A DNA stretch of 64,000 nt from Erythrobacter sp. NAP1 (GTDB taxonomy: Bacteria > Pseudomonadota > Alphaproteobacteria > Sphingomonadales > Sphingomonadaceae): assembly GCF_000152865.1 (NCBI RefSeq), contig NZ_CH672390.1, positions 1,930,474-1,994,473 of the forward strand, in the 5' to 3' direction. The notes under the pieces are model-generated. The model saw nothing but the letters and a program-made list of their open reading frames with translations, was not told the DNA's origin and searched no databases. The position numbers and the translations under genes were made by a program. Shown here one piece after another: positions 1 through 64,000 of this stretch; within the stretch, counting starts at the first letter, position 1, and every line of letters starts with the position of its first letter.

Positions 1-936
1 TTCCTGCTGCTCTATGCAGCGGCAAGCGCAGCGTTGCTGGGTCTTGGAGGCTGGCTTGTCATTCAGGGGCAATTGACGCTCGGCCAGCTCGTCGCGGCGG
101 AACTCGTACTTTCGGTGGCCTTCTTCGGTGTCGCGCAGCTGGGGACCTACCTCACGTACTTCTACGACCTTTGCGCCGCAGTCGAAGAGATCTCTCTGTT
201 CTACGACGTCGAGCAAGAGCAGCCGACTTCGCAAGACCCTGTCGATCTTAGTGATCACACACTGGTATTCACCGGCGTGAAAGCCAAGGCGCGCAGTGAT
301 GAGATCACGTTCAACCTCGAAATTCCTAGCGGCGCGATCATCATGGCTGTCGCCCGCCATCATGGCATCCAGCGGCTTTTCACCAACCTTCTGAAGATGC
401 ACAGACGGCCAGATTCTGGATTTCTCACCATCGGCGGCACCGACTTCCGCGACATCGAGGGATATAACCTCAGGAAAGACGTTCACGTTCTTGAGCGCGC
501 GACATTCGTCGGCATGACAATCCGCGAATATCTCGCACTGTCATGCCCCGACACGGCGAACCAGCGCATGGTCAAGGCTCTCGAAACCGTCGGGCTCATC
601 GACACGATGTCGAAGCTAGAAAATGGGCTCGATACACCCATTGCCTACACCGGCTATCCGCTTTCAGCAGTCGAAGTGCAGCAGTTGAAGCTCGCCAACG
701 CCTTGCTCGAACAACCGCGCATTCTGGTCCTGAGCCCACTGTTCGATCTTGTGAGCGAAAGGCATCTCGCCGCCGCAATTCGGGAACTGCGCGAGCAAGC
801 TTATTCGACCGTGATCTATTTCTCGAACCGCGAGACCGATTTGGGCTTCGACAAATTCCTTTATCTCGATGTCGAACAGCAGGGCTATTTCGAGGACTTC
901 GAGCATTTCCATGACGTTGTGGGAGCATCGCAATGA
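1..936 (+). CDS. ABC transporter subunit with degenerate ATPase domain (5' truncated)
   Basis: The reading frame is open from the first base, so the start lies outside the window. The visible part begins with two hydrophobic segments (about residues 1-55), the end of a type I exporter membrane domain, followed by a nucleotide-binding domain fold. The ATPase motifs are decayed: the Walker A position reads VARHHGIQRLF and lacks GxGKS, the signature reads LSAVEVQQL instead of LSGGQ, and the Walker B end reads ILVLSPLFDLV instead of DEPT. The overall spacing and the region after the D-loop remain ABC-like. It overlaps the HlyD gene by 4 nt (ATGA) and is followed by TolC, so it belongs to a type I secretion-like operon. 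By inference it is the non-hydrolysing half of a heterodimer whose active partner would be encoded upstream. The substrate is unknown. Confidence 0.8.
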   Translation, partial: FLLLYAAASAALLGLGGWLVIQGQLTLGQLVAAELVLSVAFFGVAQLGTYLTYFYDLCAAVEEISLFYDVEQEQPTSQDPVDLSDHTLVFTGVKAKARSDEITFNLEIPSGAIIMAVARHHGIQRLFTNLLKMHRRPDSGFLTIGGTDFRDIEGYNLRKDVHVLERATFVGMTIREYLALSCPDTANQRMVKALETVGLIDTMSKLENGLDTPIAYTGYPLSAVEVQQLKLANALLEQPRILVLSPLFDLVSERHLAAAIRELREQAYSTVIYFSNRETDLGFDKFLYLDVEQQGYFEDFEHFHDVVGASQ

Positions 937-1979
937 CCCTGCGCGCCTTGCACATGAAGCATTTCACCGCGCTCCAGAGCGTGCGGACCCCGCGTATCTT
1001 CCGCACGATCTTCGTAACGGTGCTGATTGCGATCGTGCTTGCGGTCCTGTTCCTGATCTATGTCCCCTGGGTCCAGACCACTGGCGGACGCGGAACCGTG
1101 ACGACGCTCAACCCCAATGAGCGCCAGCAGGAAGTCAACGCTTTGGTCTCAGGGCGGATCGAGGAGTGGTATGTCGGAGATGGCAGCCGGGTCCAAAGAG
1201 GAGACCCGATCGTCCGCATCGCCGATATCGACCCAAATTTGCTGCAAAGACTCGAAGCCGAACGTGGGCAGGTCGAGGTTCAGCTCCAGACAGCGCGCAA
1301 CGCGCTCGCGACCGCAGAGATCGACCTTCGGCGTATGCAGGAGCTGTTTCAGGCAGGCCTCGCAGCCCGCCGCGAATATGAGCAGGCGCAAATCCGGGTC
1401 GAAGAAATGCGCGGCAACGTGGCCGCAGCCGAGGCGAGCCTGGTGCGGACAGAGACGAACCTTGCGCGCCAGTCGGAACAATTGATCACGGCCCCTCGCA
1501 ACGGTTTTATCCAGTCTATCAATGCAGGCGACGAAGCGACGTTCATAAGCGCAGGGCAGGTCCTCGCAACATTCGTGCCGGAAACACAGACGCGGGTCGT
1601 CGAAGTGTTCGTCGATGGCCGCGATGTGGCGCTTGTGCAGACCGGCGAAGAAGCCCGGATCGAGTTTGAAGGCTGGCCCGCCGTACAATTCAGCGGATGG
1701 CCCTCGGTCGCGATCGGCACCTTCCCCGGCATTGTCGAGACCGTCGATCAGGTCGCACAGCCGGACGGGCGTTTCCGCGTACTCATCAAGGAAGACCCGA
1801 ATGCCGAAGAAGGCTGGCCGGAAGATCGCTATGCCCGCATCGGGACGGTGGTCCGGGCCTGGATCCTGCTTGAAACTGTGCCTGTCGGATATGAGATCTG
1901 GCGTCAGCTCAACAACTTCCCGCCCGAACTTCCGCCGGTCAGCGCCAACGGCTCAACCAACGGGTCGCAGGGCTACTGA
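933..1979 (+). CDS. HlyD-family periplasmic adaptor protein
   Basis: A 348-residue membrane-fusion protein of a tripartite exporter. A single membrane anchor lies at about residues 24-46. A biotinyl-lipoyl half-motif follows (around SGRIEEWYVGDGSRVQRGDPI), then a Glu/Arg-rich coiled-coil hairpin (about residues 95-185), then the second lipoyl half (TAPRNGFIQSINAGDEA) and a beta-barrel domain. The start overlaps the stop of the ABC subunit (ATGA), which indicates translational coupling. TolC follows 2 nt after its stop. It would bridge the inner-membrane ABC dimer to the outer-membrane channel. The fold assignment is firm; the cargo is not indicated. Confidence 0.92.
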   Translation: MTLRALHMKHFTALQSVRTPRIFRTIFVTVLIAIVLAVLFLIYVPWVQTTGGRGTVTTLNPNERQQEVNALVSGRIEEWYVGDGSRVQRGDPIVRIADIDPNLLQRLEAERGQVEVQLQTARNALATAEIDLRRMQELFQAGLAARREYEQAQIRVEEMRGNVAAAEASLVRTETNLARQSEQLITAPRNGFIQSINAGDEATFISAGQVLATFVPETQTRVVEVFVDGRDVALVQTGEEARIEFEGWPAVQFSGWPSVAIGTFPGIVETVDQVAQPDGRFRVLIKEDPNAEEGWPEDRYARIGTVVRAWILLETVPVGYEIWRQLNNFPPELPPVSANGSTNGSQGY

Positions 1980-1981
1980 TC

Positions 1982-3454
1982 ATGAAGGTCCGCTCTGCCA
2001 CCAGAGCTGCTTTACTATGCGCTGCGATGATTGCAGCGCAGCCATCCAACGCGCAGGATATCGAGGCCCTCGAAGAACCGCTTGAACAAGCGATCAAAAC
2101 GGGCCCGCTCCTGCCTGAGGAAGTGCTGCGCTCTTCTGCGCTCACGTTCCCCAGCATCCTTGAAAGCTTCCAGCGCGAGGCCGCTGCCCGGTCGGACCAG
2201 CTTGCGGCCGATGGTGCCTTTGATCTGATCCTCGAAGGCGAGGCCTACGACCGTATCACCGGCACTTTTTCAGGCGGCTATGCCGAAGTCGGCGCACGCC
2301 AGCCGCTCGCCCCGATGGGTGCGGAAATCTACGGAACCTACCGCCTGTCTGACGGCACCTTTCCGATCTACGAGAATATCTACAACACCAACCAGCTTGG
2401 CGAATTCAAGGTCGGTGGCCTGTTGTCGCTACTGCGCAACAACAGGATCGATCAACGCCGTTTCGATGTCGAGGACAGCCGCCTCGCCGCTGGCCAGGCG
2501 GGCCTCGACGTGCTGCTGGTGCAGCTGAAAGTTCAGCACGAAGCGCTTGGCGCATATTGGCGCTGGGTGGCGGCGGGTGAAGAGATCCGCGTATACGAGG
2601 AATTGCTCGAAATCGCCGAAGCACGCGCGGTCGGGCTGTCGCGCGAAGTTCGCCTTGGTGCGCGAGCGCAAGTCGACCTTATCGAAAACGAGCAAAATGT
2701 CCTTCGCCGTCGCACGCTTTTGCGAGAGGCGCAGCGCAATTTCACGATGGCTGCGACTTCGCTGTCCTATTACCTTCGGGGGTATGACGGCGAGTTGATT
2801 GTCCCGACCAGAGCAAATCTCCCAACGTCAGACGTGATTGCCGAGTTGCCTGACATGGCAAGCTTGATGGCGATTGAAATGAGCGAAGTACTCGCCAATC
2901 GCCCCGAACTTCTGAATTTTCGCCTCGCGGTGGAGCGCGCTGAGAACAAGGTGGCCCTGCGCCAGAACGATTTGCAGCCCGACCTTCAGCTTCGGGCAGA
3001 GGTTTCGCGCGATTTCGGGGCGATCGGCGATGGCGGACCGACTTTCGATTCCACCGACACCACAATCGGCGTTACCTTCACTGTGCCATTACAGCGGCGC
3101 ACGGCGCGCGGACGGCTTCAGCGGGCCGAGGCAGAATTGCGCGAGATCGAGCTTCGCGAGCGCAGGGTCGCTGACCAGATATCCGTCGAACTCGACAACA
3201 TTCTGACCAATCTCGACGCCTCGCTCCGTCTGGCGAACCTGGCGACCCAAGAGGTGGAACAAGCCGAAGCCATGGTCGCGGCAGAACGAAGGCGTTTTCG
3301 ACTTGGCGCTGGCGACTTCTTCCGCGTGAACCTGCGCGAGGAAAGCGCAGCCGATGCCAAGATCCGAGGCATTCGTGCCCAGCTAGTCGGCAGGCTCGCC
3401 ACGGCAAGCTACAATGCGGCGGTGATGAACCTCGACGAGCTGGGCCTCGAATAG
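1982..3454 (+). CDS. TolC-family outer membrane efflux protein
   Basis: A 490-residue outer-membrane channel subunit. A signal peptide is visible at residues 1-24 (Lys/Arg start, hydrophobic stretch, cleavage near SNAQ). The rest is mostly helical, with the repeated long amphipathic segments of the outer membrane efflux family, including the block near the C-terminus with AEAMVAAERRRFRLGAGDF, the usual second-repeat signature. It is the last gene of the ABC-HlyD-TolC operon, starting 2 nt after the HlyD stop. It ends 6 nt before the convergent acetyl-CoA synthetase gene. No key part appears to be missing. Confidence 0.92.
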   Translation: MKVRSATRAALLCAAMIAAQPSNAQDIEALEEPLEQAIKTGPLLPEEVLRSSALTFPSILESFQREAAARSDQLAADGAFDLILEGEAYDRITGTFSGGYAEVGARQPLAPMGAEIYGTYRLSDGTFPIYENIYNTNQLGEFKVGGLLSLLRNNRIDQRRFDVEDSRLAAGQAGLDVLLVQLKVQHEALGAYWRWVAAGEEIRVYEELLEIAEARAVGLSREVRLGARAQVDLIENEQNVLRRRTLLREAQRNFTMAATSLSYYLRGYDGELIVPTRANLPTSDVIAELPDMASLMAIEMSEVLANRPELLNFRLAVERAENKVALRQNDLQPDLQLRAEVSRDFGAIGDGGPTFDSTDTTIGVTFTVPLQRRTARGRLQRAEAELREIELRERRVADQISVELDNILTNLDASLRLANLATQEVEQAEAMVAAERRRFRLGAGDFFRVNLREESAADAKIRGIRAQLVGRLATASYNAAVMNLDELGLE

Positions 3455-3460
3455 CGTCCC

Positions 3461-5386
3461 CTAGGTTTTCTGTCGGCCCTCGATCAGGCGGTCGACCAAC
3501 GAGGGATCGGCAAGTGTCGAAGTGTCGCCCAGCGAGCCGTAGTCGTTTTCGGCGACCTTTCTCAGAATTCGGCGCATGATCTTGCCCGAACGTGTCTTGG
3601 GCAGGCCGTCGGTGAACTGAATCTGGTCAGGCGTCGCGATGGGTCCGATTTCCTTGCGCACATGCGCGCGCAACTCCTGATAAAGCTCGTCCGAGCCTTC
3701 GACGCCCGCATTGGTTGTGACGTAGCAGTAGATGCCCTGCCCCTTCACATCATGCGGGTATCCAACCACCGCCGCTTCGGCGACTTGCGGGTGGAGCACC
3801 AATGCGCTTTCGACTTCGGCAGTTCCCATTCGGTGGCCTGACACGTTGATCACGTCGTCCACGCGGCCCGTGATCCAGTAATAGCCATCCTCATCGCGCT
3901 TGCACCCGTCCCCGGTGAAGTACTTGCCGGAGTACGTCGAGAAATAGGTCTGAACGAACCGGTCGTGATCGCCGTAAACGCTGCGCGCCTGTCCGGGCCA
4001 GCTGTGCGTGATGCACAGATTGCCCTCGGTCGCTCCGTCCAGCACGGCTCCATCATTGTCGACCAGCTGCGGGCGGATACCGAACATCGGCAAACCGGCG
4101 CTGCCCGGTTTCATGTCGTGCGCACCTGGAAGAGTGGTGATCATGCAACCGCCTGTTTCGGTCTGCCACCATGTGTCTATGATCGGGCAACGCCCCTCTC
4201 CGACCACGTCGAAATACCAGCGCCAGGCTTCCGGGTTGATCGGCTCTCCTACGCTTCCGAGCAGTCGGAGCGAGGAACGATCGCGGCTTGTCACGTAGTC
4301 ATCGCCTTCACGCATCAGGGCCCGGATCGCGGTTGGCGCGGTGTAGAGGATGCTGACCTTGTGTTTTGCGACAACATCCCAGAACCGACCAAAATCGGGG
4401 TAGTTGGGAACACCCTCGAACAGCACCTGCGTCGCGCCGTTCTGTAGTGGGCCATAGACGATGTAGCTGTGGCCAGTGACCCAGCCGATATCGGCCGTGC
4501 ACCAGAACACCTCACCGGGCTGATAGTCGAAAATGTAACTGAACGTCGTCGCGGTCCACACGCCGTATCCGCCGGTTGTGTGGAGCACACCCTTGGGCTT
4601 TCCGGTTGAGCCCGATGTGTAAAGAATGAAGAGCGGGTCTTCGGCTGCCATGGTCTCGCAGGGCACATCTGCGTCCGATTTGACCTCATGGAACCAGTGG
4701 TCTCGCCCTTCGGTCATCGGCACGGCTAATCCGGTGTGCTGGACGACCAGCACTCCAGTTACATCGACCCCTTCGACTTCCAAGGCGGCGTCCACATTGG
4801 CTTTCAAAGGAACGCTCTTTGCCCCGCGCTTGCCTTCGTCCGCGGTGACCACGAAGCGGCTTTCACAATCAATGATCCGACCAGCAAGCGCCTCAGGCGA
4901 GAAGCCGCCAAAGACAACGGAGTGGATCGCGCCCAGCCGCGCGCAGGCGAGCATAGCCGTCACGCCCTCGACTATGTTCGGCATGTAGATCGTCACGCGC
5001 TCGCCCTTGGTCACCCCGATGGCCTTGAGGGCGTTGGCCATGTGGATGACTTCGGAGTGAAGCTGGCGATAGGTGAGCGTGCGCGAAGGCGTTGCTGGGT
5101 CGTCGGGTTCAAAGATAATAGCGGGTGTGTCACCGCGGCTGTCGAGATGCCGATCGACCGCGTTGTGGCAAAGGTTCAGCGAACCGTCGGCAAACCACTT
5201 GATATCGACCGGGTCGTAGCTCCACTCGCCACCTTTCCTTGGCTGCTGGGTCCAATCGAGGCGCTTGGCCTGTTCAAGCCAGAAGCCATCAGGATCAGCC
5301 AGCGAACGCTCATACATCGCAGCGTATTGAACACCGGTGCAATTGGGAGTGTGCGCCTGCTCGGGCCGCTCGACAAATCCAGTCAT
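3461..5386 (-). CDS. acs: Acetate--CoA ligase (acetyl-CoA synthetase)
   Basis: A 641-residue AMP-forming acyl-CoA synthetase that makes acetyl-CoA from acetate, ATP and CoA in the cytoplasm. Length and motif order match the AcsA family. The phosphate-binding loop [12 protein letters not shown] is present, followed by TWWQTETGG in the acetate pocket with its Trp, then the hinge and CoA region ([21 protein letters not shown]), and the C-terminal TRSGKIMRR whose Lys is the known acetylation site. It is a single-gene unit convergent to TolC. Its start lies about 70 nt from the end of the MocA-like gene on the same strand, so a separate promoter is possible but not obvious. Confidence 0.96.
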
Positions 5387-5440
5387 TATCTCTCTCCTTG
5401 CAACGGTTCTTAAGGGCCCTCAGGGCGGCCTGTCCATTGT

Positions 5441-6067
5441 TCAATCAAGAGATTTGAGAGCCTCCGGAGTGTCGATGTCCACCAACCAGTTGGGTGGGCA
5501 TAAGATCGGTTCGCCTCTCGCGAGAAGATCCCGCGCGCCGATGTCTCCTTCACGCGAAGCGAGTGCCGAAAAGTGGCCTCTCCCAAAAACAGCCGGCGGC
5601 GAGCGATGTTTTTTGAAAGCGGAAACGGCGATTGCCTGTGGTCCATCGAGCGCGGACATGAGCGTCATGAAATGCCCTCGCGGGATCATCGGCATATCCG
5701 CCAGCGCAATCACAAGGCCATCGAGACCTTCTGCCTCGGCGCGCCTCGCCGCGCAGGCTACAGAAGTGCCCATTCCATTGGCTGCTCTTGGATTGACAAT
5801 CGGTTCAAGACCGCGCTCCTTCCAGAGCTGCTCGCAAGCATGGCCTGAGCGGGAAGTGATAACCCACGACGCGGCAAACTCCTCGATCGGAATTGCCATC
5901 GCAGCATGTTCGCCCAGCCGCCTGCCCCTGAAGATCGCCTCAAGCTTGTCCTCGCTGCCGAAGCGCCGCGATGCGCCTGCTGCAAGTAATGCAACACCAA
6001 GACGCGGTGGGTCATCCAAGATCGCCCTCGAACCGGGTAGCCTCGTATGTGCGAATGACCTCTCCAA
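5441..6067 (-). CDS. MocA-like molybdenum cofactor nucleotidyltransferase
   Basis: A nucleotidyltransferase of the MobA/MocA family, expected to attach CMP to molybdopterin for the hydroxylase encoded upstream. The nucleotide-binding motif LLAAGASRRFGSEDKL is intact, and an Asp-containing metal site (VIALADMPMI) follows. The frame is open to an ATG at 6067, which overlaps the xdhC-like gene by 56 nt. The family usually begins only a few residues before LLAAG, so the TTG at 6019, which overlaps the stop of the previous gene by 8 nt, may be the real start. It is the last gene of the minus-strand hydroxylase operon. CTP rather than GTP specificity is inferred from the operon, not from diagnostic residues. 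Confidence 0.85.
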   Translation of the reverse strand: MERSFAHTRLPGSRAILDDPPRLGVALLAAGASRRFGSEDKLEAIFRGRRLGEHAAMAIPIEEFAASWVITSRSGHACEQLWKERGLEPIVNPRAANGMGTSVACAARRAEAEGLDGLVIALADMPMIPRGHFMTLMSALDGPQAIAVSAFKKHRSPPAVFGRGHFSALASREGDIGARDLLARGEPILCPPNWLVDIDTPEALKSLD

Positions 6068-6956
6068 GCGTCGACAGCGCGAGGGTCTGCGGATCGCGAG
6101 AGGAGTGAAACAGCCCTATCGGCGCGCGGATCATGGCGAGCGACTCATCACTAACGCCTCGTGCGGCGAGGGCTTCACTACGAAATGCATGCGCTTTTCT
6201 ACCACCCATCGCGCCCAGATAGAAATGCGGCTGCGTGAGAGCGCGCTCCATCAGCTCGATCTCCCAATCGTGGTCGTGGAAGAGGAAGATCGTCGCGGTC
6301 CACGGGTCGCTTTTGAGGAGGTCCGTCTGGCTCGTACGCTCTAGCAGCAGCGCTTCGATGCCCTTCTCGCGCAAGCCAGAAACGATCCGCTCATCCGGCG
6401 TCAGGATCCGCGTCGAGCACCCATGTGTCCGCCCAAGCACAGCCAGAGCCTCGACCCCCGCACCGTGACCGATGATCTGCAACAGCGGCTCTGGCCAATG
6501 GCCAAACGCTGCCATGCCGACGTTGGCATCGAAGGTCGGGGGCAACCATTCTCCCACGTGCCTTGCGCCATCGGGGCCAAGGGCGATGGAGAAGGGAGCG
6601 CGCTCCGCGATGGAACTGAGGCACTGTTCTGAAAGCTCCGCGCCCTCCAAAGGCTGAAAGTGGAGATCCAACCCGCCACCGCATGGGAGCTTGATGTCGA
6701 GATAGGGCGACCCGGCGCCAAAGCGCACGATCCGAGCGTCGCCACTAGTAAAGACCTCGCGCGCTTCGGCGACCACCGCGTTCTCGATGCAGCCTCCGGA
6801 TAAGGAACCGGCGTAGGTGCCATCCTCGGCAACGCCCATGATCGTGCCCGGATTGCGCATCGACGACCCTTCGACCGCGACCACCGTGACAAGGACGCAG
6901 TTCTTTTCCGCGCGAGCGGCATCGGCGAGGAATTGGCAAACGTGCTTCAGGTCCAA
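6012..6956 (-). CDS. XdhC-family molybdenum cofactor chaperone
   Basis: A 314-residue XdhC/CoxI protein. The N-terminal XdhC domain shows VEGSSMRNPGTIMGV and the GSLSGGCIE block typical of the family; the C-terminal half is the Rossmann-like domain (FGHWPEPLLQIIGHGAGVEAL and FLFHDHDWEIELMERAL). Family members bind the Mo cofactor, promote its sulfuration and insert it into xanthine dehydrogenase-type enzymes. The gene lies 5 nt after the cytochrome c gene and overlaps the MocA-like gene, so cofactor maturation is co-transcribed with the enzyme at 7419-10154. Confidence 0.92.
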   Translation of the reverse strand: MDLKHVCQFLADAARAEKNCVLVTVVAVEGSSMRNPGTIMGVAEDGTYAGSLSGGCIENAVVAEAREVFTSGDARIVRFGAGSPYLDIKLPCGGGLDLHFQPLEGAELSEQCLSSIAERAPFSIALGPDGARHVGEWLPPTFDANVGMAAFGHWPEPLLQIIGHGAGVEALAVLGRTHGCSTRILTPDERIVSGLREKGIEALLLERTSQTDLLKSDPWTATIFLFHDHDWEIELMERALTQPHFYLGAMGGRKAHAFRSEALAARGVSDESLAMIRAPIGLFHSSRDPQTLALSTLGEVIRTYEATRFEGDLG

Positions 6957-6961
6957 GGCAA

Positions 6962-7402
6962 CTACTCGCCTGTCTCGGTCGCAATTGGCTCCGACGCCGC
7001 TTCATTCAGATTTGAGAGGTAGGCGATCAGCGCGCGTCGAAACTCGGGTTCCCTCACCGTGCCGCGCTCCATATCGGTGCCCGGGACATAGCCTTCGGGA
7101 TCGGCCAGATAGGCATCGAGATGAGCGGCGTCCCAAGTGATCTCGGAGGAAGCCAGCGCTTCGGTAAAGAGATATCCCTCAAGGCTGCCTGCCCTTCGCC
7201 CGACTACGCCGAACAGGTTGGGCCCCGCAGCGGAGGTCCCGCCTGGCTCGACCGTGTGACACCCGTCGCACATGTCGAAGACCTCGCGGCCAAACGCCAC
7301 ATCGCTTGGATCGAAACTCGCAGGAGGCTCGGTTTCCGATGCGCCGCTGGCGCTGGCGATGAGGATTGCAAGCCCCGATGCGCCCAATGCGCGAATGCTC
7401 AT
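6962..7402 (-). CDS. Class I c-type cytochrome
   Basis: A 146-residue exported cytochrome. A signal peptide occupies about residues 1-22. There is one heme-binding motif, CDGCH, and a distal Met is available in YVPGTDMERG, with the usual class I spacing. The gene lies between the molybdenum subunit and XdhC genes in a tight operon (16 nt after the Mo subunit, 5 nt before xdhC). By position it is the likely periplasmic electron acceptor of the Tat-exported hydroxylase. It contains no second heme site. Confidence 0.93.
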   Translation of the reverse strand: MSIRALGASGLAILIASASGASETEPPASFDPSDVAFGREVFDMCDGCHTVEPGGTSAAGPNLFGVVGRRAGSLEGYLFTEALASSEITWDAAHLDAYLADPEGYVPGTDMERGTVREPEFRRALIAYLSNLNEAASEPIATETGE

Positions 7403-7418
7403 CCCTTACGCCCTTCGA

Positions 7419-9671
7419 TCAGGCAAACTGCTTGGCAATCGGCAGTTCGCGCAGGCGCTTGCCGGTGGCTGCGAATATCGCGTTGGTCAGGGCAGGCGCT
7501 GCCGGAGGAAGACCGGGTTCGCCCGCACCGCCAATCGGGACAAGCCCGCTATTGATCACCGCGACTTCAATATTGGGTGTCTCGTCGATCCGCAGCATCT
7601 TGTAATCGTGGAAGTTGCTTTGGACGATGGCCCCGTCCTCAAGGTCGAGTGCGCCATACTTCGCAGCGGTCAGGCCAAAGACGATCCCGCCCTCGATCTG
7701 GTTCGCAAACCCATCCGGATTGACGACATAGCCCGCGTCACAAACCGCCCACGCATTGAGCATCTTTGGCTTCCCCGAGCTCATGTCGACCTCGATCGCC
7801 TCGGCAACGATCGTGCCGAAACTTTCAACGATTGCGACGCCTTTCGCCGTCCCTTCGGAGCGCGGCTCATCCCACCCGCTCATCTCGCGCAGCTTTTCGA
7901 GCACGGCCACATGGCGCGGCGAGCCGGATACCATCGCGAGACGATAATCCATCGGGTCCTTGCCAGCCGCATGCGCTGCCTCATCGATGAAACTCTCGAT
8001 AAAGAAGCCGTGCTGCGAATGGTCGACCGAGCGCCATGCCGCAAATGGTAAGTGCAAAGGCGCTTCTGCGACGCGGACGCTCGTGTTGGGGATCGCGTAG
8101 ATACCCGGTACACTGGCTTCAGCCGGGTCGTGGCGCTGGGTGAAGATGTTGTCATAGGCAACCAGCGCGCCGCTTTCATCAAGCCCTGCCTTGAAGCGGC
8201 TCAATTCAGCCGGACGATAGAGCGCCTTCTGGGTATCTTCTTCGCGGCTCCAGATCGACTTGACCGGATAGCCGGTCGCCTGTGCAACCCGTGCTGCCAT
8301 CACCGCATAGACGGCCTCAAGTCGCCGCCCGAACGAACCGCCCAGATAAGGATGATGGACGGTGATATCGTCCTTCGAAATGCCGAGCGCATCAGACAGC
8401 GCTGAGCGCACCATCAGCGGAACCTGCGTACTGGTCCAGACGTCGCATTTACCGTCGGTCACCTGGGCGGTGCAGTTGATCGGCTCCATGGGTGCATGCG
8501 CGAGATAGGGTGCTTTGTATTCGGCCTCGATCACAGTGGCGGCGTTGCCGAGAGCGGTCTGCACATCTCCTTTAGCAGCCGCTTCCTCACCGCCGGTCGG
8601 CCCGGCTTCGTCGATAGCCTTGGCATAGGCTGCGAACTGGTCTTGTGTTGAGCGGATCGGGCTTTCAGACTCTGTCCAGGTGACGTCGATCTTATCCAGC
8701 GCCTGTTGCGCCTGCCAGTAGCTGTCGGCCACCACTGCGACGAAATCACCCATATTGAGGACCTGGAGCACCCCGCCCATGGTCTGGGCCTTTGACGCGT
8801 CCATGCTTGCGACGCGCGTGCCGGGCACGGACGGGCGAAGGCTTGCCGCATAGGCGTAGTCCACACCCTCGGGGGCAGCGTCGATGCCAAACTTGGCGGT
8901 GCCGTCGACCTTGGCCGGGATGTCGGTGCGCGCCTTGCTCTTGCCAATCAGACGATATTGGTCGGGTGACTTAAGCTCAGGCGTCTGATCCATGGGCTGC
9001 TCTGCCGCAGCGGTTGCGAAGTCGGCATAGCTTGCCTGCCTGCCGCTTGCCTCATGGATCAGCGTGCTGTCGCGTGTTTCGATCTCGCTTGCGGGCACGC
9101 CCCATTCATCGGCAGCTGCTCCGACCAGCATCTTGCGCGCGGCCGCACCAGCGACGCGCATCTGGTACTGACCCGTCGTGCGGATCGACGACGAACCGCC
9201 GGTGATGAGCGCGTCTGCCAGACGACCGATCTGGGTGAACAGACCATTCCAGGTCGGCTCGATCCAGTCGGCGGCGTTCATCGTGAACGGTGCGACGAAC
9301 ATGCGAGCCGTGTCGGTCACGATGTAGGAGCCATCGGTCGGCGCCTGCATGACGTTCACCTTGCTCCAGTCCGCATCTAGCTCGTCCGCGAGCATCTGTG
9401 CGAGAACCGAGTGAGCGCCCTGCCCCATCTCGCAGTGCGGGACGATGGCGGTGACGATGTTGTTGGTGTCGATCTTCACCCAACTATTGACTAGCTGCTC
9501 ATCCGCGCCAGGGGCGACCTTGGAAGAAAGCTTGCCAATCGGATTGCCGGGACGAACGCCAATACCGATCAGCAGGCCGCCGCCCGCAAGCACGCCAGCA
9601 CCGATGAATCCTCGGCGGCTCCACTTGGCGAGGCGCGAGCGTTCTTTCTTTTCAGGAGACATGTCGTTCAT
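7419..9671 (-). CDS. Molybdopterin-binding subunit of a periplasmic aldehyde/isoquinoline-type hydroxylase
   Basis: A 750-residue member of the xanthine oxidase family, closest in layout to IorB and related membrane-anchored aldehyde dehydrogenases. The N-terminus has a twin-arginine signal, WSRRGFIGAGVLAGGG, so the folded enzyme is expected in the periplasm. Later blocks fit the Mo site: the AHAPMEPINCTA region, GGSFGRRLEA, the HGFFIESFIDE region, and the C-terminal GGAGEPGLPPAAPALTNAI with the catalytic Glu of GEPG. The gene starts 3 nt after the stop of the 2Fe-2S subunit. Substrate identity cannot be read from the sequence; aldehydes or N-heterocycles are the family's common choices. Confidence 0.92.
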   Translation of the reverse strand: MNDMSPEKKERSRLAKWSRRGFIGAGVLAGGGLLIGIGVRPGNPIGKLSSKVAPGADEQLVNSWVKIDTNNIVTAIVPHCEMGQGAHSVLAQMLADELDADWSKVNVMQAPTDGSYIVTDTARMFVAPFTMNAADWIEPTWNGLFTQIGRLADALITGGSSSIRTTGQYQMRVAGAAARKMLVGAAADEWGVPASEIETRDSTLIHEASGRQASYADFATAAAEQPMDQTPELKSPDQYRLIGKSKARTDIPAKVDGTAKFGIDAAPEGVDYAYAASLRPSVPGTRVASMDASKAQTMGGVLQVLNMGDFVAVVADSYWQAQQALDKIDVTWTESESPIRSTQDQFAAYAKAIDEAGPTGGEEAAAKGDVQTALGNAATVIEAEYKAPYLAHAPMEPINCTAQVTDGKCDVWTSTQVPLMVRSALSDALGISKDDITVHHPYLGGSFGRRLEAVYAVMAARVAQATGYPVKSIWSREEDTQKALYRPAELSRFKAGLDESGALVAYDNIFTQRHDPAEASVPGIYAIPNTSVRVAEAPLHLPFAAWRSVDHSQHGFFIESFIDEAAHAAGKDPMDYRLAMVSGSPRHVAVLEKLREMSGWDEPRSEGTAKGVAIVESFGTIVAEAIEVDMSSGKPKMLNAWAVCDAGYVVNPDGFANQIEGGIVFGLTAAKYGALDLEDGAIVQSNFHDYKMLRIDETPNIEVAVINSGLVPIGGAGEPGLPPAAPALTNAIFAATGKRLRELPIAKQFA

Positions 9672-9674
9672 GGC

Positions 9675-10154
9675 TTATGCCTCCTCATTGCGGGGTTGAG
9701 CTTGCCCGGCGGCGACTTTGATAGCGCGGCGGATGCGGGTGTAGGTGCCGCAGCGGCAGATATTGCCGCGCATTGCCATATCGATGTCTTCATCGCTCGG
9801 GTTCGGGTTTTCGCGCAGCAGGGCCGTCGCGCTCATGATCTGGCCCGACTGGCAATAGCCACATTGCGGGACCTGCTCACTGATCCAGGCTTTCTGGATC
9901 GCAGAGAGCTCACCCTCAGGTCCGGCAACACCTTCGATAGTGGTGACTTCGCGGCCCTCTGCCTGAGAGATGGGTGTCGAGCACGAACGCACCGGCTGAC
10001 CATCGAGATGCACGGTGCAAGCGCCGCATTGTGCGATGCCGCAGCCAAACTTCGTGCCGGCAAGCCCTGCCTTTTCGCGCACTACCCAAAGGATAGGCAT
10101 CGCGGGATCGGCGTCGATTGTCACCGGCTCCCCATTGAGGATGAAACTTGCCAT
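9675..10154 (-). CDS. 2Fe-2S subunit of molybdenum hydroxylase
   Basis: A 159-residue small subunit of the IorA/CoxS type. It carries a plant-type 2Fe-2S cluster ([15 protein letters not shown]) and a helical domain cluster ([10 protein letters not shown] and [14 protein letters not shown]). It relays electrons from the Mo site to the downstream cytochrome c. There is no export signal of its own, so it probably rides with the Tat-signalled partner. It is the first gene of the five-gene operon. The 76 nt separating it from the divergent csaA gene must hold the promoters of both. Confidence 0.95.
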
Positions 10155-10230
10155 AACTTGATTTCCCCGAGCGCTCTTGAGTTGCTATCCGCAATCTATC
10201 TGATGGGCGCGAGCTTGTAAAAGGGGAACG

Positions 10231-10572
10231 ATGGTGGACACGATCAGCTTTGACGACTTCATGGCGGTCGATATCCGCGCGGGCACCGTGACTGCAGCCG
10301 AGCCCTTCCCCGAGGCGCGAAAGCCCGCGATCAAGCTTTGGGTCGATTTCGGCGAGGAGATCGGCGTGAAGAAAAGCTCAGCGCAGATTACGGATCACTA
10401 TTCGCCCGATGAGTTGGTGGGTCGCACCGTCATGGCGGTGGTGAACTTTCCGCCGCGCCAGATTGGGCCGTTCATGTCCGAGGTGCTGGTCTTGGGCTTC
10501 CCGGATGCGGAAGGTGCAATCGTTCTCGCTGCGCCAGACAGGCAGGTGCCGAACGGCGCACGGATGGGCTAG
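10231..10572 (+). CDS. csaA: CsaA-type tRNA-binding domain protein
   Basis: A 113-residue single-domain OB-fold protein of the EMAPII/Arc1p tRNA-binding family. The landmarks of CsaA are visible: FMAVDIRAGTV near the start, FGEEIGVKKSSAQIT in the middle, and a C-terminal EGAIVLAAPDRQVPNGARMG. CsaA proteins bind tRNA and have been described as export-related chaperones. The gene stands alone, divergent from the molybdenum hydroxylase operon. Its TAG stop shares a CTAG with the convergent sulfotransferase gene. Confidence 0.93.
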   Translation: MVDTISFDDFMAVDIRAGTVTAAEPFPEARKPAIKLWVDFGEEIGVKKSSAQITDHYSPDELVGRTVMAVVNFPPRQIGPFMSEVLVLGFPDAEGAIVLAAPDRQVPNGARMG

Positions 10573-12533
10573 GCGAGGTCGCCGAGCGCTTCCTTGAGCG
10601 GATCGAGCCACGGCTCAAACGGCTTCCACGCGCCTTGCCCCTTTCGGTTGATCGGTTCGCGCACCTGCTCGCTCGAAGCGGTGCGCACGGCACGCTCGGT
10701 CTTGTGGAAGGCGAGGCACTGCTCCTCGAATGGCACTTCGAGGAAGTCGAGCATCCGCCGCGTTTGCCCTTCGAGATCGTCGAGCACATCCTCGTGCTGG
10801 ACGCGCAGAACCTTGCCCGGAAGCACTTTGTCCCAGTGATCCATAAGATCGACGTAGTCGGCGTAGTACCGCCCGATCTCGTGAAGTCCGTACGTGAATT
10901 CCTGCCCTTGCGCGAACAGCTGCTTGAAACCGGAAAAGCAGCAATCCATCGGCGCGCGGCGCGCATCGATGATTTTCGCATTGGGCAGGATCAGGTGGAT
11001 CAGGCCGATATGCCGGAAATTGTTCGGCATCTTGTCGATGAAGAACGGCGCACCCTGACGATGGACGCGGGTGTTCTCGATGAATTGCTCGCCGAACTTG
11101 GCATAGTCCTCGGCGCGCAGATCGTGTAGATTGGCGGGATAAAGCGGAGCGCCCGCCTTTCGACCTCTCAGGCGGTGAGCAAGAGCGAGGATATCGGGGA
11201 GCTCGAGCGTCCCGTCGATCATCGAATGGCTTGCGAGGATCTGTTCGAGCAGCGTTGAGCCTGCGCGCGGGAGGCCGAGTATGAAAATCGGATCGGGTGC
11301 ATCGTGGCCCACACCCTCATGTCTCTCGAATAGGTCGGCAGTGCAGAACTCTTTCTGTCGCGCCAGTTCCTCGCTCATTCCTTGGGCGCTGTAGCGGGTC
11401 TGTGCGCGCTTCAGCGCATTGCCTTCATCGTAGTGCTTGAAGCTCGCTTCGTAGTCGCCGCGATCTTCCAAAGCCTTGCCGAGTGCGAAGGCGATGTGAA
11501 CGCGGTCCATGAAAGCCAGATCGCCGCGCGCAGCCTGCTCGCGCATCGCGTCGATCTCATCATCGGTGAAGCGATAGGTCTTGAGATTGGCGAGCGCGTA
11601 ATAGGCATCGCCGTGATCGGGGCGCACGGCGAAGGCGGCGCGGTAGCTTGCGACTGCTTCGTCCTGCTTGCCCATGGTCTTGAGCGCGTGACCCTTGCTC
11701 GTCAGAGTCGAGTGGTCGCGCGGGAGCTTTTCAAGCACCTTGTCGAACAACTCAAAGGCGCGCTCATATTCGCCAGCCTGCATGCTCTCGATCGCAAGCC
11801 GCGACTGGAACAGGGCGTTGTCCGGGTCGCGCTGGTAGAGCGTCTCCGCCTCTTCGCAGGCGCGTTCGAACTTCTGCTTGCGGCGCAGAACGTCGATAAA
11901 ATCAAGGCGAAGCTGGATGTTCTCGGGCTCGAAGGTCACTGCAGTCTCGAGCAGGAACTCCGCATCGTCGAGCACGCCAAGCTCAATCCCGATGCGCGCG
12001 AGCAGTCGCATGCCTTCAGCGTTTCGCGGGTTCTGGCGAAGGAAATGCCGGCAGATTTCCTCTGCCCGTAGCAAGCGCCCTTCGTGCAAATGGTTGGTCA
12101 CAGCCACCAATTCGCGCGGCAGGGAACGCAATCGCTCAAGCTGGGCATTTGCGGCCACGGCATCATCATTGCGCCCCAATTGGCCTGCCAGCCGCGCCTG
12201 CTCGCGCCAGCTTGCTTCGAGCGCAGAATTGAACCGGGTTGCCTGCGCGAACGCAGTCAGCGCCGCGTTCGCATCGCCACGCGCAAGCGCAAGGTGGCCT
12301 TCCTCCTGCCAGGCGCGCCCATACTCGGGCATCGCGGCGTGGAGCCGCTGGAGATACGCCGAAGCATCATCGAACCGCTTCAGGTACCGGCACGCAACCG
12401 CCGCTATGTAGAGCGCTTCGCCATCAGCCGCGTCTCCGGACAGCACCCCCTCGACATGCGCCAGTCCCTCGGCAAAGCGGCCTGCCTGCAGCGCGGTCTG
12501 CGCAGTCTTAAGCTGTTCGTCGCGTGAGCTCAT
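10569..12533 (-). CDS. TPR-repeat sulfotransferase
   Basis: A 654-residue protein with tetratricopeptide repeats over about residues 1-370 and a sulfotransferase domain over about 390-654. The PAPS 5'-phosphosulfate loop is clear in FILGLPRAGSTLLEQIL; the 3'-phosphate region appears around APMDCCFSGFKQLF. The acceptor is unknown. The architecture is common next to TonB receptors in sphingomonads, and here the TonB receptor gene lies just upstream on the same strand, separated by a hairpin. There is no obvious signal peptide, so the protein is probably cytoplasmic or membrane-associated. Confidence 0.92.
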   Translation of the reverse strand: MSSRDEQLKTAQTALQAGRFAEGLAHVEGVLSGDAADGEALYIAAVACRYLKRFDDASAYLQRLHAAMPEYGRAWQEEGHLALARGDANAALTAFAQATRFNSALEASWREQARLAGQLGRNDDAVAANAQLERLRSLPRELVAVTNHLHEGRLLRAEEICRHFLRQNPRNAEGMRLLARIGIELGVLDDAEFLLETAVTFEPENIQLRLDFIDVLRRKQKFERACEEAETLYQRDPDNALFQSRLAIESMQAGEYERAFELFDKVLEKLPRDHSTLTSKGHALKTMGKQDEAVASYRAAFAVRPDHGDAYYALANLKTYRFTDDEIDAMREQAARGDLAFMDRVHIAFALGKALEDRGDYEASFKHYDEGNALKRAQTRYSAQGMSEELARQKEFCTADLFERHEGVGHDAPDPIFILGLPRAGSTLLEQILASHSMIDGTLELPDILALAHRLRGRKAGAPLYPANLHDLRAEDYAKFGEQFIENTRVHRQGAPFFIDKMPNNFRHIGLIHLILPNAKIIDARRAPMDCCFSGFKQLFAQGQEFTYGLHEIGRYYADYVDLMDHWDKVLPGKVLRVQHEDVLDDLEGQTRRMLDFLEVPFEEQCLAFHKTERAVRTASSEQVREPINRKGQGAWKPFEPWLDPLKEALGDLA

Positions 12534-12556
12534 GATGCCCGCCTGTTACACAGCAA

Positions 12557-12591
12557 ACGGCGGGAGTGAACAGTCCGTTCACCCCCGCCGC
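12557..12591 (-). terminator. Hairpin between TonB receptor and sulfotransferase genes
   Basis: A 13-bp stem lies at 12559-12571 and 12577-12589 with a 5-nt loop and one mismatch (GGCGGGAGTGAAC against GTTCACCCCCGCC). It sits just after the TonB receptor stop on the minus strand. The following T-run is weak (GTTTGC), so it may be a full terminator or an attenuator that lowers read-through into the sulfotransferase gene. Confidence 0.6.
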
Positions 12592-12612
12592 CAATTGTTG
12601 GATCGCTTTCGA

Positions 12613-15270
12613 TCAGTAGTTGAACGTCACCCGTGCACCCACCGTCAGCGGACGGTTTGTGATGATGCGTTCGCGATCGTTGCCGAAGATGCCTGAGATT
12701 TCGGCACGCTCGTCGCTCAGGTTCTCACCGAAAATTTCGAAGCCCCACTGCTCTGCCTTCACGCCGACCGAAAGGTCGAACAAAGTGTAGGAATCGAGCT
12801 CGATCTTGTTGATCTCGATGATGTCGGTGAACTTCGAGGCCGAGTAGGAAACCTGCGGCTGAATGTAGGCCGTCAGCTCGTCAGAAACATCCCACTCATA
12901 CCGAGCGCGCAGGTTGCCCTGGAAGCCCGGCGCGTATGCCAGTTCCTCGCCCTCGATCACATCGGTGGTCGGGATGAGCACGTCGGTGATCTCGGTGTCC
13001 AGGATCGAGAATGCGCCTGCAATCGTCAAACCCGGTGTCGAGAACGGCGCGATCACGAAGTCCGCTTCGATCCCGTAAATCTCTGCATCCGCCGCGTTCG
13101 ACGAGAAGAATAGGTTGGTGATCGAGGGATCGAAAATCTGCGTCTGCAGGTTCGAAATGTCCACGAAGAAGGCCGAACCGTTGAAACGGAACTGGCCGTC
13201 GATGAGGTCCATCTTCCAGCCAAGCTCGTAGTTCTTCACCTCGTCGGTATCGACTTCGAACGGCACCACGAAGCCCGTACCCGGAGCGACTGCGCCGCCC
13301 GGACGGTTGAGCAGACCCGGACGGAAGCCTTCCGAGTAAGTCGCGTAGAACAGCAGATCGGGGGTCGGGGTCAGCGTGACCGTACCCTTGAAGATCGTGC
13401 CACTGGTCGATGCCGTGTCAGGCGCGCGAATGGCGTTGAAGACCTGCTGTGCCTGGCCTGCGCTCAGCCCCGCGTTCTGGATGTCCTCAAGCGTGTCGTT
13501 CAGGTCGAACGTCTGGCGCAAAGCCGGATCGCACGAACCGATGAAGTTGAACACGCCGTCGCCGTTATAGAGGTCGCTTATATCGGTGCCGAAGGCGTTC
13601 TGGTCTTCCGCGCTGAAGCTGTTGCAGAACGATCCGTTCGCGCTTCCTTCGAAATCGACCTCGACATCGTAATAACGTGCACCGAAGGTTGCCGTGAGGA
13701 GGTCGGGCACGATGTCGAAGCTGACTTCGCCGAAGATGCCGAACTGTTCGTCTGTGCGGCGAATGTCGTTGCGGAAGATCGTGTCAGCCGGGAATGGACC
13801 CGGATCCGAGACGAAACCAGTCATCTGCGGGAAGTTGGTTTTGAACGGACCGAACGGTGCCGCTGCGACATTGCCCGGATAGGCGAAGTCGACGCGCTCT
13901 TCGAGGCTCAGGTCTGAATAGAAGCCGCCGCCCTGGAAGCGAACACGCCAGTCATCCGGCGTGCTCAGACGCAGTTCCTGCGTGAACACCTCGGTCTTGG
14001 AGAACGAATTGATGTAAAGGTTGGGCGGCTGACATGTGCCGCTGGGATCAGCGGAACCCGGATAGCTCACCGATCCGTCACAGATGTAGTACGGCAGGTA
14101 CTGACCTGCGAACAGGTAGTCGGTGTAGTCCGCACGCTGGTCGCTTTCGCGGTCGGTGTATGCGCCCGTATAGATCACGTCGAGCATCGCGATGCGACCT
14201 TCGACAGTCCAGCTGGTGTTCGAGAAATCGTCTTCGAGGCGATCTTCTTCGAAACGCTCGATCTCCAGATCGTCGAGACCGCCAAGTTCCGGATCGGCGA
14301 AGAATACGCCGTCCGATTCAAGGCTCTGGCGCTGGTGCGAGACGTTTACGGTCCAGTCAGGTGTGACTTCCCAGAGGCCGCTGATGCGGAAACCGGCATA
14401 CTGGGTGTCGTTGAAGTCGTCTTCAACAAGCCCGGCGTTGTTGGTTTCGAGGAAGGTGACGCCGGAAAGGTCGGAGGTCGACTGGAAACCGGCGCGGTTG
14501 GCGTTCACCGGAACGCCGTTTTCGCGCACGAAGCCTTCAGGGCGGAAGCGAGCGCTTTCCGTAAGATCGCGCGTGCCCTGGACATTGTCGATGTAGCCGC
14601 CCTGGTCATCGAGATAGACCACCCCGCGCAGCGCGAAGGTGTCAGTGACCGGCACGTTGACCGTAACTTCACCCTGATAGCTGCTCTCGCCGCCCTTGGT
14701 GAACGAGACGCCAGCGGAACCATTGACCGAAAAGCCGTTTAGGTCGGGCTTGTTGGTGATGAGGCGAACCACGCCTGCCTGCGAGCTTGCACCGAACAGC
14801 GTGCCCTGCGGGCCCGACAGAACTTCGATACGCTCAAGGTCAGCGGCGTAGACATCGAGGTTGCGCCCTGGCTGCGAAAGCGGCTGATCGTTGAGGTAGA
14901 GCGCAACGTTCGGTGCGAGACCTGCGACACCGGCCACCGTGATGTTCGGCGTGGTCGAGGCAAGACCGCGAATGTAGATCGTGCTCTGGCCCGGGCCGTT
15001 ACCGCCTGCGGTCACGGACGGGATCTGTTCGAGGTAATCTTCGAACGTGTCGATGTTAAGCTCTTCAAGCTCCTGTGCGCCGATGGCCGAGACCGAAACC
15101 GGCACGTCCTGCAGGTCTTCGCTGCGACGCTGCGCGGTGACGACGATAGTGCGAACGCCGCCCTGGCGTTCTGCTTGCGCAGGGGCCGGAGCCTGTTCCT
15201 GCGCGGCGACTGGCGCTGCGAGTGCGACCGCAAGCGCGCCCATCGACGCGCCAGCAATTTGTTTTCTCAT
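12613..15270 (-). CDS. TonB-dependent outer membrane receptor
   Basis: An 885-residue receptor. A signal peptide ends near AAQEQ (residue 25). A TonB-box-like TIVVTAQRR follows, then the plug domain (DVPVSVSAIGAQEL, and YAADLERIEVLSGPQGTLFGA), then a long beta-barrel ending in the aromatic ARVTFNY. No N-terminal FecR-signalling domain is present. The plug style (VVTAQRR...LQDVPVSVS) is that of the large sphingomonad family with varied and mostly unassigned substrates. Neighbours are a TPR-sulfotransferase downstream and a BCCT transporter upstream. The leader region contains a 13-bp inverted repeat. Confidence 0.95.
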   Translation of the reverse strand: MRKQIAGASMGALAVALAAPVAAQEQAPAPAQAERQGGVRTIVVTAQRRSEDLQDVPVSVSAIGAQELEELNIDTFEDYLEQIPSVTAGGNGPGQSTIYIRGLASTTPNITVAGVAGLAPNVALYLNDQPLSQPGRNLDVYAADLERIEVLSGPQGTLFGASSQAGVVRLITNKPDLNGFSVNGSAGVSFTKGGESSYQGEVTVNVPVTDTFALRGVVYLDDQGGYIDNVQGTRDLTESARFRPEGFVRENGVPVNANRAGFQSTSDLSGVTFLETNNAGLVEDDFNDTQYAGFRISGLWEVTPDWTVNVSHQRQSLESDGVFFADPELGGLDDLEIERFEEDRLEDDFSNTSWTVEGRIAMLDVIYTGAYTDRESDQRADYTDYLFAGQYLPYYICDGSVSYPGSADPSGTCQPPNLYINSFSKTEVFTQELRLSTPDDWRVRFQGGGFYSDLSLEERVDFAYPGNVAAAPFGPFKTNFPQMTGFVSDPGPFPADTIFRNDIRRTDEQFGIFGEVSFDIVPDLLTATFGARYYDVEVDFEGSANGSFCNSFSAEDQNAFGTDISDLYNGDGVFNFIGSCDPALRQTFDLNDTLEDIQNAGLSAGQAQQVFNAIRAPDTASTSGTIFKGTVTLTPTPDLLFYATYSEGFRPGLLNRPGGAVAPGTGFVVPFEVDTDEVKNYELGWKMDLIDGQFRFNGSAFFVDISNLQTQIFDPSITNLFFSSNAADAEIYGIEADFVIAPFSTPGLTIAGAFSILDTEITDVLIPTTDVIEGEELAYAPGFQGNLRARYEWDVSDELTAYIQPQVSYSASKFTDIIEINKIELDSYTLFDLSVGVKAEQWGFEIFGENLSDERAEISGIFGNDRERIITNRPLTVGARVTFNY

Positions 15271-15644
15271 TCTGAACCCCTTTAAGGTTTTTGTTGTTTG
15301 CGCGATGCGTGGGACGCATCAGCAGGATCAAGCAAACCCGCGCGCTCATGAAAGTAACGGCGCGCGTGTGGGGGTCGGGTATCAACCCGAACCGTGTCTG
15401 ACCACCGGGTCAGGTGTGTTTTGCAGAAGCTGCGGATGCTTGTTGCAGAATAACCACACAGAAATGGATAAAAACGCAATTTGCAAATATAACTCTTCGT
15501 CACTCAAATGGAGCGAAGATCAACTTATTTTATATTTGCAAAGGTGCGTGGACCCCCGCAAATAACTCAAGAAAAGTGCAGAAAATATAACTTTTTACTG
15601 GTTCTTCGCCGAGTGAAAAGCAAAGTCCTCGCGAAAACTGTTAC
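15271..15644. other. AT-rich intergenic region upstream of the TonB receptor gene
   Basis: 374 bases without a credible gene. A ribosome-binding site for the receptor (AAAGGGG in minus sense) lies next to the start at 15270. The stretch 15460-15600 is much richer in A and T than its surroundings and holds the inverted repeat described separately. The upstream gene's stop lies at its far end. No RNA gene was recognised. Confidence 0.7.
15480..15542. promoter_or_regulatory. Perfect 13-bp inverted repeat upstream of the TonB receptor gene
   Basis: TTTGCAAATATAA at 15480-15492 is repeated as its exact reverse complement at 15530-15542, separated by 37 nt. Inside it is a smaller inverted pair, TCTTCG at 15494-15499 and CGAAGA at 15514-15519. 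A related AAATATAAC occurs again near 15585. It lies about 210-270 nt upstream of the receptor start. It may be a pair of operator sites for one regulator; TATAAA-like sequences in the arms also suit a promoter. The function is inferred. Confidence 0.5.
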
Positions 15645-17366
15645 TTAGCCAGCCCAGCTTTCGCACGCCTCGGCAGTCGTCGGAACGCCGTGCCGTTTGC
15701 GAATGAGGTCGAACACGACCGCCTTGATGATGCTTACGCACATGGCCACGACTACGATCGAGAAAGGCAATGCGCCGATGATCATCGTGATACGGATCGC
15801 CTCGATACCGCCAAGAATGAGCATTGAGCCGACTACGAAAGCGAGCGCCATGCCCCAGAAGATGATGTGATAGCGGCGAGCGCCCTCGTCATCCCCGGCG
15901 CCGTTGATCGTGTTCACGATCAGGATCGCGCTGTCCGCCGAGGTGATGAGGTAGGTCATCAAGAGAAGCACCACGAGACCCGATACGATTAATGCCACTC
16001 CCGGGCTGAGGAGCACCGCAAGAGTTGCATAGAGTTGATCGGAAATACCCGTTTCAAGAATCTGCCCACCGGCCTGTCCGCTGAGCTCCAGCTCGATCGC
16101 CGTCCCGCCAGCAAGCGCCATCCACAAGAAGCACATCAGCGACGGCACCAGAGCCACGCCCAGCACGTATTCACGGATCGTGCGCCCGCGCGAGATGCGG
16201 GCGATGAACATTCCGACGAAGGGCGCAAAGGCGATCCACCACGCCCAATAGAAGACCGACCAGTCGAGCTGCCATTGCACGAGTGCATCCCCCGCTGCGC
16301 TGCCATCGCTTGTGAACAGGGTCAGCGAGTTGGCCGGAAGCGTGACGATATAATCCCAGATTCCAAGGGCCAGCAGCTCCAACCCGCCCAGCCCGACGCC
16401 GACGGTCGCGAACAATGCCAGCAAACCAAACGACAAGGCCATGTTGATGTTGGAAAGCCATTTGATTCCGCGCCCGACGCCCGACAGCGCGCTTAACGTG
16501 GATGCGCCGACAAGCACCAAGAGCGCGGTCACGATGGCAGCAGCCGAAGCAGTTAGCCCGCTGCCGTCGCCCGCTTCAACCATCAGCCAGTCACCCATTC
16601 CGACCCGGTAGAGCCCTGCAACGAATTGCTGCACGCCCAGCCCCATCGTAACGGCAACGCCCAGGATAGTGGCGACCACCGCGACGATATCGACGACATG
16701 GCCCGCAATACCCGACATCGACTTGCCGAAAATGGGCGCAAGGCTCGAACGGATCGTCAGAGGCAGACCGCGCCGATGTGCGACGTATCCGATTGCCAGC
16801 CCGACAAGCGCGTAGGTGCACCATGCGCCGAAACCCCAGTGCAGGAAGGTCCACATGTAAGCTGGCCGCACGGCTTCGGCTGTGCCTGCCTCGATGCTTC
16901 CGCGAATGATGTCGGGGTTGTTCGCAAAATGTGCGAGCGGCTCTCCCGTCGAATAGGTCAGCATCCCAATACCGATCCCTGCCCCGAACAGCATTGAGAA
17001 CCACGAGAAGCGCGAGAACTCCGGTTTCTCCTCCGGCCCGCCAATCCGCAGCGAGCCCGTTTGAGGCACCAGCGCGAGCGCTCCACACACTACGATCAGA
17101 GCGGCCACAAGATAAACGTACCAGCCGCTGAAAGAAGAGATTATCGTCGAATTGGCGACCTGCAGCGTCTCCATCGCGCTGACAGGGAAGAAGATCGCCC
17201 ACATGATGATCAGCGAGACAATGATCTTGCCCGGGATCGTCACTTCACGGCTGAAGCCGTCGTAAAAACCGCTGTCATGGGTTGAAATTGGAAGTTCGAT
17301 GATCGGCGGATCAATCGGATAATTTCCGGTAGAAGAGGCGTCAGCGCTTTCGCTGGTCATGTGCAA
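15645..17366 (-). CDS. BCCT-family transporter
   Basis: A 573-residue inner-membrane transporter with about twelve hydrophobic segments. Family marks include the GIGIGML...STGEP helix, the HWGFGAWCTYALVGLAIGY segment, and the signature around WAWWIAFAPFVGMFIARISRGRTIREYV. BCCT members take up betaine, carnitine, choline or related quaternary amines, usually with sodium or protons. The short C-terminal tail argues against the extended osmosensing tails of some relatives. The substrate is not assignable. It is transcribed alone, divergently from gdhA. Confidence 0.93.
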   Translation of the reverse strand: MHMTSESADASSTGNYPIDPPIIELPISTHDSGFYDGFSREVTIPGKIIVSLIIMWAIFFPVSAMETLQVANSTIISSFSGWYVYLVAALIVVCGALALVPQTGSLRIGGPEEKPEFSRFSWFSMLFGAGIGIGMLTYSTGEPLAHFANNPDIIRGSIEAGTAEAVRPAYMWTFLHWGFGAWCTYALVGLAIGYVAHRRGLPLTIRSSLAPIFGKSMSGIAGHVVDIVAVVATILGVAVTMGLGVQQFVAGLYRVGMGDWLMVEAGDGSGLTASAAAIVTALLVLVGASTLSALSGVGRGIKWLSNINMALSFGLLALFATVGVGLGGLELLALGIWDYIVTLPANSLTLFTSDGSAAGDALVQWQLDWSVFYWAWWIAFAPFVGMFIARISRGRTIREYVLGVALVPSLMCFLWMALAGGTAIELELSGQAGGQILETGISDQLYATLAVLLSPGVALIVSGLVVLLLMTYLITSADSAILIVNTINGAGDDEGARRYHIIFWGMALAFVVGSMLILGGIEAIRITMIIGALPFSIVVVAMCVSIIKAVVFDLIRKRHGVPTTAEACESWAG

Positions 17367-17581
17367 CCTTGGTTCGGCAACCCTTCGCGGGAGCCATTAT
17401 TGGAAGCATCGCACCTACAGGGGCCAAGCGCCTCTTTGCAACCCCACCCCCTTTTCGCGTTCACTTCGGAACATTCGCTGCCAAGCCCCTTGCGCATTCA
17501 GGACTTTACGCAGATACAAGGGAGCAACAAAAAGAACATAGTTTTCATAGGTCGCGTGTTTCCTAGTGGGGGGAGAAAGCA
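17367..17581. other. Divergent intergenic region between BCCT and gdhA genes
   Basis: 215 nt that must contain both promoters. A strong ribosome-binding site, GTGGGGGGAGA, precedes the gdhA ATG. No operator palindrome, riboswitch-like fold or small gene could be supported. Confidence 0.5.
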
Positions 17582-18934
17582 ATGGCCGTTACTGATCACG
17601 TAAATCTCGAACAGTTCATGGAAGGCGTGAAAAAGCGCAATCCGGGACAGCCCGAATTTGTCCAGGCAGTACATGAAGTTGCACAGGACATCTTCGAGTT
17701 CATGGAAGACAAGGTCGAATATCACGAAGCGCAGATCTTGCGCCGTATCGCAGAACCGGATCGCATCGTGTCGTTCCGCGTCTGCTGGGAAGACGACAAT
17801 CACAACATCCGCGTTCAGCGTGGCTGGCGCGTTCAGAACAACAACGCGATCGGCCCTTACAAGGGCGGCATCCGCTTCCACCCGAGCGTGACCGAAAGCG
17901 TCCTGAAGTTCCTAGCGTTTGAGCAGACCTTCAAAAACTCGCTGACCGGCCTGCCCATGGGCGGCGGTAAGGGCGGCGCGAACTTCAATCCGAAGGGCAA
18001 GTCGGACGCCGAAGTGATGCGCTTCTGCCAGAGCTTCATGACCGAGCTTTACCGCCACATCGGGCCCGACACCGACGTTCCCGCCGGTGACATCGGCGTT
18101 GGTGGTCGCGAGATCGGCTACATGTTCGGCCAGTACAAGCGCATCACCAATCGCTGGGAAGGCGTTTTGACGGGCAAGGGCCAGGAATATGGCGGCTCGC
18201 AGATGCGTCCCGAAGCGACCGGCTACGGCGCGGTCTATTTCCTGCAGAACATGCTCAAGCACCAGGGAAAGGATGTCGAAGGGCACACCGCCGTCATTTC
18301 GGGCTCGGGCAATGTGGCAACGCACGCTGCCGAAAAAATCACTCAGCTGGGCGGCAAGGTTCTGACCCTGTCAGATTCGGGCGGCTTCATCCACGATCCC
18401 GATGGCATCGACCAGGAGAAGATCGACTGGGTCAAACATCTCAAGACGGTCAAGCGCGGCCGGATCAGCGAGTATGTCGATGAGTTCAAGAGTGCGACCT
18501 TCCACGAAGGTCGTCCGTGGAACATCGCAGCTGACCTAGCCCTTCCATGCGCAACGCAGAATGAGCTCAACGAAGACGAGGCCAAGGCGCTCGTGAGCAA
18601 TGGCTGCAAAGGCGTGTCGGAAGGCGCAAACATGCCGACCACGCTCGAAGGCGTGAAGGTATTCCATGACGCCAAGATCTTGTACGGCCCCGGTAAGGCG
18701 GCCAATGCAGGCGGCGTTGCCGTCTCCGGGCTCGAAATGAGCCAGAACTCCGAGCGCATCAGCTGGAACCACGAACGCCTCGGTGAAATGCTCACAGATC
18801 TCATGTCGGGCATTCACGAGAAGTGCACCGAATATGGTGAGCAGGACGGTGGTTACGTCGACTACGTGAAGGGCGCAAACATCGCGGGCTTCAAGAAGGT
18901 CGCTGACGCAATGCTCGCATTCGGCGTCGTCTAA
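17582..18934 (+). CDS. gdhA: NADP-specific glutamate dehydrogenase
   Basis: A 450-residue enzyme that aminates 2-oxoglutarate to glutamate with NADPH. The length matches the hexameric bacterial class. Visible motifs are GPYKGGIRFHPSV, the substrate and catalytic Lys block LPMGGGKGGANF, the DVPAGDIGVGGREIGYM loop, and the Rossmann dinucleotide motif SGSGNVATHAAEK. It is monocistronic with a strong ribosome-binding site and a clear terminator downstream. NADP rather than NAD preference is inferred from the family it matches. Confidence 0.96.
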   Translation: MAVTDHVNLEQFMEGVKKRNPGQPEFVQAVHEVAQDIFEFMEDKVEYHEAQILRRIAEPDRIVSFRVCWEDDNHNIRVQRGWRVQNNNAIGPYKGGIRFHPSVTESVLKFLAFEQTFKNSLTGLPMGGGKGGANFNPKGKSDAEVMRFCQSFMTELYRHIGPDTDVPAGDIGVGGREIGYMFGQYKRITNRWEGVLTGKGQEYGGSQMRPEATGYGAVYFLQNMLKHQGKDVEGHTAVISGSGNVATHAAEKITQLGGKVLTLSDSGGFIHDPDGIDQEKIDWVKHLKTVKRGRISEYVDEFKSATFHEGRPWNIAADLALPCATQNELNEDEAKALVSNGCKGVSEGANMPTTLEGVKVFHDAKILYGPGKAANAGGVAVSGLEMSQNSERISWNHERLGEMLTDLMSGIHEKCTEYGEQDGGYVDYVKGANIAGFKKVADAMLAFGVV

Positions 18935-18954
18935 GCCGCTCGATTTAAGCAAAG

Positions 18955-18992
18955 AAAAAGGGGCGTCTCCGTGCATGGAGGCGCCCCTTTTT
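18955..18992 (+). terminator. Rho-independent terminator after gdhA
   Basis: The stem GGGGCGTCTCC at 18960-18970 pairs with GGAGGCGCCCC at 18977-18987, with one G-U pair and the loop GTGCAT. It is flanked by a run of A before and TTTTT after, so it could act in both directions between gdhA and the convergent TPR gene. Confidence 0.88.
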
Positions 18993-19018
18993 CATGACGG
19001 TTATAGGCCCCTAGCCCG

Positions 19019-19960
19019 TCACCGCACGCCCAGCTGTTCTGCTGCCGCGCGCAATTCTCCGGCCCGCGAAGGGTTCGCCGCGATTGCGGAATCGAGCGCA
19101 GCGCGTGCCGCGTCGGGCTCACCCAAAGTCATCCGGCTGCGCATCAGCATTACCCAGCCATCGACATTGGTGGGCTCGCTTTCGAGCCGGCTTTCGAGCC
19201 TTGCCACCATGCCCTCGGCCATCGTGCGCTGTTCCCCCGGAGGCATGCGGCTCGCTTCGACAACCTGCTGTGCCGAGGGACCGCGAATGTTGGCCGATGC
19301 TGCCGGCCCAGCCGCCGCGCCCGATCCGGGAAGCATCGGAGTCTGCGCCGCGCGGGTTTCCATGACTGTTGCCAGACGCTGGTCGACGGCAATGTCGTTG
19401 ATTGCACCGACCTGCTGGATCGTTCGCACCACGTCCGATTCCCAAGGAGCGCCCGGAGGCGTGTCGGAAAGAAGCGCAAGCCAGTCGGTAATCGCGCCCT
19501 GATGATCGCCGTCGATATCCTTCTTCACGGCAAGGAAGTAACGCGAACGTGGATCGGAAGGGTCGAGTTCAAGGGCCTTTTCAAAAGCATCGAGCGCAAT
19601 CTGCGGCAACGGATCGGCAGCGGCACTCGCTGCATCCACCGCCATAACCCGCGCTTCTCCAAGTGCCGACCACAATGCTGCGGCGCTGTCGTCAATCTCG
19701 ACCGCGCGTTCATAGGCGCTCACGGCATCGCCGAATTCGTTGCGTTGAAAATGCGCAAAGGCGAGCTCGCTCCAAGGCCCCGCATCGTCGCTCGACGCGT
19801 TTGCTGCGGCGCGAAGGTCTTCCATCGAGGGGCCGGTATCAGCCGTAGCGACGGTCTCAGCCTCGGGTTCACCGCTGCCAATAACGTTATAACCAATCGA
19901 ACCGGCCGCAAGCACAGCCGCACCACCTAGCAGGACCCAGCCCGCCTTACCCCCAGACAT
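19019..19960 (-). CDS. Membrane-anchored TPR protein, CcmI/NrfG-like cytochrome c maturation candidate
   Basis: A 313-residue protein with one N-terminal membrane anchor (about residues 5-25), then a low-complexity linker and tetratricopeptide repeats (ELAFAHFQRNEFGDAVSAYERAVEID and ALDAFEKALELDPSDPRSRYFLAVK). The layout matches the TPR part of CcmH/CcmI, which presents apocytochrome for heme attachment. It lies divergently beside a locus that encodes more than twenty heme c sites, which supports the assignment. A general TPR scaffold cannot be excluded. Confidence 0.72.
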   Translation of the reverse strand: MSGGKAGWVLLGGAAVLAAGSIGYNVIGSGEPEAETVATADTGPSMEDLRAAANASSDDAGPWSELAFAHFQRNEFGDAVSAYERAVEIDDSAAALWSALGEARVMAVDAASAAADPLPQIALDAFEKALELDPSDPRSRYFLAVKKDIDGDHQGAITDWLALLSDTPPGAPWESDVVRTIQQVGAINDIAVDQRLATVMETRAAQTPMLPGSGAAAGPAASANIRGPSAQQVVEASRMPPGEQRTMAEGMVARLESRLESEPTNVDGWVMLMRSRMTLGEPDAARAALDSAIAANPSRAGELRAAAEQLGVR

Positions 19961-20101
19961 AATGCTATAAATCCCTTCAATCGCGCTATTTGCATCGGAT
20001 CACATAAGAAATTCACTAGCAAGCGGTGCAGAAAACGGCAATTGACTCTGGCATTGGGGGCCACTTTCCTTATGGTGGCACTGGGATTTGATCTATCCAA
20101 A

Positions 20102-20113
20102 GGGGGGGGTAGA
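20102..20113 (+). promoter_or_regulatory. G8 tract acting as ribosome-binding site before a TTG start
   Basis: Eight consecutive G at 20102-20109, then TAGA, then the in-frame TTG at 20114. The purine run after AA is the strongest ribosome-binding site in the area and decides the start chosen for the fusion protein. A homopolymer here could change length by slippage and alter translation. Confidence 0.55.
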
Positions 20114-22588
20114 TTGTCAGACTTGTATGAAGTCGCCATTATTGGCTCCGGTCCTGCCGGGATGAGCGCCGCTGGTCAGGCTGCCAAGCGCGGTCTGTCG
20201 CACGTCCTCCTGGAAAAGACCGACCACCTCTCGGACACGATCTACAAATACCAGAAGGGCAAGCACGTCATGGCAACGCCCTCGAACCTCCAGCTGCGCG
20301 CTGGCGGGTACGAGGAGGGCGCGGGCGGCGGCATGGAATTCGACGAAGGAAAGCGCGAATTCATCCTCGACACCTGGGATCGCCAGGTCGCCGAGATGGG
20401 CGTCAATGTCGAATACAACGCAGAAGTGGTCGAAGTTTCGGGCGAGAAAGGCGACTTCACGCTCAAGACAAAAGCCGGGGCGACATTCCGCGCGAAGACC
20501 ATCATCCTGGGCATCGGGACGCAGGGTAACCCCAACAAGCTGCGCTGCCCGGGGGCCGATCACCCGATGATCACCTCGCAGCTCGACGATCCTGCCGACT
20601 TCCACGACACGCATATAACCGTCGTGGGTACGGGCGATGCCGGCATCGAGAACGCGCTTGGCCTGTCGGAAGAAGCTCTCGGCAACACCGTCACCATCCT
20701 CAACCGTGGCACCGACTTTGCAAAGGCAAAGCAGCGTAACGCCGACCTGCTTCAGGCCGCGCATGACGATGGCAAGCTGCAAATTCGCTTCAAGACTTCG
20801 CCTGCCGAGGTGCGCGATGGGGAGATGGTGCTGGAGACCGAGACCGGTCAGGAAACCATTCCCTGTAATACGATCATTGCGCGCATCGGCTCGCAGCCGC
20901 CGCGCAAGTTCATCGAGGCGATGGGCGTCGAATTCACCAGCGAAGACCGCAGTGCGTTTCCAATCCTCTCGCCGGTGTTTGAATCGACCAAGCCAGGTAT
21001 CTTCGTGATCGGGGCGCTGGCGGGCTATCCGCTGATCAAGCACTGCATGAACCAGGGCTACGACGTCGTCGAATATCTCGCGACCGGCGAATCGCCCAAA
21101 CCTGCCGACGAACCGCTGCTAGAGGAAGTCTTTGCTGGCCTTCCCGGCAACAAGCCGGTCGACCACTGGCTCGAAGTTTACCAGAAGAACGTCGACATCT
21201 TCAAAGGTCTCTCCACGCTGCAGATGCGTGAGCTCATGCTCGATTCCACTTGCACGGCCTTTGCGCCGGGCGAAGTGATCTTCCGCCGCAACGAACAAGG
21301 CTCCTCGCTATTCGCTATTGCGCAAGGCAGCGTGGCGGTTGAGGTCGACCCGAACGATCCCTCGATCACCGTGCCGATCGGCCAAGGGTCGATCTTTGGT
21401 GAGGTCGGTCTGATTTCGGGCCGCCGCCGCGGTTCGACGATCCGCGCTGCGGAAGAAACTGTGGTGGTCGAACTGTCGCGCAAGGCTGCGCTCAAGCTGA
21501 TCGGTTCCTCGCCCGAAGCGAACGAGACCGTGAAACGCATCTCGATCGAGCGCCAGATCCTGCAGATGTTCGGATCGGGCCTCACGCCTGACGACATCGC
21601 TCCTCTGGTCGCCAGCGCGCAGACAGAGGAAGTGCGGGCAGGCCAGGTCGTTATCCAGGAAGGCGACGACGACAAGGACCTTTTCATCCTGCGTTTCGGT
21701 TCAATGCTGGTCGAAAAGGCAATCGGCGACCGCCAGATCTTCCTGTCCTACCTGCCAGCAGGTACGTTCTTCGGCGAGATGGCCGTTATCGACGGCTCGA
21801 AGCGTACCGCAACGGTCAAGGCATCGGTTAAGTCCGAAGTCATCCGCCTGCCGGGAGACGGCTTCCTCGAACTGCTCGACAAGAAGCCGCAACTGCGTGA
21901 ACGCGCGCTCGAAGTGATGGCGGATCGCCGCCGCACTACCGACTTCATCGAAAGCCAGAAAGACAGCGTCGACAACGCGCTCGAACTCTACACCGAAACC
22001 GCCAAGTTTCTGTCCGAACAGGGAATTGGCGAGGCAACCGACGCACTCCTCATCGACGAGAAGCTGTGCATCGGCTGCGACAATTGCGAGCGCGCCTGTG
22101 CCGATGCGCATGAAGGGCTCTCGCGGCTCGACCGGGAAGCGGGCAAGAGCTTTGCTCACCTCCACGTTCCGACGTCATGCCGACACTGCGAGCATCCGCA
22201 CTGCATGGCCGATTGTCCGCCCAACGCGATCCAGCGCGGTCCCGATGGTGAGGTCTCGATCAATGCGGAAACCTGCATCGGCTGCGGCAATTGCAAGAGC
22301 AACTGTCCTTACGGCGTGATCCGCATGGATCCGGTGCCACCCAAGAAGCCATCGCTGCTCAGCTGGCTGTTCTTCGGCAGCGGCCCTGGCCCTGGCGAAG
22401 CATCCTATTCGTGGCGCAAGTCTCACGGCGACCCCGACCTCGCGAAGAAGGCGATCAAGTGCGACATGTGCGCTGGCATCGACGGAGGCCCCGCCTGCGT
22501 GCGCGCCTGCCCGACCGGTGCTGCCATCCGCGTGGCGCCTGACAAGTTCCTCACCTTTGCCAAGATTACAGAGGACGTCGAAGACTGA
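20114..22588 (+). CDS. Fusion of FAD/NAD(P) reductase, two cNMP-binding domains and four-cluster ferredoxin
   Basis: An 824-residue cytoplasmic protein with no export signal. Residues 1-345 form a thioredoxin reductase-like FAD/NAD(P) domain with two Rossmann motifs (GSGPAG and GTGDAG), but without a redox CxxC. Residues 362-480 and 485-595 are two cyclic nucleotide-binding domains; the second has FGEMAVIDGSKRTATV, close to the phosphate-binding cassette, while the first (FGEVGLISGRRRGSTI) is less canonical. Residues 648-808 carry four Cys blocks of a DmsB/NrfC-type ferredoxin for four 4Fe-4S clusters. The start chosen is TTG at 20114 after a G8 tract; an in-frame ATG at 20072 is the alternative. 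It is coupled to a cytochrome b-like gene. By inference it moves electrons between NAD(P)H and that membrane protein under cyclic-nucleotide control. Confidence 0.88.
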   Translation: MSDLYEVAIIGSGPAGMSAAGQAAKRGLSHVLLEKTDHLSDTIYKYQKGKHVMATPSNLQLRAGGYEEGAGGGMEFDEGKREFILDTWDRQVAEMGVNVEYNAEVVEVSGEKGDFTLKTKAGATFRAKTIILGIGTQGNPNKLRCPGADHPMITSQLDDPADFHDTHITVVGTGDAGIENALGLSEEALGNTVTILNRGTDFAKAKQRNADLLQAAHDDGKLQIRFKTSPAEVRDGEMVLETETGQETIPCNTIIARIGSQPPRKFIEAMGVEFTSEDRSAFPILSPVFESTKPGIFVIGALAGYPLIKHCMNQGYDVVEYLATGESPKPADEPLLEEVFAGLPGNKPVDHWLEVYQKNVDIFKGLSTLQMRELMLDSTCTAFAPGEVIFRRNEQGSSLFAIAQGSVAVEVDPNDPSITVPIGQGSIFGEVGLISGRRRGSTIRAAEETVVVELSRKAALKLIGSSPEANETVKRISIERQILQMFGSGLTPDDIAPLVASAQTEEVRAGQVVIQEGDDDKDLFILRFGSMLVEKAIGDRQIFLSYLPAGTFFGEMAVIDGSKRTATVKASVKSEVIRLPGDGFLELLDKKPQLRERALEVMADRRRTTDFIESQKDSVDNALELYTETAKFLSEQGIGEATDALLIDEKLCIGCDNCERACADAHEGLSRLDREAGKSFAHLHVPTSCRHCEHPHCMADCPPNAIQRGPDGEVSINAETCIGCGNCKSNCPYGVIRMDPVPPKKPSLLSWLFFGSGPGPGEASYSWRKSHGDPDLAKKAIKCDMCAGIDGGPACVRACPTGAAIRVAPDKFLTFAKITEDVED

Positions 22589-23451
22589 TGGCGAGCGTGG
22601 CAGGCAACCGTTTCAAACAAGACGAGCGTCGGCGCAACGCCGATCATGTCAGCTTCCTAAAGCACCGGCGTTTCCGCTGGCTCTGGATCGCGCTCATGCT
22701 GTGCATCGTGACCGGGCTCGGTTACGCGATGATCGACCAGGAACCGCGCCCGAACGGGGGCAGCTGGTATGGCTATACGCTTGGCACGATCGGGCTGCTG
22801 CTGATCGTCTGGCTCTCACTGCTCGGCGTCCGCAAACGCAAGATCACGACCGGCCAATGGAGCTTGAAGGCGTGGACGAGCGCGCATGTTTACCTCGGCC
22901 TTGCATTGATCGTGGTCGGCACGCTCCACACCGGGTTCCAGATCGGGTGGAACGTCCACACGCTCGCCTATTTCCTGATGCTGCTGGTCATCATCAGCGG
23001 CATCTACGGGGTCATCGCCTACGCCACCTTGCCCTCCACGCTCTCGTCCAACCGCAAGGAGATGACGCGTGCAGAGATGCTCGATGCTCTGACCGCGCTC
23101 GACCGCCAGCTTGAAAGCGCAGCACAGCCGCTGGGTCGTGAGCAGACCGACCTCGTCATCGCCGCGCTCGAACAGGACGTCTTCTATGGCGGGGCATGGG
23201 GCCGTCTCACCGGAACCTATCCGGGCTGCAAGACCAACCGCGCCCTTGCTCGCATTTCCGAGAGCGGGAGCGAGGCTGAAGAGCGCGTCCATGCGCTGCT
23301 CGTCAAACGTGCCGACCAGCTCGGCCAGATCCGTCGCCACCTGCGCATCAGGGCGCTGCTTGAGGTGTGGCTCTTCATCCATATTCCGGCGACGATTGCC
23401 CTGCTCGCCGCACTGCTCGCGCATGTCGTGAGCGTGTTCTACTACTGGTGA
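22588..23451 (+). CDS. Cytochrome b-like inner membrane electron carrier
   Basis: A 287-residue membrane protein with about five hydrophobic segments: residues 30-50, 58-75, 92-112, 120-145 and 260-285. Candidate heme ligands are His residues inside or at the edge of the segments: SAHVYLG, GTLHTGF, NVHTLAY, LFIHIPAT and LLAHVVS. A soluble loop of about 100 residues separates segments 4 and 5. No family name was recognised. The TGATG overlap with the ferredoxin fusion and the 10-nt spacing to the decaheme gene indicate it links the two across the inner membrane, probably as a di-heme b-type protein or quinone-reactive subunit. Heme b binding is inferred from the His pattern. Confidence 0.75.
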   Translation: MASVAGNRFKQDERRRNADHVSFLKHRRFRWLWIALMLCIVTGLGYAMIDQEPRPNGGSWYGYTLGTIGLLLIVWLSLLGVRKRKITTGQWSLKAWTSAHVYLGLALIVVGTLHTGFQIGWNVHTLAYFLMLLVIISGIYGVIAYATLPSTLSSNRKEMTRAEMLDALTALDRQLESAAQPLGREQTDLVIAALEQDVFYGGAWGRLTGTYPGCKTNRALARISESGSEAEERVHALLVKRADQLGQIRRHLRIRALLEVWLFIHIPATIALLAALLAHVVSVFYYW

Positions 23452-23461
23452 GGCTGGCGTC

Positions 23462-25417
23462 ATGGCATTCCTGATCCGCACCATCGACATCACCGCCTCG
23501 GGCCGCGAGATTGTCCGTGACCGTGAAGTCGGCAAGTCCGAACTTGTCGTCGGCCGCGCAGCGGAAAGCGATATTCACCTGGCTGACCTCGCGGTTGAGC
23601 AACGCCACGTGCGCCTTGCCGATGCGGGCGGCGGAATGCTGAGCGCGGAGTCGCTCGGTGGACTCGAATTCGGGCTGGACGGCCGCTCGGTCAAGGAAGG
23701 GACCATTGATCCCAATGTCGGGGCCGAAGTGTCTGTCGGCTCTGCGCGCCTCGCGATCTCGCGCGAAGGTGACGGCCCGGTCCAGATCATCATCAAGCAG
23801 GTCGAAAGGGACGAGGCAGCAGGAGACGCGTTGTCCTCCTTCGCACTTGCCGCCGCCCTGCCCAGCAAGCGCACGATGGCATGGGGCTTCACGGTCGCGA
23901 TCCTGGGCCTGCTGCTCGCGGTTCCTATCGTCACCAACCTTACAAGCACGGCGCCCGAGAACGACCCGATGGACAAAGACGTCGTGGGCGCAACCAAGTT
24001 CGACGCCGCCTGGATCTCGGGCGGGATGAGCGTCGAGCACGCGCACCTCGAAGACAATTGCGAAGCTTGCCACGCAACGCCCTTCGTATCGGTTCAGGAC
24101 GAAACCTGCCTTTCCTGCCACGAAGAACTTGGCCTTGGCGATCACGCCGAGATGCCGCGCCTCCGCGAAGGCATGGCGCCGCTCAGCACCGGCGATGCGA
24201 TCCAGTGGTCGATTGCAGAAACGCTCGGCAAGGAAGGCCCGCTTGGCTGCGTCTCATGCCATTCCGAGCATGAGGGACCAGTCGATCTCGCCGCCGAAGA
24301 GCACCAGTTCTGGGACCAGCAATTCTGCTCTGACTGCCACGACGATCTCGACGCGCGGCTGACCGACGTCAGTTTCGGCAACGCGAACGACTTTGGCGAC
24401 AAGCACCCGCAATTCCGTCCGCTGATCTACACCGCACACTTCTCCGACAAGCCAGTGCGCGTGTCGCTCGACACCGAGCCGGTCGAAATGAGCGGTCTCA
24501 AGTTCACGCACGACGAACACATGGACGAGCAAGGCGGCGTTGCGCGGATGGCGATCAGCCTCGGCAAGTATGGTGCGCCGCTCGAATGCAGCGACTGCCA
24601 CTCGGACTGGAGCGAGGCTGAACGCGACATGATGCGCGAGGGCGGGCTGGCCGATGCTGCCATCGGAACACTGGGCAACGTGAAGTGGTCGCAGGCCGAT
24701 CTCAAGAACCTCAAGCAGTCTGGCCTTTCAAAGCGCCGGGTTGAGGACCTTGGCGACTACAAGCCGGTCGTCATGGAGGATTCGTGTGAGGCATGTCACA
24801 GCCTCGTCTTCGACCGCGCTGGCCCCGCTTTCCGAACCCTTCGCCACGGCAATGTCGATGACCTGATGGCCGACCTTGCTACCATGGACCGCGGTCCGCG
24901 CGGCGATATCGTGAGCGGGCGCGGTCGTCCGGGGCAGTTTGCTCGTGGCGGGCGTTACTACTCGAACTTTGGCCGTCCCATGGGGCTCTACATCGCGATC
25001 AACCGCGCTCTGGAGCGAGACGGGGTCTGCGGCGAGTGCCACATTCCGACCATGACCGATGGCAGGCGCGACCTGACGCCGGTCAATCTGCCCAACCGCT
25101 TCCTGATGCACGGTGCGTTCTATCACTCAGCGCATGAGGAAGACGCAGCCGGCAATCCGCTCGAATGTACCGAGTGCCATGCGACCAGCACCTCGAACGA
25201 AGCGACCGATCTGCTGATCCCGGACCTCGAAAGCTGCCGTGATTGCCACCTTGGCGAAGCCGCAGCAAAGACCGAGGAAATCGTGCCCTCGACCTGCGCG
25301 ATGTGCCACGGCTATCACACGCCAACCTCTCCCTGGCGGCCCGAAGATCATCCAGATATGCCCGGAAATGGTGCTAACGATAATGTCGCAGCAATCTTGA
25401 GCAGTCTAAGACGCTAA
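23462..25417 (+). CDS. FHA domain - transmembrane - decaheme cytochrome c protein
   Basis: A 651-residue protein. Residues 1-105 resemble a forkhead-associated domain (VVGRAAESDIHLADLAVEQRHVRL); the Arg and His landmarks are kept, but the phosphothreonine-contacting Ser appears replaced by Glu. One membrane segment spans about residues 139-160. From residue 200 to 612 there are ten CxxCH motifs: CEACH, CLSCH, CVSCH, CSDCH, CSDCH, CEACH, CGECH, CTECH, CRDCH and CAMCH, with many extra His for distal ligation. Expected topology is FHA in the cytoplasm and ten hemes in the periplasm. It sits between the cytochrome b-like gene and the phosphodiesterase gene (2-nt gap), and would pass electrons from the membrane to periplasmic carriers. 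Phosphopeptide binding is inferred. Confidence 0.88.
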   Translation: MAFLIRTIDITASGREIVRDREVGKSELVVGRAAESDIHLADLAVEQRHVRLADAGGGMLSAESLGGLEFGLDGRSVKEGTIDPNVGAEVSVGSARLAISREGDGPVQIIIKQVERDEAAGDALSSFALAAALPSKRTMAWGFTVAILGLLLAVPIVTNLTSTAPENDPMDKDVVGATKFDAAWISGGMSVEHAHLEDNCEACHATPFVSVQDETCLSCHEELGLGDHAEMPRLREGMAPLSTGDAIQWSIAETLGKEGPLGCVSCHSEHEGPVDLAAEEHQFWDQQFCSDCHDDLDARLTDVSFGNANDFGDKHPQFRPLIYTAHFSDKPVRVSLDTEPVEMSGLKFTHDEHMDEQGGVARMAISLGKYGAPLECSDCHSDWSEAERDMMREGGLADAAIGTLGNVKWSQADLKNLKQSGLSKRRVEDLGDYKPVVMEDSCEACHSLVFDRAGPAFRTLRHGNVDDLMADLATMDRGPRGDIVSGRGRPGQFARGGRYYSNFGRPMGLYIAINRALERDGVCGECHIPTMTDGRRDLTPVNLPNRFLMHGAFYHSAHEEDAAGNPLECTECHATSTSNEATDLLIPDLESCRDCHLGEAAAKTEEIVPSTCAMCHGYHTPTSPWRPEDHPDMPGNGANDNVAAILSSLRR

Positions 25418-25419
25418 GA

Positions 25420-26304
25420 ATGGAGAGCGAGAAACGCGGTGTGCTGATTGCACAGATCACCGATACGCATGTCGGCTTTGAGCCGGAGGCGGGAGAGAAC
25501 GAATTCAACTTCGTGCGGTTTCGCAATGTCTTGGGACATCTGCTGAACCAGAAGATCCTGCCCGACATGCTGATCCTTTCAGGCGACCTCACCGACGGCG
25601 GGCAGCCAGACAGCTACGCCCGTATTCGCGAGCTTGTCGCTGAATGCCCCTTTCCGGTCCATGTGATCCCGGGCAATCACGATTCGCGCGATGAGCTGCT
25701 CAAGGCCTTCCCCGACTGTCCCACGGCCGATGGGTTTGCGCAATTCGCGATCGATTGCGACGATGGAGCGGGCAATGCTCTCCGGGTGCTCTGTCTCGAT
25801 TCGTTCGAGCCGGGCCGCCACGGCGGCGCCTTTTGCGAGGTGCGCGCCGCCTGGCTCGCCAAGGAGCTTGCCGCCCATCCCGATACGCCGACAGTCATCT
25901 TCATGCACCACCCACCGGTGGTAGCAGGGATCGACTGGATGGACCCCAAGCCCGGCGAAGCGTGGTTCAAGCGGTTCCATGACACCGTTAAAGGTCATGA
26001 CCAGATCATCTCGATCCAGGCTGGGCACCTGCACCGTCCTCTGCACTCGGTGGTCGAAGGCATTCCTTTGAGCGTCACGCCCGCGGTCGCGCCGGCGGTC
26101 GCACTCGACCTAAGGCCAATGGATGCCGAGGTCGCGGACAGCCGCCCGATCGTCGCGGCAGAGCCACCCTTCTATTCGCTCCACCTGTGGCGCGGTGGCG
26201 AGTTCGTCTCGCACTTCCAGCCTGTCGGCCATTGGCAGACGCTCGCTCGCTTCGAGGAGCACCTGAAGCCGATGATGAAGGGCCTGTTCGCAGAGCGCGT
26301 CTAG
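25420..26304 (+). CDS. Class III cyclic-nucleotide phosphodiesterase-like metallophosphoesterase
   Basis: A 294-residue calcineurin-like phosphoesterase with the full metal ligand set: ITDTHVG, GDLTDGG, GNHD, MHHPPV and AGHLHR. The spacing and length match the CpdA/class III cyclic nucleotide phosphodiesterase group. It starts 2 nt after the FHA-decaheme stop and closes the operon whose first gene encodes two cyclic-nucleotide-binding domains, so local hydrolysis of the controlling nucleotide is an attractive inference. No signal peptide is seen, so it is cytoplasmic. Another phosphoester substrate remains possible. Confidence 0.85.
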   Translation: MESEKRGVLIAQITDTHVGFEPEAGENEFNFVRFRNVLGHLLNQKILPDMLILSGDLTDGGQPDSYARIRELVAECPFPVHVIPGNHDSRDELLKAFPDCPTADGFAQFAIDCDDGAGNALRVLCLDSFEPGRHGGAFCEVRAAWLAKELAAHPDTPTVIFMHHPPVVAGIDWMDPKPGEAWFKRFHDTVKGHDQIISIQAGHLHRPLHSVVEGIPLSVTPAVAPAVALDLRPMDAEVADSRPIVAAEPPFYSLHLWRGGEFVSHFQPVGHWQTLARFEEHLKPMMKGLFAERV

Positions 26305-26591
26305 TCCGCGCCGCACTCACCTGATCTGCAAGCGAGTGGACCACGCAAGGGGTGCGTTTGGAAAAACGTGCTCGCCCCGCCCAGAAGCTCGAAAATGGCG
26401 CGAAACCGGGGTTTGCGGGCGTTTCAGAACGCGCTTGCACTTGTAGGACGTGTGACTTTCCAAGTTCGCGCCCGGCGCGCGCAATCTTCCGACAAAACGA
26501 CCACCAAATCAAAGAGCCGCCCGCACCCTAGTGCGAGCGGCCCATTGTAGGAAAGTTGATGTGAGCGGGAGCGTAATCCGCCCGCCCTAAC
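26305..26591. other. Convergent intergenic region of the multiheme island
   Basis: 287 nt separating the two facing operons. No credible gene was found. It contains one clear hairpin near 26516-26541, listed separately, and no recognisable repeats or small RNA. Confidence 0.6.
26516..26541. terminator. Hairpin between the convergent multiheme operons
   Basis: GCCGCCCGCAC at 26516-26526 pairs with GTGCGAGCGGC at 26531-26541 with one mismatch and a 4-nt loop. On the minus strand it is followed by CTCTTTGATTT, a modest T-rich tail, which fits termination of the 36500-26592 operon. Confidence 0.6.
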
Positions 26592-29500
26592 TCAGCGTGA
26601 GCTGTAAGCGATCTCGTCCGTCTCTTCGCGCTCGGCGTCCATGCCAGCGCTGCGGCGCCATACGCTGTTGCGCCCGACCCAGCGGCTCATGTCGACCTCG
26701 TCAGTTACGCGGTACGGCACGCCCGAGCGGGTGATGAAGAGCTTCTCCATCTCCTCGCGCGTGAAGGGCCGCGAGCCGAGCCTGCCGAAGACTGCCATCT
26801 GGCCGCCCGTCTCATCCACCGCGCGGTCGCGGTCGAGGCCCTTGGAAAGCGCAATCGCAGGCGATGGTGTTTTCGCATAGGCGATGAGTTCGGGCATCGG
26901 CGCAGGGCTGAAGCCGTAGAAGTTGCGCTGGCTGTCGGGCGAGGTCAGTTGGAGAACTTTCATCCCGTTCACCCCGTCCGCGACGTAAGCGAACAGCGAG
27001 GCATTGGTCGAACCGACCACCACGTCCTCCGCATCGTTGAGCGTCCCGTCGAGCGTCACCTGCTGGTAAAGCTTGGGCGCACGCGGGTTGGTCACGTTGA
27101 AGATCATCAAACCGTCGCCCTTCGCCGCGACATAGGCATAGGTGCGCGCGACGTAGATCCGGCGGGCATCCGCGATCGGATAGGTCGCCTCGGGAACCGC
27201 GACGGGATCGTCCATTTTGGTCACGTCGAAGACTTTCAGGCCTTCCGCATCAGTCACCCAAAGATAACGGAACTGGATCGTCGTCGCGCGGGCGTCGGTC
27301 ATCGGGATGACCTTGGTCACGCGCGGGGCGAGGCAGCTTTCCGCCGGGTTTTCGGGATCGACTTCGCACTCATCGCGCCAGGCGGTCGCCGGATCGTCGG
27401 CGATATCCTTGGGCAGGTAGACCACGACCAGCCCTGCATCGGCAGTGATGTAGGCATAATCGCCTGCGAGCGTAATGTGTTTCGCGCCGGTCAGAACACC
27501 GTCCGGGTTCCACGCATCTGAGCCATCGGGGAAGATCGCGCGCTCGAAGAAGTTGTCGCGGAATTCGCCGTCGGCCAGCGTGTTGACGTCGACTGCGATC
27601 AGGCCTTCGACGCTGTCGGTGATGAATGCGTAGTCATAGACCGGACTAAACGCCTGCTCCTGATTGACTTCGCGCATCTGGGCGGTGTTGCGCTCAGGCG
27701 CGATTGGCTGGTTGGTAGCAACCGCCATGCAGGTCGCGTCTTCGGTGTCGACATGTGTATCGTGGCCGAGCGGCGAGAACGGCGCGGTGATGATGCGTTC
27801 CGAGATGCCCTTGTTCCCGATCGAGGCGATGTCATAGGCGCGGAAACCGCCCCGCCCTTCGGCGACGAACAGATATTCGCCGCGCATCTGAAGGCAGCCG
27901 ACGCGGTCGCGCGTGCCTTCGTGGACGTTGACGAATTCCTCGAACGGCTTGGTCTCGCCCGAATAGTCATCATCGAACGCTTCGCCGCGCACCCAGTTCT
28001 TGAGCTCACGCCCATTGTCCTCGACGTGGCGGCGCCAATAGTCGGGATAGGAATAGCGGTGGAGGTAGGAACCGAGCACCGCTTGCGGCTCGTCATATTC
28101 GGTGACGCGAATGGCGTTGATGCCGCCTTCGAGGCCGGTGAAGGCGTGCATCCCGACAAAGTTCACATAATTCGTGCCGAGCAGCAGCAGCTGCGCCATG
28201 ATCGCATTGTTGTCCTCTGCTTGTGAGAGGTGGCAATCGGTGCAGGTCTTCGTCTCGTTTAGACGGACCGTGTGCGGGAAGTGCGGTGCGAAGGCTTGCG
28301 AAGAGAAGCCAACCGCGCTGATCGGCGGCTGCTGCACGTAGATGCGCTCGCGGTTGATGTTGGTCGAGGACAGGATCAGCGCCGAAGACGACCGGATCGG
28401 AGCGGTCTGGTTGCCCTTGGTCGTCTGGTGCACGCCAAGCTGGAACATCTGGTCGCGCGCAACCTGCGGGTTGTAGGTCGCAAAGTTTCGCGTCTCGCCA
28501 CCTTCGTAGCGGTGCGACTTGGTCTTCCAGTTTGCCTCGATCGGCAGGTGACAGCCGCCGCACGATGTCGTCCAGGAAAGGTGGCAGGTGAAACATGCCA
28601 TTTCCGGATCGCGGTGGGCGCGGTCTTCCTCGGCAATGCCGGGGCCGAATTCATAGCGGCCGGTTTCGCCGCCATATTTGCTCATCAGCTTCGAGCGGGC
28701 CGAGCGGTCGTTGAAGCATGCGCCGTTCGAGGTGCTGCCTTCGTTGTCGCAGGCCGGAAGCTCGGGATTGACCGAGTCCTTGGTGAGGCTGACCTGCCAT
28801 TCGAGCTCCGGATCGACGAGGCTGCGCTGGATCAGGATGCGGTGGCCGTTGTCGTCTTCTTTCCACTCGAAGCGGCGCTGGCCGTCCGGGTTGCGAAGGA
28901 GCGCGAGATTGTGGCCTTCGGGCGGTGCGGCAGGGCCGCTGGTGCGCAGCGTCGGGTAAGCATCGGCGGTGCCGTGGCAGTCCTTGCACCCGATCTCGAT
29001 CGCGTTGGCGACTTCGCCGTAGATGAGGCCGTTGCCGTGGGTGTCCTGTTCGAAGTGACAGTCGACACACTGCATCCCAGCCTCGGCGTGGATCGACATC
29101 ATGTGGACCGCGACGCCGGGATTGTTGGTGTCGTTTTCAGCCGGGTTCTTCTCAACCTCGACGAAGAGTTCCTCGCCATCCTTGCGCCAGCGCTGGCGCC
29201 AGCGGTCCTGGTGGTAGGCGAATTCCTCAGCGCTGTCGGTTTCCGGATCGCCGGGGCGCAGGATGTTGCCTTCGGCATCGAGCAGATTGCCTTCGCGGTC
29301 GCGCTTGAAAATGCCGCGGAAGTTCCAGCCATGGCCGTGATAGTCGGCAAACTGGGTGTGCTCTAGCTCCGGGTTGAGCTCATAGACGTTGCGCAGGAAG
29401 TCGAGGTTCGCCCACATACCGCGAGCGGCAGCGCCTTCAGGGTTGCGATCCATGATGGCGCGCACTTCCTCGGCGGTGGGGAAGCGTTGTTCCTTGTAGA

Positions 29501-31103
29501 ATGCCTCGTAATCCTCGTCGCTCATGCCATGCGGGCGCGGGGTGGTGTTTTCGGGACCCGACCACATGAAAGGCGCGTCGCTCTCGTAATCCCACATCGT
29601 GTAGCCGAGATACGAGTTCAGGAAGATGTTGGGCTGGTGCATGTGGCAGTTCATGCACTGCGCGGTCGGGATCGAGCGGGTGAAGACGTGGCGGATCGGG
29701 TGACCGCTTTCGCGCGTTGGTTCGTCCGAATGCGTGTCGTGACCGTCGCCATAGGGATCGTCGCCTGGCCCCTTCAGCGCGCCGTGGCCGTCGGTGTAGT
29801 CACCACCATGGTCATCGCCGTGGCCGTTACCGTCATAGCCTTCGCCAGGAATGCGCCCGCCGTAGCCCGCGCTCTCGCGGGAGTAGCACTGGGCCGCAGC
29901 GGCGGCGTTGGCGTTGGCAACCGGGTTGATGCAGGGATCAACCGTCTGCGTCTGCCCGTCGCGGCCATATTGCGCGTAAGTGAGGCTGTGACGCGGCTCA
30001 CGGTCGTTGGCATAGACCACGTGGCAGCTTGCGCAGCCCGAGTGACGATAGTCGCCCGGCTGGTCGTTCGTGCCCATGAACCAGGTGAACGGGTCGTTGA
30101 GGCGGGTCTTGTGAATGTTCAAGGCCGGGATCGCGACGCGAAGGCCGGTGCCGGGACCACGGTTCGACTGCTTGAGGTCTGGACGGCCCGGTTCCTCGAG
30201 GCGCTGGATCAGGCCGGTCGGGCTTGGCAGGCCGATTTCGGGGAACTGCGAGTTGATTGTGCGCCCGCCGCGTTCAAACACGCGGAAGACGTCGGCAGGC
30301 GGGATCACGTGCCATGTCGGCAGCGGGTAAAGCTGGCCGAGCACGCCGCGCGCCTCTTGAGCCTCGGAAAGCGTGCCGTCTTCGCCATAGCCGGGCGAGG
30401 AAATGACATTGGCAACACCCGAGATCGTCGCCGGGTCTCCCGAGCGGGTGTAGGCTTCGCCAAGGATGTAATTCTTGAAGGGCAGAATGCCGTTATTGTA
30501 CGTCGCCCCGCCCCACAGCATTGCGCCGGTTGCCATGATCGAACGTTCGGCGGCTTCGATCGACTGGATGTGGCACGAACCGCATGCCTCGCGCGCCACG
30601 CGGTAGTCCGAGGGGTTCACGAACTTCACAAACTCCGGCGATTCCTTGTTGAGCAGCGCATAGGAGCGCTTGGGGTTCGCCGATGAGGGGGCGTGCCAGC
30701 TGTCTGGATATTTGGGCAGAACGTGTGCAGCATCGCGCGCGGCTGCGTAATCAGGATGGTCGTATGGCAGCGCGGGATTGCCTTCGACGCCTGCGTTACC
30801 GCCGTGACAGTCGGTGCAGCCCAGCACGACAGCAGGCGTTTCGTGCATCGTCGCCGCATCGCTTGCCTTGTGGCAGGTCTTGCAGCCCATTGATTTTGCA
30901 TCGGCCTCGGCCTGCGACTGCCGCGCAGGAGCGGGCGGCGCGAGCACGCCTGCGTCCTTGTAATTGCGATAGACCGGCTTTTCCTCTGCCGCCGCAAATC
31001 CGGTCGACTGGAACACCGATACGCCAAGCATCATCACGGCAAGCGCAAAAAGCGCCTGAGCAGGTGAAATGAGGCCTCGTAGCGAGATGAGTTTGCCAAG
31101 CAT
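26592..31103 (-). CDS. Giant exported decaheme cytochrome c with C-terminal beta-propeller
   Basis: A 1503-residue protein with an N-terminal signal or anchor at about residues 12-38. Ten CxxCH sites lie between about residues 72 and 955: CKTCH, CTDCH, CGSCH, CASCH, CMNCH, CVDCH, CKDCH, CFTCH, CGGCH and CTDCH. A Gly/Asp/His-rich stretch (about 415-466) lies between sites 4 and 5. From about residue 1000 to 1400 there are at least six repeats of the form YxYVaDgxGLxVfDVt, an LVIVD-type beta-propeller. It starts with a 1-nt overlap (TGATG) after the outer-membrane barrel gene. The size, heme number and partner recall MtrC/OmcA-type outer cytochromes, but no homology to them is claimed. It may be periplasmic or exposed at the surface. 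Confidence 0.87.
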   Translation of the reverse strand: MLGKLISLRGLISPAQALFALAVMMLGVSVFQSTGFAAAEEKPVYRNYKDAGVLAPPAPARQSQAEADAKSMGCKTCHKASDAATMHETPAVVLGCTDCHGGNAGVEGNPALPYDHPDYAAARDAAHVLPKYPDSWHAPSSANPKRSYALLNKESPEFVKFVNPSDYRVAREACGSCHIQSIEAAERSIMATGAMLWGGATYNNGILPFKNYILGEAYTRSGDPATISGVANVISSPGYGEDGTLSEAQEARGVLGQLYPLPTWHVIPPADVFRVFERGGRTINSQFPEIGLPSPTGLIQRLEEPGRPDLKQSNRGPGTGLRVAIPALNIHKTRLNDPFTWFMGTNDQPGDYRHSGCASCHVVYANDREPRHSLTYAQYGRDGQTQTVDPCINPVANANAAAAAQCYSRESAGYGGRIPGEGYDGNGHGDDHGGDYTDGHGALKGPGDDPYGDGHDTHSDEPTRESGHPIRHVFTRSIPTAQCMNCHMHQPNIFLNSYLGYTMWDYESDAPFMWSGPENTTPRPHGMSDEDYEAFYKEQRFPTAEEVRAIMDRNPEGAAARGMWANLDFLRNVYELNPELEHTQFADYHGHGWNFRGIFKRDREGNLLDAEGNILRPGDPETDSAEEFAYHQDRWRQRWRKDGEELFVEVEKNPAENDTNNPGVAVHMMSIHAEAGMQCVDCHFEQDTHGNGLIYGEVANAIEIGCKDCHGTADAYPTLRTSGPAAPPEGHNLALLRNPDGQRRFEWKEDDNGHRILIQRSLVDPELEWQVSLTKDSVNPELPACDNEGSTSNGACFNDRSARSKLMSKYGGETGRYEFGPGIAEEDRAHRDPEMACFTCHLSWTTSCGGCHLPIEANWKTKSHRYEGGETRNFATYNPQVARDQMFQLGVHQTTKGNQTAPIRSSSALILSSTNINRERIYVQQPPISAVGFSSQAFAPHFPHTVRLNETKTCTDCHLSQAEDNNAIMAQLLLLGTNYVNFVGMHAFTGLEGGINAIRVTEYDEPQAVLGSYLHRYSYPDYWRRHVEDNGRELKNWVRGEAFDDDYSGETKPFEEFVNVHEGTRDRVGCLQMRGEYLFVAEGRGGFRAYDIASIGNKGISERIITAPFSPLGHDTHVDTEDATCMAVATNQPIAPERNTAQMREVNQEQAFSPVYDYAFITDSVEGLIAVDVNTLADGEFRDNFFERAIFPDGSDAWNPDGVLTGAKHITLAGDYAYITADAGLVVVYLPKDIADDPATAWRDECEVDPENPAESCLAPRVTKVIPMTDARATTIQFRYLWVTDAEGLKVFDVTKMDDPVAVPEATYPIADARRIYVARTYAYVAAKGDGLMIFNVTNPRAPKLYQQVTLDGTLNDAEDVVVGSTNASLFAYVADGVNGMKVLQLTSPDSQRNFYGFSPAPMPELIAYAKTPSPAIALSKGLDRDRAVDETGGQMAVFGRLGSRPFTREEMEKLFITRSGVPYRVTDEVDMSRWVGRNSVWRRSAGMDAEREETDEIAYSSR

Positions 31104-33106
31104 CAGTAGGTCAACGTCACGTTTGCGAGGATCGAGTAATACTCATCCTGGTTGCCGAGATTGTCGAACAGGTCCTTGAACCCGTCGCCCGAAAGGAGCG
31201 CTGCGCCCGACAGGCGGAAAACGATGTTCTGGTTGGCTTTGGGCCGCCAGATGGCCGAGGCCGAAAGGTCATAGCCAATCTCGCTCGGGATCGATCCTTC
31301 GACACGCAAAGCCTCGAGCGAGGAGGTGTTTTCGAACCAGAGGTGATTGGCGTTCGCGCTGAGGCGGAATTCCGGCGTCAGGTCAAAGTCCGCGCCAACG
31401 CCGACCAGCCACAGGCCCGGATTGTTGAAGTTCGACTGCCCCTGCTCTTTCGAGGAGCGCAGGTTGTTGAGGATGCCGTTACGGCCGTTAACCGCAACCG
31501 CGCGGCCTCCGCCTGCGAACGGGATCGTCTGCCTGATCCAGTAGGAGGTGTCAGCGCCTGCAAAGACCGGGTTTTCGAAGATCGCGTCGAACCCGCCCTC
31601 TGTGTCGTCATAGGGATCGCTGTCGCCGCTCTGGAAAGCGCCCGACAGGCGGAAACGCGCCCAGTCGCGGTCGTAGCTGAGCTCTACGGCAGCAAACTGC
31701 GCGTTGATGTCGGCCTTTTCGCCGGTGAAGAAGTTGTTGCGATCCTCACCCAGCGCCCAATAGGCGCTGCCCGTGATGTTGATGCGCCCAATGCGGCCAT
31801 CAACGTTGTAGCCGAGATAGAACACATCGTAATCGCGCCCGCGAATATCGCCGAGCAGCGCCGGGCGGACCGGGAAGCCGTTATCGTCGATCTCGATATC
31901 GTTGCCCTCGCGGTTGCGGTTGTAGGCAAAGGTGATCTGGCTGGTCAGCGCCGGGATCAGGAAATCCTGACGATAGGCGTTGGCGATGAAAACGAAATCG
32001 TCGCGCGGTTCCTGCACGACCGAGTTCAGACCGCTGTTCGTGTCCTTCTCAAGCCGCCAGAACGCGCCGAGGTTGAACTGGAAACGGTTGTTGTCGCGGT
32101 TGCCGAACAGCCGCACGCCAAGCTGCTGATCGTTGAACAGGAACCCGCGGAAATCGGCCTGGAACGGCTGGATGCCGGCGCGGATCGAGATGAAGTCAAA
32201 CCGATCGGTGTCGAGCGGGGTGAAGTGATAGTCGACGAACAATTCCTGGACGCCCAGGAAATGGTCGAGACGGTCGGTCCCCTTCGACGGCTCAACAAAC
32301 AGAACGCGCCGCTCGGGCACGTCGACATAGTTCACATTGTAGGCAAGCGTGACGCGGTATTCGACCGAGGGCGGCTGGTAGGCGGTGTTGCCCTTGAGCA
32401 GCGCTGCGCCGACGATGAAAGTCTGTGACAGGACGGTCGAGAAATCGTTGCCGAACACATCGAGCCGGTCCGGGTCTTCGGTCGTCTGAACGCCGACGGG
32501 GATCGGGAATGTGCGCGGCTCGTAAACCGTGTCGCTGATCGCGTTCAGGACAAAGAACCACTTGCCCGGCGATTTCAGGCCGAGAAACTTCGGCGTCCCG
32601 CAAGGCGCACTGCCATAGGGCGGCTCTTCGCCCGCTGCCTCTGCCGCTTCGCGAAGGCGGCGGCGGCGTTCCTGCTCGTCCTCGGTCGGGATGCAGATCG
32701 GCCGGTCGCCCTTGTAGGTGTTCTGCGCGTAGGGATCGAAGAAGTCTTCCTCGACCACGCCAAGCGATTCAATCAGACGCCAGCGATCCGGGATCGGCAC
32801 CTGCGAGGGATCGAAAGCCTGCGGCGGCGGGGCACGCACGGCGCCCTCGTTCACCTGTATTACCTCTTCGGGAAGCTCTTCGTTGAAGCCGGGACGCTCG
32901 CGCCCTTCGAGGATTTGCCGGTCGAGATCCTCACCCTCTTCGCGCGCGGTGGTGTTGAGGCCTTCGCCTACGCTTCGATTGTGATCCTGCTCCTGCCCCT
33001 GGCTCTGTTCGGGCTCAGGCGGCTGCTCCTGCTGCACGCCGCCACCGGAGTCCTGCGCCATTGGCTGCGAGAGGATAACGAGCGGGAGAAGCGAGAAGGC
33101 CGACAT
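31103..33106 (-). CDS. Outer membrane beta-barrel partner of the decaheme protein
   Basis: A 667-residue exported protein. The signal peptide is about residues 1-17 (MSAFSLLPLVILSQPMAQD). A Gln/Glu/Pro-rich disordered segment follows (about 18-110), then a stretch with two Cys (PICIPTED and APCGTPK). The remaining 480 residues show alternating amphipathic strands with many aromatic and acidic turns, ending in ILANVTLTY, a typical barrel C-terminus. No named porin family was recognised. Its stop overlaps the start of the decaheme gene and it follows the HbpS-like lipoprotein gene by 2 nt. By context it may be the porin sleeve or docking barrel of a porin-cytochrome complex. Confidence 0.78.
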   Translation of the reverse strand: MSAFSLLPLVILSQPMAQDSGGGVQQEQPPEPEQSQGQEQDHNRSVGEGLNTTAREEGEDLDRQILEGRERPGFNEELPEEVIQVNEGAVRAPPPQAFDPSQVPIPDRWRLIESLGVVEEDFFDPYAQNTYKGDRPICIPTEDEQERRRRLREAAEAAGEEPPYGSAPCGTPKFLGLKSPGKWFFVLNAISDTVYEPRTFPIPVGVQTTEDPDRLDVFGNDFSTVLSQTFIVGAALLKGNTAYQPPSVEYRVTLAYNVNYVDVPERRVLFVEPSKGTDRLDHFLGVQELFVDYHFTPLDTDRFDFISIRAGIQPFQADFRGFLFNDQQLGVRLFGNRDNNRFQFNLGAFWRLEKDTNSGLNSVVQEPRDDFVFIANAYRQDFLIPALTSQITFAYNRNREGNDIEIDDNGFPVRPALLGDIRGRDYDVFYLGYNVDGRIGRINITGSAYWALGEDRNNFFTGEKADINAQFAAVELSYDRDWARFRLSGAFQSGDSDPYDDTEGGFDAIFENPVFAGADTSYWIRQTIPFAGGGRAVAVNGRNGILNNLRSSKEQGQSNFNNPGLWLVGVGADFDLTPEFRLSANANHLWFENTSSLEALRVEGSIPSEIGYDLSASAIWRPKANQNIVFRLSGAALLSGDGFKDLFDNLGNQDEYYSILANVTLTY

Positions 33107-33108
33107 CG

Positions 33109-35103
33109 TTACAGCCCCTCACACACGTTCTGTGTCGGATCATCGAGGAACGGCGCGAACGGGCAGTTCACGTAGCGCAGCCGAACCTGCCGCCCGGCGA
33201 CATTCACGACGATGCGGTCCGCGCGGATCTCGTTGGGCGCGTTGTTGATCGAGCCGGTGCGCACCCCTGCATTGTGAAGGCCGAGGAAGCTGACCATGTC
33301 ATCCTGATCGATACCGTCGCCCGAAACCCCGATACCGCCAATCAGCTGGCCGCCGCGATAGATCGGGACCGAGCCGGGGAAGATCTGGATGCCGTTGGAA
33401 ATGCGCGGCGTGCCTTGCGAAGTGTTGGGCAGCCCTGTGCAGGCGCGCGGCGTATCGGGCTGTGTCCCGTTGCTCACAATAAAGCCCGCGTGCTGGAAGA
33501 TGTTTCCGGCAACTAGCGTCAGCTGAAGCCCAGTCGCGAACGGGCTGAATGTTTGCGGATCCTCAACCGAGAGGGGCCCTGCGATCGGGCCGACTTCGCC
33601 ATCCGGGAAATAGGGACGCGCAAGGTTGCCGCCCGAACGGTCTGCAAAGGCGAATGTCCCGGTCAGGGCATTGGGATCGCCGAGAAAGTCGCGCACCCGC
33701 TGCACCACTGCCGCCACTTCGGGCGGAGCTGCCGAGAAGTCCTGCGCGGCAATCGGGTTCGAGAAAAGCGCCGCGGTGCGCGCCTTTTGCAGCGACACAT
33801 CGGTGCCGAAAATCGGCCCGTCAGGGCTGCGGACGATGCCGAGGATCTGGCCGTTCGTGTCGACCACGCTGATCGTCGCCTGCATCCGGCTGTCGAGCGG
33901 GCGACGGATCTGTGCGCGAGCGCGGCTCAATACAACAAACGCTTCTTCGAGAACCGCGCGAACCTCGCTCGCCGTCAGGGGCTGGCTAACCAAAGTGCCA
34001 TCGGTCCCGGCGCGGATCGGATAGCGGTTGTTGCCGTTTCCATCGGTAAGGACAAAGGCGTCGGGGTTGGAAAATTCGGCGCGGGTCGAGGCCCGGATGC
34101 CGCTTGCCTCGGTGCCGTATGCAGTGCCTGCGCGAATGTTGCCGTCAGTATAGCCCGCGACTGGAATCAGCCCGCCGCCCGGACCGTTTACCGCCGCAAA
34201 ATTCGTCTGGAGCGGAGACAGCTGGTCGAAACGCGCATCAACATAGCGAAGCGCTGTTCCGTCGACATTGATGCGGTTGGCGCGGATCGTTTCGGGTGCG
34301 GCGAAGCCCTGCGTCCCGGCGAGCGCTGCGAATTCTTCGGAATCGTTGTCGACATCGAGAATGTTGGCATCGAAGCCGTAATTGCCATCGCCTTCCACCC
34401 CGATCCCGCCGACGATCACGCCGTTCTTGTATATCGGAAGCCCGCCTGAATCGGCTGCAAGGCCAAGCGGCGAACGCTTGGGTCCGATAAAGGCCCCAGG
34501 CCCGCCCGATGCCGAAAAGCGCTCGCTAAGGTCGGAGCACGGAAGCTGGCTGAACTGCACGCCGAACAGCGGGCCGCTTTCAAGCCCCACCGTGGTCGGG
34601 GCAGGCGGAAAGTGTTCTTGCACGATCTGGCTTGCCGTGCGGGTCGAAAACGCATTGCCGCCGCTCGACAGATATGCGCCGGTGACGGCCTTTGCGATGG
34701 CCGCTGCTGAAGAGGGAACGTCAACGCCCTGAAGACCGATCCCTGCGCCCGGTGCTGCCGTGCCGCCAATCTGATTGAGGCTAACCTGCGTTGTGCCCGG
34801 TGCGCCTGCCATCTGGAACACGGCGAGTACATTGCCCACGCGGTCGGTGACAGCGATCGTCGATGGAATGCCGCGCGCGCTCGCCTCACCTGCGGCCTGG
34901 GCGATGATCTGCTGAACTTCGCCGACCGAGAGGCTTTCCTGCGCTGGAAAGTTGAAGAGTTGCCCCTGCGGTGGAGGCGGCGGTGGTGGAGGTGGCGGCG
35001 GATTACCGCCCGTGCCCCCGCCGCCGGGAGCGGAGTCCCCACCGCCACAGGCGGCCAGCACCAGAAGCGGTGCACCTGCCAGAACTTTCCATCCCCCCGC
35101 CAT
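33109..35103 (-). CDS. Lipoprotein with two GlcG/HbpS heme-binding-type domains
   Basis: A 664-residue lipoprotein. The lipobox LAAC places the lipidated Cys at residue 19; a Gly-rich stretch and an eleven-proline run (residues 35-45) form a linker. Two copies of a GlcG/HbpS (DUF336) domain follow. The first has SVGEVQQIIAQAAGEASARG and AIAKAVTGAYLSSGGNAFSTRTASQ; the second begins near LTASEVRAVLEEAFVVLSRARAQI and ends with a YRGGQLIGGIGVSGDGIDQDD block matching the YKNGVIVGGIGVEGDG block of the first. HbpS-type domains bind heme or corrinoids and sense redox. Here the protein is probably outer-membrane anchored, within the cytochrome operon (2-nt gaps on both sides). Confidence 0.82.
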   Translation of the reverse strand: MAGGWKVLAGAPLLVLAACGGGDSAPGGGGTGGNPPPPPPPPPPPQGQLFNFPAQESLSVGEVQQIIAQAAGEASARGIPSTIAVTDRVGNVLAVFQMAGAPGTTQVSLNQIGGTAAPGAGIGLQGVDVPSSAAAIAKAVTGAYLSSGGNAFSTRTASQIVQEHFPPAPTTVGLESGPLFGVQFSQLPCSDLSERFSASGGPGAFIGPKRSPLGLAADSGGLPIYKNGVIVGGIGVEGDGNYGFDANILDVDNDSEEFAALAGTQGFAAPETIRANRINVDGTALRYVDARFDQLSPLQTNFAAVNGPGGGLIPVAGYTDGNIRAGTAYGTEASGIRASTRAEFSNPDAFVLTDGNGNNRYPIRAGTDGTLVSQPLTASEVRAVLEEAFVVLSRARAQIRRPLDSRMQATISVVDTNGQILGIVRSPDGPIFGTDVSLQKARTAALFSNPIAAQDFSAAPPEVAAVVQRVRDFLGDPNALTGTFAFADRSGGNLARPYFPDGEVGPIAGPLSVEDPQTFSPFATGLQLTLVAGNIFQHAGFIVSNGTQPDTPRACTGLPNTSQGTPRISNGIQIFPGSVPIYRGGQLIGGIGVSGDGIDQDDMVSFLGLHNAGVRTGSINNAPNEIRADRIVVNVAGRQVRLRYVNCPFAPFLDDPTQNVCEGL

Positions 35104-35105
35104 GG

Positions 35106-36500
35106 TCAGCTCAACCTGCGGATCGCCGCGATGGCCGAAGCCAAAGACGCGCGGAAGTTATCGGGGTCGTAAGCGTTTGGCTCCTGCACAGCAGCATAGG
35201 CCTTGTTGATGTCGGAGCGGATACCGGCGGCAGCGCCGGATGTGACGCGGCCATTGGTGACAAGGCCGTTCAGAAGCGTGTCGATAGCCATCACCGCCTG
35301 CACCGAGCCGGAATAGTCCGTGAAGCGCGGGCGGATCGCGTTGTCGCCGATGATGCCGATCACCCGGAAGGCGTCGGCGTTGGCATAGGCCCGCTGGCTC
35401 AGAGCATTGGAAAGCGCCCCTGCCCGCTGTGACAGCGCAATCGCAGCCTCGCGCGGATCGGAGCCGTTGCCGCCCATCGCTGCGTGGAAGCTGCGGCTAG
35501 CTGCGCGGAATTCGTCGGCCTGACCCGGCACCAGAGCCCCGGCAACGGCGGTCAGCATGATGATGCTCTCATCATTGAACGGCGCATTGCCAAACGGGAT
35601 CGGACGCCCCGGATTTTCCTCGAACGTCAGGCGGCGCTGGCTCGAATCCTGGATTTCGCGGTGACATGAATGGCAGTCGAGGAAGTAGTATTGCGGGAAG
35701 ATCCCTTCCATTCCGAACTTCGGATTGGCGAAAAGTCCGGTTGCGCGGCGCACGGCCTCGGCCTGGCCCACCGCCCAGAAGCGCACCGCGTTGGGCTTGC
35801 GCTTACGCTGGACATAATCGTCGTCGATATTGTGGTGCTGTTGAAGCGCACTGAACAGGTCAAGTTCGAACGAGACGCGCGGGTGGCCCGCTGCCATCAT
35901 CGAGTGCGTGACGAATTGCCCCGGTTTGGTCGAACCGTAGTGGCAATCGAGGCAGACATTGGCGCGAACCTGCGGCTGCTCGAGCGGGGTAAGGCCGTCG
36001 GCGACGTTCGAGGCATGCGTCGCAGGGCGAGCATAGTGGCTCGACAGCCACGCATCGCCTGCGGGGCCATGGCAGCTTTCGCAGCCGACGCCATCGGATA
36101 GCTGGAAGCGCGGACCCTTGGGAGCGGAGGGTACGTATGTGGCGTGACAGCCAAGGCATTCCTTGGCCTGCGTCGCATCACCAAGGCCGAGCGTTGCGGT
36201 AATCTGCTGGCCACGACGACCGGCGAGCACTGCATAGGCGCGGCTGTGAGCGCCGCTTGGCGAGGAAGGCTCCTGCCAAGTTGCGATCTCGTCTTGTCTG
36301 ACTACAGCGCCGTTCCCTTCGGCACGGCCATGGCAGGTCGAACCTGCGCAACTGGCCACGCCTTCGAACTGCGCGTTGCCCGATGCGGTCGCTGCTGGAT
36401 AGATTGCGATGAGCCCGAGCACGGCGAAGACGCGCGCGAAACCCGCGACATTCCGGCTCAGGGAATTAGCCAATCCCCACTTCGGCCCTGATCTTGTCAT
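35106..36500 (-). CDS. Exported pentaheme cytochrome c (c554-like)
   Basis: A 464-residue exported cytochrome, first gene of the four-gene minus-strand operon. The start at 36500 is chosen because GTGGGGGG lies just upstream and a signal peptide follows directly (cleavage near ATASGNA); an upstream in-frame ATG at 36554 would add 18 charged residues. Heme sites are one unusual CX4CH (CAGSTCH) plus CLGCH, CESCH, CLDCH and CHSCH, with distal His such as MMAAGHPRVSFELD. The pattern resembles cytochrome c554 and related multiheme proteins of nitrogen metabolism. By context it is a periplasmic carrier between the FHA-decaheme protein and the outer membrane. Confidence 0.84.
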   Translation of the reverse strand: MTRSGPKWGLANSLSRNVAGFARVFAVLGLIAIYPAATASGNAQFEGVASCAGSTCHGRAEGNGAVVRQDEIATWQEPSSPSGAHSRAYAVLAGRRGQQITATLGLGDATQAKECLGCHATYVPSAPKGPRFQLSDGVGCESCHGPAGDAWLSSHYARPATHASNVADGLTPLEQPQVRANVCLDCHYGSTKPGQFVTHSMMAAGHPRVSFELDLFSALQQHHNIDDDYVQRKRKPNAVRFWAVGQAEAVRRATGLFANPKFGMEGIFPQYYFLDCHSCHREIQDSSQRRLTFEENPGRPIPFGNAPFNDESIIMLTAVAGALVPGQADEFRAASRSFHAAMGGNGSDPREAAIALSQRAGALSNALSQRAYANADAFRVIGIIGDNAIRPRFTDYSGSVQAVMAIDTLLNGLVTNGRVTSGAAAGIRSDINKAYAAVQEPNAYDPDNFRASLASAIAAIRRLS

Positions 36501-36883
36501 CTCATACCCCCCACGAGATGCCTGCAACTTTGCCTTTTTATCCGAGCGACGCAAGCCCTTAGCGCCATGCGCACCCAGATATCCCGTCTGCTACCTGCGC
36601 AAACTACGCCCAAAGGCTAGCAATGCGCAGACCGCGATACTTGTATGGTAACGTCAAGTAATGGGTGATCCCCCGACTCTGCCCTCCCAGGCAAGTGCAC
36701 CTTTGTCACAGTAGCGACGGGTAGATGCAACCTTCAATCCGATGATTTCCCGGACAAACCTCGCGAATTTTTTGCAAGTGTTGCCTCAATATGAGCGAAA
36801 GTGTCGTCTCAGTCCTTTCGCGGATCGAGCAGTCTTGTCATGAATAGGTCAGGCGCGATTTTCAGGGGAGCCGAGCCGATATC
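36501..36883. other. Divergent promoter region at the edge of the multiheme island
   Basis: 383 nt between the pentaheme gene and the VAO-type oxidase gene. A G6 ribosome-binding site serves the minus-strand operon and AGGGGAG serves the plus-strand gene. No gene, RNA or strong palindrome could be supported. Confidence 0.5.
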
Positions 36884-38596
36884 ATGACACCACCGCCCAT
36901 TCCCGTCGGCAGCGACGGCCTCTTCCATCCTGCAAACGAGGATCAGGTGATTGCGCTTGTCCATTACGCGCGCGAGGCTGGCGTGCAGATCCGTGCTCGC
37001 GGTGCGACGCACTCGGTCGCGTGGAGCATCTACACCGACCCCAGCAGCGACAATCCGCGCAATCGCACGCTCCAGCAAAGCCCGCCTCCGCCCAAGGATG
37101 GCAAGCGCGAGATCAACATCGCCTTCGACAAGATGCGCGATCTCAAATGGGTCGATGCTAACAAGGGCGTGATCGAGGCAGGACCGGGCATCAATCTTGG
37201 CTGGGACCCGCAGGAACCGTTCGGCGTCTCGACTTTGGAAAACAGCCTGCTCTACCAGATTTTCCAGCAAGGCTGGGCCGTCAGCACGCTAGGCGGGATT
37301 ACGCACCAAACGCTTGCCGGGTTTACCGCCACCGGATCGGCGGGCGGATCGACTCGCTTTGGTTGGGACAACGCAATCGCCTTCAAGGTGGTCGACGGCA
37401 CTGGCAATTGCGAATGGATCGAGGAGGGGCATGAGCACTTCCACGCCTATGCGACCTCGATGGGATTGCTGGGCATTGTCGTCGCGGTCCGCATGCAGCT
37501 CATCAAGATGTACAACGTCGAAGGCTCCGAACAAACGACGCCTCTTTCGGGCTCAGGAGCGCCGATGGATTTCCTCGGTTCAGGCAGCGCGGACCAGCCT
37601 AGCCTAGAGCAGTTCCTCAAGGACACGGAGTACACGCGCGTCGTGTGGTGGCCACAAAAGGGCGCAGAGCGCATCCAGACGTGGCAGGCGAAGCGGGTCG
37701 ATCCGCCGAAGAACCCCGACGACAACGTGCCCTATCAGCAGTTCACGCCGAACTATGGCGGCCAGACCGAGCAATATCTCGGCGCGCTCATTTTCGTACT
37801 GGTGGGGAACACCAACCCGGGGCGCATTATCGGACTGATCTGGCAAAAGACCTGCGCCTATCTTGAAAACCTCGCATTCGTACTGCGGCAGAGCGAGAAG
37901 GGCGAGATCTCGCGCTTCCTGACCTTCCTGCTCGGGTGCCTGACCGGGGTTGTCGCCGGGGCAATCGCGACGGTGCTTGCCTTCTTCAACGCAGCCATCA
38001 CCGCGGTCTTTCCCAAGCTGCTGCCGATCTTCCAGCCGATGACCGAGCGCGGGGAAGAGACGACATTCAACGACTGGTATTGGCGCTCGCTGTGCATGGA
38101 CAATACCGTCAGCGACGAATTGCTCGGCACCGAGTTCACCGAGATTTGGGTGCCGATCGACCGAACGCAGGAGGTGATGAACATCTATCAGACCATGTTC
38201 GAGGAAGGCGGCGAAGAGGCCACCGGCTATTTCTCGACCGAGGTTTATGGCGGCTCGCCCACCCGTGGCTGGATGCATCCCGGATACAGCGATGGCGCGG
38301 ATGAATATGCAAACGGCGCGGTGCGGATCGACGTCTACTGGTACCGCGACAATGACGGTATTCCCAACGACGACGAGGGCTTCCTCGACCAGTATTGGGA
38401 CATCCTGAAGCAGAACAACATTCCGTTCCGTCTGCACTGGGGCAAGTTCATCCCGCGTGACAGCCTCCCTTTCTGGGCAAAGTATTACCGCGACAATCTG
38501 CCGCGCTTTGGCGACTTCATGGACCTGCGGGCGCAGCGCGATCCGCATGATTTGTTCTTCACCGAATACTGGAGAACGAGGCTGACCGGGAAGTAG
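36884..38596 (+). CDS. FAD-dependent oxidase of the VAO/aldonolactone oxidase type
   Basis: A 570-residue flavoprotein. The N-terminal PCMH-type FAD domain shows IRARGATHSVAWSI, the GPGINLGW turn, and WAVSTLGGITHQTLAGFTATGSAGG. The C-terminal end, RDPHDLFFTEYWRTRL, resembles D-arabinono-1,4-lactone oxidases. A hydrophobic segment of about 35 residues (residues 345-382, with GVVAGAIATVLAFF) interrupts the cap region and could anchor the protein to the membrane. No signal peptide is visible. The substrate, likely a sugar lactone or other alcohol, cannot be named. It is monocistronic or leads the run toward 39488. Confidence 0.78.
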   Translation: MTPPPIPVGSDGLFHPANEDQVIALVHYAREAGVQIRARGATHSVAWSIYTDPSSDNPRNRTLQQSPPPPKDGKREINIAFDKMRDLKWVDANKGVIEAGPGINLGWDPQEPFGVSTLENSLLYQIFQQGWAVSTLGGITHQTLAGFTATGSAGGSTRFGWDNAIAFKVVDGTGNCEWIEEGHEHFHAYATSMGLLGIVVAVRMQLIKMYNVEGSEQTTPLSGSGAPMDFLGSGSADQPSLEQFLKDTEYTRVVWWPQKGAERIQTWQAKRVDPPKNPDDNVPYQQFTPNYGGQTEQYLGALIFVLVGNTNPGRIIGLIWQKTCAYLENLAFVLRQSEKGEISRFLTFLLGCLTGVVAGAIATVLAFFNAAITAVFPKLLPIFQPMTERGEETTFNDWYWRSLCMDNTVSDELLGTEFTEIWVPIDRTQEVMNIYQTMFEEGGEEATGYFSTEVYGGSPTRGWMHPGYSDGADEYANGAVRIDVYWYRDNDGIPNDDEGFLDQYWDILKQNNIPFRLHWGKFIPRDSLPFWAKYYRDNLPRFGDFMDLRAQRDPHDLFFTEYWRTRLTGK

Positions 38597-38657
38597 AGCC
38601 CATCCGCCATTTTTGCTGCGCTGCAACAAAGCGCTTGGCGAATCCTCGAACACGCGT

Positions 38658-39488
38658 ATGTTCGAGTTGGTGGGCGACATATCTGATCTCGCATTGACAG
38701 GGGCCGCACTGCTTTTGGCAGGGGCGGCTGCTGGCTTCGCGGGCGGATTGTTCGGCATCGGGGGCGGCTTCGTCGTTGTCCCAGCCCTCGTCTTCCTGCT
38801 GCCGCTGATGGGTGTGTCTGCCGAACAAACGGCGCATGTCGCGGTCGGAACCTCGCTTGCAACAATCATCTTCACATCGGTCCGCTCGACCATGAGCCAC
38901 GCCGCGCGAGACTCGGTCGATTTCGATCTACTCAAGGGCTGGGCCCTGTGGGTGGTGCTGGGCACGTTCGCAGGCGCGTGGATCGCCGACTTCGTTTCAG
39001 GCGCTCAGCTCGCGATGATCTTTGGCGTGGGCGTGCTTGGCTTCGCTTTCTATTTCCTGCTGCCTGCGCGCGCTGCCGAGCCAATGTTTGCTGGCATGCC
39101 CGCAGGCATTCCCCGCGCAGGGATTGCGGGCACGCTCGGCGCGTTTTCGGCGCTGCTCGGGATAGGCGGAGGGACCCTGACAACGCTCACCATGACCGTG
39201 TGCGGCGCGCCGATCCACCGCGCAATCGGAACCGCTGCGGGCATGGGCGCGATCATCGCAATCCCCGGCGCGATAGGCTTTGCGATCATCGGGTTTGGAG
39301 AGACGGGATTGCCGTGGGGGTCGCTGGGCTACGTCAATCTGCCAGCCGCGCTCGGCATCATCGTCACCTCGATCATTTTCGCGCCGCTCGGAGTAGCGGT
39401 CGCTCACAATCTCGCGCCGCAGGTGCTTCGCCGCGTCTTCGGAATCTACCTCATTGTCGTTGGAGTAACGATGATCGCCAAGTTCTAG
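38658..39488 (+). CDS. TauE/SafE-family sulfite exporter-like permease
   Basis: A 276-residue inner-membrane protein with about eight hydrophobic segments in two related halves, each starting with a Gly-rich loop: AAGFAGGLFGIGGGFVVVPAL and LGAFSALLGIGGGTLTTLTM. This repeated GIGGG pattern is diagnostic of TauE/SafE. The ATG at 38658 is preferred over the TTG at 38613 because the added residues look non-coding. Members move sulfite, sulfonates or other organic anions. It is followed 24 nt later by the exported aminotransferase gene. Confidence 0.92.
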   Translation: MFELVGDISDLALTGAALLLAGAAAGFAGGLFGIGGGFVVVPALVFLLPLMGVSAEQTAHVAVGTSLATIIFTSVRSTMSHAARDSVDFDLLKGWALWVVLGTFAGAWIADFVSGAQLAMIFGVGVLGFAFYFLLPARAAEPMFAGMPAGIPRAGIAGTLGAFSALLGIGGGTLTTLTMTVCGAPIHRAIGTAAGMGAIIAIPGAIGFAIIGFGETGLPWGSLGYVNLPAALGIIVTSIIFAPLGVAVAHNLAPQVLRRVFGIYLIVVGVTMIAKF

Positions 39489-39512
39489 TGCCAGTTGAAA
39501 AGGGGACCAATC

Positions 39513-40634
39513 ATGCACGCCAATCGCCGCACATTCCTTGCAGGAGCCTCCATCGGAGCCGGGCTTTCCGCCCTTCCCGTAGCCTCCACCGCAACGTCCC
39601 CAATGGCCGAGCCCGATTTCGGACCCATGCACGGACAGGCGCTGTTGAGCCGCAATGAGAACCCCTATGGCCCCGCCCCTTCGGCGATCCGCGCGGTGAA
39701 CGAGAGCGCGCAGATGGGCTGCTATTACGCAGACCGCGGACAGCGCCGCCTGCGCGACATGATCGCAGAACGGCACAATGTCTCTCCTCAGATGGTGGTG
39801 ATCGGATCAGGCTCGACCGAAATCCTGTGCGCCATCGCGCTTGCATGGGGGCGGCAGGGTTCGGTGCTGGGCGCTGAACTGTTCTGGGATACGACGCTGC
39901 TCTATGGAGAACGGCAGGGCGTGCAATCGGTGCGCGTGCCTCTGGCCACCGACATGAACCTCGACCTCGATGCGATGGAAGCGGCAGTGAGTGATGAAAC
40001 CTCGCTGATCCAGATCTGTAATCCCAACAACCCGACCGGCGTTCTGATCCCCGCAGCTGACCTGCGCGCTTTTGCCAGCAAGGTGAAAGGCAAAGCCACG
40101 CTGTTGGTGGACGAGGCCTATAACGAGCTCACCGACAATCCCGACGACAACACGATGATCGATCTGGTGCGCGCAGGCGAAGATGTGATCGTGTGCCGCA
40201 CATTCTCGAAGATCTACGGCATGGCAGGAATGCGCGTTGGCTATGCGATCACGAGTGAAGAGAACGCGCAGCGCATCCGCGGCCACCTGATGAGCTTTGG
40301 CGGCAATATCTCTGGCGTTGCCGCCGCCATCGCCTGCTACAACGATCACGGCTTTCTCGACCGTTCACGTGCGATGGTGCTTGAAGGGCGCGAGATGATC
40401 ATGGATGCGGTTGCAAAGGCGGGCCTCACCGCGCTGCCGACCCAAACCAACTTCGTCTATGTGAAGGTGCCCGATGCCGACGCCGTGCGGGCTGCCATGG
40501 CTGAGCGCGGCATCTCTATCCGCGGCGCCTACGGCAAGTGGACCCAGTATTCACGCGTCAGCACCGGCATGCTCGAGGACGTTTCGCGCTATGCATCCGC
40601 GCTGCCCGAGATTATCGATGGGATGAGAGCATAG
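39513..40634 (+). CDS. Tat-exported PLP aminotransferase (HisC-like)
   Basis: A 373-residue fold-type I aminotransferase. The N-terminus ANRRTFLAGASIGAGLSAL is a twin-arginine signal, and the ATG at 39513 is preceded by AAAAGGGGA. The catalytic core has RNENPYGPAPSAI, the ICNPNNPTGV block, LLVDEAYNEL, the PLP lysine in CRTFSKIYGMAGMRVGY, and a substrate Arg region near the C-terminus. Cytoplasmic HisC lacks a signal, so this is a periplasmic relative with a different role. It probably shares a transcript with the TauE/SafE gene before it and the NHL-repeat gene after it. Confidence 0.9.
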   Translation: MHANRRTFLAGASIGAGLSALPVASTATSPMAEPDFGPMHGQALLSRNENPYGPAPSAIRAVNESAQMGCYYADRGQRRLRDMIAERHNVSPQMVVIGSGSTEILCAIALAWGRQGSVLGAELFWDTTLLYGERQGVQSVRVPLATDMNLDLDAMEAAVSDETSLIQICNPNNPTGVLIPAADLRAFASKVKGKATLLVDEAYNELTDNPDDNTMIDLVRAGEDVIVCRTFSKIYGMAGMRVGYAITSEENAQRIRGHLMSFGGNISGVAAAIACYNDHGFLDRSRAMVLEGREMIMDAVAKAGLTALPTQTNFVYVKVPDADAVRAAMAERGISIRGAYGKWTQYSRVSTGMLEDVSRYASALPEIIDGMRA

Positions 40635-40653
40635 AGAGAAGAGGATTAGCCTG

Positions 40654-41874
40654 ATGCGGTTTTCGGCATGGGCGGCGCTTGGCGCTGCGATCGGTCTGGC
40701 GAGCCCTGCGCTGGCAGACACGCTGGTCGATGTAGAGAGCGAGCATGTCGACGAAAGCGTCGCCATGCCCACCTTCAAGGTCGACACGAGCTGGCCAAAG
40801 TTGCCCGATGACATGATCCTTGGCCAGATACCCGGCCTCTCGATTGCCGAGGACGACACGATCTGGGTGCTCACCCGCCCCAATTCGCTCGGCCCCACGG
40901 AAATCGGGCGCGACACTGATCCGCCGATCACTCAGGCCTGTTGCACCGCTCCGCCGCATGTTTTGCAGTTTGACCAGGAGGGCAATCTCCTGCGCAGTTG
41001 GGGAGGCACAGAGCTTGCGCCGGGTGAAAGCACGGTCACGGGCAGCGGGCGCAACGCGGTCGAGGAAGGCGACGAGCAATGGCCCGCCAACGTGCACGGC
41101 CTCTATGTCGACAAGGACGGCACCGTCTGGATCGGCGGCAACGGAAATGGCGACCATGTGGTGCTGAACTTCACCGCCGATGGCGAGTTCATCCGCCAGA
41201 TCGGCCGACGCCAGACGACTGAAGGCAATGCGAGCGAGGAATATCTCGGCAACCCGGCTGATATCGCTGCCGATGGTGACAGCGTGCTGGTGGCCGACGG
41301 CTACATCAACAAGCGCATCATCGCCTTCGACCACGGCGACCTCGCCTTTGACGAGCTCTACGGCGCTTATGCCGAGGACCCCGATGGCGGCACGCGCGAC
41401 GAACCCTTCGACCAGAGCCAGGCGACAAGCACCGGCGATGGTGGCGCGAACCCGGAAAGCCGCAGCTTTGGCGATATCGTCCACTGCGTGGTGCGTGGCC
41501 CTGACGGCACCGTTTATGTCTGCGACCGCCGCAACAATCGACTGCAAGTCTTTCGAGAAACCGATGACGGTACCGAGTTTGTCCGCGATGTCGTCATCGC
41601 CGACGGCACGGGAGGAACGCGCACCGCGAGCGACGTCGCGTTCAGCCCGGACGGCACCTACGTCTACGTCGCCGACATGATGAACGGGCGGGTCTGGATC
41701 CTGCTGCGCGACACGCACAATGTCGTCGGCTGGTTCGGACGCAATGGCCGTTATCCGGGCCAGTTCATCTGGCTCCACAGCGTCGACGTCGACAGCGAGG
41801 GCAACGTTTACACAAGCGAGGTAAATACCGGACGCCGCGTCCAGCGCTTCGTCTTGCAAGGAGCCGAGGACTAG
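40654..41874 (+). CDS. Exported NHL-repeat beta-propeller protein
   Basis: A 406-residue protein with a cleavable signal (residues 1-21, ending SPALA). The mature part repeats the NHL/six-bladed pattern: NVHGLYVDKDGTVWIGG, NPADIAADGDSVLVADG, DIVHCVVRGPDGTVYVCDRRNNRLQVF and LHSVDVDSEGNVYTSEV. Similar folds occur in peptidyl-glycine alpha-amidating lyases and SMP-30-like enzymes, but no metal or catalytic set was firmly identified. It follows the exported aminotransferase gene by 19 nt, so both may act in the periplasm on a related compound. Confidence 0.85.
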   Translation: MRFSAWAALGAAIGLASPALADTLVDVESEHVDESVAMPTFKVDTSWPKLPDDMILGQIPGLSIAEDDTIWVLTRPNSLGPTEIGRDTDPPITQACCTAPPHVLQFDQEGNLLRSWGGTELAPGESTVTGSGRNAVEEGDEQWPANVHGLYVDKDGTVWIGGNGNGDHVVLNFTADGEFIRQIGRRQTTEGNASEEYLGNPADIAADGDSVLVADGYINKRIIAFDHGDLAFDELYGAYAEDPDGGTRDEPFDQSQATSTGDGGANPESRSFGDIVHCVVRGPDGTVYVCDRRNNRLQVFRETDDGTEFVRDVVIADGTGGTRTASDVAFSPDGTYVYVADMMNGRVWILLRDTHNVVGWFGRNGRYPGQFIWLHSVDVDSEGNVYTSEVNTGRRVQRFVLQGAED

Positions 41875-41918
41875 GCTTTACGTAAGCCTGACGGGATTCA
41901 AACGGGGACTATAATTCA

Positions 41919-44705
41919 ATGCGTTACTTGGGGTCGCTCCTCGCCACGACAGCGCTCGTGGCACAGCCTGCCTTGGCCGGTGATGAAGTTCTGTATGACG
42001 ATCGGCCCGATTGGGTCGATGTGCGCGAGATCGACGCAGAAGCGCGCGAGGAAGGTACGCCGATCCTGCTTCTCGACCAGCAGGCCCGGATCGAGAGCGG
42101 GCAGCTCTGGCGCTATAGCGACACCGCCGTTGCCGTCGATTCCCCTCAAGCCCTGACCCAGTTCGGTACGCTTTCCGCCAACTGGCTTCCGGACAAGGGC
42201 GACCTCATCGTTCACGCGGTCCAAATCATCCGCGACGACGAGGTGATCGACCTGCTCGAAGGTGAGACGCGGTTCGAAGTGCTTCGCCGCGAACAGGGGC
42301 TTGAATCGCGGCTGTTGAACGGTGCGCTGACAGCGACGATGAACGTGCCGGGCGCGCGGTTGGGCGATATCATCCGCCTCGCCTATTCGGTCACCACCAG
42401 CGACCAGGCCATGGGCGATAACGTGCAATGGCAATCGGGCATCATCGCCGATCCCTTCCCTCTTGGAAGTGGCCGGATCAGCGTTTCCTGGCCCGAAGAC
42501 TTGGCCGTTGCACGCCTGCGCAAAGGCGACGCCGAGGTGGGCGAGCCTCAGCTTGTCGATGGCTACAATGTCTGGTCGGTCGACATTCCGGTAAGCGAGG
42601 TCGACCCCACTCCAGGCGATGCACCCTCGCGCTTCCGCATTGGCGAGCTGATGCAGGTCTCGACCTATGCCGATTGGCAGGCTGTCTCCTCCAACATGGC
42701 CAAGCATTACAAGGTCGAGGGCAGCATCGAGCCGGGAGGCGATCTGGCCGGGGAGGTCGCGCGCATCGCCGAGGCGAGCGATGATCCACTCACCCGCGCC
42801 GCGATGGCTGTGAAGCTGGTGCAGGACGATATCAGCTACCTCCTGAACGGCCTCGATGGCGGCAATTACTTGCCCCAGTCGCCCGAAGAGACATGGGAAA
42901 ACCGTTTCGGCGACTGCAAGGCGAAATCGGTGCTGCTGCTCGCCATGCTGCGCGAGCTTGGCGTCACATCCGAGGTCGTTCTGGTCAAGAGCCAGGGCGG
43001 CGATTCTGTCCCAGAGCTCGCCCCCATGCCGGGCAATTTCGATCACATGATCGTGCGCGCGGAAATCGACGGGGTGAACTACTGGCTCGACGGCACATCC
43101 TCGGGCACGCGGATCGACACGATTGATGCGGTCCCACGCTTCTTCTATGCCCTTCCCTTGCGCGATGAGGGCGCCGAACTCCTCAAACTGGATGAACGCG
43201 CGAAGGCGACGCCCGACCGGCTGGTGCGGCTTGAAGTTGACCATTCATCCGGCGTGCGCCTGCCTGCGCTTTTCAACGTCGAAATCGAGTTTCGCGGTAC
43301 GGCCGGCGCGCAGTGGCGCTCGGTGGCGGAGCAAGGCGACGAGGAGATGCGCGAAGGCGCGGTCTACCGTGCAGTTTCCGGCGTCGTCGGCCCAGCGCAA
43401 TTGGTCGATCACGAGATCTCCTACGACGTTGAAACCGGTGTCGCCCGCGTCAGCGCTCGCGGCGCTCGAACGACGCCATGGCGGCGCGACGATATTGAAT
43501 ACAAGCTCGTCGCCCCCGCTCAGGCTGCAAAAGCGGTCGGTTTCAACACCGACCGCGCACGGGCGGCATGGCGCGACATTCCCCTTAAGCTCAACGGCCC
43601 GATCTACTTCGCTTCCGAGCTGGAGATGAAGCTCCCATCGACCGGTCCCGATTTCGAGCTCGAAGGCAGCGAGGAATCCTCGCAAACAATCGGCGGGGTC
43701 GAGTTGTCCTCGATGGCCAAGCTCGAAGGCGACCGCTTCATCCTGTCGCAGTCCATGCGAAGCGTAACCGAAGAATTGCCTGCCGAAGACATCCCGGTCG
43801 CCCGCCGCGCTCTTGCTCGTTTCGACCGAGCCTTGCCAGTGGTGCAGACCTCTGGCGGCGTGCGCGAATTGTGGGAGTATTTTGGCGAGGATCGCGCGCT
43901 GCTCGAAGCGCACGAGGCCTTCTACGCGCAGGCCATCGCAGAAGCCGACGAGGATGAAGGCAATCCATACCTCAACCGCGCGGCCTTCCGCGCCGGAGTC
44001 TACGATCATGCAGGCGCGCTCGAAGACGTCGAGGCCGCGATCGAAATCGAAGCTTCGCGCGACCTTTACCTGCGCCGCGCGTCGCTTCGCCGGCAATTGG
44101 GCGATCTTGAGGGTTCGCTTGCCGACCTGCAGCTCGCAGAAGACCTCAAGCCCGACGGCGCGACCTACGAGAACCAGGTAGAGGTGCTCGCGCTGCTCGG
44201 AGAGACCGAAGAAGCGCTTGCGCTAGCCGAGGACTTTGCAAGCTTCGCCGAAGATCCGGTTGATGAGGCGAACCTGATGGCGACCGCGCTTGGCTGGGCG
44301 GGATCGGTCGAGGAAGGGCTGGACCTGCTCGCCGCACAAGTGCGCCGCCGTCCGGGCGATGGCACGCTGCTCAATTCGGTGTGCTGGAATGCGAGCATCT
44401 GGAACGTGCTCAACGATGAGCGGATGCAGTCCTGCATCGATGCGGTCGAAAAGAGCGACTATTCCGCCGCCGCGCTCGACAGCCGCGCGCTGGCTCACTT
44501 GCGAATGGGCAACCTCGATGCGGCTCTGGCCGATGTCGATGCAGCGCTTCTCTCACAGCCGGGCCTGACCGCATCACGCCTGCTTCGCGGGATCATCAAG
44601 GTCCGTCAGGGCGAGGAGGCGGAGGGTCGCCGCGAGATCGAGCTTGCGCTGGCGATGACTCCGGCCATTGAGCAGACCTACCGCGCGTGGGGACTGGATT
44701 TCTAG
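41919..44705 (+). CDS. Exported DUF3857 - transglutaminase-like - TPR protein
   Basis: A 928-residue protein with a signal peptide (about residues 1-20). Residues 40-240 match the DUF3857 beta domain. A transglutaminase-like core follows with Cys in ENRFGDCKAKSVLLLAML, His in GNFDHMIVRAEI and Asp in YWLDGT, so the catalytic triad appears intact. The last 300 residues carry TPR-like helices (NLDAALADVDAALLSQPG). The family is common in TonB-rich bacteria; its substrate is unknown. It begins 45 nt after the NHL gene and ends at a hairpin before the convergent acyl-CoA dehydrogenases. Confidence 0.9.
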   Translation: MRYLGSLLATTALVAQPALAGDEVLYDDRPDWVDVREIDAEAREEGTPILLLDQQARIESGQLWRYSDTAVAVDSPQALTQFGTLSANWLPDKGDLIVHAVQIIRDDEVIDLLEGETRFEVLRREQGLESRLLNGALTATMNVPGARLGDIIRLAYSVTTSDQAMGDNVQWQSGIIADPFPLGSGRISVSWPEDLAVARLRKGDAEVGEPQLVDGYNVWSVDIPVSEVDPTPGDAPSRFRIGELMQVSTYADWQAVSSNMAKHYKVEGSIEPGGDLAGEVARIAEASDDPLTRAAMAVKLVQDDISYLLNGLDGGNYLPQSPEETWENRFGDCKAKSVLLLAMLRELGVTSEVVLVKSQGGDSVPELAPMPGNFDHMIVRAEIDGVNYWLDGTSSGTRIDTIDAVPRFFYALPLRDEGAELLKLDERAKATPDRLVRLEVDHSSGVRLPALFNVEIEFRGTAGAQWRSVAEQGDEEMREGAVYRAVSGVVGPAQLVDHEISYDVETGVARVSARGARTTPWRRDDIEYKLVAPAQAAKAVGFNTDRARAAWRDIPLKLNGPIYFASELEMKLPSTGPDFELEGSEESSQTIGGVELSSMAKLEGDRFILSQSMRSVTEELPAEDIPVARRALARFDRALPVVQTSGGVRELWEYFGEDRALLEAHEAFYAQAIAEADEDEGNPYLNRAAFRAGVYDHAGALEDVEAAIEIEASRDLYLRRASLRRQLGDLEGSLADLQLAEDLKPDGATYENQVEVLALLGETEEALALAEDFASFAEDPVDEANLMATALGWAGSVEEGLDLLAAQVRRRPGDGTLLNSVCWNASIWNVLNDERMQSCIDAVEKSDYSAAALDSRALAHLRMGNLDAALADVDAALLSQPGLTASRLLRGIIKVRQGEEAEGRREIELALAMTPAIEQTYRAWGLDF

Positions 44706-44728
44706 GGGGCCTCGACTTCTAAAGCAAA

Positions 44729-44756
44729 CGGGCGGCCACATCTCGGTAGCCGCCCG
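44729..44756. terminator. Hairpin between DUF3857 gene and convergent acyl-CoA dehydrogenase
   Basis: CGGGCGGC at 44729-44736 pairs exactly with GCCGCCCG at 44749-44756 around a 12-nt loop. It lies in the 75-nt convergent gap. There is no long T-run on either side, so the assignment as terminator rests on position and stem. Confidence 0.55.
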
Positions 44757-44780
44757 CCATGATATCAGTCGCGACCGATT

Positions 44781-45914
44781 TTAAGAAGACAGCGCGACGT
44801 GCCGCTTCATGTGGTGGTCGATATTGCCGAACTCGTTGTCGAAGATCGTCAGGCGCTTGAAATAGTGCCCGATCGCATATTCGTCGGTCATGCCGTTGCC
44901 GCCGTGGATCTGGATCGATTCCTGCCCGACATGATGCGCCGCCTGGCCCACGCGAACCTTCGCCGCTGACACGGCAAGCTTGCGCTCACGCTCTTCAGCG
45001 TCGAGGCGCAGGGTCGCAAGATAGGTCATTGAGACCGAGCTTTCATACTCGGTGTACATGTCGACCATGCGGTGCTGGAGCACCTGGAACTTGCCGATTG
45101 GCACGCCGAACTGCTTGCGCTGCTTCGAATATTCGAGCGTGATTTCGTTCGCGACCTTCATCGCGCCGCATGCTTCGGCGCATTGCGCTGCGATGGCTTC
45201 GTCGGTGACGCGTTCGATCAGCGGAAGGGCGCCCCCCTCTTCACCAATCAGGGCGTCGGCAGGCACCTGCGCATTCTCGAAATAGACTTCCGAAGCGCGG
45301 CGTCCATCAACGGTCGCATAATCGCGGGTGACGACGCCGTCGGCGCTCTTGTCGACGACGAACACCGACACGCCCTCGCTGTCGCGGCGATCACCGCTCG
45401 TGCGCGCTGTAACGATCAGGTGGCTCGCCCAAGGTGCGCCAATTACGACCGCCTTGTGGCCGTTGAGAACATAGGCGTCGCCGTCCTTCTTCGCGGTGGT
45501 CTCGAGGTCGGCATAATCATACCGGCCCTTCGGCTCGGCATAAGCGAAGGCGAAGACCCGGCTGCCATCGACGATGCCGCCAATATGTTCTTCCTTCTGC
45601 GCCGCCGTACCAGCGTGCTTCAGGAAACCGCCTGCGCATACGACGGTCGGGACGAACGGCTCGACCACGAGGCCTTTGCCGAACTCTTCCATCACGACCA
45701 TCGCGTCGATCGAACCGCCGCCAAAGCCGCCATCTTCTTCGCTGAACGGCATGCCAAGGATGCCAAGCTCTGCCAGCTGCGCCCAGATTTCGGGACGCCA
45801 TCCGGCCTCGCTCGCGATCACTTCGCGGCGGGTTTCCGAGCCATATTGCTCGCGGACAAGGCGCGACAAGCCATCGCGCACCATGTCCTGTTCTTCTGTG
45901 AAATTGAAATCCAC
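44781..45914 (-). CDS. Acyl-CoA dehydrogenase, subunit lacking the usual C-terminal GGxxE motif
   Basis: A 377-residue FAD-dependent acyl-CoA dehydrogenase. Residues at MDFNFTEEQDMVRDGLSRLV begin the N-terminal helical domain; GHKAVVIGAPWASHLIV is in the middle beta domain; IQIHGGNGMTDEYAIGHYFKRLTIFDNEFG closes the C-terminal domain. The usual glutamate loop near the end is altered (TIFDNEFGN). It lies 30 nt after the stop of the partner gene (45945-47141), suggesting a heteromeric pair as known for steroid-type acyl-CoA dehydrogenases. The substrate is not assignable. Confidence 0.9.
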   Translation of the reverse strand: MDFNFTEEQDMVRDGLSRLVREQYGSETRREVIASEAGWRPEIWAQLAELGILGMPFSEEDGGFGGGSIDAMVVMEEFGKGLVVEPFVPTVVCAGGFLKHAGTAAQKEEHIGGIVDGSRVFAFAYAEPKGRYDYADLETTAKKDGDAYVLNGHKAVVIGAPWASHLIVTARTSGDRRDSEGVSVFVVDKSADGVVTRDYATVDGRRASEVYFENAQVPADALIGEEGGALPLIERVTDEAIAAQCAEACGAMKVANEITLEYSKQRKQFGVPIGKFQVLQHRMVDMYTEYESSVSMTYLATLRLDAEERERKLAVSAAKVRVGQAAHHVGQESIQIHGGNGMTDEYAIGHYFKRLTIFDNEFGNIDHHMKRHVALSS

Positions 45915-45944
45915 GTGTGTTCCTCTCTGGTGTCGCTCGGTCCC

Positions 45945-47141
45945 TTAAAGGCCGAGGATCATTTTCGTGATGATGTTGCGCTGGATTTCGTTCGATCCGC
46001 CGTAGATCGATGTCTTGCGCATGTTGAAATAGGTCGCAGCCGAGTGCTGCGCGTAATCAGGCCCGATCGGGTACTGGTTCGAGCTCGCATCCGCGATCGA
46101 ACCATACATCGGCGTTCCGTACGACCCGACCGCTTCGAGCGTGAGTTCGGTCAGGCGCTGCTGAATTTCGGTACCCTTGATCTTGAGGATCGAGCTTTCC
46201 GGCCCCGGTCCCTTGCCCGCCTGCTCGCCTGCAAGAGTGCGCAGTTCGGTGATTTCGAGCGCGGCGAGGTCAATCTCAAGCTGGCTGACCTTGCGAGCAA
46301 AATCGAAGTCGCTCATCAGCGGCTTGCCGTCGAGCGTTTCGCTGCCGGCAATTTCGCGCAGCTTCTCAACGCCGCGCTTGGAGCGTGCAACGCCTGCGAT
46401 GCCCGAACGTTCGTGGGCGAGCAGGAACTTCGCATAGGTCCAGCCCATGTTTTCCTGACCCACGAGGTTCTCGACCGGCACGCGCACATCGGTGAGCCAG
46501 GTCTCGTTGACCTCGTAACCGCCGTCGATGAGCTTGATCGGCTTTACCTCAACGCCGGGCGTTTTCATGTCGATCAGGATGAAGGAGATGCCCTCCTGCG
46601 GCTTGGCGGCATCGGGATCGGTGCGGCACAGGAAAAAGCCCCAGTCGGCGTGCTGAGCAAGCGTCGTCCAGGTCTTCTGGCCGTTGATGACGTAATGGTC
46701 GCCATCGCGCACGGCAGTGGTCTTGAGGCTGGCGAGGTCAGACCCTGCGCCCGGCTCGGAATAGCCCTGACACCACCACACATCGCCCGACAGGATGCCG
46801 GGAAGGTGGCGCTGCTTCTGCTCGTCATTGCCGAAGGTGTAGATCACCGGGCCGACCATCGAGACGCCGAACGGCAGCGGCATGAAGGTGCCGACGCGCG
46901 CGTTCTCTTCGGACCAGATGTAGCGCTGCGTCGCGGTCCAGCCGGTGCCGCCATATTCGACCGGCCATGCGGGCGCAGACCAGCCCTTCTTGCCGAGGAT
47001 CTTGTGCCACGCGGTCATGTCTTCGGGCGACATGTCCTCGCGATTGCCCATGCCTTCGAGATGCTTGGGGTGGTTCTCTTCGATGAAGGCGCGGACCTCT
47101 TCGCGGAACGCCACTTCTTCGGGGGTGAATTCGAGGTTCAT
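45945..47141 (-). CDS. Acyl-CoA dehydrogenase, first of a minus-strand pair
   Basis: A 398-residue enzyme. The FAD and substrate regions WWCQGYSEPGAGSDLASLKT and YVINGQKTWTTLAQHADW are canonical. The C-terminus has KTSIYGGSNEIQRNIITK, in which Gly stands at the position of the classic catalytic Glu of medium-chain enzymes; family members of this kind use a Glu elsewhere. It is followed by a second dehydrogenase gene 30 nt on, and its start lies in a 233-nt divergent gap opposite the dehydrogenase at 47375. Confidence 0.94.
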   Translation of the reverse strand: MNLEFTPEEVAFREEVRAFIEENHPKHLEGMGNREDMSPEDMTAWHKILGKKGWSAPAWPVEYGGTGWTATQRYIWSEENARVGTFMPLPFGVSMVGPVIYTFGNDEQKQRHLPGILSGDVWWCQGYSEPGAGSDLASLKTTAVRDGDHYVINGQKTWTTLAQHADWGFFLCRTDPDAAKPQEGISFILIDMKTPGVEVKPIKLIDGGYEVNETWLTDVRVPVENLVGQENMGWTYAKFLLAHERSGIAGVARSKRGVEKLREIAGSETLDGKPLMSDFDFARKVSQLEIDLAALEITELRTLAGEQAGKGPGPESSILKIKGTEIQQRLTELTLEAVGSYGTPMYGSIADASSNQYPIGPDYAQHSAATYFNMRKTSIYGGSNEIQRNIITKMILGL

Positions 47142-47374
47142 AGCTGTGCTCTCTCTTCAAACTTTCTGCGGTTCAATGTGCCACGAGCTACGCAGCACTT
47201 AAAGGATAAGTTTCGTTTTTGAACCCGTATCGAGTGCTTAAGTGCGCAAGAGCGCCACCTGACGTAACGTCACGGCGGGATGCCCGTGTTTTCCACTTCC
47301 CGCCGCTGGGCGTTGCTGCATGGGCTGGGGCTGATTAGGACTGGTCAAAACGCACACTTGGGACAGGATCAGCC
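47142..47374. other. Divergent promoter region between two acyl-CoA dehydrogenase units
   Basis: 233 nt with ribosome-binding sites at both ends (GAGAGAGCAC in minus sense and TGGGACAGGATC in plus sense). A CGTTTTTGAACC stretch near 47213 is AT-richer than its flanks. No gene or clear operator was found. Confidence 0.4.
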
Positions 47375-48517
47375 ATGCAATTCACCGAGCAGCACGAGGC
47401 TCTCAAGGCCTCGCTCGAATCGTTTATCGAGCGCGAAATCAATCCGCATGTCGATGCGTGGGAGGATGAAGGCATCTTCCCTGCCAAGGAGTTGTTCAAG
47501 AAGATGGGCGATGCCGGGTTCCTCGGCATCAACATGCCCGAGGAGTTTGGCGGCGCAGGGCTCGACTATTCCTACGGCCTCGTCTTTGCCGAGACGGTCG
47601 GCACGATCAATTGCGGCGCCCTGCCGATGGCGATCGGGGTGCAGACCGACATGGCAACGCCTGCCCTTGCCCGTTTCGGCAATGACGATGTGCGCGAGCG
47701 GTTCCTGCGCCCCTCGATCAGCGGCGATTATGTCGCTTGCCTTGGCGTGTCAGAGCCCAGCGCGGGGTCGGACGTCTCGGGCATCCGCACCACGGCGCGC
47801 AAGGATGGCGATGATTACATCATCAACGGCACCAAGATGTGGACCACCAACGGCACACAGGCCGACTGGATGTGCCTGCTCGCGATCACCGATCCCGAAG
47901 GCGGCGTGCACCACAACAAGTCGCTGATCTGCGTGCCGATGGATACGCCCGGCATCTCGACCGCGCCGCGTTTCAAGAAGCTGGGCATGCATTCCTCCGA
48001 CACGACGCAGGTGTTTTTCGAGGACGTGCGCGTGCCTCAGGCGAACCTCATCGGCGAGGAAGGCAAAGGTTTCGCCTACCAAATGTCGCAGTTCCAGATC
48101 GAACGGTTGTGGGCAGGCGCGGCGGGGCTTCGCAGCATGGAGAACCTGATCGCCGCGACGCGCGAATATGCGGCGGGTCGTAAGCTTTTCGGTCAGAGCG
48201 TGATCGATTTCCAGTCGGTCGCTTTCCGACTTGCGGAGCTGGAGACCGAGGTCGAATTGTTGCGCAGCCTTACCTACCGCGCGGCGGAACTGCACATAGC
48301 GGGTGAGGACGTGACGCGGCTTGCGACTATGGTGAAGCTGAAGGCCGGGCGACTGAGCCGCGAGGTCTCCGATGCCTGCCTGCAGTACTGGGGCGGCATG
48401 GGTTACATGTGGGACTCGCCTGTCGCGCGCTCCTATCGCGATAGCCGGTTGGGCTCGATTGGCGGCGGGGCTGACGAGGTCATGCTGCAAATCCTCTCGC
48501 GACAGGCGGGTTCGTGA
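47375..48517 (+). CDS. Acyl-CoA dehydrogenase
   Basis: A 380-residue enzyme with canonical blocks: CLGVSEPSAGSDVSGIRTTA, YIINGTKMWTTNGTQADW, and a C-terminal YWGGMGYMWDSPVARSYRDSRLG ending in GGGADEVML. It resembles citronellyl- and geranyl-CoA-type or long-chain dehydrogenases in the C-terminal Gly-rich loop, but this is weak. The stop overlaps the GTG start of the DASS transporter gene (GTGA), so uptake of an organic anion and its oxidation may be coupled. Confidence 0.94.
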   Translation: MQFTEQHEALKASLESFIEREINPHVDAWEDEGIFPAKELFKKMGDAGFLGINMPEEFGGAGLDYSYGLVFAETVGTINCGALPMAIGVQTDMATPALARFGNDDVRERFLRPSISGDYVACLGVSEPSAGSDVSGIRTTARKDGDDYIINGTKMWTTNGTQADWMCLLAITDPEGGVHHNKSLICVPMDTPGISTAPRFKKLGMHSSDTTQVFFEDVRVPQANLIGEEGKGFAYQMSQFQIERLWAGAAGLRSMENLIAATREYAAGRKLFGQSVIDFQSVAFRLAELETEVELLRSLTYRAAELHIAGEDVTRLATMVKLKAGRLSREVSDACLQYWGGMGYMWDSPVARSYRDSRLGSIGGGADEVMLQILSRQAGS

Positions 48518-50040
48518 GCCTTCCCGACGCGACGAACAGGGCAAGACCAGCCTCACTGCTTTGGACATATCGCGCGCTCGGCATTGCGCTTGCCGCTTTG
48601 GTCTACGCGCTGCTCGGTTCGGCGGAAATGTCGGGCGATGCTCGCTTTGTCGCCGCCATCGCTACGCTGATGGCGGTCTGGTGGATTTCCGAAGCCGCAC
48701 CGCTTGCGGTCACATCGCTGCTTCCCATCGTACTTGTCCCTGCTCTGACAGAAAGGACCGTGCGCGAAACGACCAGCGCTTATGCGAACCCGATCGTATT
48801 CCTGTTCCTCGGCGGATTTCTGATCGCGATTGCGATGCAGAAATGGGGACTGCACCGACGCATTGCCTTGCTCACAGTCAAACGCGTAGGCGTCTCACCG
48901 ACCCGCATTGTGCTCGGCATGATGATCGCGACGGCGTTCCTCTCGATGTGGGTGTCTAATACTGCGACGACGCTGATGATGGTGCCAATCGCGATCTCGG
49001 TGCTGTCGCTGGTCAGCGCCAACGCTGCGGTCGCAGGAGGCGGAGACGCCGAGGCAGACGCCAACATCGCGACCTTTGGCGTGTGTCTGGTGCTCTCCAT
49101 CGCATGGTCGTCGAGCATGGGCGGTCTCGCGACGCTCACCGGCAGCACGCCCAACGCCTTTATCGCAGGTTATGCACGCGAGCAGCTCGACATCACCATC
49201 GGGTTTGCCGAGTGGATGATGCTCGGCCTGCCGCTGTCGGTCAGCTTCATCGCCATCGGCTGGTTCGTGATGACGCGGTTTCTCTACCGCTTCGACCTTG
49301 CTGAGATACCGGGCGGCAAAGAGTTGATTGATCGCGAGGTTGAGGAACTGGGCTCGATGAATGCGGGCGAGCGGCGCGTGGCGTGGGTGTTTGCAAGCGC
49401 TGCCTTCCTGTGGATCGTACCCGCCTTGCTCGAACAATTGCCGCTGTCCGAAGGCATGCTCGCAGTGCTTGGCGTCCTTGACGATGCAGTCATCGCTATC
49501 GGCGCGGGCGTAGCCCTGTTCCTGCTGCCTGCAAGCCGTCCGGGCGAGATGGTGCTCAACTGGAAGGACGCGGAAGAGGGCCTGCCATGGGGCGTGCTGC
49601 TGCTGTTCGGCGGGGGACTGAGCCTTGCCGGAGCGGTCGCGGGAACCGGGCTCGATTCCTGGTTCGGAACTCAAGTCGCCGGGCTCACCACCCTTCCCGC
49701 GATCCTGCTGATCGCAAGTGTCACGGCCATCGTGCTGTTCCTGACCGAACTCACCAGCAACACAGCAACATCGGCCACGCTGATTCCCGTTCTGGGAGGC
49801 GTGGCGCTTGGTGTCGGGATGGAGCCGATGGGGCTGCTCGTGCCCGCAGCGCTCGCCGCGACCTGCGCGTTCATGCTGCCGGTCGGCACGCCGCCCAATG
49901 CCATCGTTTTCGGCACCGGCGCCGTTACCATCGGGGAGATGGCGCGCGGCGGCGTGGTGCTAAACCTGATCGGCATCGCGCTCATCACCGGCTTTGTCTA
50001 TTGGCTCGGCGGCACAGCGATGGGGCTGGTCTTCAGCTAG
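48514..50040 (+). CDS. DASS/SLC13-family anion transporter
   Basis: A 508-residue inner-membrane transporter with about eleven hydrophobic segments in an inverted repeat. The family motifs are WISEAAPLAVTSLLPIVLVP, the SNTATTLMMVPIA tip, and TSNTATSATLIPVL plus LPVGTPPNAIVFGTG in the second half. Members carry dicarboxylates, citrate or sulfate with sodium. The GTG start at 48514 overlaps the stop of the dehydrogenase gene. Its stop shares CTAG with the convergent dehydrogenase gene at 50037. Confidence 0.93.
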   Translation: MSLPDATNRARPASLLWTYRALGIALAALVYALLGSAEMSGDARFVAAIATLMAVWWISEAAPLAVTSLLPIVLVPALTERTVRETTSAYANPIVFLFLGGFLIAIAMQKWGLHRRIALLTVKRVGVSPTRIVLGMMIATAFLSMWVSNTATTLMMVPIAISVLSLVSANAAVAGGGDAEADANIATFGVCLVLSIAWSSSMGGLATLTGSTPNAFIAGYAREQLDITIGFAEWMMLGLPLSVSFIAIGWFVMTRFLYRFDLAEIPGGKELIDREVEELGSMNAGERRVAWVFASAAFLWIVPALLEQLPLSEGMLAVLGVLDDAVIAIGAGVALFLLPASRPGEMVLNWKDAEEGLPWGVLLLFGGGLSLAGAVAGTGLDSWFGTQVAGLTTLPAILLIASVTAIVLFLTELTSNTATSATLIPVLGGVALGVGMEPMGLLVPAALAATCAFMLPVGTPPNAIVFGTGAVTIGEMARGGVVLNLIGIALITGFVYWLGGTAMGLVFS

Positions 50041-51059
50041 AGCGGCGCGCTGATCCGGGGCCAGAGCGCAGGCTCATCCTCAGCCAGCACAGCATGGCCA
50101 AGCCGGATCGCCCACTCGCTTTCCGAGCCGAATTCGTCCTGCCATTGCCACAGGCGGCGGGTGTAACGGCCCAGCTTGTATTCGCGGGTGAAGCCCATCG
50201 CACCATGCGCCTGATGTGCGCCCGCAGCGACCCGTGCCGCCGCCTGGCCGCAGCGGATCTTGGCAATCGCGATTTCCTCGATCGTGCGCGCGCCGCAATG
50301 CGGATCAGCCGCCAGCGCATCGCTCGCGATCTCGACCGCCGCGATGGAAGCAGCGGTTTCGCAGGCGATGTCGGAGAGGTGATGCTGGATCGCCTGAAAC
50401 TTCGACAAGGGCCTGCCGAACTGCTCGCGCTCGCTCGTATAGGTCAGCGTCAGGTCGAGCACCGCCTGCATCGCCCCCGCCATCTGCGCCGACCGGACAA
50501 GCGCGGCGAGTGCATGGAAAGCCTCTGCCGTCAGCCAATTCGGCGCAGCGATGTCCTCCATCGCCTCAATCCGCGAGCCGCGCGGCGCCGCACCGTCCTC
50601 CGCGCCTTTCAAGGGCTCCACCTGGCCGGGCGAATGAGGCTCCAACCTCAAGCGCCCATCCTTGAAGACCAGAACTGCATCGCTCTGCGTCGAATGAGCC
50701 AGCGGCGCGCCTTCATTGAGCGGATCGGAAATCGCGATGCGATACACCGCAGGCTCGATCCCACAAGCCGACAGGATACCGATTGCGAGCACCGTATCAG
50801 CCAAAGGAGCCGCAAGCGCGTGACGCGCGGTGATGCTCGCAACGAACGCGGCATCGCCGAGCGAACCGCCCATTCCGCCATGCTCCTCGTTCGCGCAAAG
50901 GAGCGGGTAGCCATTCTCGTAAAGCGTTTGCCACAGGGCGTTCATGTCTTCACCGACCCCGCCCGCATGGTCGATGGCTTCGAGCGGCGCATCGGCAAGG
51001 ATACGCTCCAGCCCCTCGCCGATCATCTGCAGGTCGCCTGCTTCCATCCCGCCAGCCAT
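50037..51059 (-). CDS. Short acyl-CoA dehydrogenase, second subunit of a pair
   Basis: A 340-residue dehydrogenase-like protein. The C-terminal domain is recognisable (FGRPLSKFQAIQHHLSDIA, QAHGAMGFTREYKLGRYTRRLW), but the N-terminal and middle domains are shorter and degenerate compared with a 380-residue enzyme. The start is taken at ATG 51059, overlapping the previous stop as TGATG; a GTG at 51062 is equally possible. It is coupled to the full-length dehydrogenase at 51059-52207, so it is likely the non-FAD-binding or structural half of an alpha2-beta2 complex. That role is inference. Confidence 0.85.
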   Translation of the reverse strand: MAGGMEAGDLQMIGEGLERILADAPLEAIDHAGGVGEDMNALWQTLYENGYPLLCANEEHGGMGGSLGDAAFVASITARHALAAPLADTVLAIGILSACGIEPAVYRIAISDPLNEGAPLAHSTQSDAVLVFKDGRLRLEPHSPGQVEPLKGAEDGAAPRGSRIEAMEDIAAPNWLTAEAFHALAALVRSAQMAGAMQAVLDLTLTYTSEREQFGRPLSKFQAIQHHLSDIACETAASIAAVEIASDALAADPHCGARTIEEIAIAKIRCGQAAARVAAGAHQAHGAMGFTREYKLGRYTRRLWQWQDEFGSESEWAIRLGHAVLAEDEPALWPRISAPL

Positions 51060-52207
51060 CACCGCATTCCCATTTCGCGGGCTATGATGCCACGCAGGAT
51101 CTCGGTCGTCCCACCGCGCAAGGTGTTGGACGGCAGATGCAGCACCGCGTCTCTCAACAGCGTCCCGAGTTCATCCGGCCACTCTGCCTTTGGGATGCCC
51201 GCCAGCACGCCTCGAAGCTTTGCGACAACGTCGTTCTCCAAACGATTGCCCATCTCCTTGACCACGGCGGCAAGAGTCGCAGGCGATTCCCCGCGCTCAA
51301 GCAACTCCGCCACACCGAGCGACATACGCCGCAGCACGCGCAGATTCGCAAGGATCGACCCGATCTCGCCAGCTCGGCGATCATCGGCATGACGGGCGAT
51401 CACCGGCATCGCGGTTTCGAGCACGATCAGCGAGGTCAGAAATCGCTCCGGCCCCGAACGCTCGAGCGCAAGCTCGCCCATGCACTGCGCCCAGCCATTG
51501 CCTTCGATCCCGAGCAGGGCGTCCGCAGGCAGTTCGACATCCTCGAACAGCGTCTCGTTAAAGTGAGGCGTCCCGCCAAGATCGCGGATGCCTGAAATGT
51601 CGACGCCGGGAAGCGAGAGGTCGACCAGGAATTGCGACAGGCCCACCTGCCGGTTGCGCCCCTCGGCAGGCGACGTGCGCGCGAGCACGATCATGTAATG
51701 CGAAAAATGGGCCCCGGTCGACCAGATCTTGCGACCCGACAGCACCCAGCCTGTATCCGTGCGCCTCGCCGCTGTCTTGATCGCTGCGAGGTCCGATCCC
51801 GCCTGCGGCTCGCTCATCCCGATGGCGGTAAAGCACTCGCCCGCAGCGATGCGGGGCAGGATATCGTGCTTCTGCTCTTCGCTGCCGTATTGCAGGATAT
51901 GGCTGCCGGTCTGGCGGTCCGCGATCCAGTGCGCGGCAACCGGCGCGCCCGCTGCGAGCAATTCCTCGGTCACGACGAAGCGGTGCGCCATGGGCCGCGC
52001 ATGCCCGCCATATTCCTTCGGCCACGTCATGCCGAGCCAGCCATTTGAGCCAAGCTTGCGACTGAATTCCGGGTCCGCTGCCGAGACCCAGCAATCGGCC
52101 TGCGGCACGAAGCCACCCGACGCGCGCTCGGCCTCGAGGAAGGTGCGCACCTGTGAGCGTAGCTCGTCGGCCTCAGCGTCGAAAGCGAAACGGGGGAACT
52201 GGAACAT
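51059..52207 (-). CDS. Acyl-CoA dehydrogenase, first subunit of a pair
   Basis: A 382-residue enzyme beginning MFQFPRFAFDAEADELRSQV; the ATG at 52207 is chosen because the additional 62 residues upstream have no family similarity. It has the FAD/substrate blocks FTAIGMSEPQAGSDLAAIKT and WVLSGRKIWSTGAHFSHYM, and a C-terminal NTLRGGTTEILRGIIAREM with Gly where classic enzymes have Glu. It is divergent from the P450-reductase fusion gene across 104 nt and coupled to the short dehydrogenase gene after it. Confidence 0.93.
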   Translation of the reverse strand: MFQFPRFAFDAEADELRSQVRTFLEAERASGGFVPQADCWVSAADPEFSRKLGSNGWLGMTWPKEYGGHARPMAHRFVVTEELLAAGAPVAAHWIADRQTGSHILQYGSEEQKHDILPRIAAGECFTAIGMSEPQAGSDLAAIKTAARRTDTGWVLSGRKIWSTGAHFSHYMIVLARTSPAEGRNRQVGLSQFLVDLSLPGVDISGIRDLGGTPHFNETLFEDVELPADALLGIEGNGWAQCMGELALERSGPERFLTSLIVLETAMPVIARHADDRRAGEIGSILANLRVLRRMSLGVAELLERGESPATLAAVVKEMGNRLENDVVAKLRGVLAGIPKAEWPDELGTLLRDAVLHLPSNTLRGGTTEILRGIIAREMGMR

Positions 52208-52311
52208 CAGGCGCAGGCGTAATCGGCAAGCGACTGCGCGTCCAGTGCGGATGGCAGAGCGAATGCCATCGCGGCTTTTCACTCTCGCAATTGTCTGGCA
52301 GACATCGAACC
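52208..52311. promoter_or_regulatory. Divergent promoter interval between dehydrogenase pair and P450 fusion
   Basis: 104 nt between the two chosen starts. No sharp operator palindrome is visible. Shared control of fatty acyl oxidation and the P450 is suggested only by the arrangement. Confidence 0.4.
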
Positions 52312-55300
52312 ATGGCCACGAACGCGACGCTAACACCGATCCCGCAACCTCCCGGCAAGCCGCTGATCGGCAACGCTCTGACGGTGGATGCAAGTCAGCA
52401 GATCCAGTCGCTTATGGAGCTTGCGGAAGAGTACGGCCCGATCTTTCAACTCGACATGATGGGCACGCCGATCGTGATCATTTCGGGCGCGGATCTGGTC
52501 GCTGAAGTGTGCGACGAGAAGCGCTTCGACAAGTCGGTGCGCGGGCCGCTCAAGCGCTTGCGACTGATCGGCGGCGACGGCCTCTTCACCGGAGACACTG
52601 ATGCGCCCAACTGGTCAAAAGCGCACAACATCCTGCTCCCTTCCTTCAGCCAGAAGGCGATGGGCAGCTATCTGCCGATGATGACCGATATCGCGACGCA
52701 GCTGGTCATGAAGTGGGAGCGGATGAATTCGGACGATGTCATCGACGTGCCCAAGGACATGATCCGCCTGACGCTCGATACAATCGGGGTCTGCGGCTTC
52801 GGATATCGGTTCAATTCGTTCTACCGCGAGGACTTCCACCCCTTCATCCGCGCGCTCACCCGTACGCTGGAAACGACCCAGAAGATCCGCGGCATTCCAG
52901 GCGAAAAGCTGCTCAAGGGCGACGCCGTCAAACAGCTTCACCGCGATGCGAAATACATGAACAATCTCGTCGATGAGATCATTCGCGAACGCCAGCGCAG
53001 CGGTGGCGATGGGCCGGAAGACCTGCTCGATTTCATGCTGTCGGGCCGCGATCCGCTGACAGGAGAGCGGCTGTCGGATGAGAACATCCGTTACCAGATC
53101 AACACCTTCCTGATCGCAGGCCACGAGACGACTTCGGGCCTGTTGTCGTTCACGCTCTACTACCTGCTCAAGAACCGCGACGTTCTGACCCGCGCTTATG
53201 CCGAGGTCGACACGGTGCTCGGCCGCAACATCGACCAGCCGCCAAGCCTCAAGCAGATCGGCCAGCTGCCTTACATTCGTGCGATCCTGTTCGAGGCCCT
53301 GCGCCTGTGGCCGACCGCGCCCGCTTTCGGCCTCGCTCCATTCGAGGACGAGGTGCTGGGCGGCAAATACCTGATCCCCAAGGGCACGTTCACGACCGTC
53401 CTGATCCCTTCGCTCCACCGCGACAAATCGGTGTGGGGCGAGAACCCGGAGGTCTTCGATCCGGAGAACTTCACTGCCGAGGCCGAGGCCGCGCGGCCGC
53501 CGCATGCCTACAAGCCGTTCGGCAACGGACAGCGCGCTTGCATCGGACGGCAGTTCGCGATCCAGGAATCGATTCTTGTCCTCGCGATGATACTCCAGCG
53601 GTTCGAGCTGTTCGACCATTCGGACTACAAGCTCGACATCAAGGAAACGCTCTCGATCAAGCCCGACGAGTTCACGATCAAGGCGCGGATGCGCAAGGAC
53701 GTGGAGCGCGGCGGCAAAGCGACCGAAGATGCGGAAGAGGCATCAACCGAACCCGCCGAACCCAAGGTTCCCAAGCACGACACGCCGCTGCTGGTCCTTT
53801 ACGGATCGAACCTGGGATCAAGCGAGAGCTTCGCACGAGAGGTCGCGCAGAAGGGCGAGTTCAGCGGCTTTGAGGTCGAGATGGCTCCGCTCGACGACTA
53901 TGTCGGCAAACTGCCCGAGGATGGTGCGGTCGCGATTGCATGCGCGTCCTACAATGGCATGCCGCCCGACAACGCCGCGAAATTCATCGACTGGATCGAG
54001 GGCAAGGACGGCGCTGCGCCTGACCTTTCGGGCGTTTCCTACATGATGCTTGGTTGCGGCAATTCCGACTGGGCGGCGACCTTTCAGGCTGTACCGCGCC
54101 TGATCGATGCGCGAATGGAAGAGCTTGGCGCGAAGCGGATCGTCCCCACTACCGAACTCGACGCGCGCAGCGATGTCGACACGCAGTTCCACACATGGCT
54201 CGACGCGCTGATGCCGCAGCTGGGCGAGCATTTCGACCTCGACCTTTCGGGCGAGGCTGCCGGGATCGCAGAGCCGCTCTACAAGGTTGAAGTCACCCAA
54301 AGCGTCACCGCCAACACGGTCGCCTCGCGCGTCGGAGCGCATGCCGTCAAGATGGTCGCCAATCGCGAATTGAAGAACACCGACATTGGCGAAGGGCGCT
54401 CGACCCGGCATATCGAGGTCGAACTGGCGCAAGGCGAAACCTACCAGCCGGGCGATCACCTTTGCGTCGTACCCGAGAATGACGATGCTGTGGTCGAACG
54501 GCTGCTGCGCCGCTTCAATCTTGATGCCGATACTTACGTTCGGATCGAATCGCGCAGTGAAATGCGCGGGCCCTTCCCGAGTGGAAGCACCTTCTCTGTC
54601 TACAACCTCGCCAAGACGGCGGGCGAATTGCAGGCGGTCGCAACCCGCAAGGACATTGCCACCCTTGCGCTTTACACCGAGTGCCCAAATTCGAAGCCCG
54701 CTCTCGAAAAGCTTGCCCAGCCGCCTCAAGAAGACGGCACGGACCAATACGCGACCGATGTTCTGGCGAAGCGCAAATCGGTGCTCGACCTGCTTGAGGA
54801 TTACCCCGCCTGCGACCTGCCGCTGGCGGTTTTCCTCGAAATGATCCCGTTCCTGTCGCCGCGCTATTATTCGATTTCGTCCGCCCCCGGAGACACGCCG
54901 CAGACCTGTTCGATCACGGTTGGCGTGGTCAAAGGACCGGCGCTTTCGGGCAAGGGCACGTTCAAGGGCACCTGCTCGAATTACCTTGCCGAGCTTGAAC
55001 CCGGCGCGTCGTTCAACGCCGTGGTGCGCGAGCCGACTGCGAACTTCCGTTTGCCCGATGATCCCAAGGTACCTCTAATCATGGTCGGACCGGGCACAGG
55101 CCTTGCGCCGTTCCGCGGCTTCCTGCAGGAGCGCGACGCACTCGCTAGTTCGGGCGAGGAACTCGGACCGGCCCGGCTCTATTTCGGGTGCCGCACTCCG
55201 GATGAGGACTTCCTCTATCGCGACGAGCTGGAGGACTATGACAAACGCGGCATCGTGACACTGCGCACCGCCTTCTCTCGCGTCGATGAAGGCAAGTGCT

Positions 55301-55527
55301 ACGTCCAAGACCACATCGCCGACGACGCCGACGCGATCTGGGAAATGCTGGAGGCTGGTGGCCGTATCTATGTCTGTGGAGACGGGGCGCGCATGGAGCC
55401 CGATGTGCGAGCGGCTCTCGCCAAGATCCACAGCGATAAGACCGGCTCCACCCCTGCTGAGGCGCAAAGCTGGGTCGGCGATCTGATTACGAACGAACGT
55501 TATTCGCTCGACGTGTGGGTCGGGTGA
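52312..55527 (+). CDS. Self-sufficient P450-NADPH reductase fusion (CYP102-like)
   Basis: A 1071-residue fusion similar in size and order to P450 BM3. The P450 part shows the I-helix AGHETTSGLLSF, the ExxR helix (FEALRLW) and the heme loop PFGNGQRACIGRQFA with Cys410 as thiolate ligand. A flavodoxin domain starts near residue 490 (LLVLYGSNLGSSESFAREVA). The FAD/NADPH domains follow, with RYYSISSAP for FAD, GPGTGLAPFRGFLQER and a C-terminal RYSLDVWVG for NADPH. The ATG at 52312 gives MATNATLTPIPQPPGKP, a natural P450 beginning. Family members hydroxylate medium and long fatty acids below the terminal carbon. The adjacent dehydrogenases fit lipid metabolism. Confidence 0.95.
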   Translation: MATNATLTPIPQPPGKPLIGNALTVDASQQIQSLMELAEEYGPIFQLDMMGTPIVIISGADLVAEVCDEKRFDKSVRGPLKRLRLIGGDGLFTGDTDAPNWSKAHNILLPSFSQKAMGSYLPMMTDIATQLVMKWERMNSDDVIDVPKDMIRLTLDTIGVCGFGYRFNSFYREDFHPFIRALTRTLETTQKIRGIPGEKLLKGDAVKQLHRDAKYMNNLVDEIIRERQRSGGDGPEDLLDFMLSGRDPLTGERLSDENIRYQINTFLIAGHETTSGLLSFTLYYLLKNRDVLTRAYAEVDTVLGRNIDQPPSLKQIGQLPYIRAILFEALRLWPTAPAFGLAPFEDEVLGGKYLIPKGTFTTVLIPSLHRDKSVWGENPEVFDPENFTAEAEAARPPHAYKPFGNGQRACIGRQFAIQESILVLAMILQRFELFDHSDYKLDIKETLSIKPDEFTIKARMRKDVERGGKATEDAEEASTEPAEPKVPKHDTPLLVLYGSNLGSSESFAREVAQKGEFSGFEVEMAPLDDYVGKLPEDGAVAIACASYNGMPPDNAAKFIDWIEGKDGAAPDLSGVSYMMLGCGNSDWAATFQAVPRLIDARMEELGAKRIVPTTELDARSDVDTQFHTWLDALMPQLGEHFDLDLSGEAAGIAEPLYKVEVTQSVTANTVASRVGAHAVKMVANRELKNTDIGEGRSTRHIEVELAQGETYQPGDHLCVVPENDDAVVERLLRRFNLDADTYVRIESRSEMRGPFPSGSTFSVYNLAKTAGELQAVATRKDIATLALYTECPNSKPALEKLAQPPQEDGTDQYATDVLAKRKSVLDLLEDYPACDLPLAVFLEMIPFLSPRYYSISSAPGDTPQTCSITVGVVKGPALSGKGTFKGTCSNYLAELEPGASFNAVVREPTANFRLPDDPKVPLIMVGPGTGLAPFRGFLQERDALASSGEELGPARLYFGCRTPDEDFLYRDELEDYDKRGIVTLRTAFSRVDEGKCYVQDHIADDADAIWEMLEAGGRIYVCGDGARMEPDVRAALAKIHSDKTGSTPAEAQSWVGDLITNERYSLDVWVG

Positions 55528-56465
55528 GCCACACGTCAGGTACGAATAGACGCACAACGCTGAAGGCGATTGCCGGTGCGGGGGCGCTGGCGGCGCTCCC
55601 CGCAGCTTTGCATGCTCAAACCGCGCCCGGCAGGTTCATCGAATACAGCAACGTGGCGGCACTCGGCCTGCCCGATCAGCGGCTCACCATCTGGCTGCCT
55701 CCCGATTACGACGCGGGAACAGGGCGATTCCGCGTGCTCTACATGCACGACGCGCAGAACCTGTTCGATCCGGCGCTGTCGAACTTCAACAAGGTGTGGG
55801 CTGCCGACCGCGCGATGCTGAACCATGCCGACGCGCACGGCGAAGACCCCTGGATCATCATCGGCATCTGGTCACCGGGCGAGGATCGCTATCGCCAATA
55901 CATGCCCAGGTCCGCCTATGATGCAGCTGGACCGGTCCTGCGCGCCAAGATGGACCAGTTCGGGAATGGCAAGCCGATCGTCAGCCGCGAGTATATCGAC
56001 TGGATCGCCGGCACGCTCAGGCCGTGGGTAAACCGTTCCTTCCGCACCCTAACCGCGCGCGACGACACCGCGATCGTCGGCTCCAGCATGGGCGGACTCA
56101 TCAGCCTCTACGCTTTTCTCGAATACCCTGCGATCTTCGGACGCGCTGGCTGTGTCAGCACCCACTGGCCCGCCATCGCACCGCAAAGCGTCGATGCGAC
56201 CGATCCCGAAGTTCTCGACATCTGGCAGAATTTGCTCACCACGCAGCTGGGCGAAACGGACGGGCGGCGGCTTTGGTTCGACCACGGGACTGCCACGCTC
56301 GATGCCTTCTACCCACCTTATCAGCGCGCCATCGACACTCTGATGCAAGGCTCAGGCTGGGAGCGAGGGAGTGAGTGGGAAAGCCGCGTCTACCCAGGCG
56401 CGGAGCATGAGGAGAACGCCTGGGCAGCGCGGCTTCCCGAAATCTACGACTGGGTGCTCGGTTAG
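55524..56465 (+). CDS. Tat-exported alpha/beta-hydrolase (esterase D-like)
   Basis: A 313-residue hydrolase. The GTG start at 55524 overlaps the P450 stop (GTGA) and gives a twin-arginine leader, NRRTTLKAIAGAGALAAL, with cleavage after HAQ. The catalytic domain has MHDAQNLFD and the nucleophile elbow GSSMGGLISLYAF; a C-terminal His is available in YPGAEHEENAW. It belongs with putative esterases of the IroE/Esterase D group. It may be linked either to the P450 (translational coupling) or to the glycan genes immediately downstream. The substrate is unknown. Confidence 0.88.
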   Translation: MSHTSGTNRRTTLKAIAGAGALAALPAALHAQTAPGRFIEYSNVAALGLPDQRLTIWLPPDYDAGTGRFRVLYMHDAQNLFDPALSNFNKVWAADRAMLNHADAHGEDPWIIIGIWSPGEDRYRQYMPRSAYDAAGPVLRAKMDQFGNGKPIVSREYIDWIAGTLRPWVNRSFRTLTARDDTAIVGSSMGGLISLYAFLEYPAIFGRAGCVSTHWPAIAPQSVDATDPEVLDIWQNLLTTQLGETDGRRLWFDHGTATLDAFYPPYQRAIDTLMQGSGWERGSEWESRVYPGAEHEENAWAARLPEIYDWVLG

Positions 56466-56473
56466 CGAGCGGC

Positions 56474-58546
56474 TCAGTCGCGTTCCACGAAGCGCACGGC
56501 GAGCCCGCCCGATGACGCGAGTTTCGCATCCATCGTGCCGCCGCCGGTGACTTCGATCTCTTCGATCACGAGTGCGTAGGGGTTGGTGTCCCAATGCGCG
56601 CCCTCGCCATCGCGATAGACCTGCGCGGTGTAGCTCTTGCCGTCCTCGAGGAAGTCGAGTGGCAGCGTCAGTTCGCGCTCGTCCTCATCGGTGACCGCGC
56701 CGAGGAACCACTCGCCGCCTGCACGGCCCTTACGAGCGATCGCGACATATTCGCCCACTTCACCAGCAATCGCGACGCTCTCTTCCCAGTCGGCCTCGAC
56801 GTCCTTGATGAACTGGAAGGCGCCCATGTTCGCCTCGTAATTCTCAGGCAGGTCTGCTGCCATCTGGAGCGGCGAATAGAGCACCACGTAGAGCGCAAGC
56901 TGCTTCGCCAGCGTGGTCTGCGGACGGTTCGAAGCATCGCCGCGCTGCATGTCCTCGCGCACCGGAGGCCGCTCGTTTGGACGCAGGTCAAAGATGCCCG
57001 GCGTGTAGTCCATCGGACCGGACAGCATCCGCGTATAGGCGAGAATCGAGATGTGATCGGTCGGATTAGGCGGGCTGCCCCATGCGTTGAACTCCATCCC
57101 GCGCGCGCCTTCGCGGGTCATCCAGTTGGGATATGTGCGGCGCAGCCCGGTATCCTTCACCGGCTCGTGCGCGTTGATCGAAATCTGGTGACGAGCCGCC
57201 GCTTCGACCGCGCGCAGATGGTGGCCCACCATGAACTGGCTGTCGTGCCACTCATACTGCTTCACGCCGTTCTCGTCGTAGCGCACGATATCGCCCGCAT
57301 CGGCGACGTAGCCGGTTTTCACCTCGCGCACGCCGTTTTCGGCATAGAGCGCGAAGGCGTCTTCCATCTGCGCTTCGTAATTGGCGACATTGCCGCTGGT
57401 TTCGTGGTGGCCGATGATGCGCACGCCCTTGTCGGCGGCGTAGTCAGCCAGCATCGGCAGGTCGAAATCGGGATAGGCCTGCGTGAAGTCGAATAGCTCG
57501 CCGTTGTTGAACCAGTCGCCGTCCCAGCCGATGTTCCAGCCTTCGACCAGCACGCCGTTGAAGCCATGCTCGGCCGCAAAGTCGATGTAGCGCATCACGT
57601 CTTCGTTGTTCGCGCCGTGAATGCCGTCATTGCCCCAGGTGCGCTCGCGAATATGCATCGCCCACCAGATGCCGATATACTTGCCCGGCTCCACCCATGA
57701 GACATCGCCGAGCTTGTTGGGCTCGTTGAGGTTGAGAATGATGTCGGAGTTAATGAGGCCCGCGGCATCGGGCGCGATTTGGATTGTGCGCCAGGGCGAC
57801 TTGAAAGGCGCCTTGGTATGGACCTTGATCCCGTCAGAGCCTGCACGCAACGCGGCCTCGAAGCTGCCGGGGCGAAGCGCGAGCAGCGACATGGCCGAGT
57901 AATCGACCAGCGCGGCCTCGTGGATAGAGATGTGCAGCCCATCGGGCTGACGGAAGGTCACAGGAGTATGCGCATCATCGACGATCGCTGCCTTGCCCTT
58001 GCGGTAAATGTATTCGTAGCGGTTGAACTGGCGGCTCGGCGTCCACCAAGTGTCAGCGTCCGGGCCAATCGAGAACTGTGTCAGCTCGTCGGTGATGCGG
58101 ATATCGCCTGAAAGCGCCTCCTGCTCAGGCAATTCGTAGCGAAACCCAACGCCGGTATCGAAGACGCGGAAGCGGACGACCATCGAGCGTTCCGGTCCTT
58201 CTGATGCGCCAAAGGTCACGGCCAGTTCGTTGTGATGGTCGCGCACGTAGCGGCGCTCTCCCCACGGTTGCTCCCAGGTTTCATCCTGCGAAGCGCGGAC
58301 CGAAGCAATGATGGTCAGATCGTCTTCAAACCCATGATGGTCTTCGAAAAGCAGGCCAAGACGCGAAGTGTCGACAGCCTGTTCGCCGTCATGTGTGATG
58401 CGATAGCTCGCATGACCGCCGTCGTCGCTGATGCTGACGGTGATTCGACCATCGGGCGACGCGACCGTCAGCGTCTCCGCACTGGCAGGCATGGCCGCCC
58501 CGAAAGCGAGCCCCGCAATAGCGGCAAGTTTGATCCCCAAACGCAT
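56474..58546 (-). CDS. Glycoside hydrolase family 97 alpha-glucosidase (SusB-like)
   Basis: A 690-residue exported glucosidase. The ATG at 58546 follows GGGAGAGGTCG and starts a signal peptide ending MPASAE. The N-terminal beta-sandwich and the central barrel match GH97: GIWWAMHIRERTWG, FNGVLVEGWNIGWDGDW, INAHEPVKDTGLRRTYPNW and REGARGMEFNAW, which hold the Glu residues used by inverting SusB-type members. It would release glucose from maltodextrins in the periplasm. It is divergent from the FG-GAP lipoprotein gene, with an operator palindrome 48 nt upstream. Confidence 0.95.
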   Translation of the reverse strand: MRLGIKLAAIAGLAFGAAMPASAETLTVASPDGRITVSISDDGGHASYRITHDGEQAVDTSRLGLLFEDHHGFEDDLTIIASVRASQDETWEQPWGERRYVRDHHNELAVTFGASEGPERSMVVRFRVFDTGVGFRYELPEQEALSGDIRITDELTQFSIGPDADTWWTPSRQFNRYEYIYRKGKAAIVDDAHTPVTFRQPDGLHISIHEAALVDYSAMSLLALRPGSFEAALRAGSDGIKVHTKAPFKSPWRTIQIAPDAAGLINSDIILNLNEPNKLGDVSWVEPGKYIGIWWAMHIRERTWGNDGIHGANNEDVMRYIDFAAEHGFNGVLVEGWNIGWDGDWFNNGELFDFTQAYPDFDLPMLADYAADKGVRIIGHHETSGNVANYEAQMEDAFALYAENGVREVKTGYVADAGDIVRYDENGVKQYEWHDSQFMVGHHLRAVEAAARHQISINAHEPVKDTGLRRTYPNWMTREGARGMEFNAWGSPPNPTDHISILAYTRMLSGPMDYTPGIFDLRPNERPPVREDMQRGDASNRPQTTLAKQLALYVVLYSPLQMAADLPENYEANMGAFQFIKDVEADWEESVAIAGEVGEYVAIARKGRAGGEWFLGAVTDEDERELTLPLDFLEDGKSYTAQVYRDGEGAHWDTNPYALVIEEIEVTGGGTMDAKLASSGGLAVRFVERD

Positions 58547-58593
58547 TATCGACCTCTCCCTGGCAAGGCTTGATCTGCCCGCTTCGCGAGCTT

Positions 58594-58609
58594 TTGCAAA
58601 TTTTTGCAA
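58594..58609. promoter_or_regulatory. Palindromic operator A of the maltodextrin locus
   Basis: TTGCAAATTTTTGCAA, one of three matching 16-mers of the form WTGCAAAWWTTTGCAA. It is 48 nt upstream of the GH97 start. The shape suits a LacI-family repressor; the regulator is not in the window. Confidence 0.75.
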
Positions 58610-58669
58610 TTCATTGCCTCTCTAAAGCGACAATAACATGGAATTCCCCCTTCCCTGCAAATCATTTTT

Positions 58670-58685
58670 ATGCAAAATTTTGCAA
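58670..58685. promoter_or_regulatory. Palindromic operator B of the maltodextrin locus
   Basis: ATGCAAAATTTTGCAA, containing a perfect 14-nt palindrome. It is 40 nt upstream of the FG-GAP lipoprotein start and 76 nt from operator A, a spacing of about seven helical turns that would allow a DNA loop. Confidence 0.75.
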
Positions 58686-58724
58686 TGGGCGGCGAAGTAT
58701 CGCTCAATGGGGAGAGGGATAGAG

Positions 58725-60407
58725 ATGGTTTACCGGCACGCATTTGCGTTCGCCAGCGTTCTTGCCTTGACGGCGGGGCTTGCAGCTTGCGGCGGAGGCG
58801 GTTCGTCAAGCGGGAACAGCGCCGGGCCGACCGGTGGCGGAGGTACGCCGACCCCTACCCCTTCGATCGCGAGCGCGACTCTGCCAGCGGGGCCGATTAC
58901 GACATTCGCAAACAGTACCGCTTTGGCAGGGATCGACCATTCGTTTGGCTTTTCCGAGGGCCTCAACCCGATGGTCGCGCAGTTCGCGGGCGGAGCGGCA
59001 GCGGGCGATATCGACAATGACGGAGATATCGACGTGTTCGTCGCGCGCGGCGACCTGCAACCAAACCTGCTTTACGTGAACCAGGGCGGCTCCTTCATCG
59101 AAAGCGCCGGGGTGGCTGGCCTCGACTTCACCATCGGCCCTTCCACCAATGGCAGGCACAGCGGGCCAACCTTTGGCGACCTTGATGGTGACGGCGATCT
59201 CGACTTGCTACTGGGAGGGCTCGAAGGCGGTCCGATGAAGCTCTTCGCCAACGATGGCACCGGGCGCTTTACCGACGTGACCGCGGCATCGGGCTTTGAT
59301 CGTGCACAGGCCGACCAGACGATCTCGATGGCACTTGGCGACTATGACGCTGATGGCGATCTCGATGTTCTGATGGCGCATTGGGGCACGCCGCGCGATC
59401 CGGCGATACCGGGCGAGACTGAGACTTTGTGGCGCAATGACAGCCAGCCGGGCGCCTTTGCCTTTACTCCGGTGAGCGCGACCACAGGCATTGCAAACCT
59501 GCTTGCCTTTGACTTGCCGCAAGGGGTGCTCGGGGCGAATTTCGACTACACCTTCGCCCCCGGATTTGCCGATATCGATGGCGACCGTGACCTCGACATC
59601 CTGATGGTGTCGGACTTTCGCGGGTCGAAGGTGCTGCTCAACAACGGCAACGGGACGTTCAGCGCCTCCACCTTCACGCCCGACGATGAAAACGGCATGG
59701 GCGCTGCGATCGGCGACTTCGACAATGATGGGGACTTCGACTGGTTCGTCTCCTCGATCAACGGCAACCGCCTGTTCGAGAATCTTGGTGGTGGAAGCTT
59801 CCTGCGCAACTCCGCCTCTGGCGTTGAGCCGGGCGGATGGGGCTGGGGCTCTTGCTTTGCCGATTTCAACGCCGATGGCTGGCTCGACATCTACCAGACC
59901 AATGGCTGGGAAGCGGGCAAGGATCCGTCCGCCTCGCTTTACGTCAACGACGTCACTCGCCTCTGGATGAATGGAGGAGACGGAACCTTCGCCGATGCGG
60001 CGGAAGGATCTGCGATTGCCGAAACCGACCAAGGGCGCGGCGTCGTGTGCGACGATTTCGACAATGACGGCGACGTCGATGCGCTGCTGCTGACCGCGGA
60101 GCCGACCGGCGCTGCGTACTACTGGGAGAACCAGCTGGCGAACGCCAACTCGGTAAAAGTGCGGCTGCGCGGGCGTGCTCCCAACACCTTCGCCGTGGGA
60201 GCGATCGTGCAACTGACGATTGCCGATACTGTTCAGACCCGCATGGTCTCGGTGAACAGCAACTTCATTTCGCACAATTCGACCGACCAGATCTTCGGCA
60301 TGGGCCCGAATACGAGCGGCGGCCTGCGCATCATCTGGCCCGATGGGACAGAGACGATCGAGCCGAATGTTTCAGCAGGCCAAACGCTGGTGATCGAACA
60401 GCCCTAG
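58725..60407 (+). CDS. FG-GAP/VCBS-repeat lipoprotein with ASPIC/UnbV domain
   Basis: A 560-residue lipoprotein. The start at 58725 after GGAGAGGGATAGAG gives a signal ending in the lipobox LAAC. A Gly/Ser/Pro linker follows. At least six FG-GAP/VCBS units with calcium-type loops are visible (AAGDIDNDGDIDVFVARGD, FGDLDGDGDLDLLLGG, DYDADGDLDVLMAHWG, IGDFDNDGDFDWFVSSI, FADFNADGWLDIYQTNGW, CDDFDNDGDVDALLL). The C-terminus (SHNSTDQIFGMGPN, LRIIWPDGTETI) is an ASPIC/UnbV domain. It lies between maltodextrin genes and shares their operator, so a surface glycan-binding role is possible. That is inference. Confidence 0.9.
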   Translation: MVYRHAFAFASVLALTAGLAACGGGGSSSGNSAGPTGGGGTPTPTPSIASATLPAGPITTFANSTALAGIDHSFGFSEGLNPMVAQFAGGAAAGDIDNDGDIDVFVARGDLQPNLLYVNQGGSFIESAGVAGLDFTIGPSTNGRHSGPTFGDLDGDGDLDLLLGGLEGGPMKLFANDGTGRFTDVTAASGFDRAQADQTISMALGDYDADGDLDVLMAHWGTPRDPAIPGETETLWRNDSQPGAFAFTPVSATTGIANLLAFDLPQGVLGANFDYTFAPGFADIDGDRDLDILMVSDFRGSKVLLNNGNGTFSASTFTPDDENGMGAAIGDFDNDGDFDWFVSSINGNRLFENLGGGSFLRNSASGVEPGGWGWGSCFADFNADGWLDIYQTNGWEAGKDPSASLYVNDVTRLWMNGGDGTFADAAEGSAIAETDQGRGVVCDDFDNDGDVDALLLTAEPTGAAYYWENQLANANSVKVRLRGRAPNTFAVGAIVQLTIADTVQTRMVSVNSNFISHNSTDQIFGMGPNTSGGLRIIWPDGTETIEPNVSAGQTLVIEQP

Positions 60408-61783
60408 TTGGCGGTGTAAATCCGGTAATCCCAAGCGCCGAGGGTCAACGCCGTATCAGCTCCGAATTCGCTACCCTCGCCTGACAGCGCGTTGGCGAAG
60501 CTGCCGTGATGCCGGGCGAAGTCGAATGTCACGGTGTGCTCGCGCGGGGAGAGGTTGAAGACGCCGAAGACGCGGGCATCACCCTCGCCCCTGACGAAAG
60601 CGAAGACATCTTCGTCGACGCTGGTCGGAATGTCGATCATAGGCGCACCGCTCGCGCCATTCCACAAAGCGCGTTCCTCTGTCTTGAGCGCAATCAGTTG
60701 GCGGAAAAGCGGGTCATATTCGCCGACCTTCCACTCGATCTCGTCCTTCTCGAAAAAGGCGAGCTGGCGGTCGAGATCGGCTTCCTGGCCGTTGTATATC
60801 AGCGGGATGCCGTGCGAAGTGAAGCTGAGCGCGATTGCGGTCTCGTAAGCCGGGCCGTAGATTTCCGAGGCAACGCCGTCCCACGAATTCTGGTCGTGGT
60901 TGTCGGTGTAGGTCATGCGCATCGCGGCATGCGGCCAGGTGACCTTCTGGCCTGCGAAATAGCCGCGCATGGCATTGGCATCAGCCTCGCCCTTGGCGAT
61001 ATCCTGCATGACCTCCTTCCAGCCCCAGGCGTAGGTCGCATCGAAGGCGCTACGGTGCAGGTCGCGGGTTTCCCATTCCGCGAGCATGAAAACCGGCTTG
61101 ATCGCGTCGAGCTCAGCGCGGGCGGTCTCCCAGAAGTCGGTCGGTACATAGCCAGCGACATCGGCGCGGTATCCGTCGACGCCGAACTCGCGCACCCAAT
61201 AGGCAAGGCTTCCGGTCATGTATTCGCGAAGGCCGGGGTTCGAGAAGTCGAAGTCGACGACGTCGGACCAGTCGGTCCCTTCGGGCGGCATCATCTCGCC
61301 TTCGGGCGTGCGAGTGTACCATTCGGGATTGCTCTGGGTGAGCGGATTATCCCAAGCCGAATGGTTCGCAACCCAGTCGAGAATGACCTTGAGGCCTTGT
61401 TCGTGCGCGGCATCGACGAAGGCGCGGAATTCTTGTTCTGTGCCAAGGTCCGGATTGACCGCGCGATAGTCGAGAACCGAGTAGGGGCTTCCCATCCCGC
61501 CCTTGCGCTTCTCCTCGCCAATCGGATGGATCGGCATCAGCCAGACGATATCGACGCCCATCTCGGCGAGGCGTGGCAGGTGCTCTTGGGCGGCGGTGAA
61601 AGTCCCTTCCTCGGTGAACTGGCGCGTGTTCATCTGGTAGATGACTGCGTCCGCCGCCCATTCGGGCGCCTCGACCTGAACGTAAGGCTGCGGCTCGTAA
61701 GAAGTCGCCGTTTCCGACCCTATTGCTGCATCGCAAGCAGTCAGCACCAGCGCGGCGGTCAGCGTCAATCCGATACGCAGCAT
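60404..61783 (-). CDS. GH13 alpha-amylase-family lipoprotein
   Basis: A 459-residue enzyme with a lipoprotein signal, lipobox LTAC. The catalytic barrel has GVDIVWLMPIHPIG, VILDWVANHSAWDN, the nucleophile Asp in GVDGYRADVAGYV, the acid Glu in FMLAEWE and the transition-state Asp in YTDNHDQNSW, so the GH13 triad is complete. The ATG at 61783 overlaps the MFS stop as TGATG; a GTG at 61786 is also possible. It probably acts on maltodextrins at the cell envelope. Its stop shares CTAG with the FG-GAP lipoprotein gene. Confidence 0.94.
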   Translation of the reverse strand: MLRIGLTLTAALVLTACDAAIGSETATSYEPQPYVQVEAPEWAADAVIYQMNTRQFTEEGTFTAAQEHLPRLAEMGVDIVWLMPIHPIGEEKRKGGMGSPYSVLDYRAVNPDLGTEQEFRAFVDAAHEQGLKVILDWVANHSAWDNPLTQSNPEWYTRTPEGEMMPPEGTDWSDVVDFDFSNPGLREYMTGSLAYWVREFGVDGYRADVAGYVPTDFWETARAELDAIKPVFMLAEWETRDLHRSAFDATYAWGWKEVMQDIAKGEADANAMRGYFAGQKVTWPHAAMRMTYTDNHDQNSWDGVASEIYGPAYETAIALSFTSHGIPLIYNGQEADLDRQLAFFEKDEIEWKVGEYDPLFRQLIALKTEERALWNGASGAPMIDIPTSVDEDVFAFVRGEGDARVFGVFNLSPREHTVTFDFARHHGSFANALSGEGSEFGADTALTLGAWDYRIYTAN

Positions 61784-63390
61784 CACGATGCCTCCTTCAG
61801 CTGAGCCTGCCGCTCAAGGATCGCGCTAGTCCCGTCGGTAACGAAGAATGTGGCGACCGCTGCGAGCGCGAAGGAGACCGCCGAAATCATCATCGCGTAG
61901 ATCGGTGCGCCATCGAAGAACGTCGTCAGCAGGAAGCCGAGCAGCGTCGCGGCGATCAGCTGCGGCACGACGATGAAGATGTTAAAGATGCCCATGTAGA
62001 TGCCCATCTTCTTCGCCGGAACCGACCCTGCAAGGATCGCGTAAGGCAGCGACACGATCGAGGCCCAGGCGATCCCGACAGCGACCATCGGAAGCCACAA
62101 CAGCCCCGGGTCGCGGATCAGCAGCATCGAGGCAAAACCCACTGCGCCGATTGTAAGGTTGAGAGCATGCAGGCGGCAGCGATCCATCTTGGCAGCGATG
62201 ATGATGAAGCCGAGCGCGGCTGCGGCGGCAATTCCGTTACGTACCGAGCCAAGCAGGCTCCACCAGTCGGCCGCGTCCTGATATCCTTGAGTCACCGGAT
62301 CGGGCGAGGCGAAGTGGTACTCGGCAACCGCGGGCGTTCCGTAAATCCACATCGAGAACATCGCGAACCAGCTGAAGAACTGTACGACCGCCAGTTGGCG
62401 CATAGTCTTTGGCATGGCGAACAGGTCGTTCACGACTTCCATGAAGCCGTTGTCGTCGCGCCCGCTCTTGCGAAGGAAGGATGCGATGAACTGGATCACG
62501 CCGAACGCCGCAATCAGGCCGGCAAGCACGTAAAGCTCCTGCGCGATCTCGAGATCGCCGAGCCATGCCGGGCGCGGGTCGGTGCGTGCTGCCATCACGA
62601 GAGCGGCGAATGCGATGCCGATGATGATCCAGAGGAGGCCTCCGCGCTGAAACTTCGCGGCGCTGCGGCGGGTGGTTGAGGCATCGCGCGGCGTGACGCC
62701 CAGAGCCATATGCCGCGCAGCCTCGAACCCAGCGAGTTGTTCGGGGCTGTATTCGTTGGTCTTGAAAACTGTCCAGCAGACGGCCGCAAACAGCGCCGCG
62801 CCGCCGATATAAAATGCCCACTGCACCGTCTCGGGAATTTGCCCTTCCGGCGCGACGTTGCTCAGCCCCATCCAGTTGGTCATCACCCAAGGCAGCGCGC
62901 CCGCGATCACCGCGCCCACACCGATGAAGAAACTCTGCATCGCATAGCCACGCGTTCGCTGGCGGTCGGGCAGGTTGTCGCCGACAAAGGCGCGGAATGG
63001 CTCCATCGTGATGTTGAGCGAGGCGTCCATGATCCACAGCATCCCCGCCGCAATCCAGAGCGTTGGCGAGTTGGGCATGATGAACAAGGCCAGCGTCGCC
63101 AGCAACGCGCCGACGAGGAAGTAGGGGCGACGACGCCCGAACCGGCCCCAGGTGTTGTCGGAAAGGTGCCCGATGACCGGCTGCACGATCAGCCCGGTCA
63201 TCGGCGCTGCAATCCACAGGATCGCCAGCTCGTTCACCTCCGCGCCGAGCGTCTGGAAGATGCGGCTGACATTGCCGTTCTGAAGGTCGAAGCCGATCTG
63301 GATACCCAGGAAGCCAAAGCTCATGTTCCAAATCTGGCCTGCATTCATTGCCGGCTTGCGTGCAGAGCCGGTGGCCGCTGCCTGATTCAT
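61783..63390 (-). CDS. MFS maltose/maltodextrin permease (SLC45-like)
   Basis: A 535-residue transporter with about twelve membrane segments. The ATG at 63390 follows GGAGAGGGATACTAG. Segment 1 begins NMSFGFLGIQIGFDLQNGNVSRIF, typical of the sphingomonad MalT/GPH-related maltose carriers, and the loop after segment 2 is GHLSDNTWGRFGRRRPYFLVGAL. It is coupled to the GH13 lipoprotein gene. Its promoter region, with operator C, is shared with the GH13 gene at 63679. Disaccharide versus longer dextrin preference is not visible. Confidence 0.92.
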   Translation of the reverse strand: MNQAAATGSARKPAMNAGQIWNMSFGFLGIQIGFDLQNGNVSRIFQTLGAEVNELAILWIAAPMTGLIVQPVIGHLSDNTWGRFGRRRPYFLVGALLATLALFIMPNSPTLWIAAGMLWIMDASLNITMEPFRAFVGDNLPDRQRTRGYAMQSFFIGVGAVIAGALPWVMTNWMGLSNVAPEGQIPETVQWAFYIGGAALFAAVCWTVFKTNEYSPEQLAGFEAARHMALGVTPRDASTTRRSAAKFQRGGLLWIIIGIAFAALVMAARTDPRPAWLGDLEIAQELYVLAGLIAAFGVIQFIASFLRKSGRDDNGFMEVVNDLFAMPKTMRQLAVVQFFSWFAMFSMWIYGTPAVAEYHFASPDPVTQGYQDAADWWSLLGSVRNGIAAAAALGFIIIAAKMDRCRLHALNLTIGAVGFASMLLIRDPGLLWLPMVAVGIAWASIVSLPYAILAGSVPAKKMGIYMGIFNIFIVVPQLIAATLLGFLLTTFFDGAPIYAMMISAVSFALAAVATFFVTDGTSAILERQAQLKEAS

Positions 63391-63497
63391 CGCTAGTATC
63401 CCTCTCCTGCGCCCGCCCATGCTTAGCACACGGTGCCTTTGCGCCTCCCGGTTGGAACATTGCATATACCAACCTTCGAACGCGCAGTGTGGCGCTT

Positions 63498-63513
63498 ATG
63501 CAAAAATTTGCAA
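63498..63513. promoter_or_regulatory. Palindromic operator C of the maltodextrin locus
   Basis: ATGCAAAAATTTGCAA, the third member of the WTGCAAAWWTTTGCAA set, in the divergent gap between the MFS and GH13 genes. A weaker partial match (12 of 16) lies at 63622-63637. Confidence 0.72.
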
Positions 63514-63678
63514 GAATCTTTGGCGAAGATGTGAGGAAAGTCGCCGTTAGGGCAGGCCTATACCCACTATCCCATTGATTTACCGAATTAAACAAGCACT
63601 CGCTTGTCTCTGTCCGAATTTTCACAAACAATTGCAAATTGTCGCTTCTGGTGGCAATCAGAGTTTGGGAGGACTTCA

Positions 63679-64000
63679 TGAGCAAACGAATCTGGCTGTC
63701 ATGCCTTGCAGCTTTGTCGCTTAGCGCGGGCAGTGCCTGGGCAATGACCGAGGCACCGGCAAGCGAATCGAGTTTTCGAGACCGCCTGCCTGAAGATGAA
63801 GTTGTGTATTTCGTCCTCCCGGATCGTTTTGCCAATGGCGATGCTTCGAACGATCGCGGCGGTCTGACCGGAACCGCGCTCGATCATGGCTACGACCCGA
63901 CTCACAAGGGTTTTTACCACGGCGGCGATCTTGCCGGCCTGACCGCGCGGCTCGACTATCTTGAAGGTATGGGCGTGACCGCGATCTGGTTTGCGCCGAT
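63679..64000 (+). CDS. GH13 alpha-amylase-family enzyme (3' truncated by window end)
   Basis: The first 107 codons of an exported alpha-amylase-type enzyme. The ATG at 63679 follows GGGAGG. A signal peptide ends near SAWAMT. The early barrel is recognisable: DEVVYFVLPDRFANGD and LTARLDYLEGMGVTAIWFAPI, the classic GH13 first conserved region. The stretch GYDPTHKGFYHGGDLAGL suggests a cyclomaltodextrinase or neopullulanase-like enzyme. The catalytic residues lie beyond the window. Confidence 0.9.

Follow-up and report, generated by a model that had tools for sequence, protein, structure and literature searches.

What do two facing operons in the genome of Erythrobacter sp. NAP1 do, and do they belong to a single electron-transfer system? 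We analysed a window of 64,000 nucleotides, meaning the whole stretch of DNA studied here, and confirmed by ORF calls all eight open reading frames of the two operons, which are listed below with a flanking gene and a hairpin.

19019..19960, minus strand: CcmI/CycH-like TPR protein (PF23914, 46.5 bits)
20114..22588, plus strand: FNR, putative reductase with cNMP-binding and Fer4 domains (Pfam, 14-copy alignment)
22588..23451, plus strand: CYTB, predicted cytochrome b (weak PF01292 match, motifs in a 12-copy alignment)
23462..25417, plus strand: FHA10, decahaem protein with an FHA-type domain (Pfam, His count over 68 rows)
25420..26304, plus strand: PDE, calcineurin-like metallophosphatase (PF00149; NF050112 below its cut-off)
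26514..26543, minus strand: terminator-like hairpin of 13 pairs behind BIG (hairpin scan)
26592..31103, minus strand: BIG, decahaem-propeller protein (Pfam, haem count, identity to distant copies)
31103..33106, minus strand: BARREL, predicted outer-membrane beta-barrel (predicted structure, AlgE superposition)
33109..35103, minus strand: HBPS, HbpS-like lipoprotein (PF03928, LAAC lipobox)
35106..36500, minus strand: PENTA, secreted cytochrome (PF13435, haem motif count)

The ORF coordinates agree with the first-pass annotation in placing the eight genes in two facing, tightly spaced operons, with a 1 nt overlap and gaps of 10 and 2 nt in the plus operon, gaps of 2 and 2 nt and a 1 nt overlap in the minus operon, and 287 nt between their convergent ends. 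The hairpin behind BIG is near chance level, as the region holds 17 such hairpins vs. 13.7 (sd 4.2) in shuffles. That annotation had also counted 25 haem motifs across the eight genes; the total stands (24 CXXCH plus one CX4CH), but all of them lie within only three proteins, with 10 CXXCH in FHA10, 10 in BIG, and 4 plus the CX4CH in PENTA. The divergent neighbour of FNR is a CcmI-like gene (cytochrome c maturation), which adjoins FNR in 47 of the 53 sphingomonad loci with room for it.

On the inner side, FNR (assigned start 20114; the longest ORF begins at 20042) combines a pyridine-nucleotide oxidoreductase domain of the flavin NAD(P)H type, two cNMP-binding domains and a Fer4 domain by Pfam, has no TM-like segment by hydropathy, and is thus placed in the cytoplasm. 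All 14 aligned copies share 16 invariant Cys, as in a ferredoxin-like domain with four [4Fe-4S] clusters, as well as a Gly-Glu and an Arg in both cNMP domains, which we take to be the key residues of the cNMP site; these twin domains make the earlier proposal of cyclic-nucleotide regulation a plausible one. The fold points to NAD(P)H as the presumed electron donor; against this, Arg residues are not conserved in the 14-copy alignment at the positions where we presume they would bind the NADPH phosphate. CYTB scores 22.9 bits against cytochrome b561 (PF01292), below the Pfam cut-off of 30.1, and carries the motifs W96-X3-H100-X13-H114 and W261-X3-H265-X13-H279, a paired WX3HX13H found in 12/12 aligned copies, together with SGXXG at 137-141 (its Ser nearly invariant in the same alignment) and about five TM segments by hydropathy. 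By these features CYTB is a predicted inner-membrane dihaem cytochrome b. Two genomes of one genus carry FNR and CYTB fused into a single ORF, 1118 aa long in one genome and 1123 aa in the other.

FHA10 follows a plan of cytoplasmic FHA-type domain, one TM helix and periplasmic decahaem domain (Pfam, hydropathy), with a PF16697 score of 26.5 bits (below the cut-off of 33.2) and additional matches to c7/c3 models. Besides its 10 haem His it has exactly 10 other His, each present in 68/68 rows, while the Ser at what we take to be the FHA phosphothreonine-binding motif is not conserved in the alignment. PENTA belongs to the c554 family (PF13435) and has 4 CXXCH and one CX4CH (CAGSTCH), which we count as a haem site because its His is kept in 79/79 aligned rows; its best start is the ATG at 36500, in agreement with the end coordinate given earlier.

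The last gene of the plus operon brings in signalling. PDE is SpdA-like, scoring 140 bits over residues 15-256 against the 2',3'-cNMP phosphodiesterase model NF050112 (cut-off 400), so that by this score it shares with SpdA the superfamily only. Where the sphingomonad loci leave room, it sits directly 3' of FHA10 in 52 of 55, and CHASE2-cyclase genes are neighbours in 19/62. One could therefore imagine a redox sensor, in which the haem chain reports the redox state of the envelope to cytoplasmic cNMP and FHA networks and has no metabolic role, a reading to which the cNMP domains, FHA domain, PDE and cyclase neighbours would all lend themselves. We consider this very improbable, given that a sensor would hardly need 25 haems, four Fe-S clusters and a barrel, and that neither PDE nor cyclase neighbours were seen beside the gene set in the other orders examined. 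As a dedicated cNMP source, the CHASE2-cyclase was kept as a lead only: besides its presence at just 19/62 loci, one plasmid-borne copy sits among CHAT and two-partner-secretion genes, and none lies near the Erythrobacter sp. NAP1 locus, where the genome's CHASE2 proteins are ~175-210 kb from the operons.

On the outer side, HBPS is a lipoprotein with an LAAC lipobox and HbpS-like PF03928 matches in three stretches (1.5e-21). BARREL has no Pfam family in a Pfam scan; its model (mean pLDDT 65.8) has 18 strands and superposes on the alginate exporter AlgE (Z 29.1, rmsd 2.8, 360 aligned, 14% identity). The model indicates that BARREL is an outer-membrane beta-barrel, and its likeness to AlgE is one of fold; the eight genes include no alginate-synthesis family by Pfam.

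BIG joins a decahaem c-type cytochrome to a C-terminal LVIVD beta-propeller (Pfam LVIVD repeat), with an N-terminus that has a hydrophobic signal and no lipobox. It is the most conserved part of the set (mean identity of 62% with 16 copies from distant families, vs. 31-52% for the other six scored), and its haem region holds 13 fully conserved His besides the 10 haem His, which may allow bis-His ligation of all ten haems, a point against the reading of BIG as a catalyst given below. The AlphaFold model has a mean pLDDT of 45, in which the propeller alone is usable and its PDB matches are generic propellers, and a BIG profile against PDB sequences gave nothing usable (best E 0.041). Counted over the full protein, BIG has about 150 residues for each haem, or about 96 when the count stops at the last haem; published values are a median of 26 for the wires of PCC3 and about 33 for homologues of MtrA (PMC5566968). 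This high ratio, together with the highest conservation, suggests that BIG is unlike a wire.

These features bear on whether the locus is an outward conduit similar in function to MtrCAB, in which BIG, held at the surface by BARREL, would pass electrons to Fe(III)/Mn(IV) oxides or humics. As in MtrCAB, MtoAB and PioAB, barrel and decahaem proteins occur within one cluster, with the large multihaem BIG next to BARREL and a lipoprotein in the operon. MtrCAB-type barrels, however, have 26 strands, whereas BARREL is modelled with 18 and has no Pfam match to the MtrB/PioB family; among the eight proteins only PENTA touches the DmsE/MtrA model TIGR03508 (19.9 bits vs. 192.2); and BIG lacks a lipobox, is the most conserved component, and is far from a wire in its residues per haem. 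The first-pass annotation was thus right that the gene set does not read like MtrCAB or PioAB, and we reject an MtrCAB-type conduit on these barrel and decahaem features. Type II secretion offers a possible route to the surface, with a secretin match (E <= 1e-40) in 14/20 BIG genomes vs. 46/269 others, and four loci from other orders (L053, L054, L055, L058) have T2SS or prepilin-peptidase genes next to the gene set. Yet no secretin match was found at this threshold in the window's own genome, nor in two sampled relatives with BIG (G145, G244), and we did not adopt this export route. Overall we regard the outward conduit as unlikely. Accordingly, of the envelope-spanning conduit proposed earlier, the part that spans the inner membrane holds, but a conduit across the outer membrane is not established, owing to the narrow BARREL model, the non-wire character of BIG and the missing secretin match in this genome.

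Do the two operons nevertheless act together? BIG was accompanied by FHA10 in 20/20 BIG genomes among 289 class genomes searched and in 11/11 among 398 phylum genomes searched, which are plain genome counts uncorrected for shared ancestry. Among 80 sphingomonad loci, 21 showed a complete outer operon with no inner module in the fetched stretch, and FHA10 was present in 18/18 such genomes (18 of the 21 loci covered). Beyond the sphingomonads, the genes form a single run, FNR-CYTB-FHA10-HBPS-BARREL-BIG, in 14/16 loci of other orders and in one genome of another class (L176), which is the synteny in distant taxa that the first-pass annotation had named as support for one system. Operons facing each other by chance would be expected to occur independently, the outcome that the first-pass annotation had named as refuting a single system. 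This outcome was not seen: BIG never appeared without FHA10 in these samples, while FHA10 does occur without BIG (7/27 class genomes, 4/15 in the phylum sample). Distance correlations add little; the FHA10-BIG value of 0.80 exceeds that of the neighbour gene GDH (0.46-0.50), but the argument is weak because values of 0.74-0.78 were obtained with the neighbour CcmI as well, and FNR and CYTB, which share an operon, give only 0.59 (HBPS-BIG, 0.45). The inner module without BIG and the 21 solitary outer operons notwithstanding, co-occurrence and synteny speak strongly against unrelated neighbours, a reading we find scarcely credible, and on this genomic evidence the eight genes are one system.

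FHA10 genomes without BIG are informative in themselves. Five of the seven such class genomes have a five-haem protein, which the first-pass annotation had missed, as though the inner module could feed different terminal enzymes. Loci L152 and L153 share FNR-CYTB-FHA10 with the window and L156 shares CYTB-FHA10; in all three, a five-haem protein and a ~530 aa gene, which we take as a putative porin (a Pfam scan gave no hits), stand in the place occupied here by HBPS-BARREL-BIG. This five-haem protein has no match in the window's genome at E <= 1e-30, and with shallow profiles hhalign found no match between BARREL and the ~530 aa genes of these PCC4-like loci, or between BIG and the five-haem protein. 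Of nine BIG genomes tested, one had both BIG and the five-haem protein; neither was present in four FHA10 genomes from other classes. Together, these counts suggest that different outer modules share a common inner module, and that the exchange is not strict.

The inner half (FNR, CYTB, FHA10 and PENTA) also appears to fit an already published cluster, a point absent from the first-pass annotation. PCC4, a hypothetical porin-cytochrome cluster, was described by He et al. (2017, PMC5566968) with periplasmic cytochromes of 4, 5 and 10 haem sites; its inner-membrane protein has five TM helices as well as SGXXG and a pair of WX3HX13H motifs, a signature shared with PCC3. CYTB matches this inner-membrane protein in its motifs and its about five segments, BARREL corresponds to the porin by its model and AlgE match, and the pfam13247 Fe-S part and the ten-haem and four-haem (by CXXCH count) cytochromes have counterparts here, the latter two in FHA10 and PENTA. 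The system differs in that the Fe-S part is fused into FNR, that the 4/5/10-haem set is incomplete, with no five-haem match in the genome, and that BIG is an extra 10-haem protein. Set against the published description of PCC4, the L152-type loci are probably PCC4 themselves. In the open-licence literature we found no description of the HBPS-BARREL-BIG outer module or of this gene set, and no measured activity for any of the eight members.

The likeness to PCC3 and PCC4 raises the reverse direction, in which electrons from an external donor, for example Fe(II) or Mn(II), would reach the inner membrane and then, driven by the membrane potential, NAD(P)+. Sphingomonads are mostly aerobic organotrophs, and their titles stand on 77 of the best 80 BIG loci (the other three titled by class or phylum only), which speaks against such uptake, as does the uphill transfer from Fe(II) to NAD(P)H. 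On the other side, PCC3 and PCC4 were both proposed by He et al. to feed electrons inward to the quinone pool (PMC5566968), the CYTB signature equals that of their inner-membrane protein, and the PCC4-like inner module recurs; a ten-haem forkhead-associated protein, likened to FHA10 by its description, is reported in 27/87 Gallionellaceae iron oxidisers (PMC10734462); and the listed PCC3 carriers include an Erythrobacter sp. that oxidises Mn(II) and is related to the organism of the window (PMC5566968). PCC3 itself shares with CYTB the two-HX13H plan, but its cytochromes have median 34 and 21 haems at low residue-to-haem ratios and its porins up to 42 segments (He et al. 2017; PMC10734462), whereas the window's proteins carry 10, 10 and 5 haems. 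We judge inward uptake to be improbable.

Our preferred reading, which we hold with about even confidence, is that of a single trans-envelope reductase encoded by the eight genes, gated by cNMP and driven by NAD(P)H, in which BIG is the terminal oxidoreductase. NAD(P)H would reduce the FNR flavin. By way of the four [4Fe-4S] clusters, electrons would reach the pair of haems b in CYTB and so cross the inner membrane; the bis-His decahaem domain of FHA10 would take them up and hand them on, in an order we infer, through PENTA to BIG. The flow would be outward and reductive, and BIG would act as catalyst, not wire, meeting its substrate at or through the AlgE-like BARREL, with the lipoprotein HBPS as an outer-membrane accessory that would bind a ligand or haem. 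Cyclic nucleotide bound to the twin FNR domains would gate electron entry, PDE would clear that signal, and the FHA domain may dock a partner.

As to the substrate, all 16 BIG members examined have a local match to ExtM (best E 6e-25; ~57 residues in the window copy), while whole-protein scores are 58-79 bits in five copies scored singly (window 58), far from the equivalog cut-off of 800. Given this local match, a metalloid oxyanion is one candidate. The aerobic phototrophs that reduce tellurite are presumably related to carriers of this system. Their tellurite reduction is described as membrane-bound, with no gene named in the passages on it (PMC5023272). The Geobacter selenite/tellurite cluster ExtHIJKLMNOPQS (Jahan et al. 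2018, PMC5877670) likewise has a porin, multihaem cytochromes, a cytochrome b and an Fe-S protein; it differs in that no rhodanese or ExtKL-type match occurs among our eight genes, and its ExtI is predicted with 12 strands. Going further, BIG might found a new family of multihaem terminal oxidoreductases, decahaem-propeller proteins that reduce a specific substrate via an AlgE-like outer-membrane channel and are supplied across both membranes by a cNMP-gated NAD(P)H dehydrogenase module shared with alternative outer modules, a proposal we advance tentatively and with more doubt than belief.

At least 594 pattern stretches in one genome collection encode a BIG relative, where two patterns can match one gene, and BIG is plasmid-borne in 13 records. 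The locus seems to represent a widely conserved, uncharacterised chain whose outer half can be swapped for another among related bacteria, and which couples signalling domains to trans-envelope electron transfer in a defined gene set. Its carriers are easily grown aerobes, in which the purpose of PCC4-type machinery becomes testable. If BIG does prove to be a new reductase family, a large group of aerobic bacteria would possess a reductive route across the envelope that has so far gone unrecognised.

All eight reading frames that the first-pass annotation placed between 20114 and 36500 were found there, with the tight intergenic spacing it had described, in two facing operons:

Plus strand: FNR (flavin/cNMP/ferredoxin fusion), CYTB (cytochrome b), FHA10 (FHA-decahaem protein) and PDE (phosphodiesterase)
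Minus strand: PENTA (pentahaem protein), HBPS (HbpS-like lipoprotein), BARREL (outer-membrane barrel) and BIG (decahaem protein with LVIVD propeller)

The haem motifs were likewise as claimed, with ten each in FHA10 and BIG and, in PENTA, four CXXCH plus one CX4CH whose His is conserved in 79/79 aligned rows. Most domain labels were backed by Pfam, with CYTB and the FHA domain detected only below the Pfam cut-off and BARREL lacking a Pfam family. The closest named BIG copies among the matches listed come from Erythrobacteraceae (83%). Divergent from PENTA start FAD-linked oxidase and TauE/SafE genes (36884-39488); within the available flanks, the oxidase gene recurs in 3/102 loci (L063, L065, L066) and TauE in 1/102 (L063). 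At 6962-9671 the window additionally encodes a molybdopterin aldehyde/xanthine oxidoreductase-type large subunit adjoined by a mono-haem cytochrome c gene, and ARAGORN calls a 92-base tRNA-Glu at 12026-12117, a possible false positive inside a long opposite-strand ORF (10569-12533).

Co-occurrence supports the earlier proposal that the two operons form one system, as BIG was always accompanied by FHA10 in both genome samples. BIG (E <= 1e-10) was found in 20 of 289 alphaproteobacterial genomes and FHA10 (E <= 1e-20) in 27, including all 20 BIG carriers as matched by genome handle; in 398 genomes sampled across Pseudomonadota, BIG occurred in 11 and FHA10 in 15, again with 11/11 BIG carriers holding FHA10 (Fisher p = 3e-25 for the class and 2e-18 for the phylum, both ignoring shared ancestry). 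Among the 80 best loci of the matches listed, 21 showed a complete outer operon (HBPS, BARREL, BIG and PENTA) without the inner module (FNR, CYTB, FHA10) in the fetched stretch, and 7 further loci held the outer operon only in part. Genome-wide searches for 18 of those 21 recovered FHA10 elsewhere in 18/18.

Synteny in distant taxa also argues for one system, with the genes forming one run in other orders of the class and in another class. The facing layout is that of sphingomonads, while a single run FNR-CYTB-FHA10-HBPS-BARREL-BIG is seen in 14/16 loci from other orders; FNR follows BIG in the remaining two, one of which is cut by a contig end. PENTA lies nearby in 10 of these 16 loci, and the entire run, PENTA included, is present at L176, in a genome from another class. 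In two genomes from a single genus in another class, FNR and CYTB form one continuous ORF (1118 and 1123 aa; L060:4850-8206 and L175:3052-6420); FHA10 follows it, and the other query genes were not found in either stretch. In sphingomonad loci with room, PDE directly follows FHA10 in 52/55, the two ORFs overlapping in the other three, apparently from over-long starts, and a CcmI-like gene is divergent to FNR in 47/53 sphingomonad loci. A small gene (149 aa at L047:15421-15867) sits between FHA10 and HBPS in L047 and ten more other-order loci; the L047 copy has no Pfam family, and no tblastn match was found in sphingomonad loci. The BIG match at L045 (G226) carries one in-frame TAA, either real or an assembly fault.

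Within the inner module, FNR retains in 14/14 rows 16 Cys, the presumed ligands of four [4Fe-4S] clusters, together with a Gly-Glu and an Arg in each cNMP domain that would belong to its nucleotide-binding site. FHA10 combines an FHA-type domain, one transmembrane segment and ten haems, and exactly ten further His are invariant in 68/68 rows, the pattern expected of a bis-His decahaem. By description only, it resembles a ten-haem "forkhead-associated protein", listed without a function in 27/87 Gallionellaceae iron oxidisers (PMC10734462). In the alignment, CYTB keeps WX3HX13H twice, plus SGXXG with a nearly invariant Ser; He et al. 2017 (PMC5566968) give this combination as the signature of the inner-membrane proteins of the predicted porin-cytochrome clusters PCC3 and PCC4, which they compare with cytochrome b of the bc1 complex and with ferric reductase/NOX.

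Outer-module proteins had mean identities to 16 distant loci of 62% (BIG), 52% (HBPS) and 51% (BARREL), and the same comparison gave 47% for FNR, 43% for CYTB, 36% for PENTA and 31% for FHA10 (n = 9-16, rows under about 60% of query length dropped). Across 98 rows, the haem region of BIG contains 13 fully conserved His (one of them read in 97) in addition to the ten of its haem motifs. BIG has about 150 residues per haem over the whole length and about 96 up to the last haem; He et al. (PMC5566968) give 22-39 for PCC3 wires and 60-70 +/- 30 as usual. The ExtM model matches BIG locally in 16/16 rows, far under its equivalog score. The AlphaFold model of BIG had a mean pLDDT of 45 and failed in the haem part, and a structural model of BARREL showed 18 strands (mean pLDDT 65.8) and superposed on AlgE with Z 29.1 and rmsd 2.8 over 360 residues.

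Seven alphaproteobacterial genomes carry FHA10 without BIG, and five of these (G052, G060, G105, G120, G258) encode a five-haem protein; of the other two, G025 (86% complete) has the inner module, then HBPS, then a contig end, and G224 only an FHA10 fragment. The five-haem gene shares a stretch with FHA10 in G060, G105 and G120, where it adjoins a gene for a candidate porin of about 530 aa, one copy of which gave no hits in a Pfam scan. This arrangement fits PCC4 as described in PMC5566968. A search of 9 of the 20 BIG genomes found both BIG and the five-haem protein in G160 only. FHA10 is accompanied by neither protein in four genomes from other classes (G289, G314, G423, G424), so exchange of the outer module is seen in the examined class, not everywhere; in G424, HBPS and BARREL are found where a contig ends. 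The PCC4-like loci encode a five-haem protein (L152:12247-14058) that is itself highly conserved, with 57-64% identity to the first of three families, and looks enzyme-like.

As the first-pass annotation had suggested in setting the locus apart from known porin-cytochrome conduits, the cluster is not MtrAB. The window genes lack the features of PCC3, although an Erythrobacter sp. is named under PCC3 by He et al. (PMC5566968), and part of the cluster may thus have been listed before in that set. The inner module is apparently common to PCC4 as described, but the five-haem protein is absent, so the cluster was not filed as PCC4. No description of the outer module was found in the literature searched. 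We regard the cluster as a new variant among predicted porin-cytochrome clusters.

Type II secretin GspD matches (E <= 1e-40) occurred in 14/20 BIG genomes vs. 46/269 others (p = 1e-6), with none at this threshold in the window's genome or its BIG-carrying relatives G145 and G244; in four loci from other orders, the cluster has T2SS or prepilin-peptidase genes as neighbours. CHASE2-cyclase-like genes stand upstream of PENTA in 19/62 sphingomonad loci with room (cyclase domain checked on three copies), and the window's genome encodes two CHASE2 proteins about 175-210 kb from the operons. The full gene set is also plasmid-borne in Sphingobium herbicidovorans, on a conjugative replicon of 959 kb (L170, NZ_CP020539.1 786282-830181), where it is flanked by CHAT, a CHASE2 gene and two-partner secretion genes.

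For the system as a whole, we see an even chance that it is a trans-envelope reductase that runs on NAD(P)H under cNMP gating and ends in BIG, acting as terminal oxidoreductase at a channel in the outer membrane. The weak NADPH signature counts against this reading. Under the trans-envelope reductase model, NAD(P)H would drive electron entry, cyclic nucleotides would presumably gate the chain, and electrons would pass outward across the envelope to BIG, the putative terminal oxidoreductase, which may sit at the outer-membrane channel and act on a presumed substrate there.
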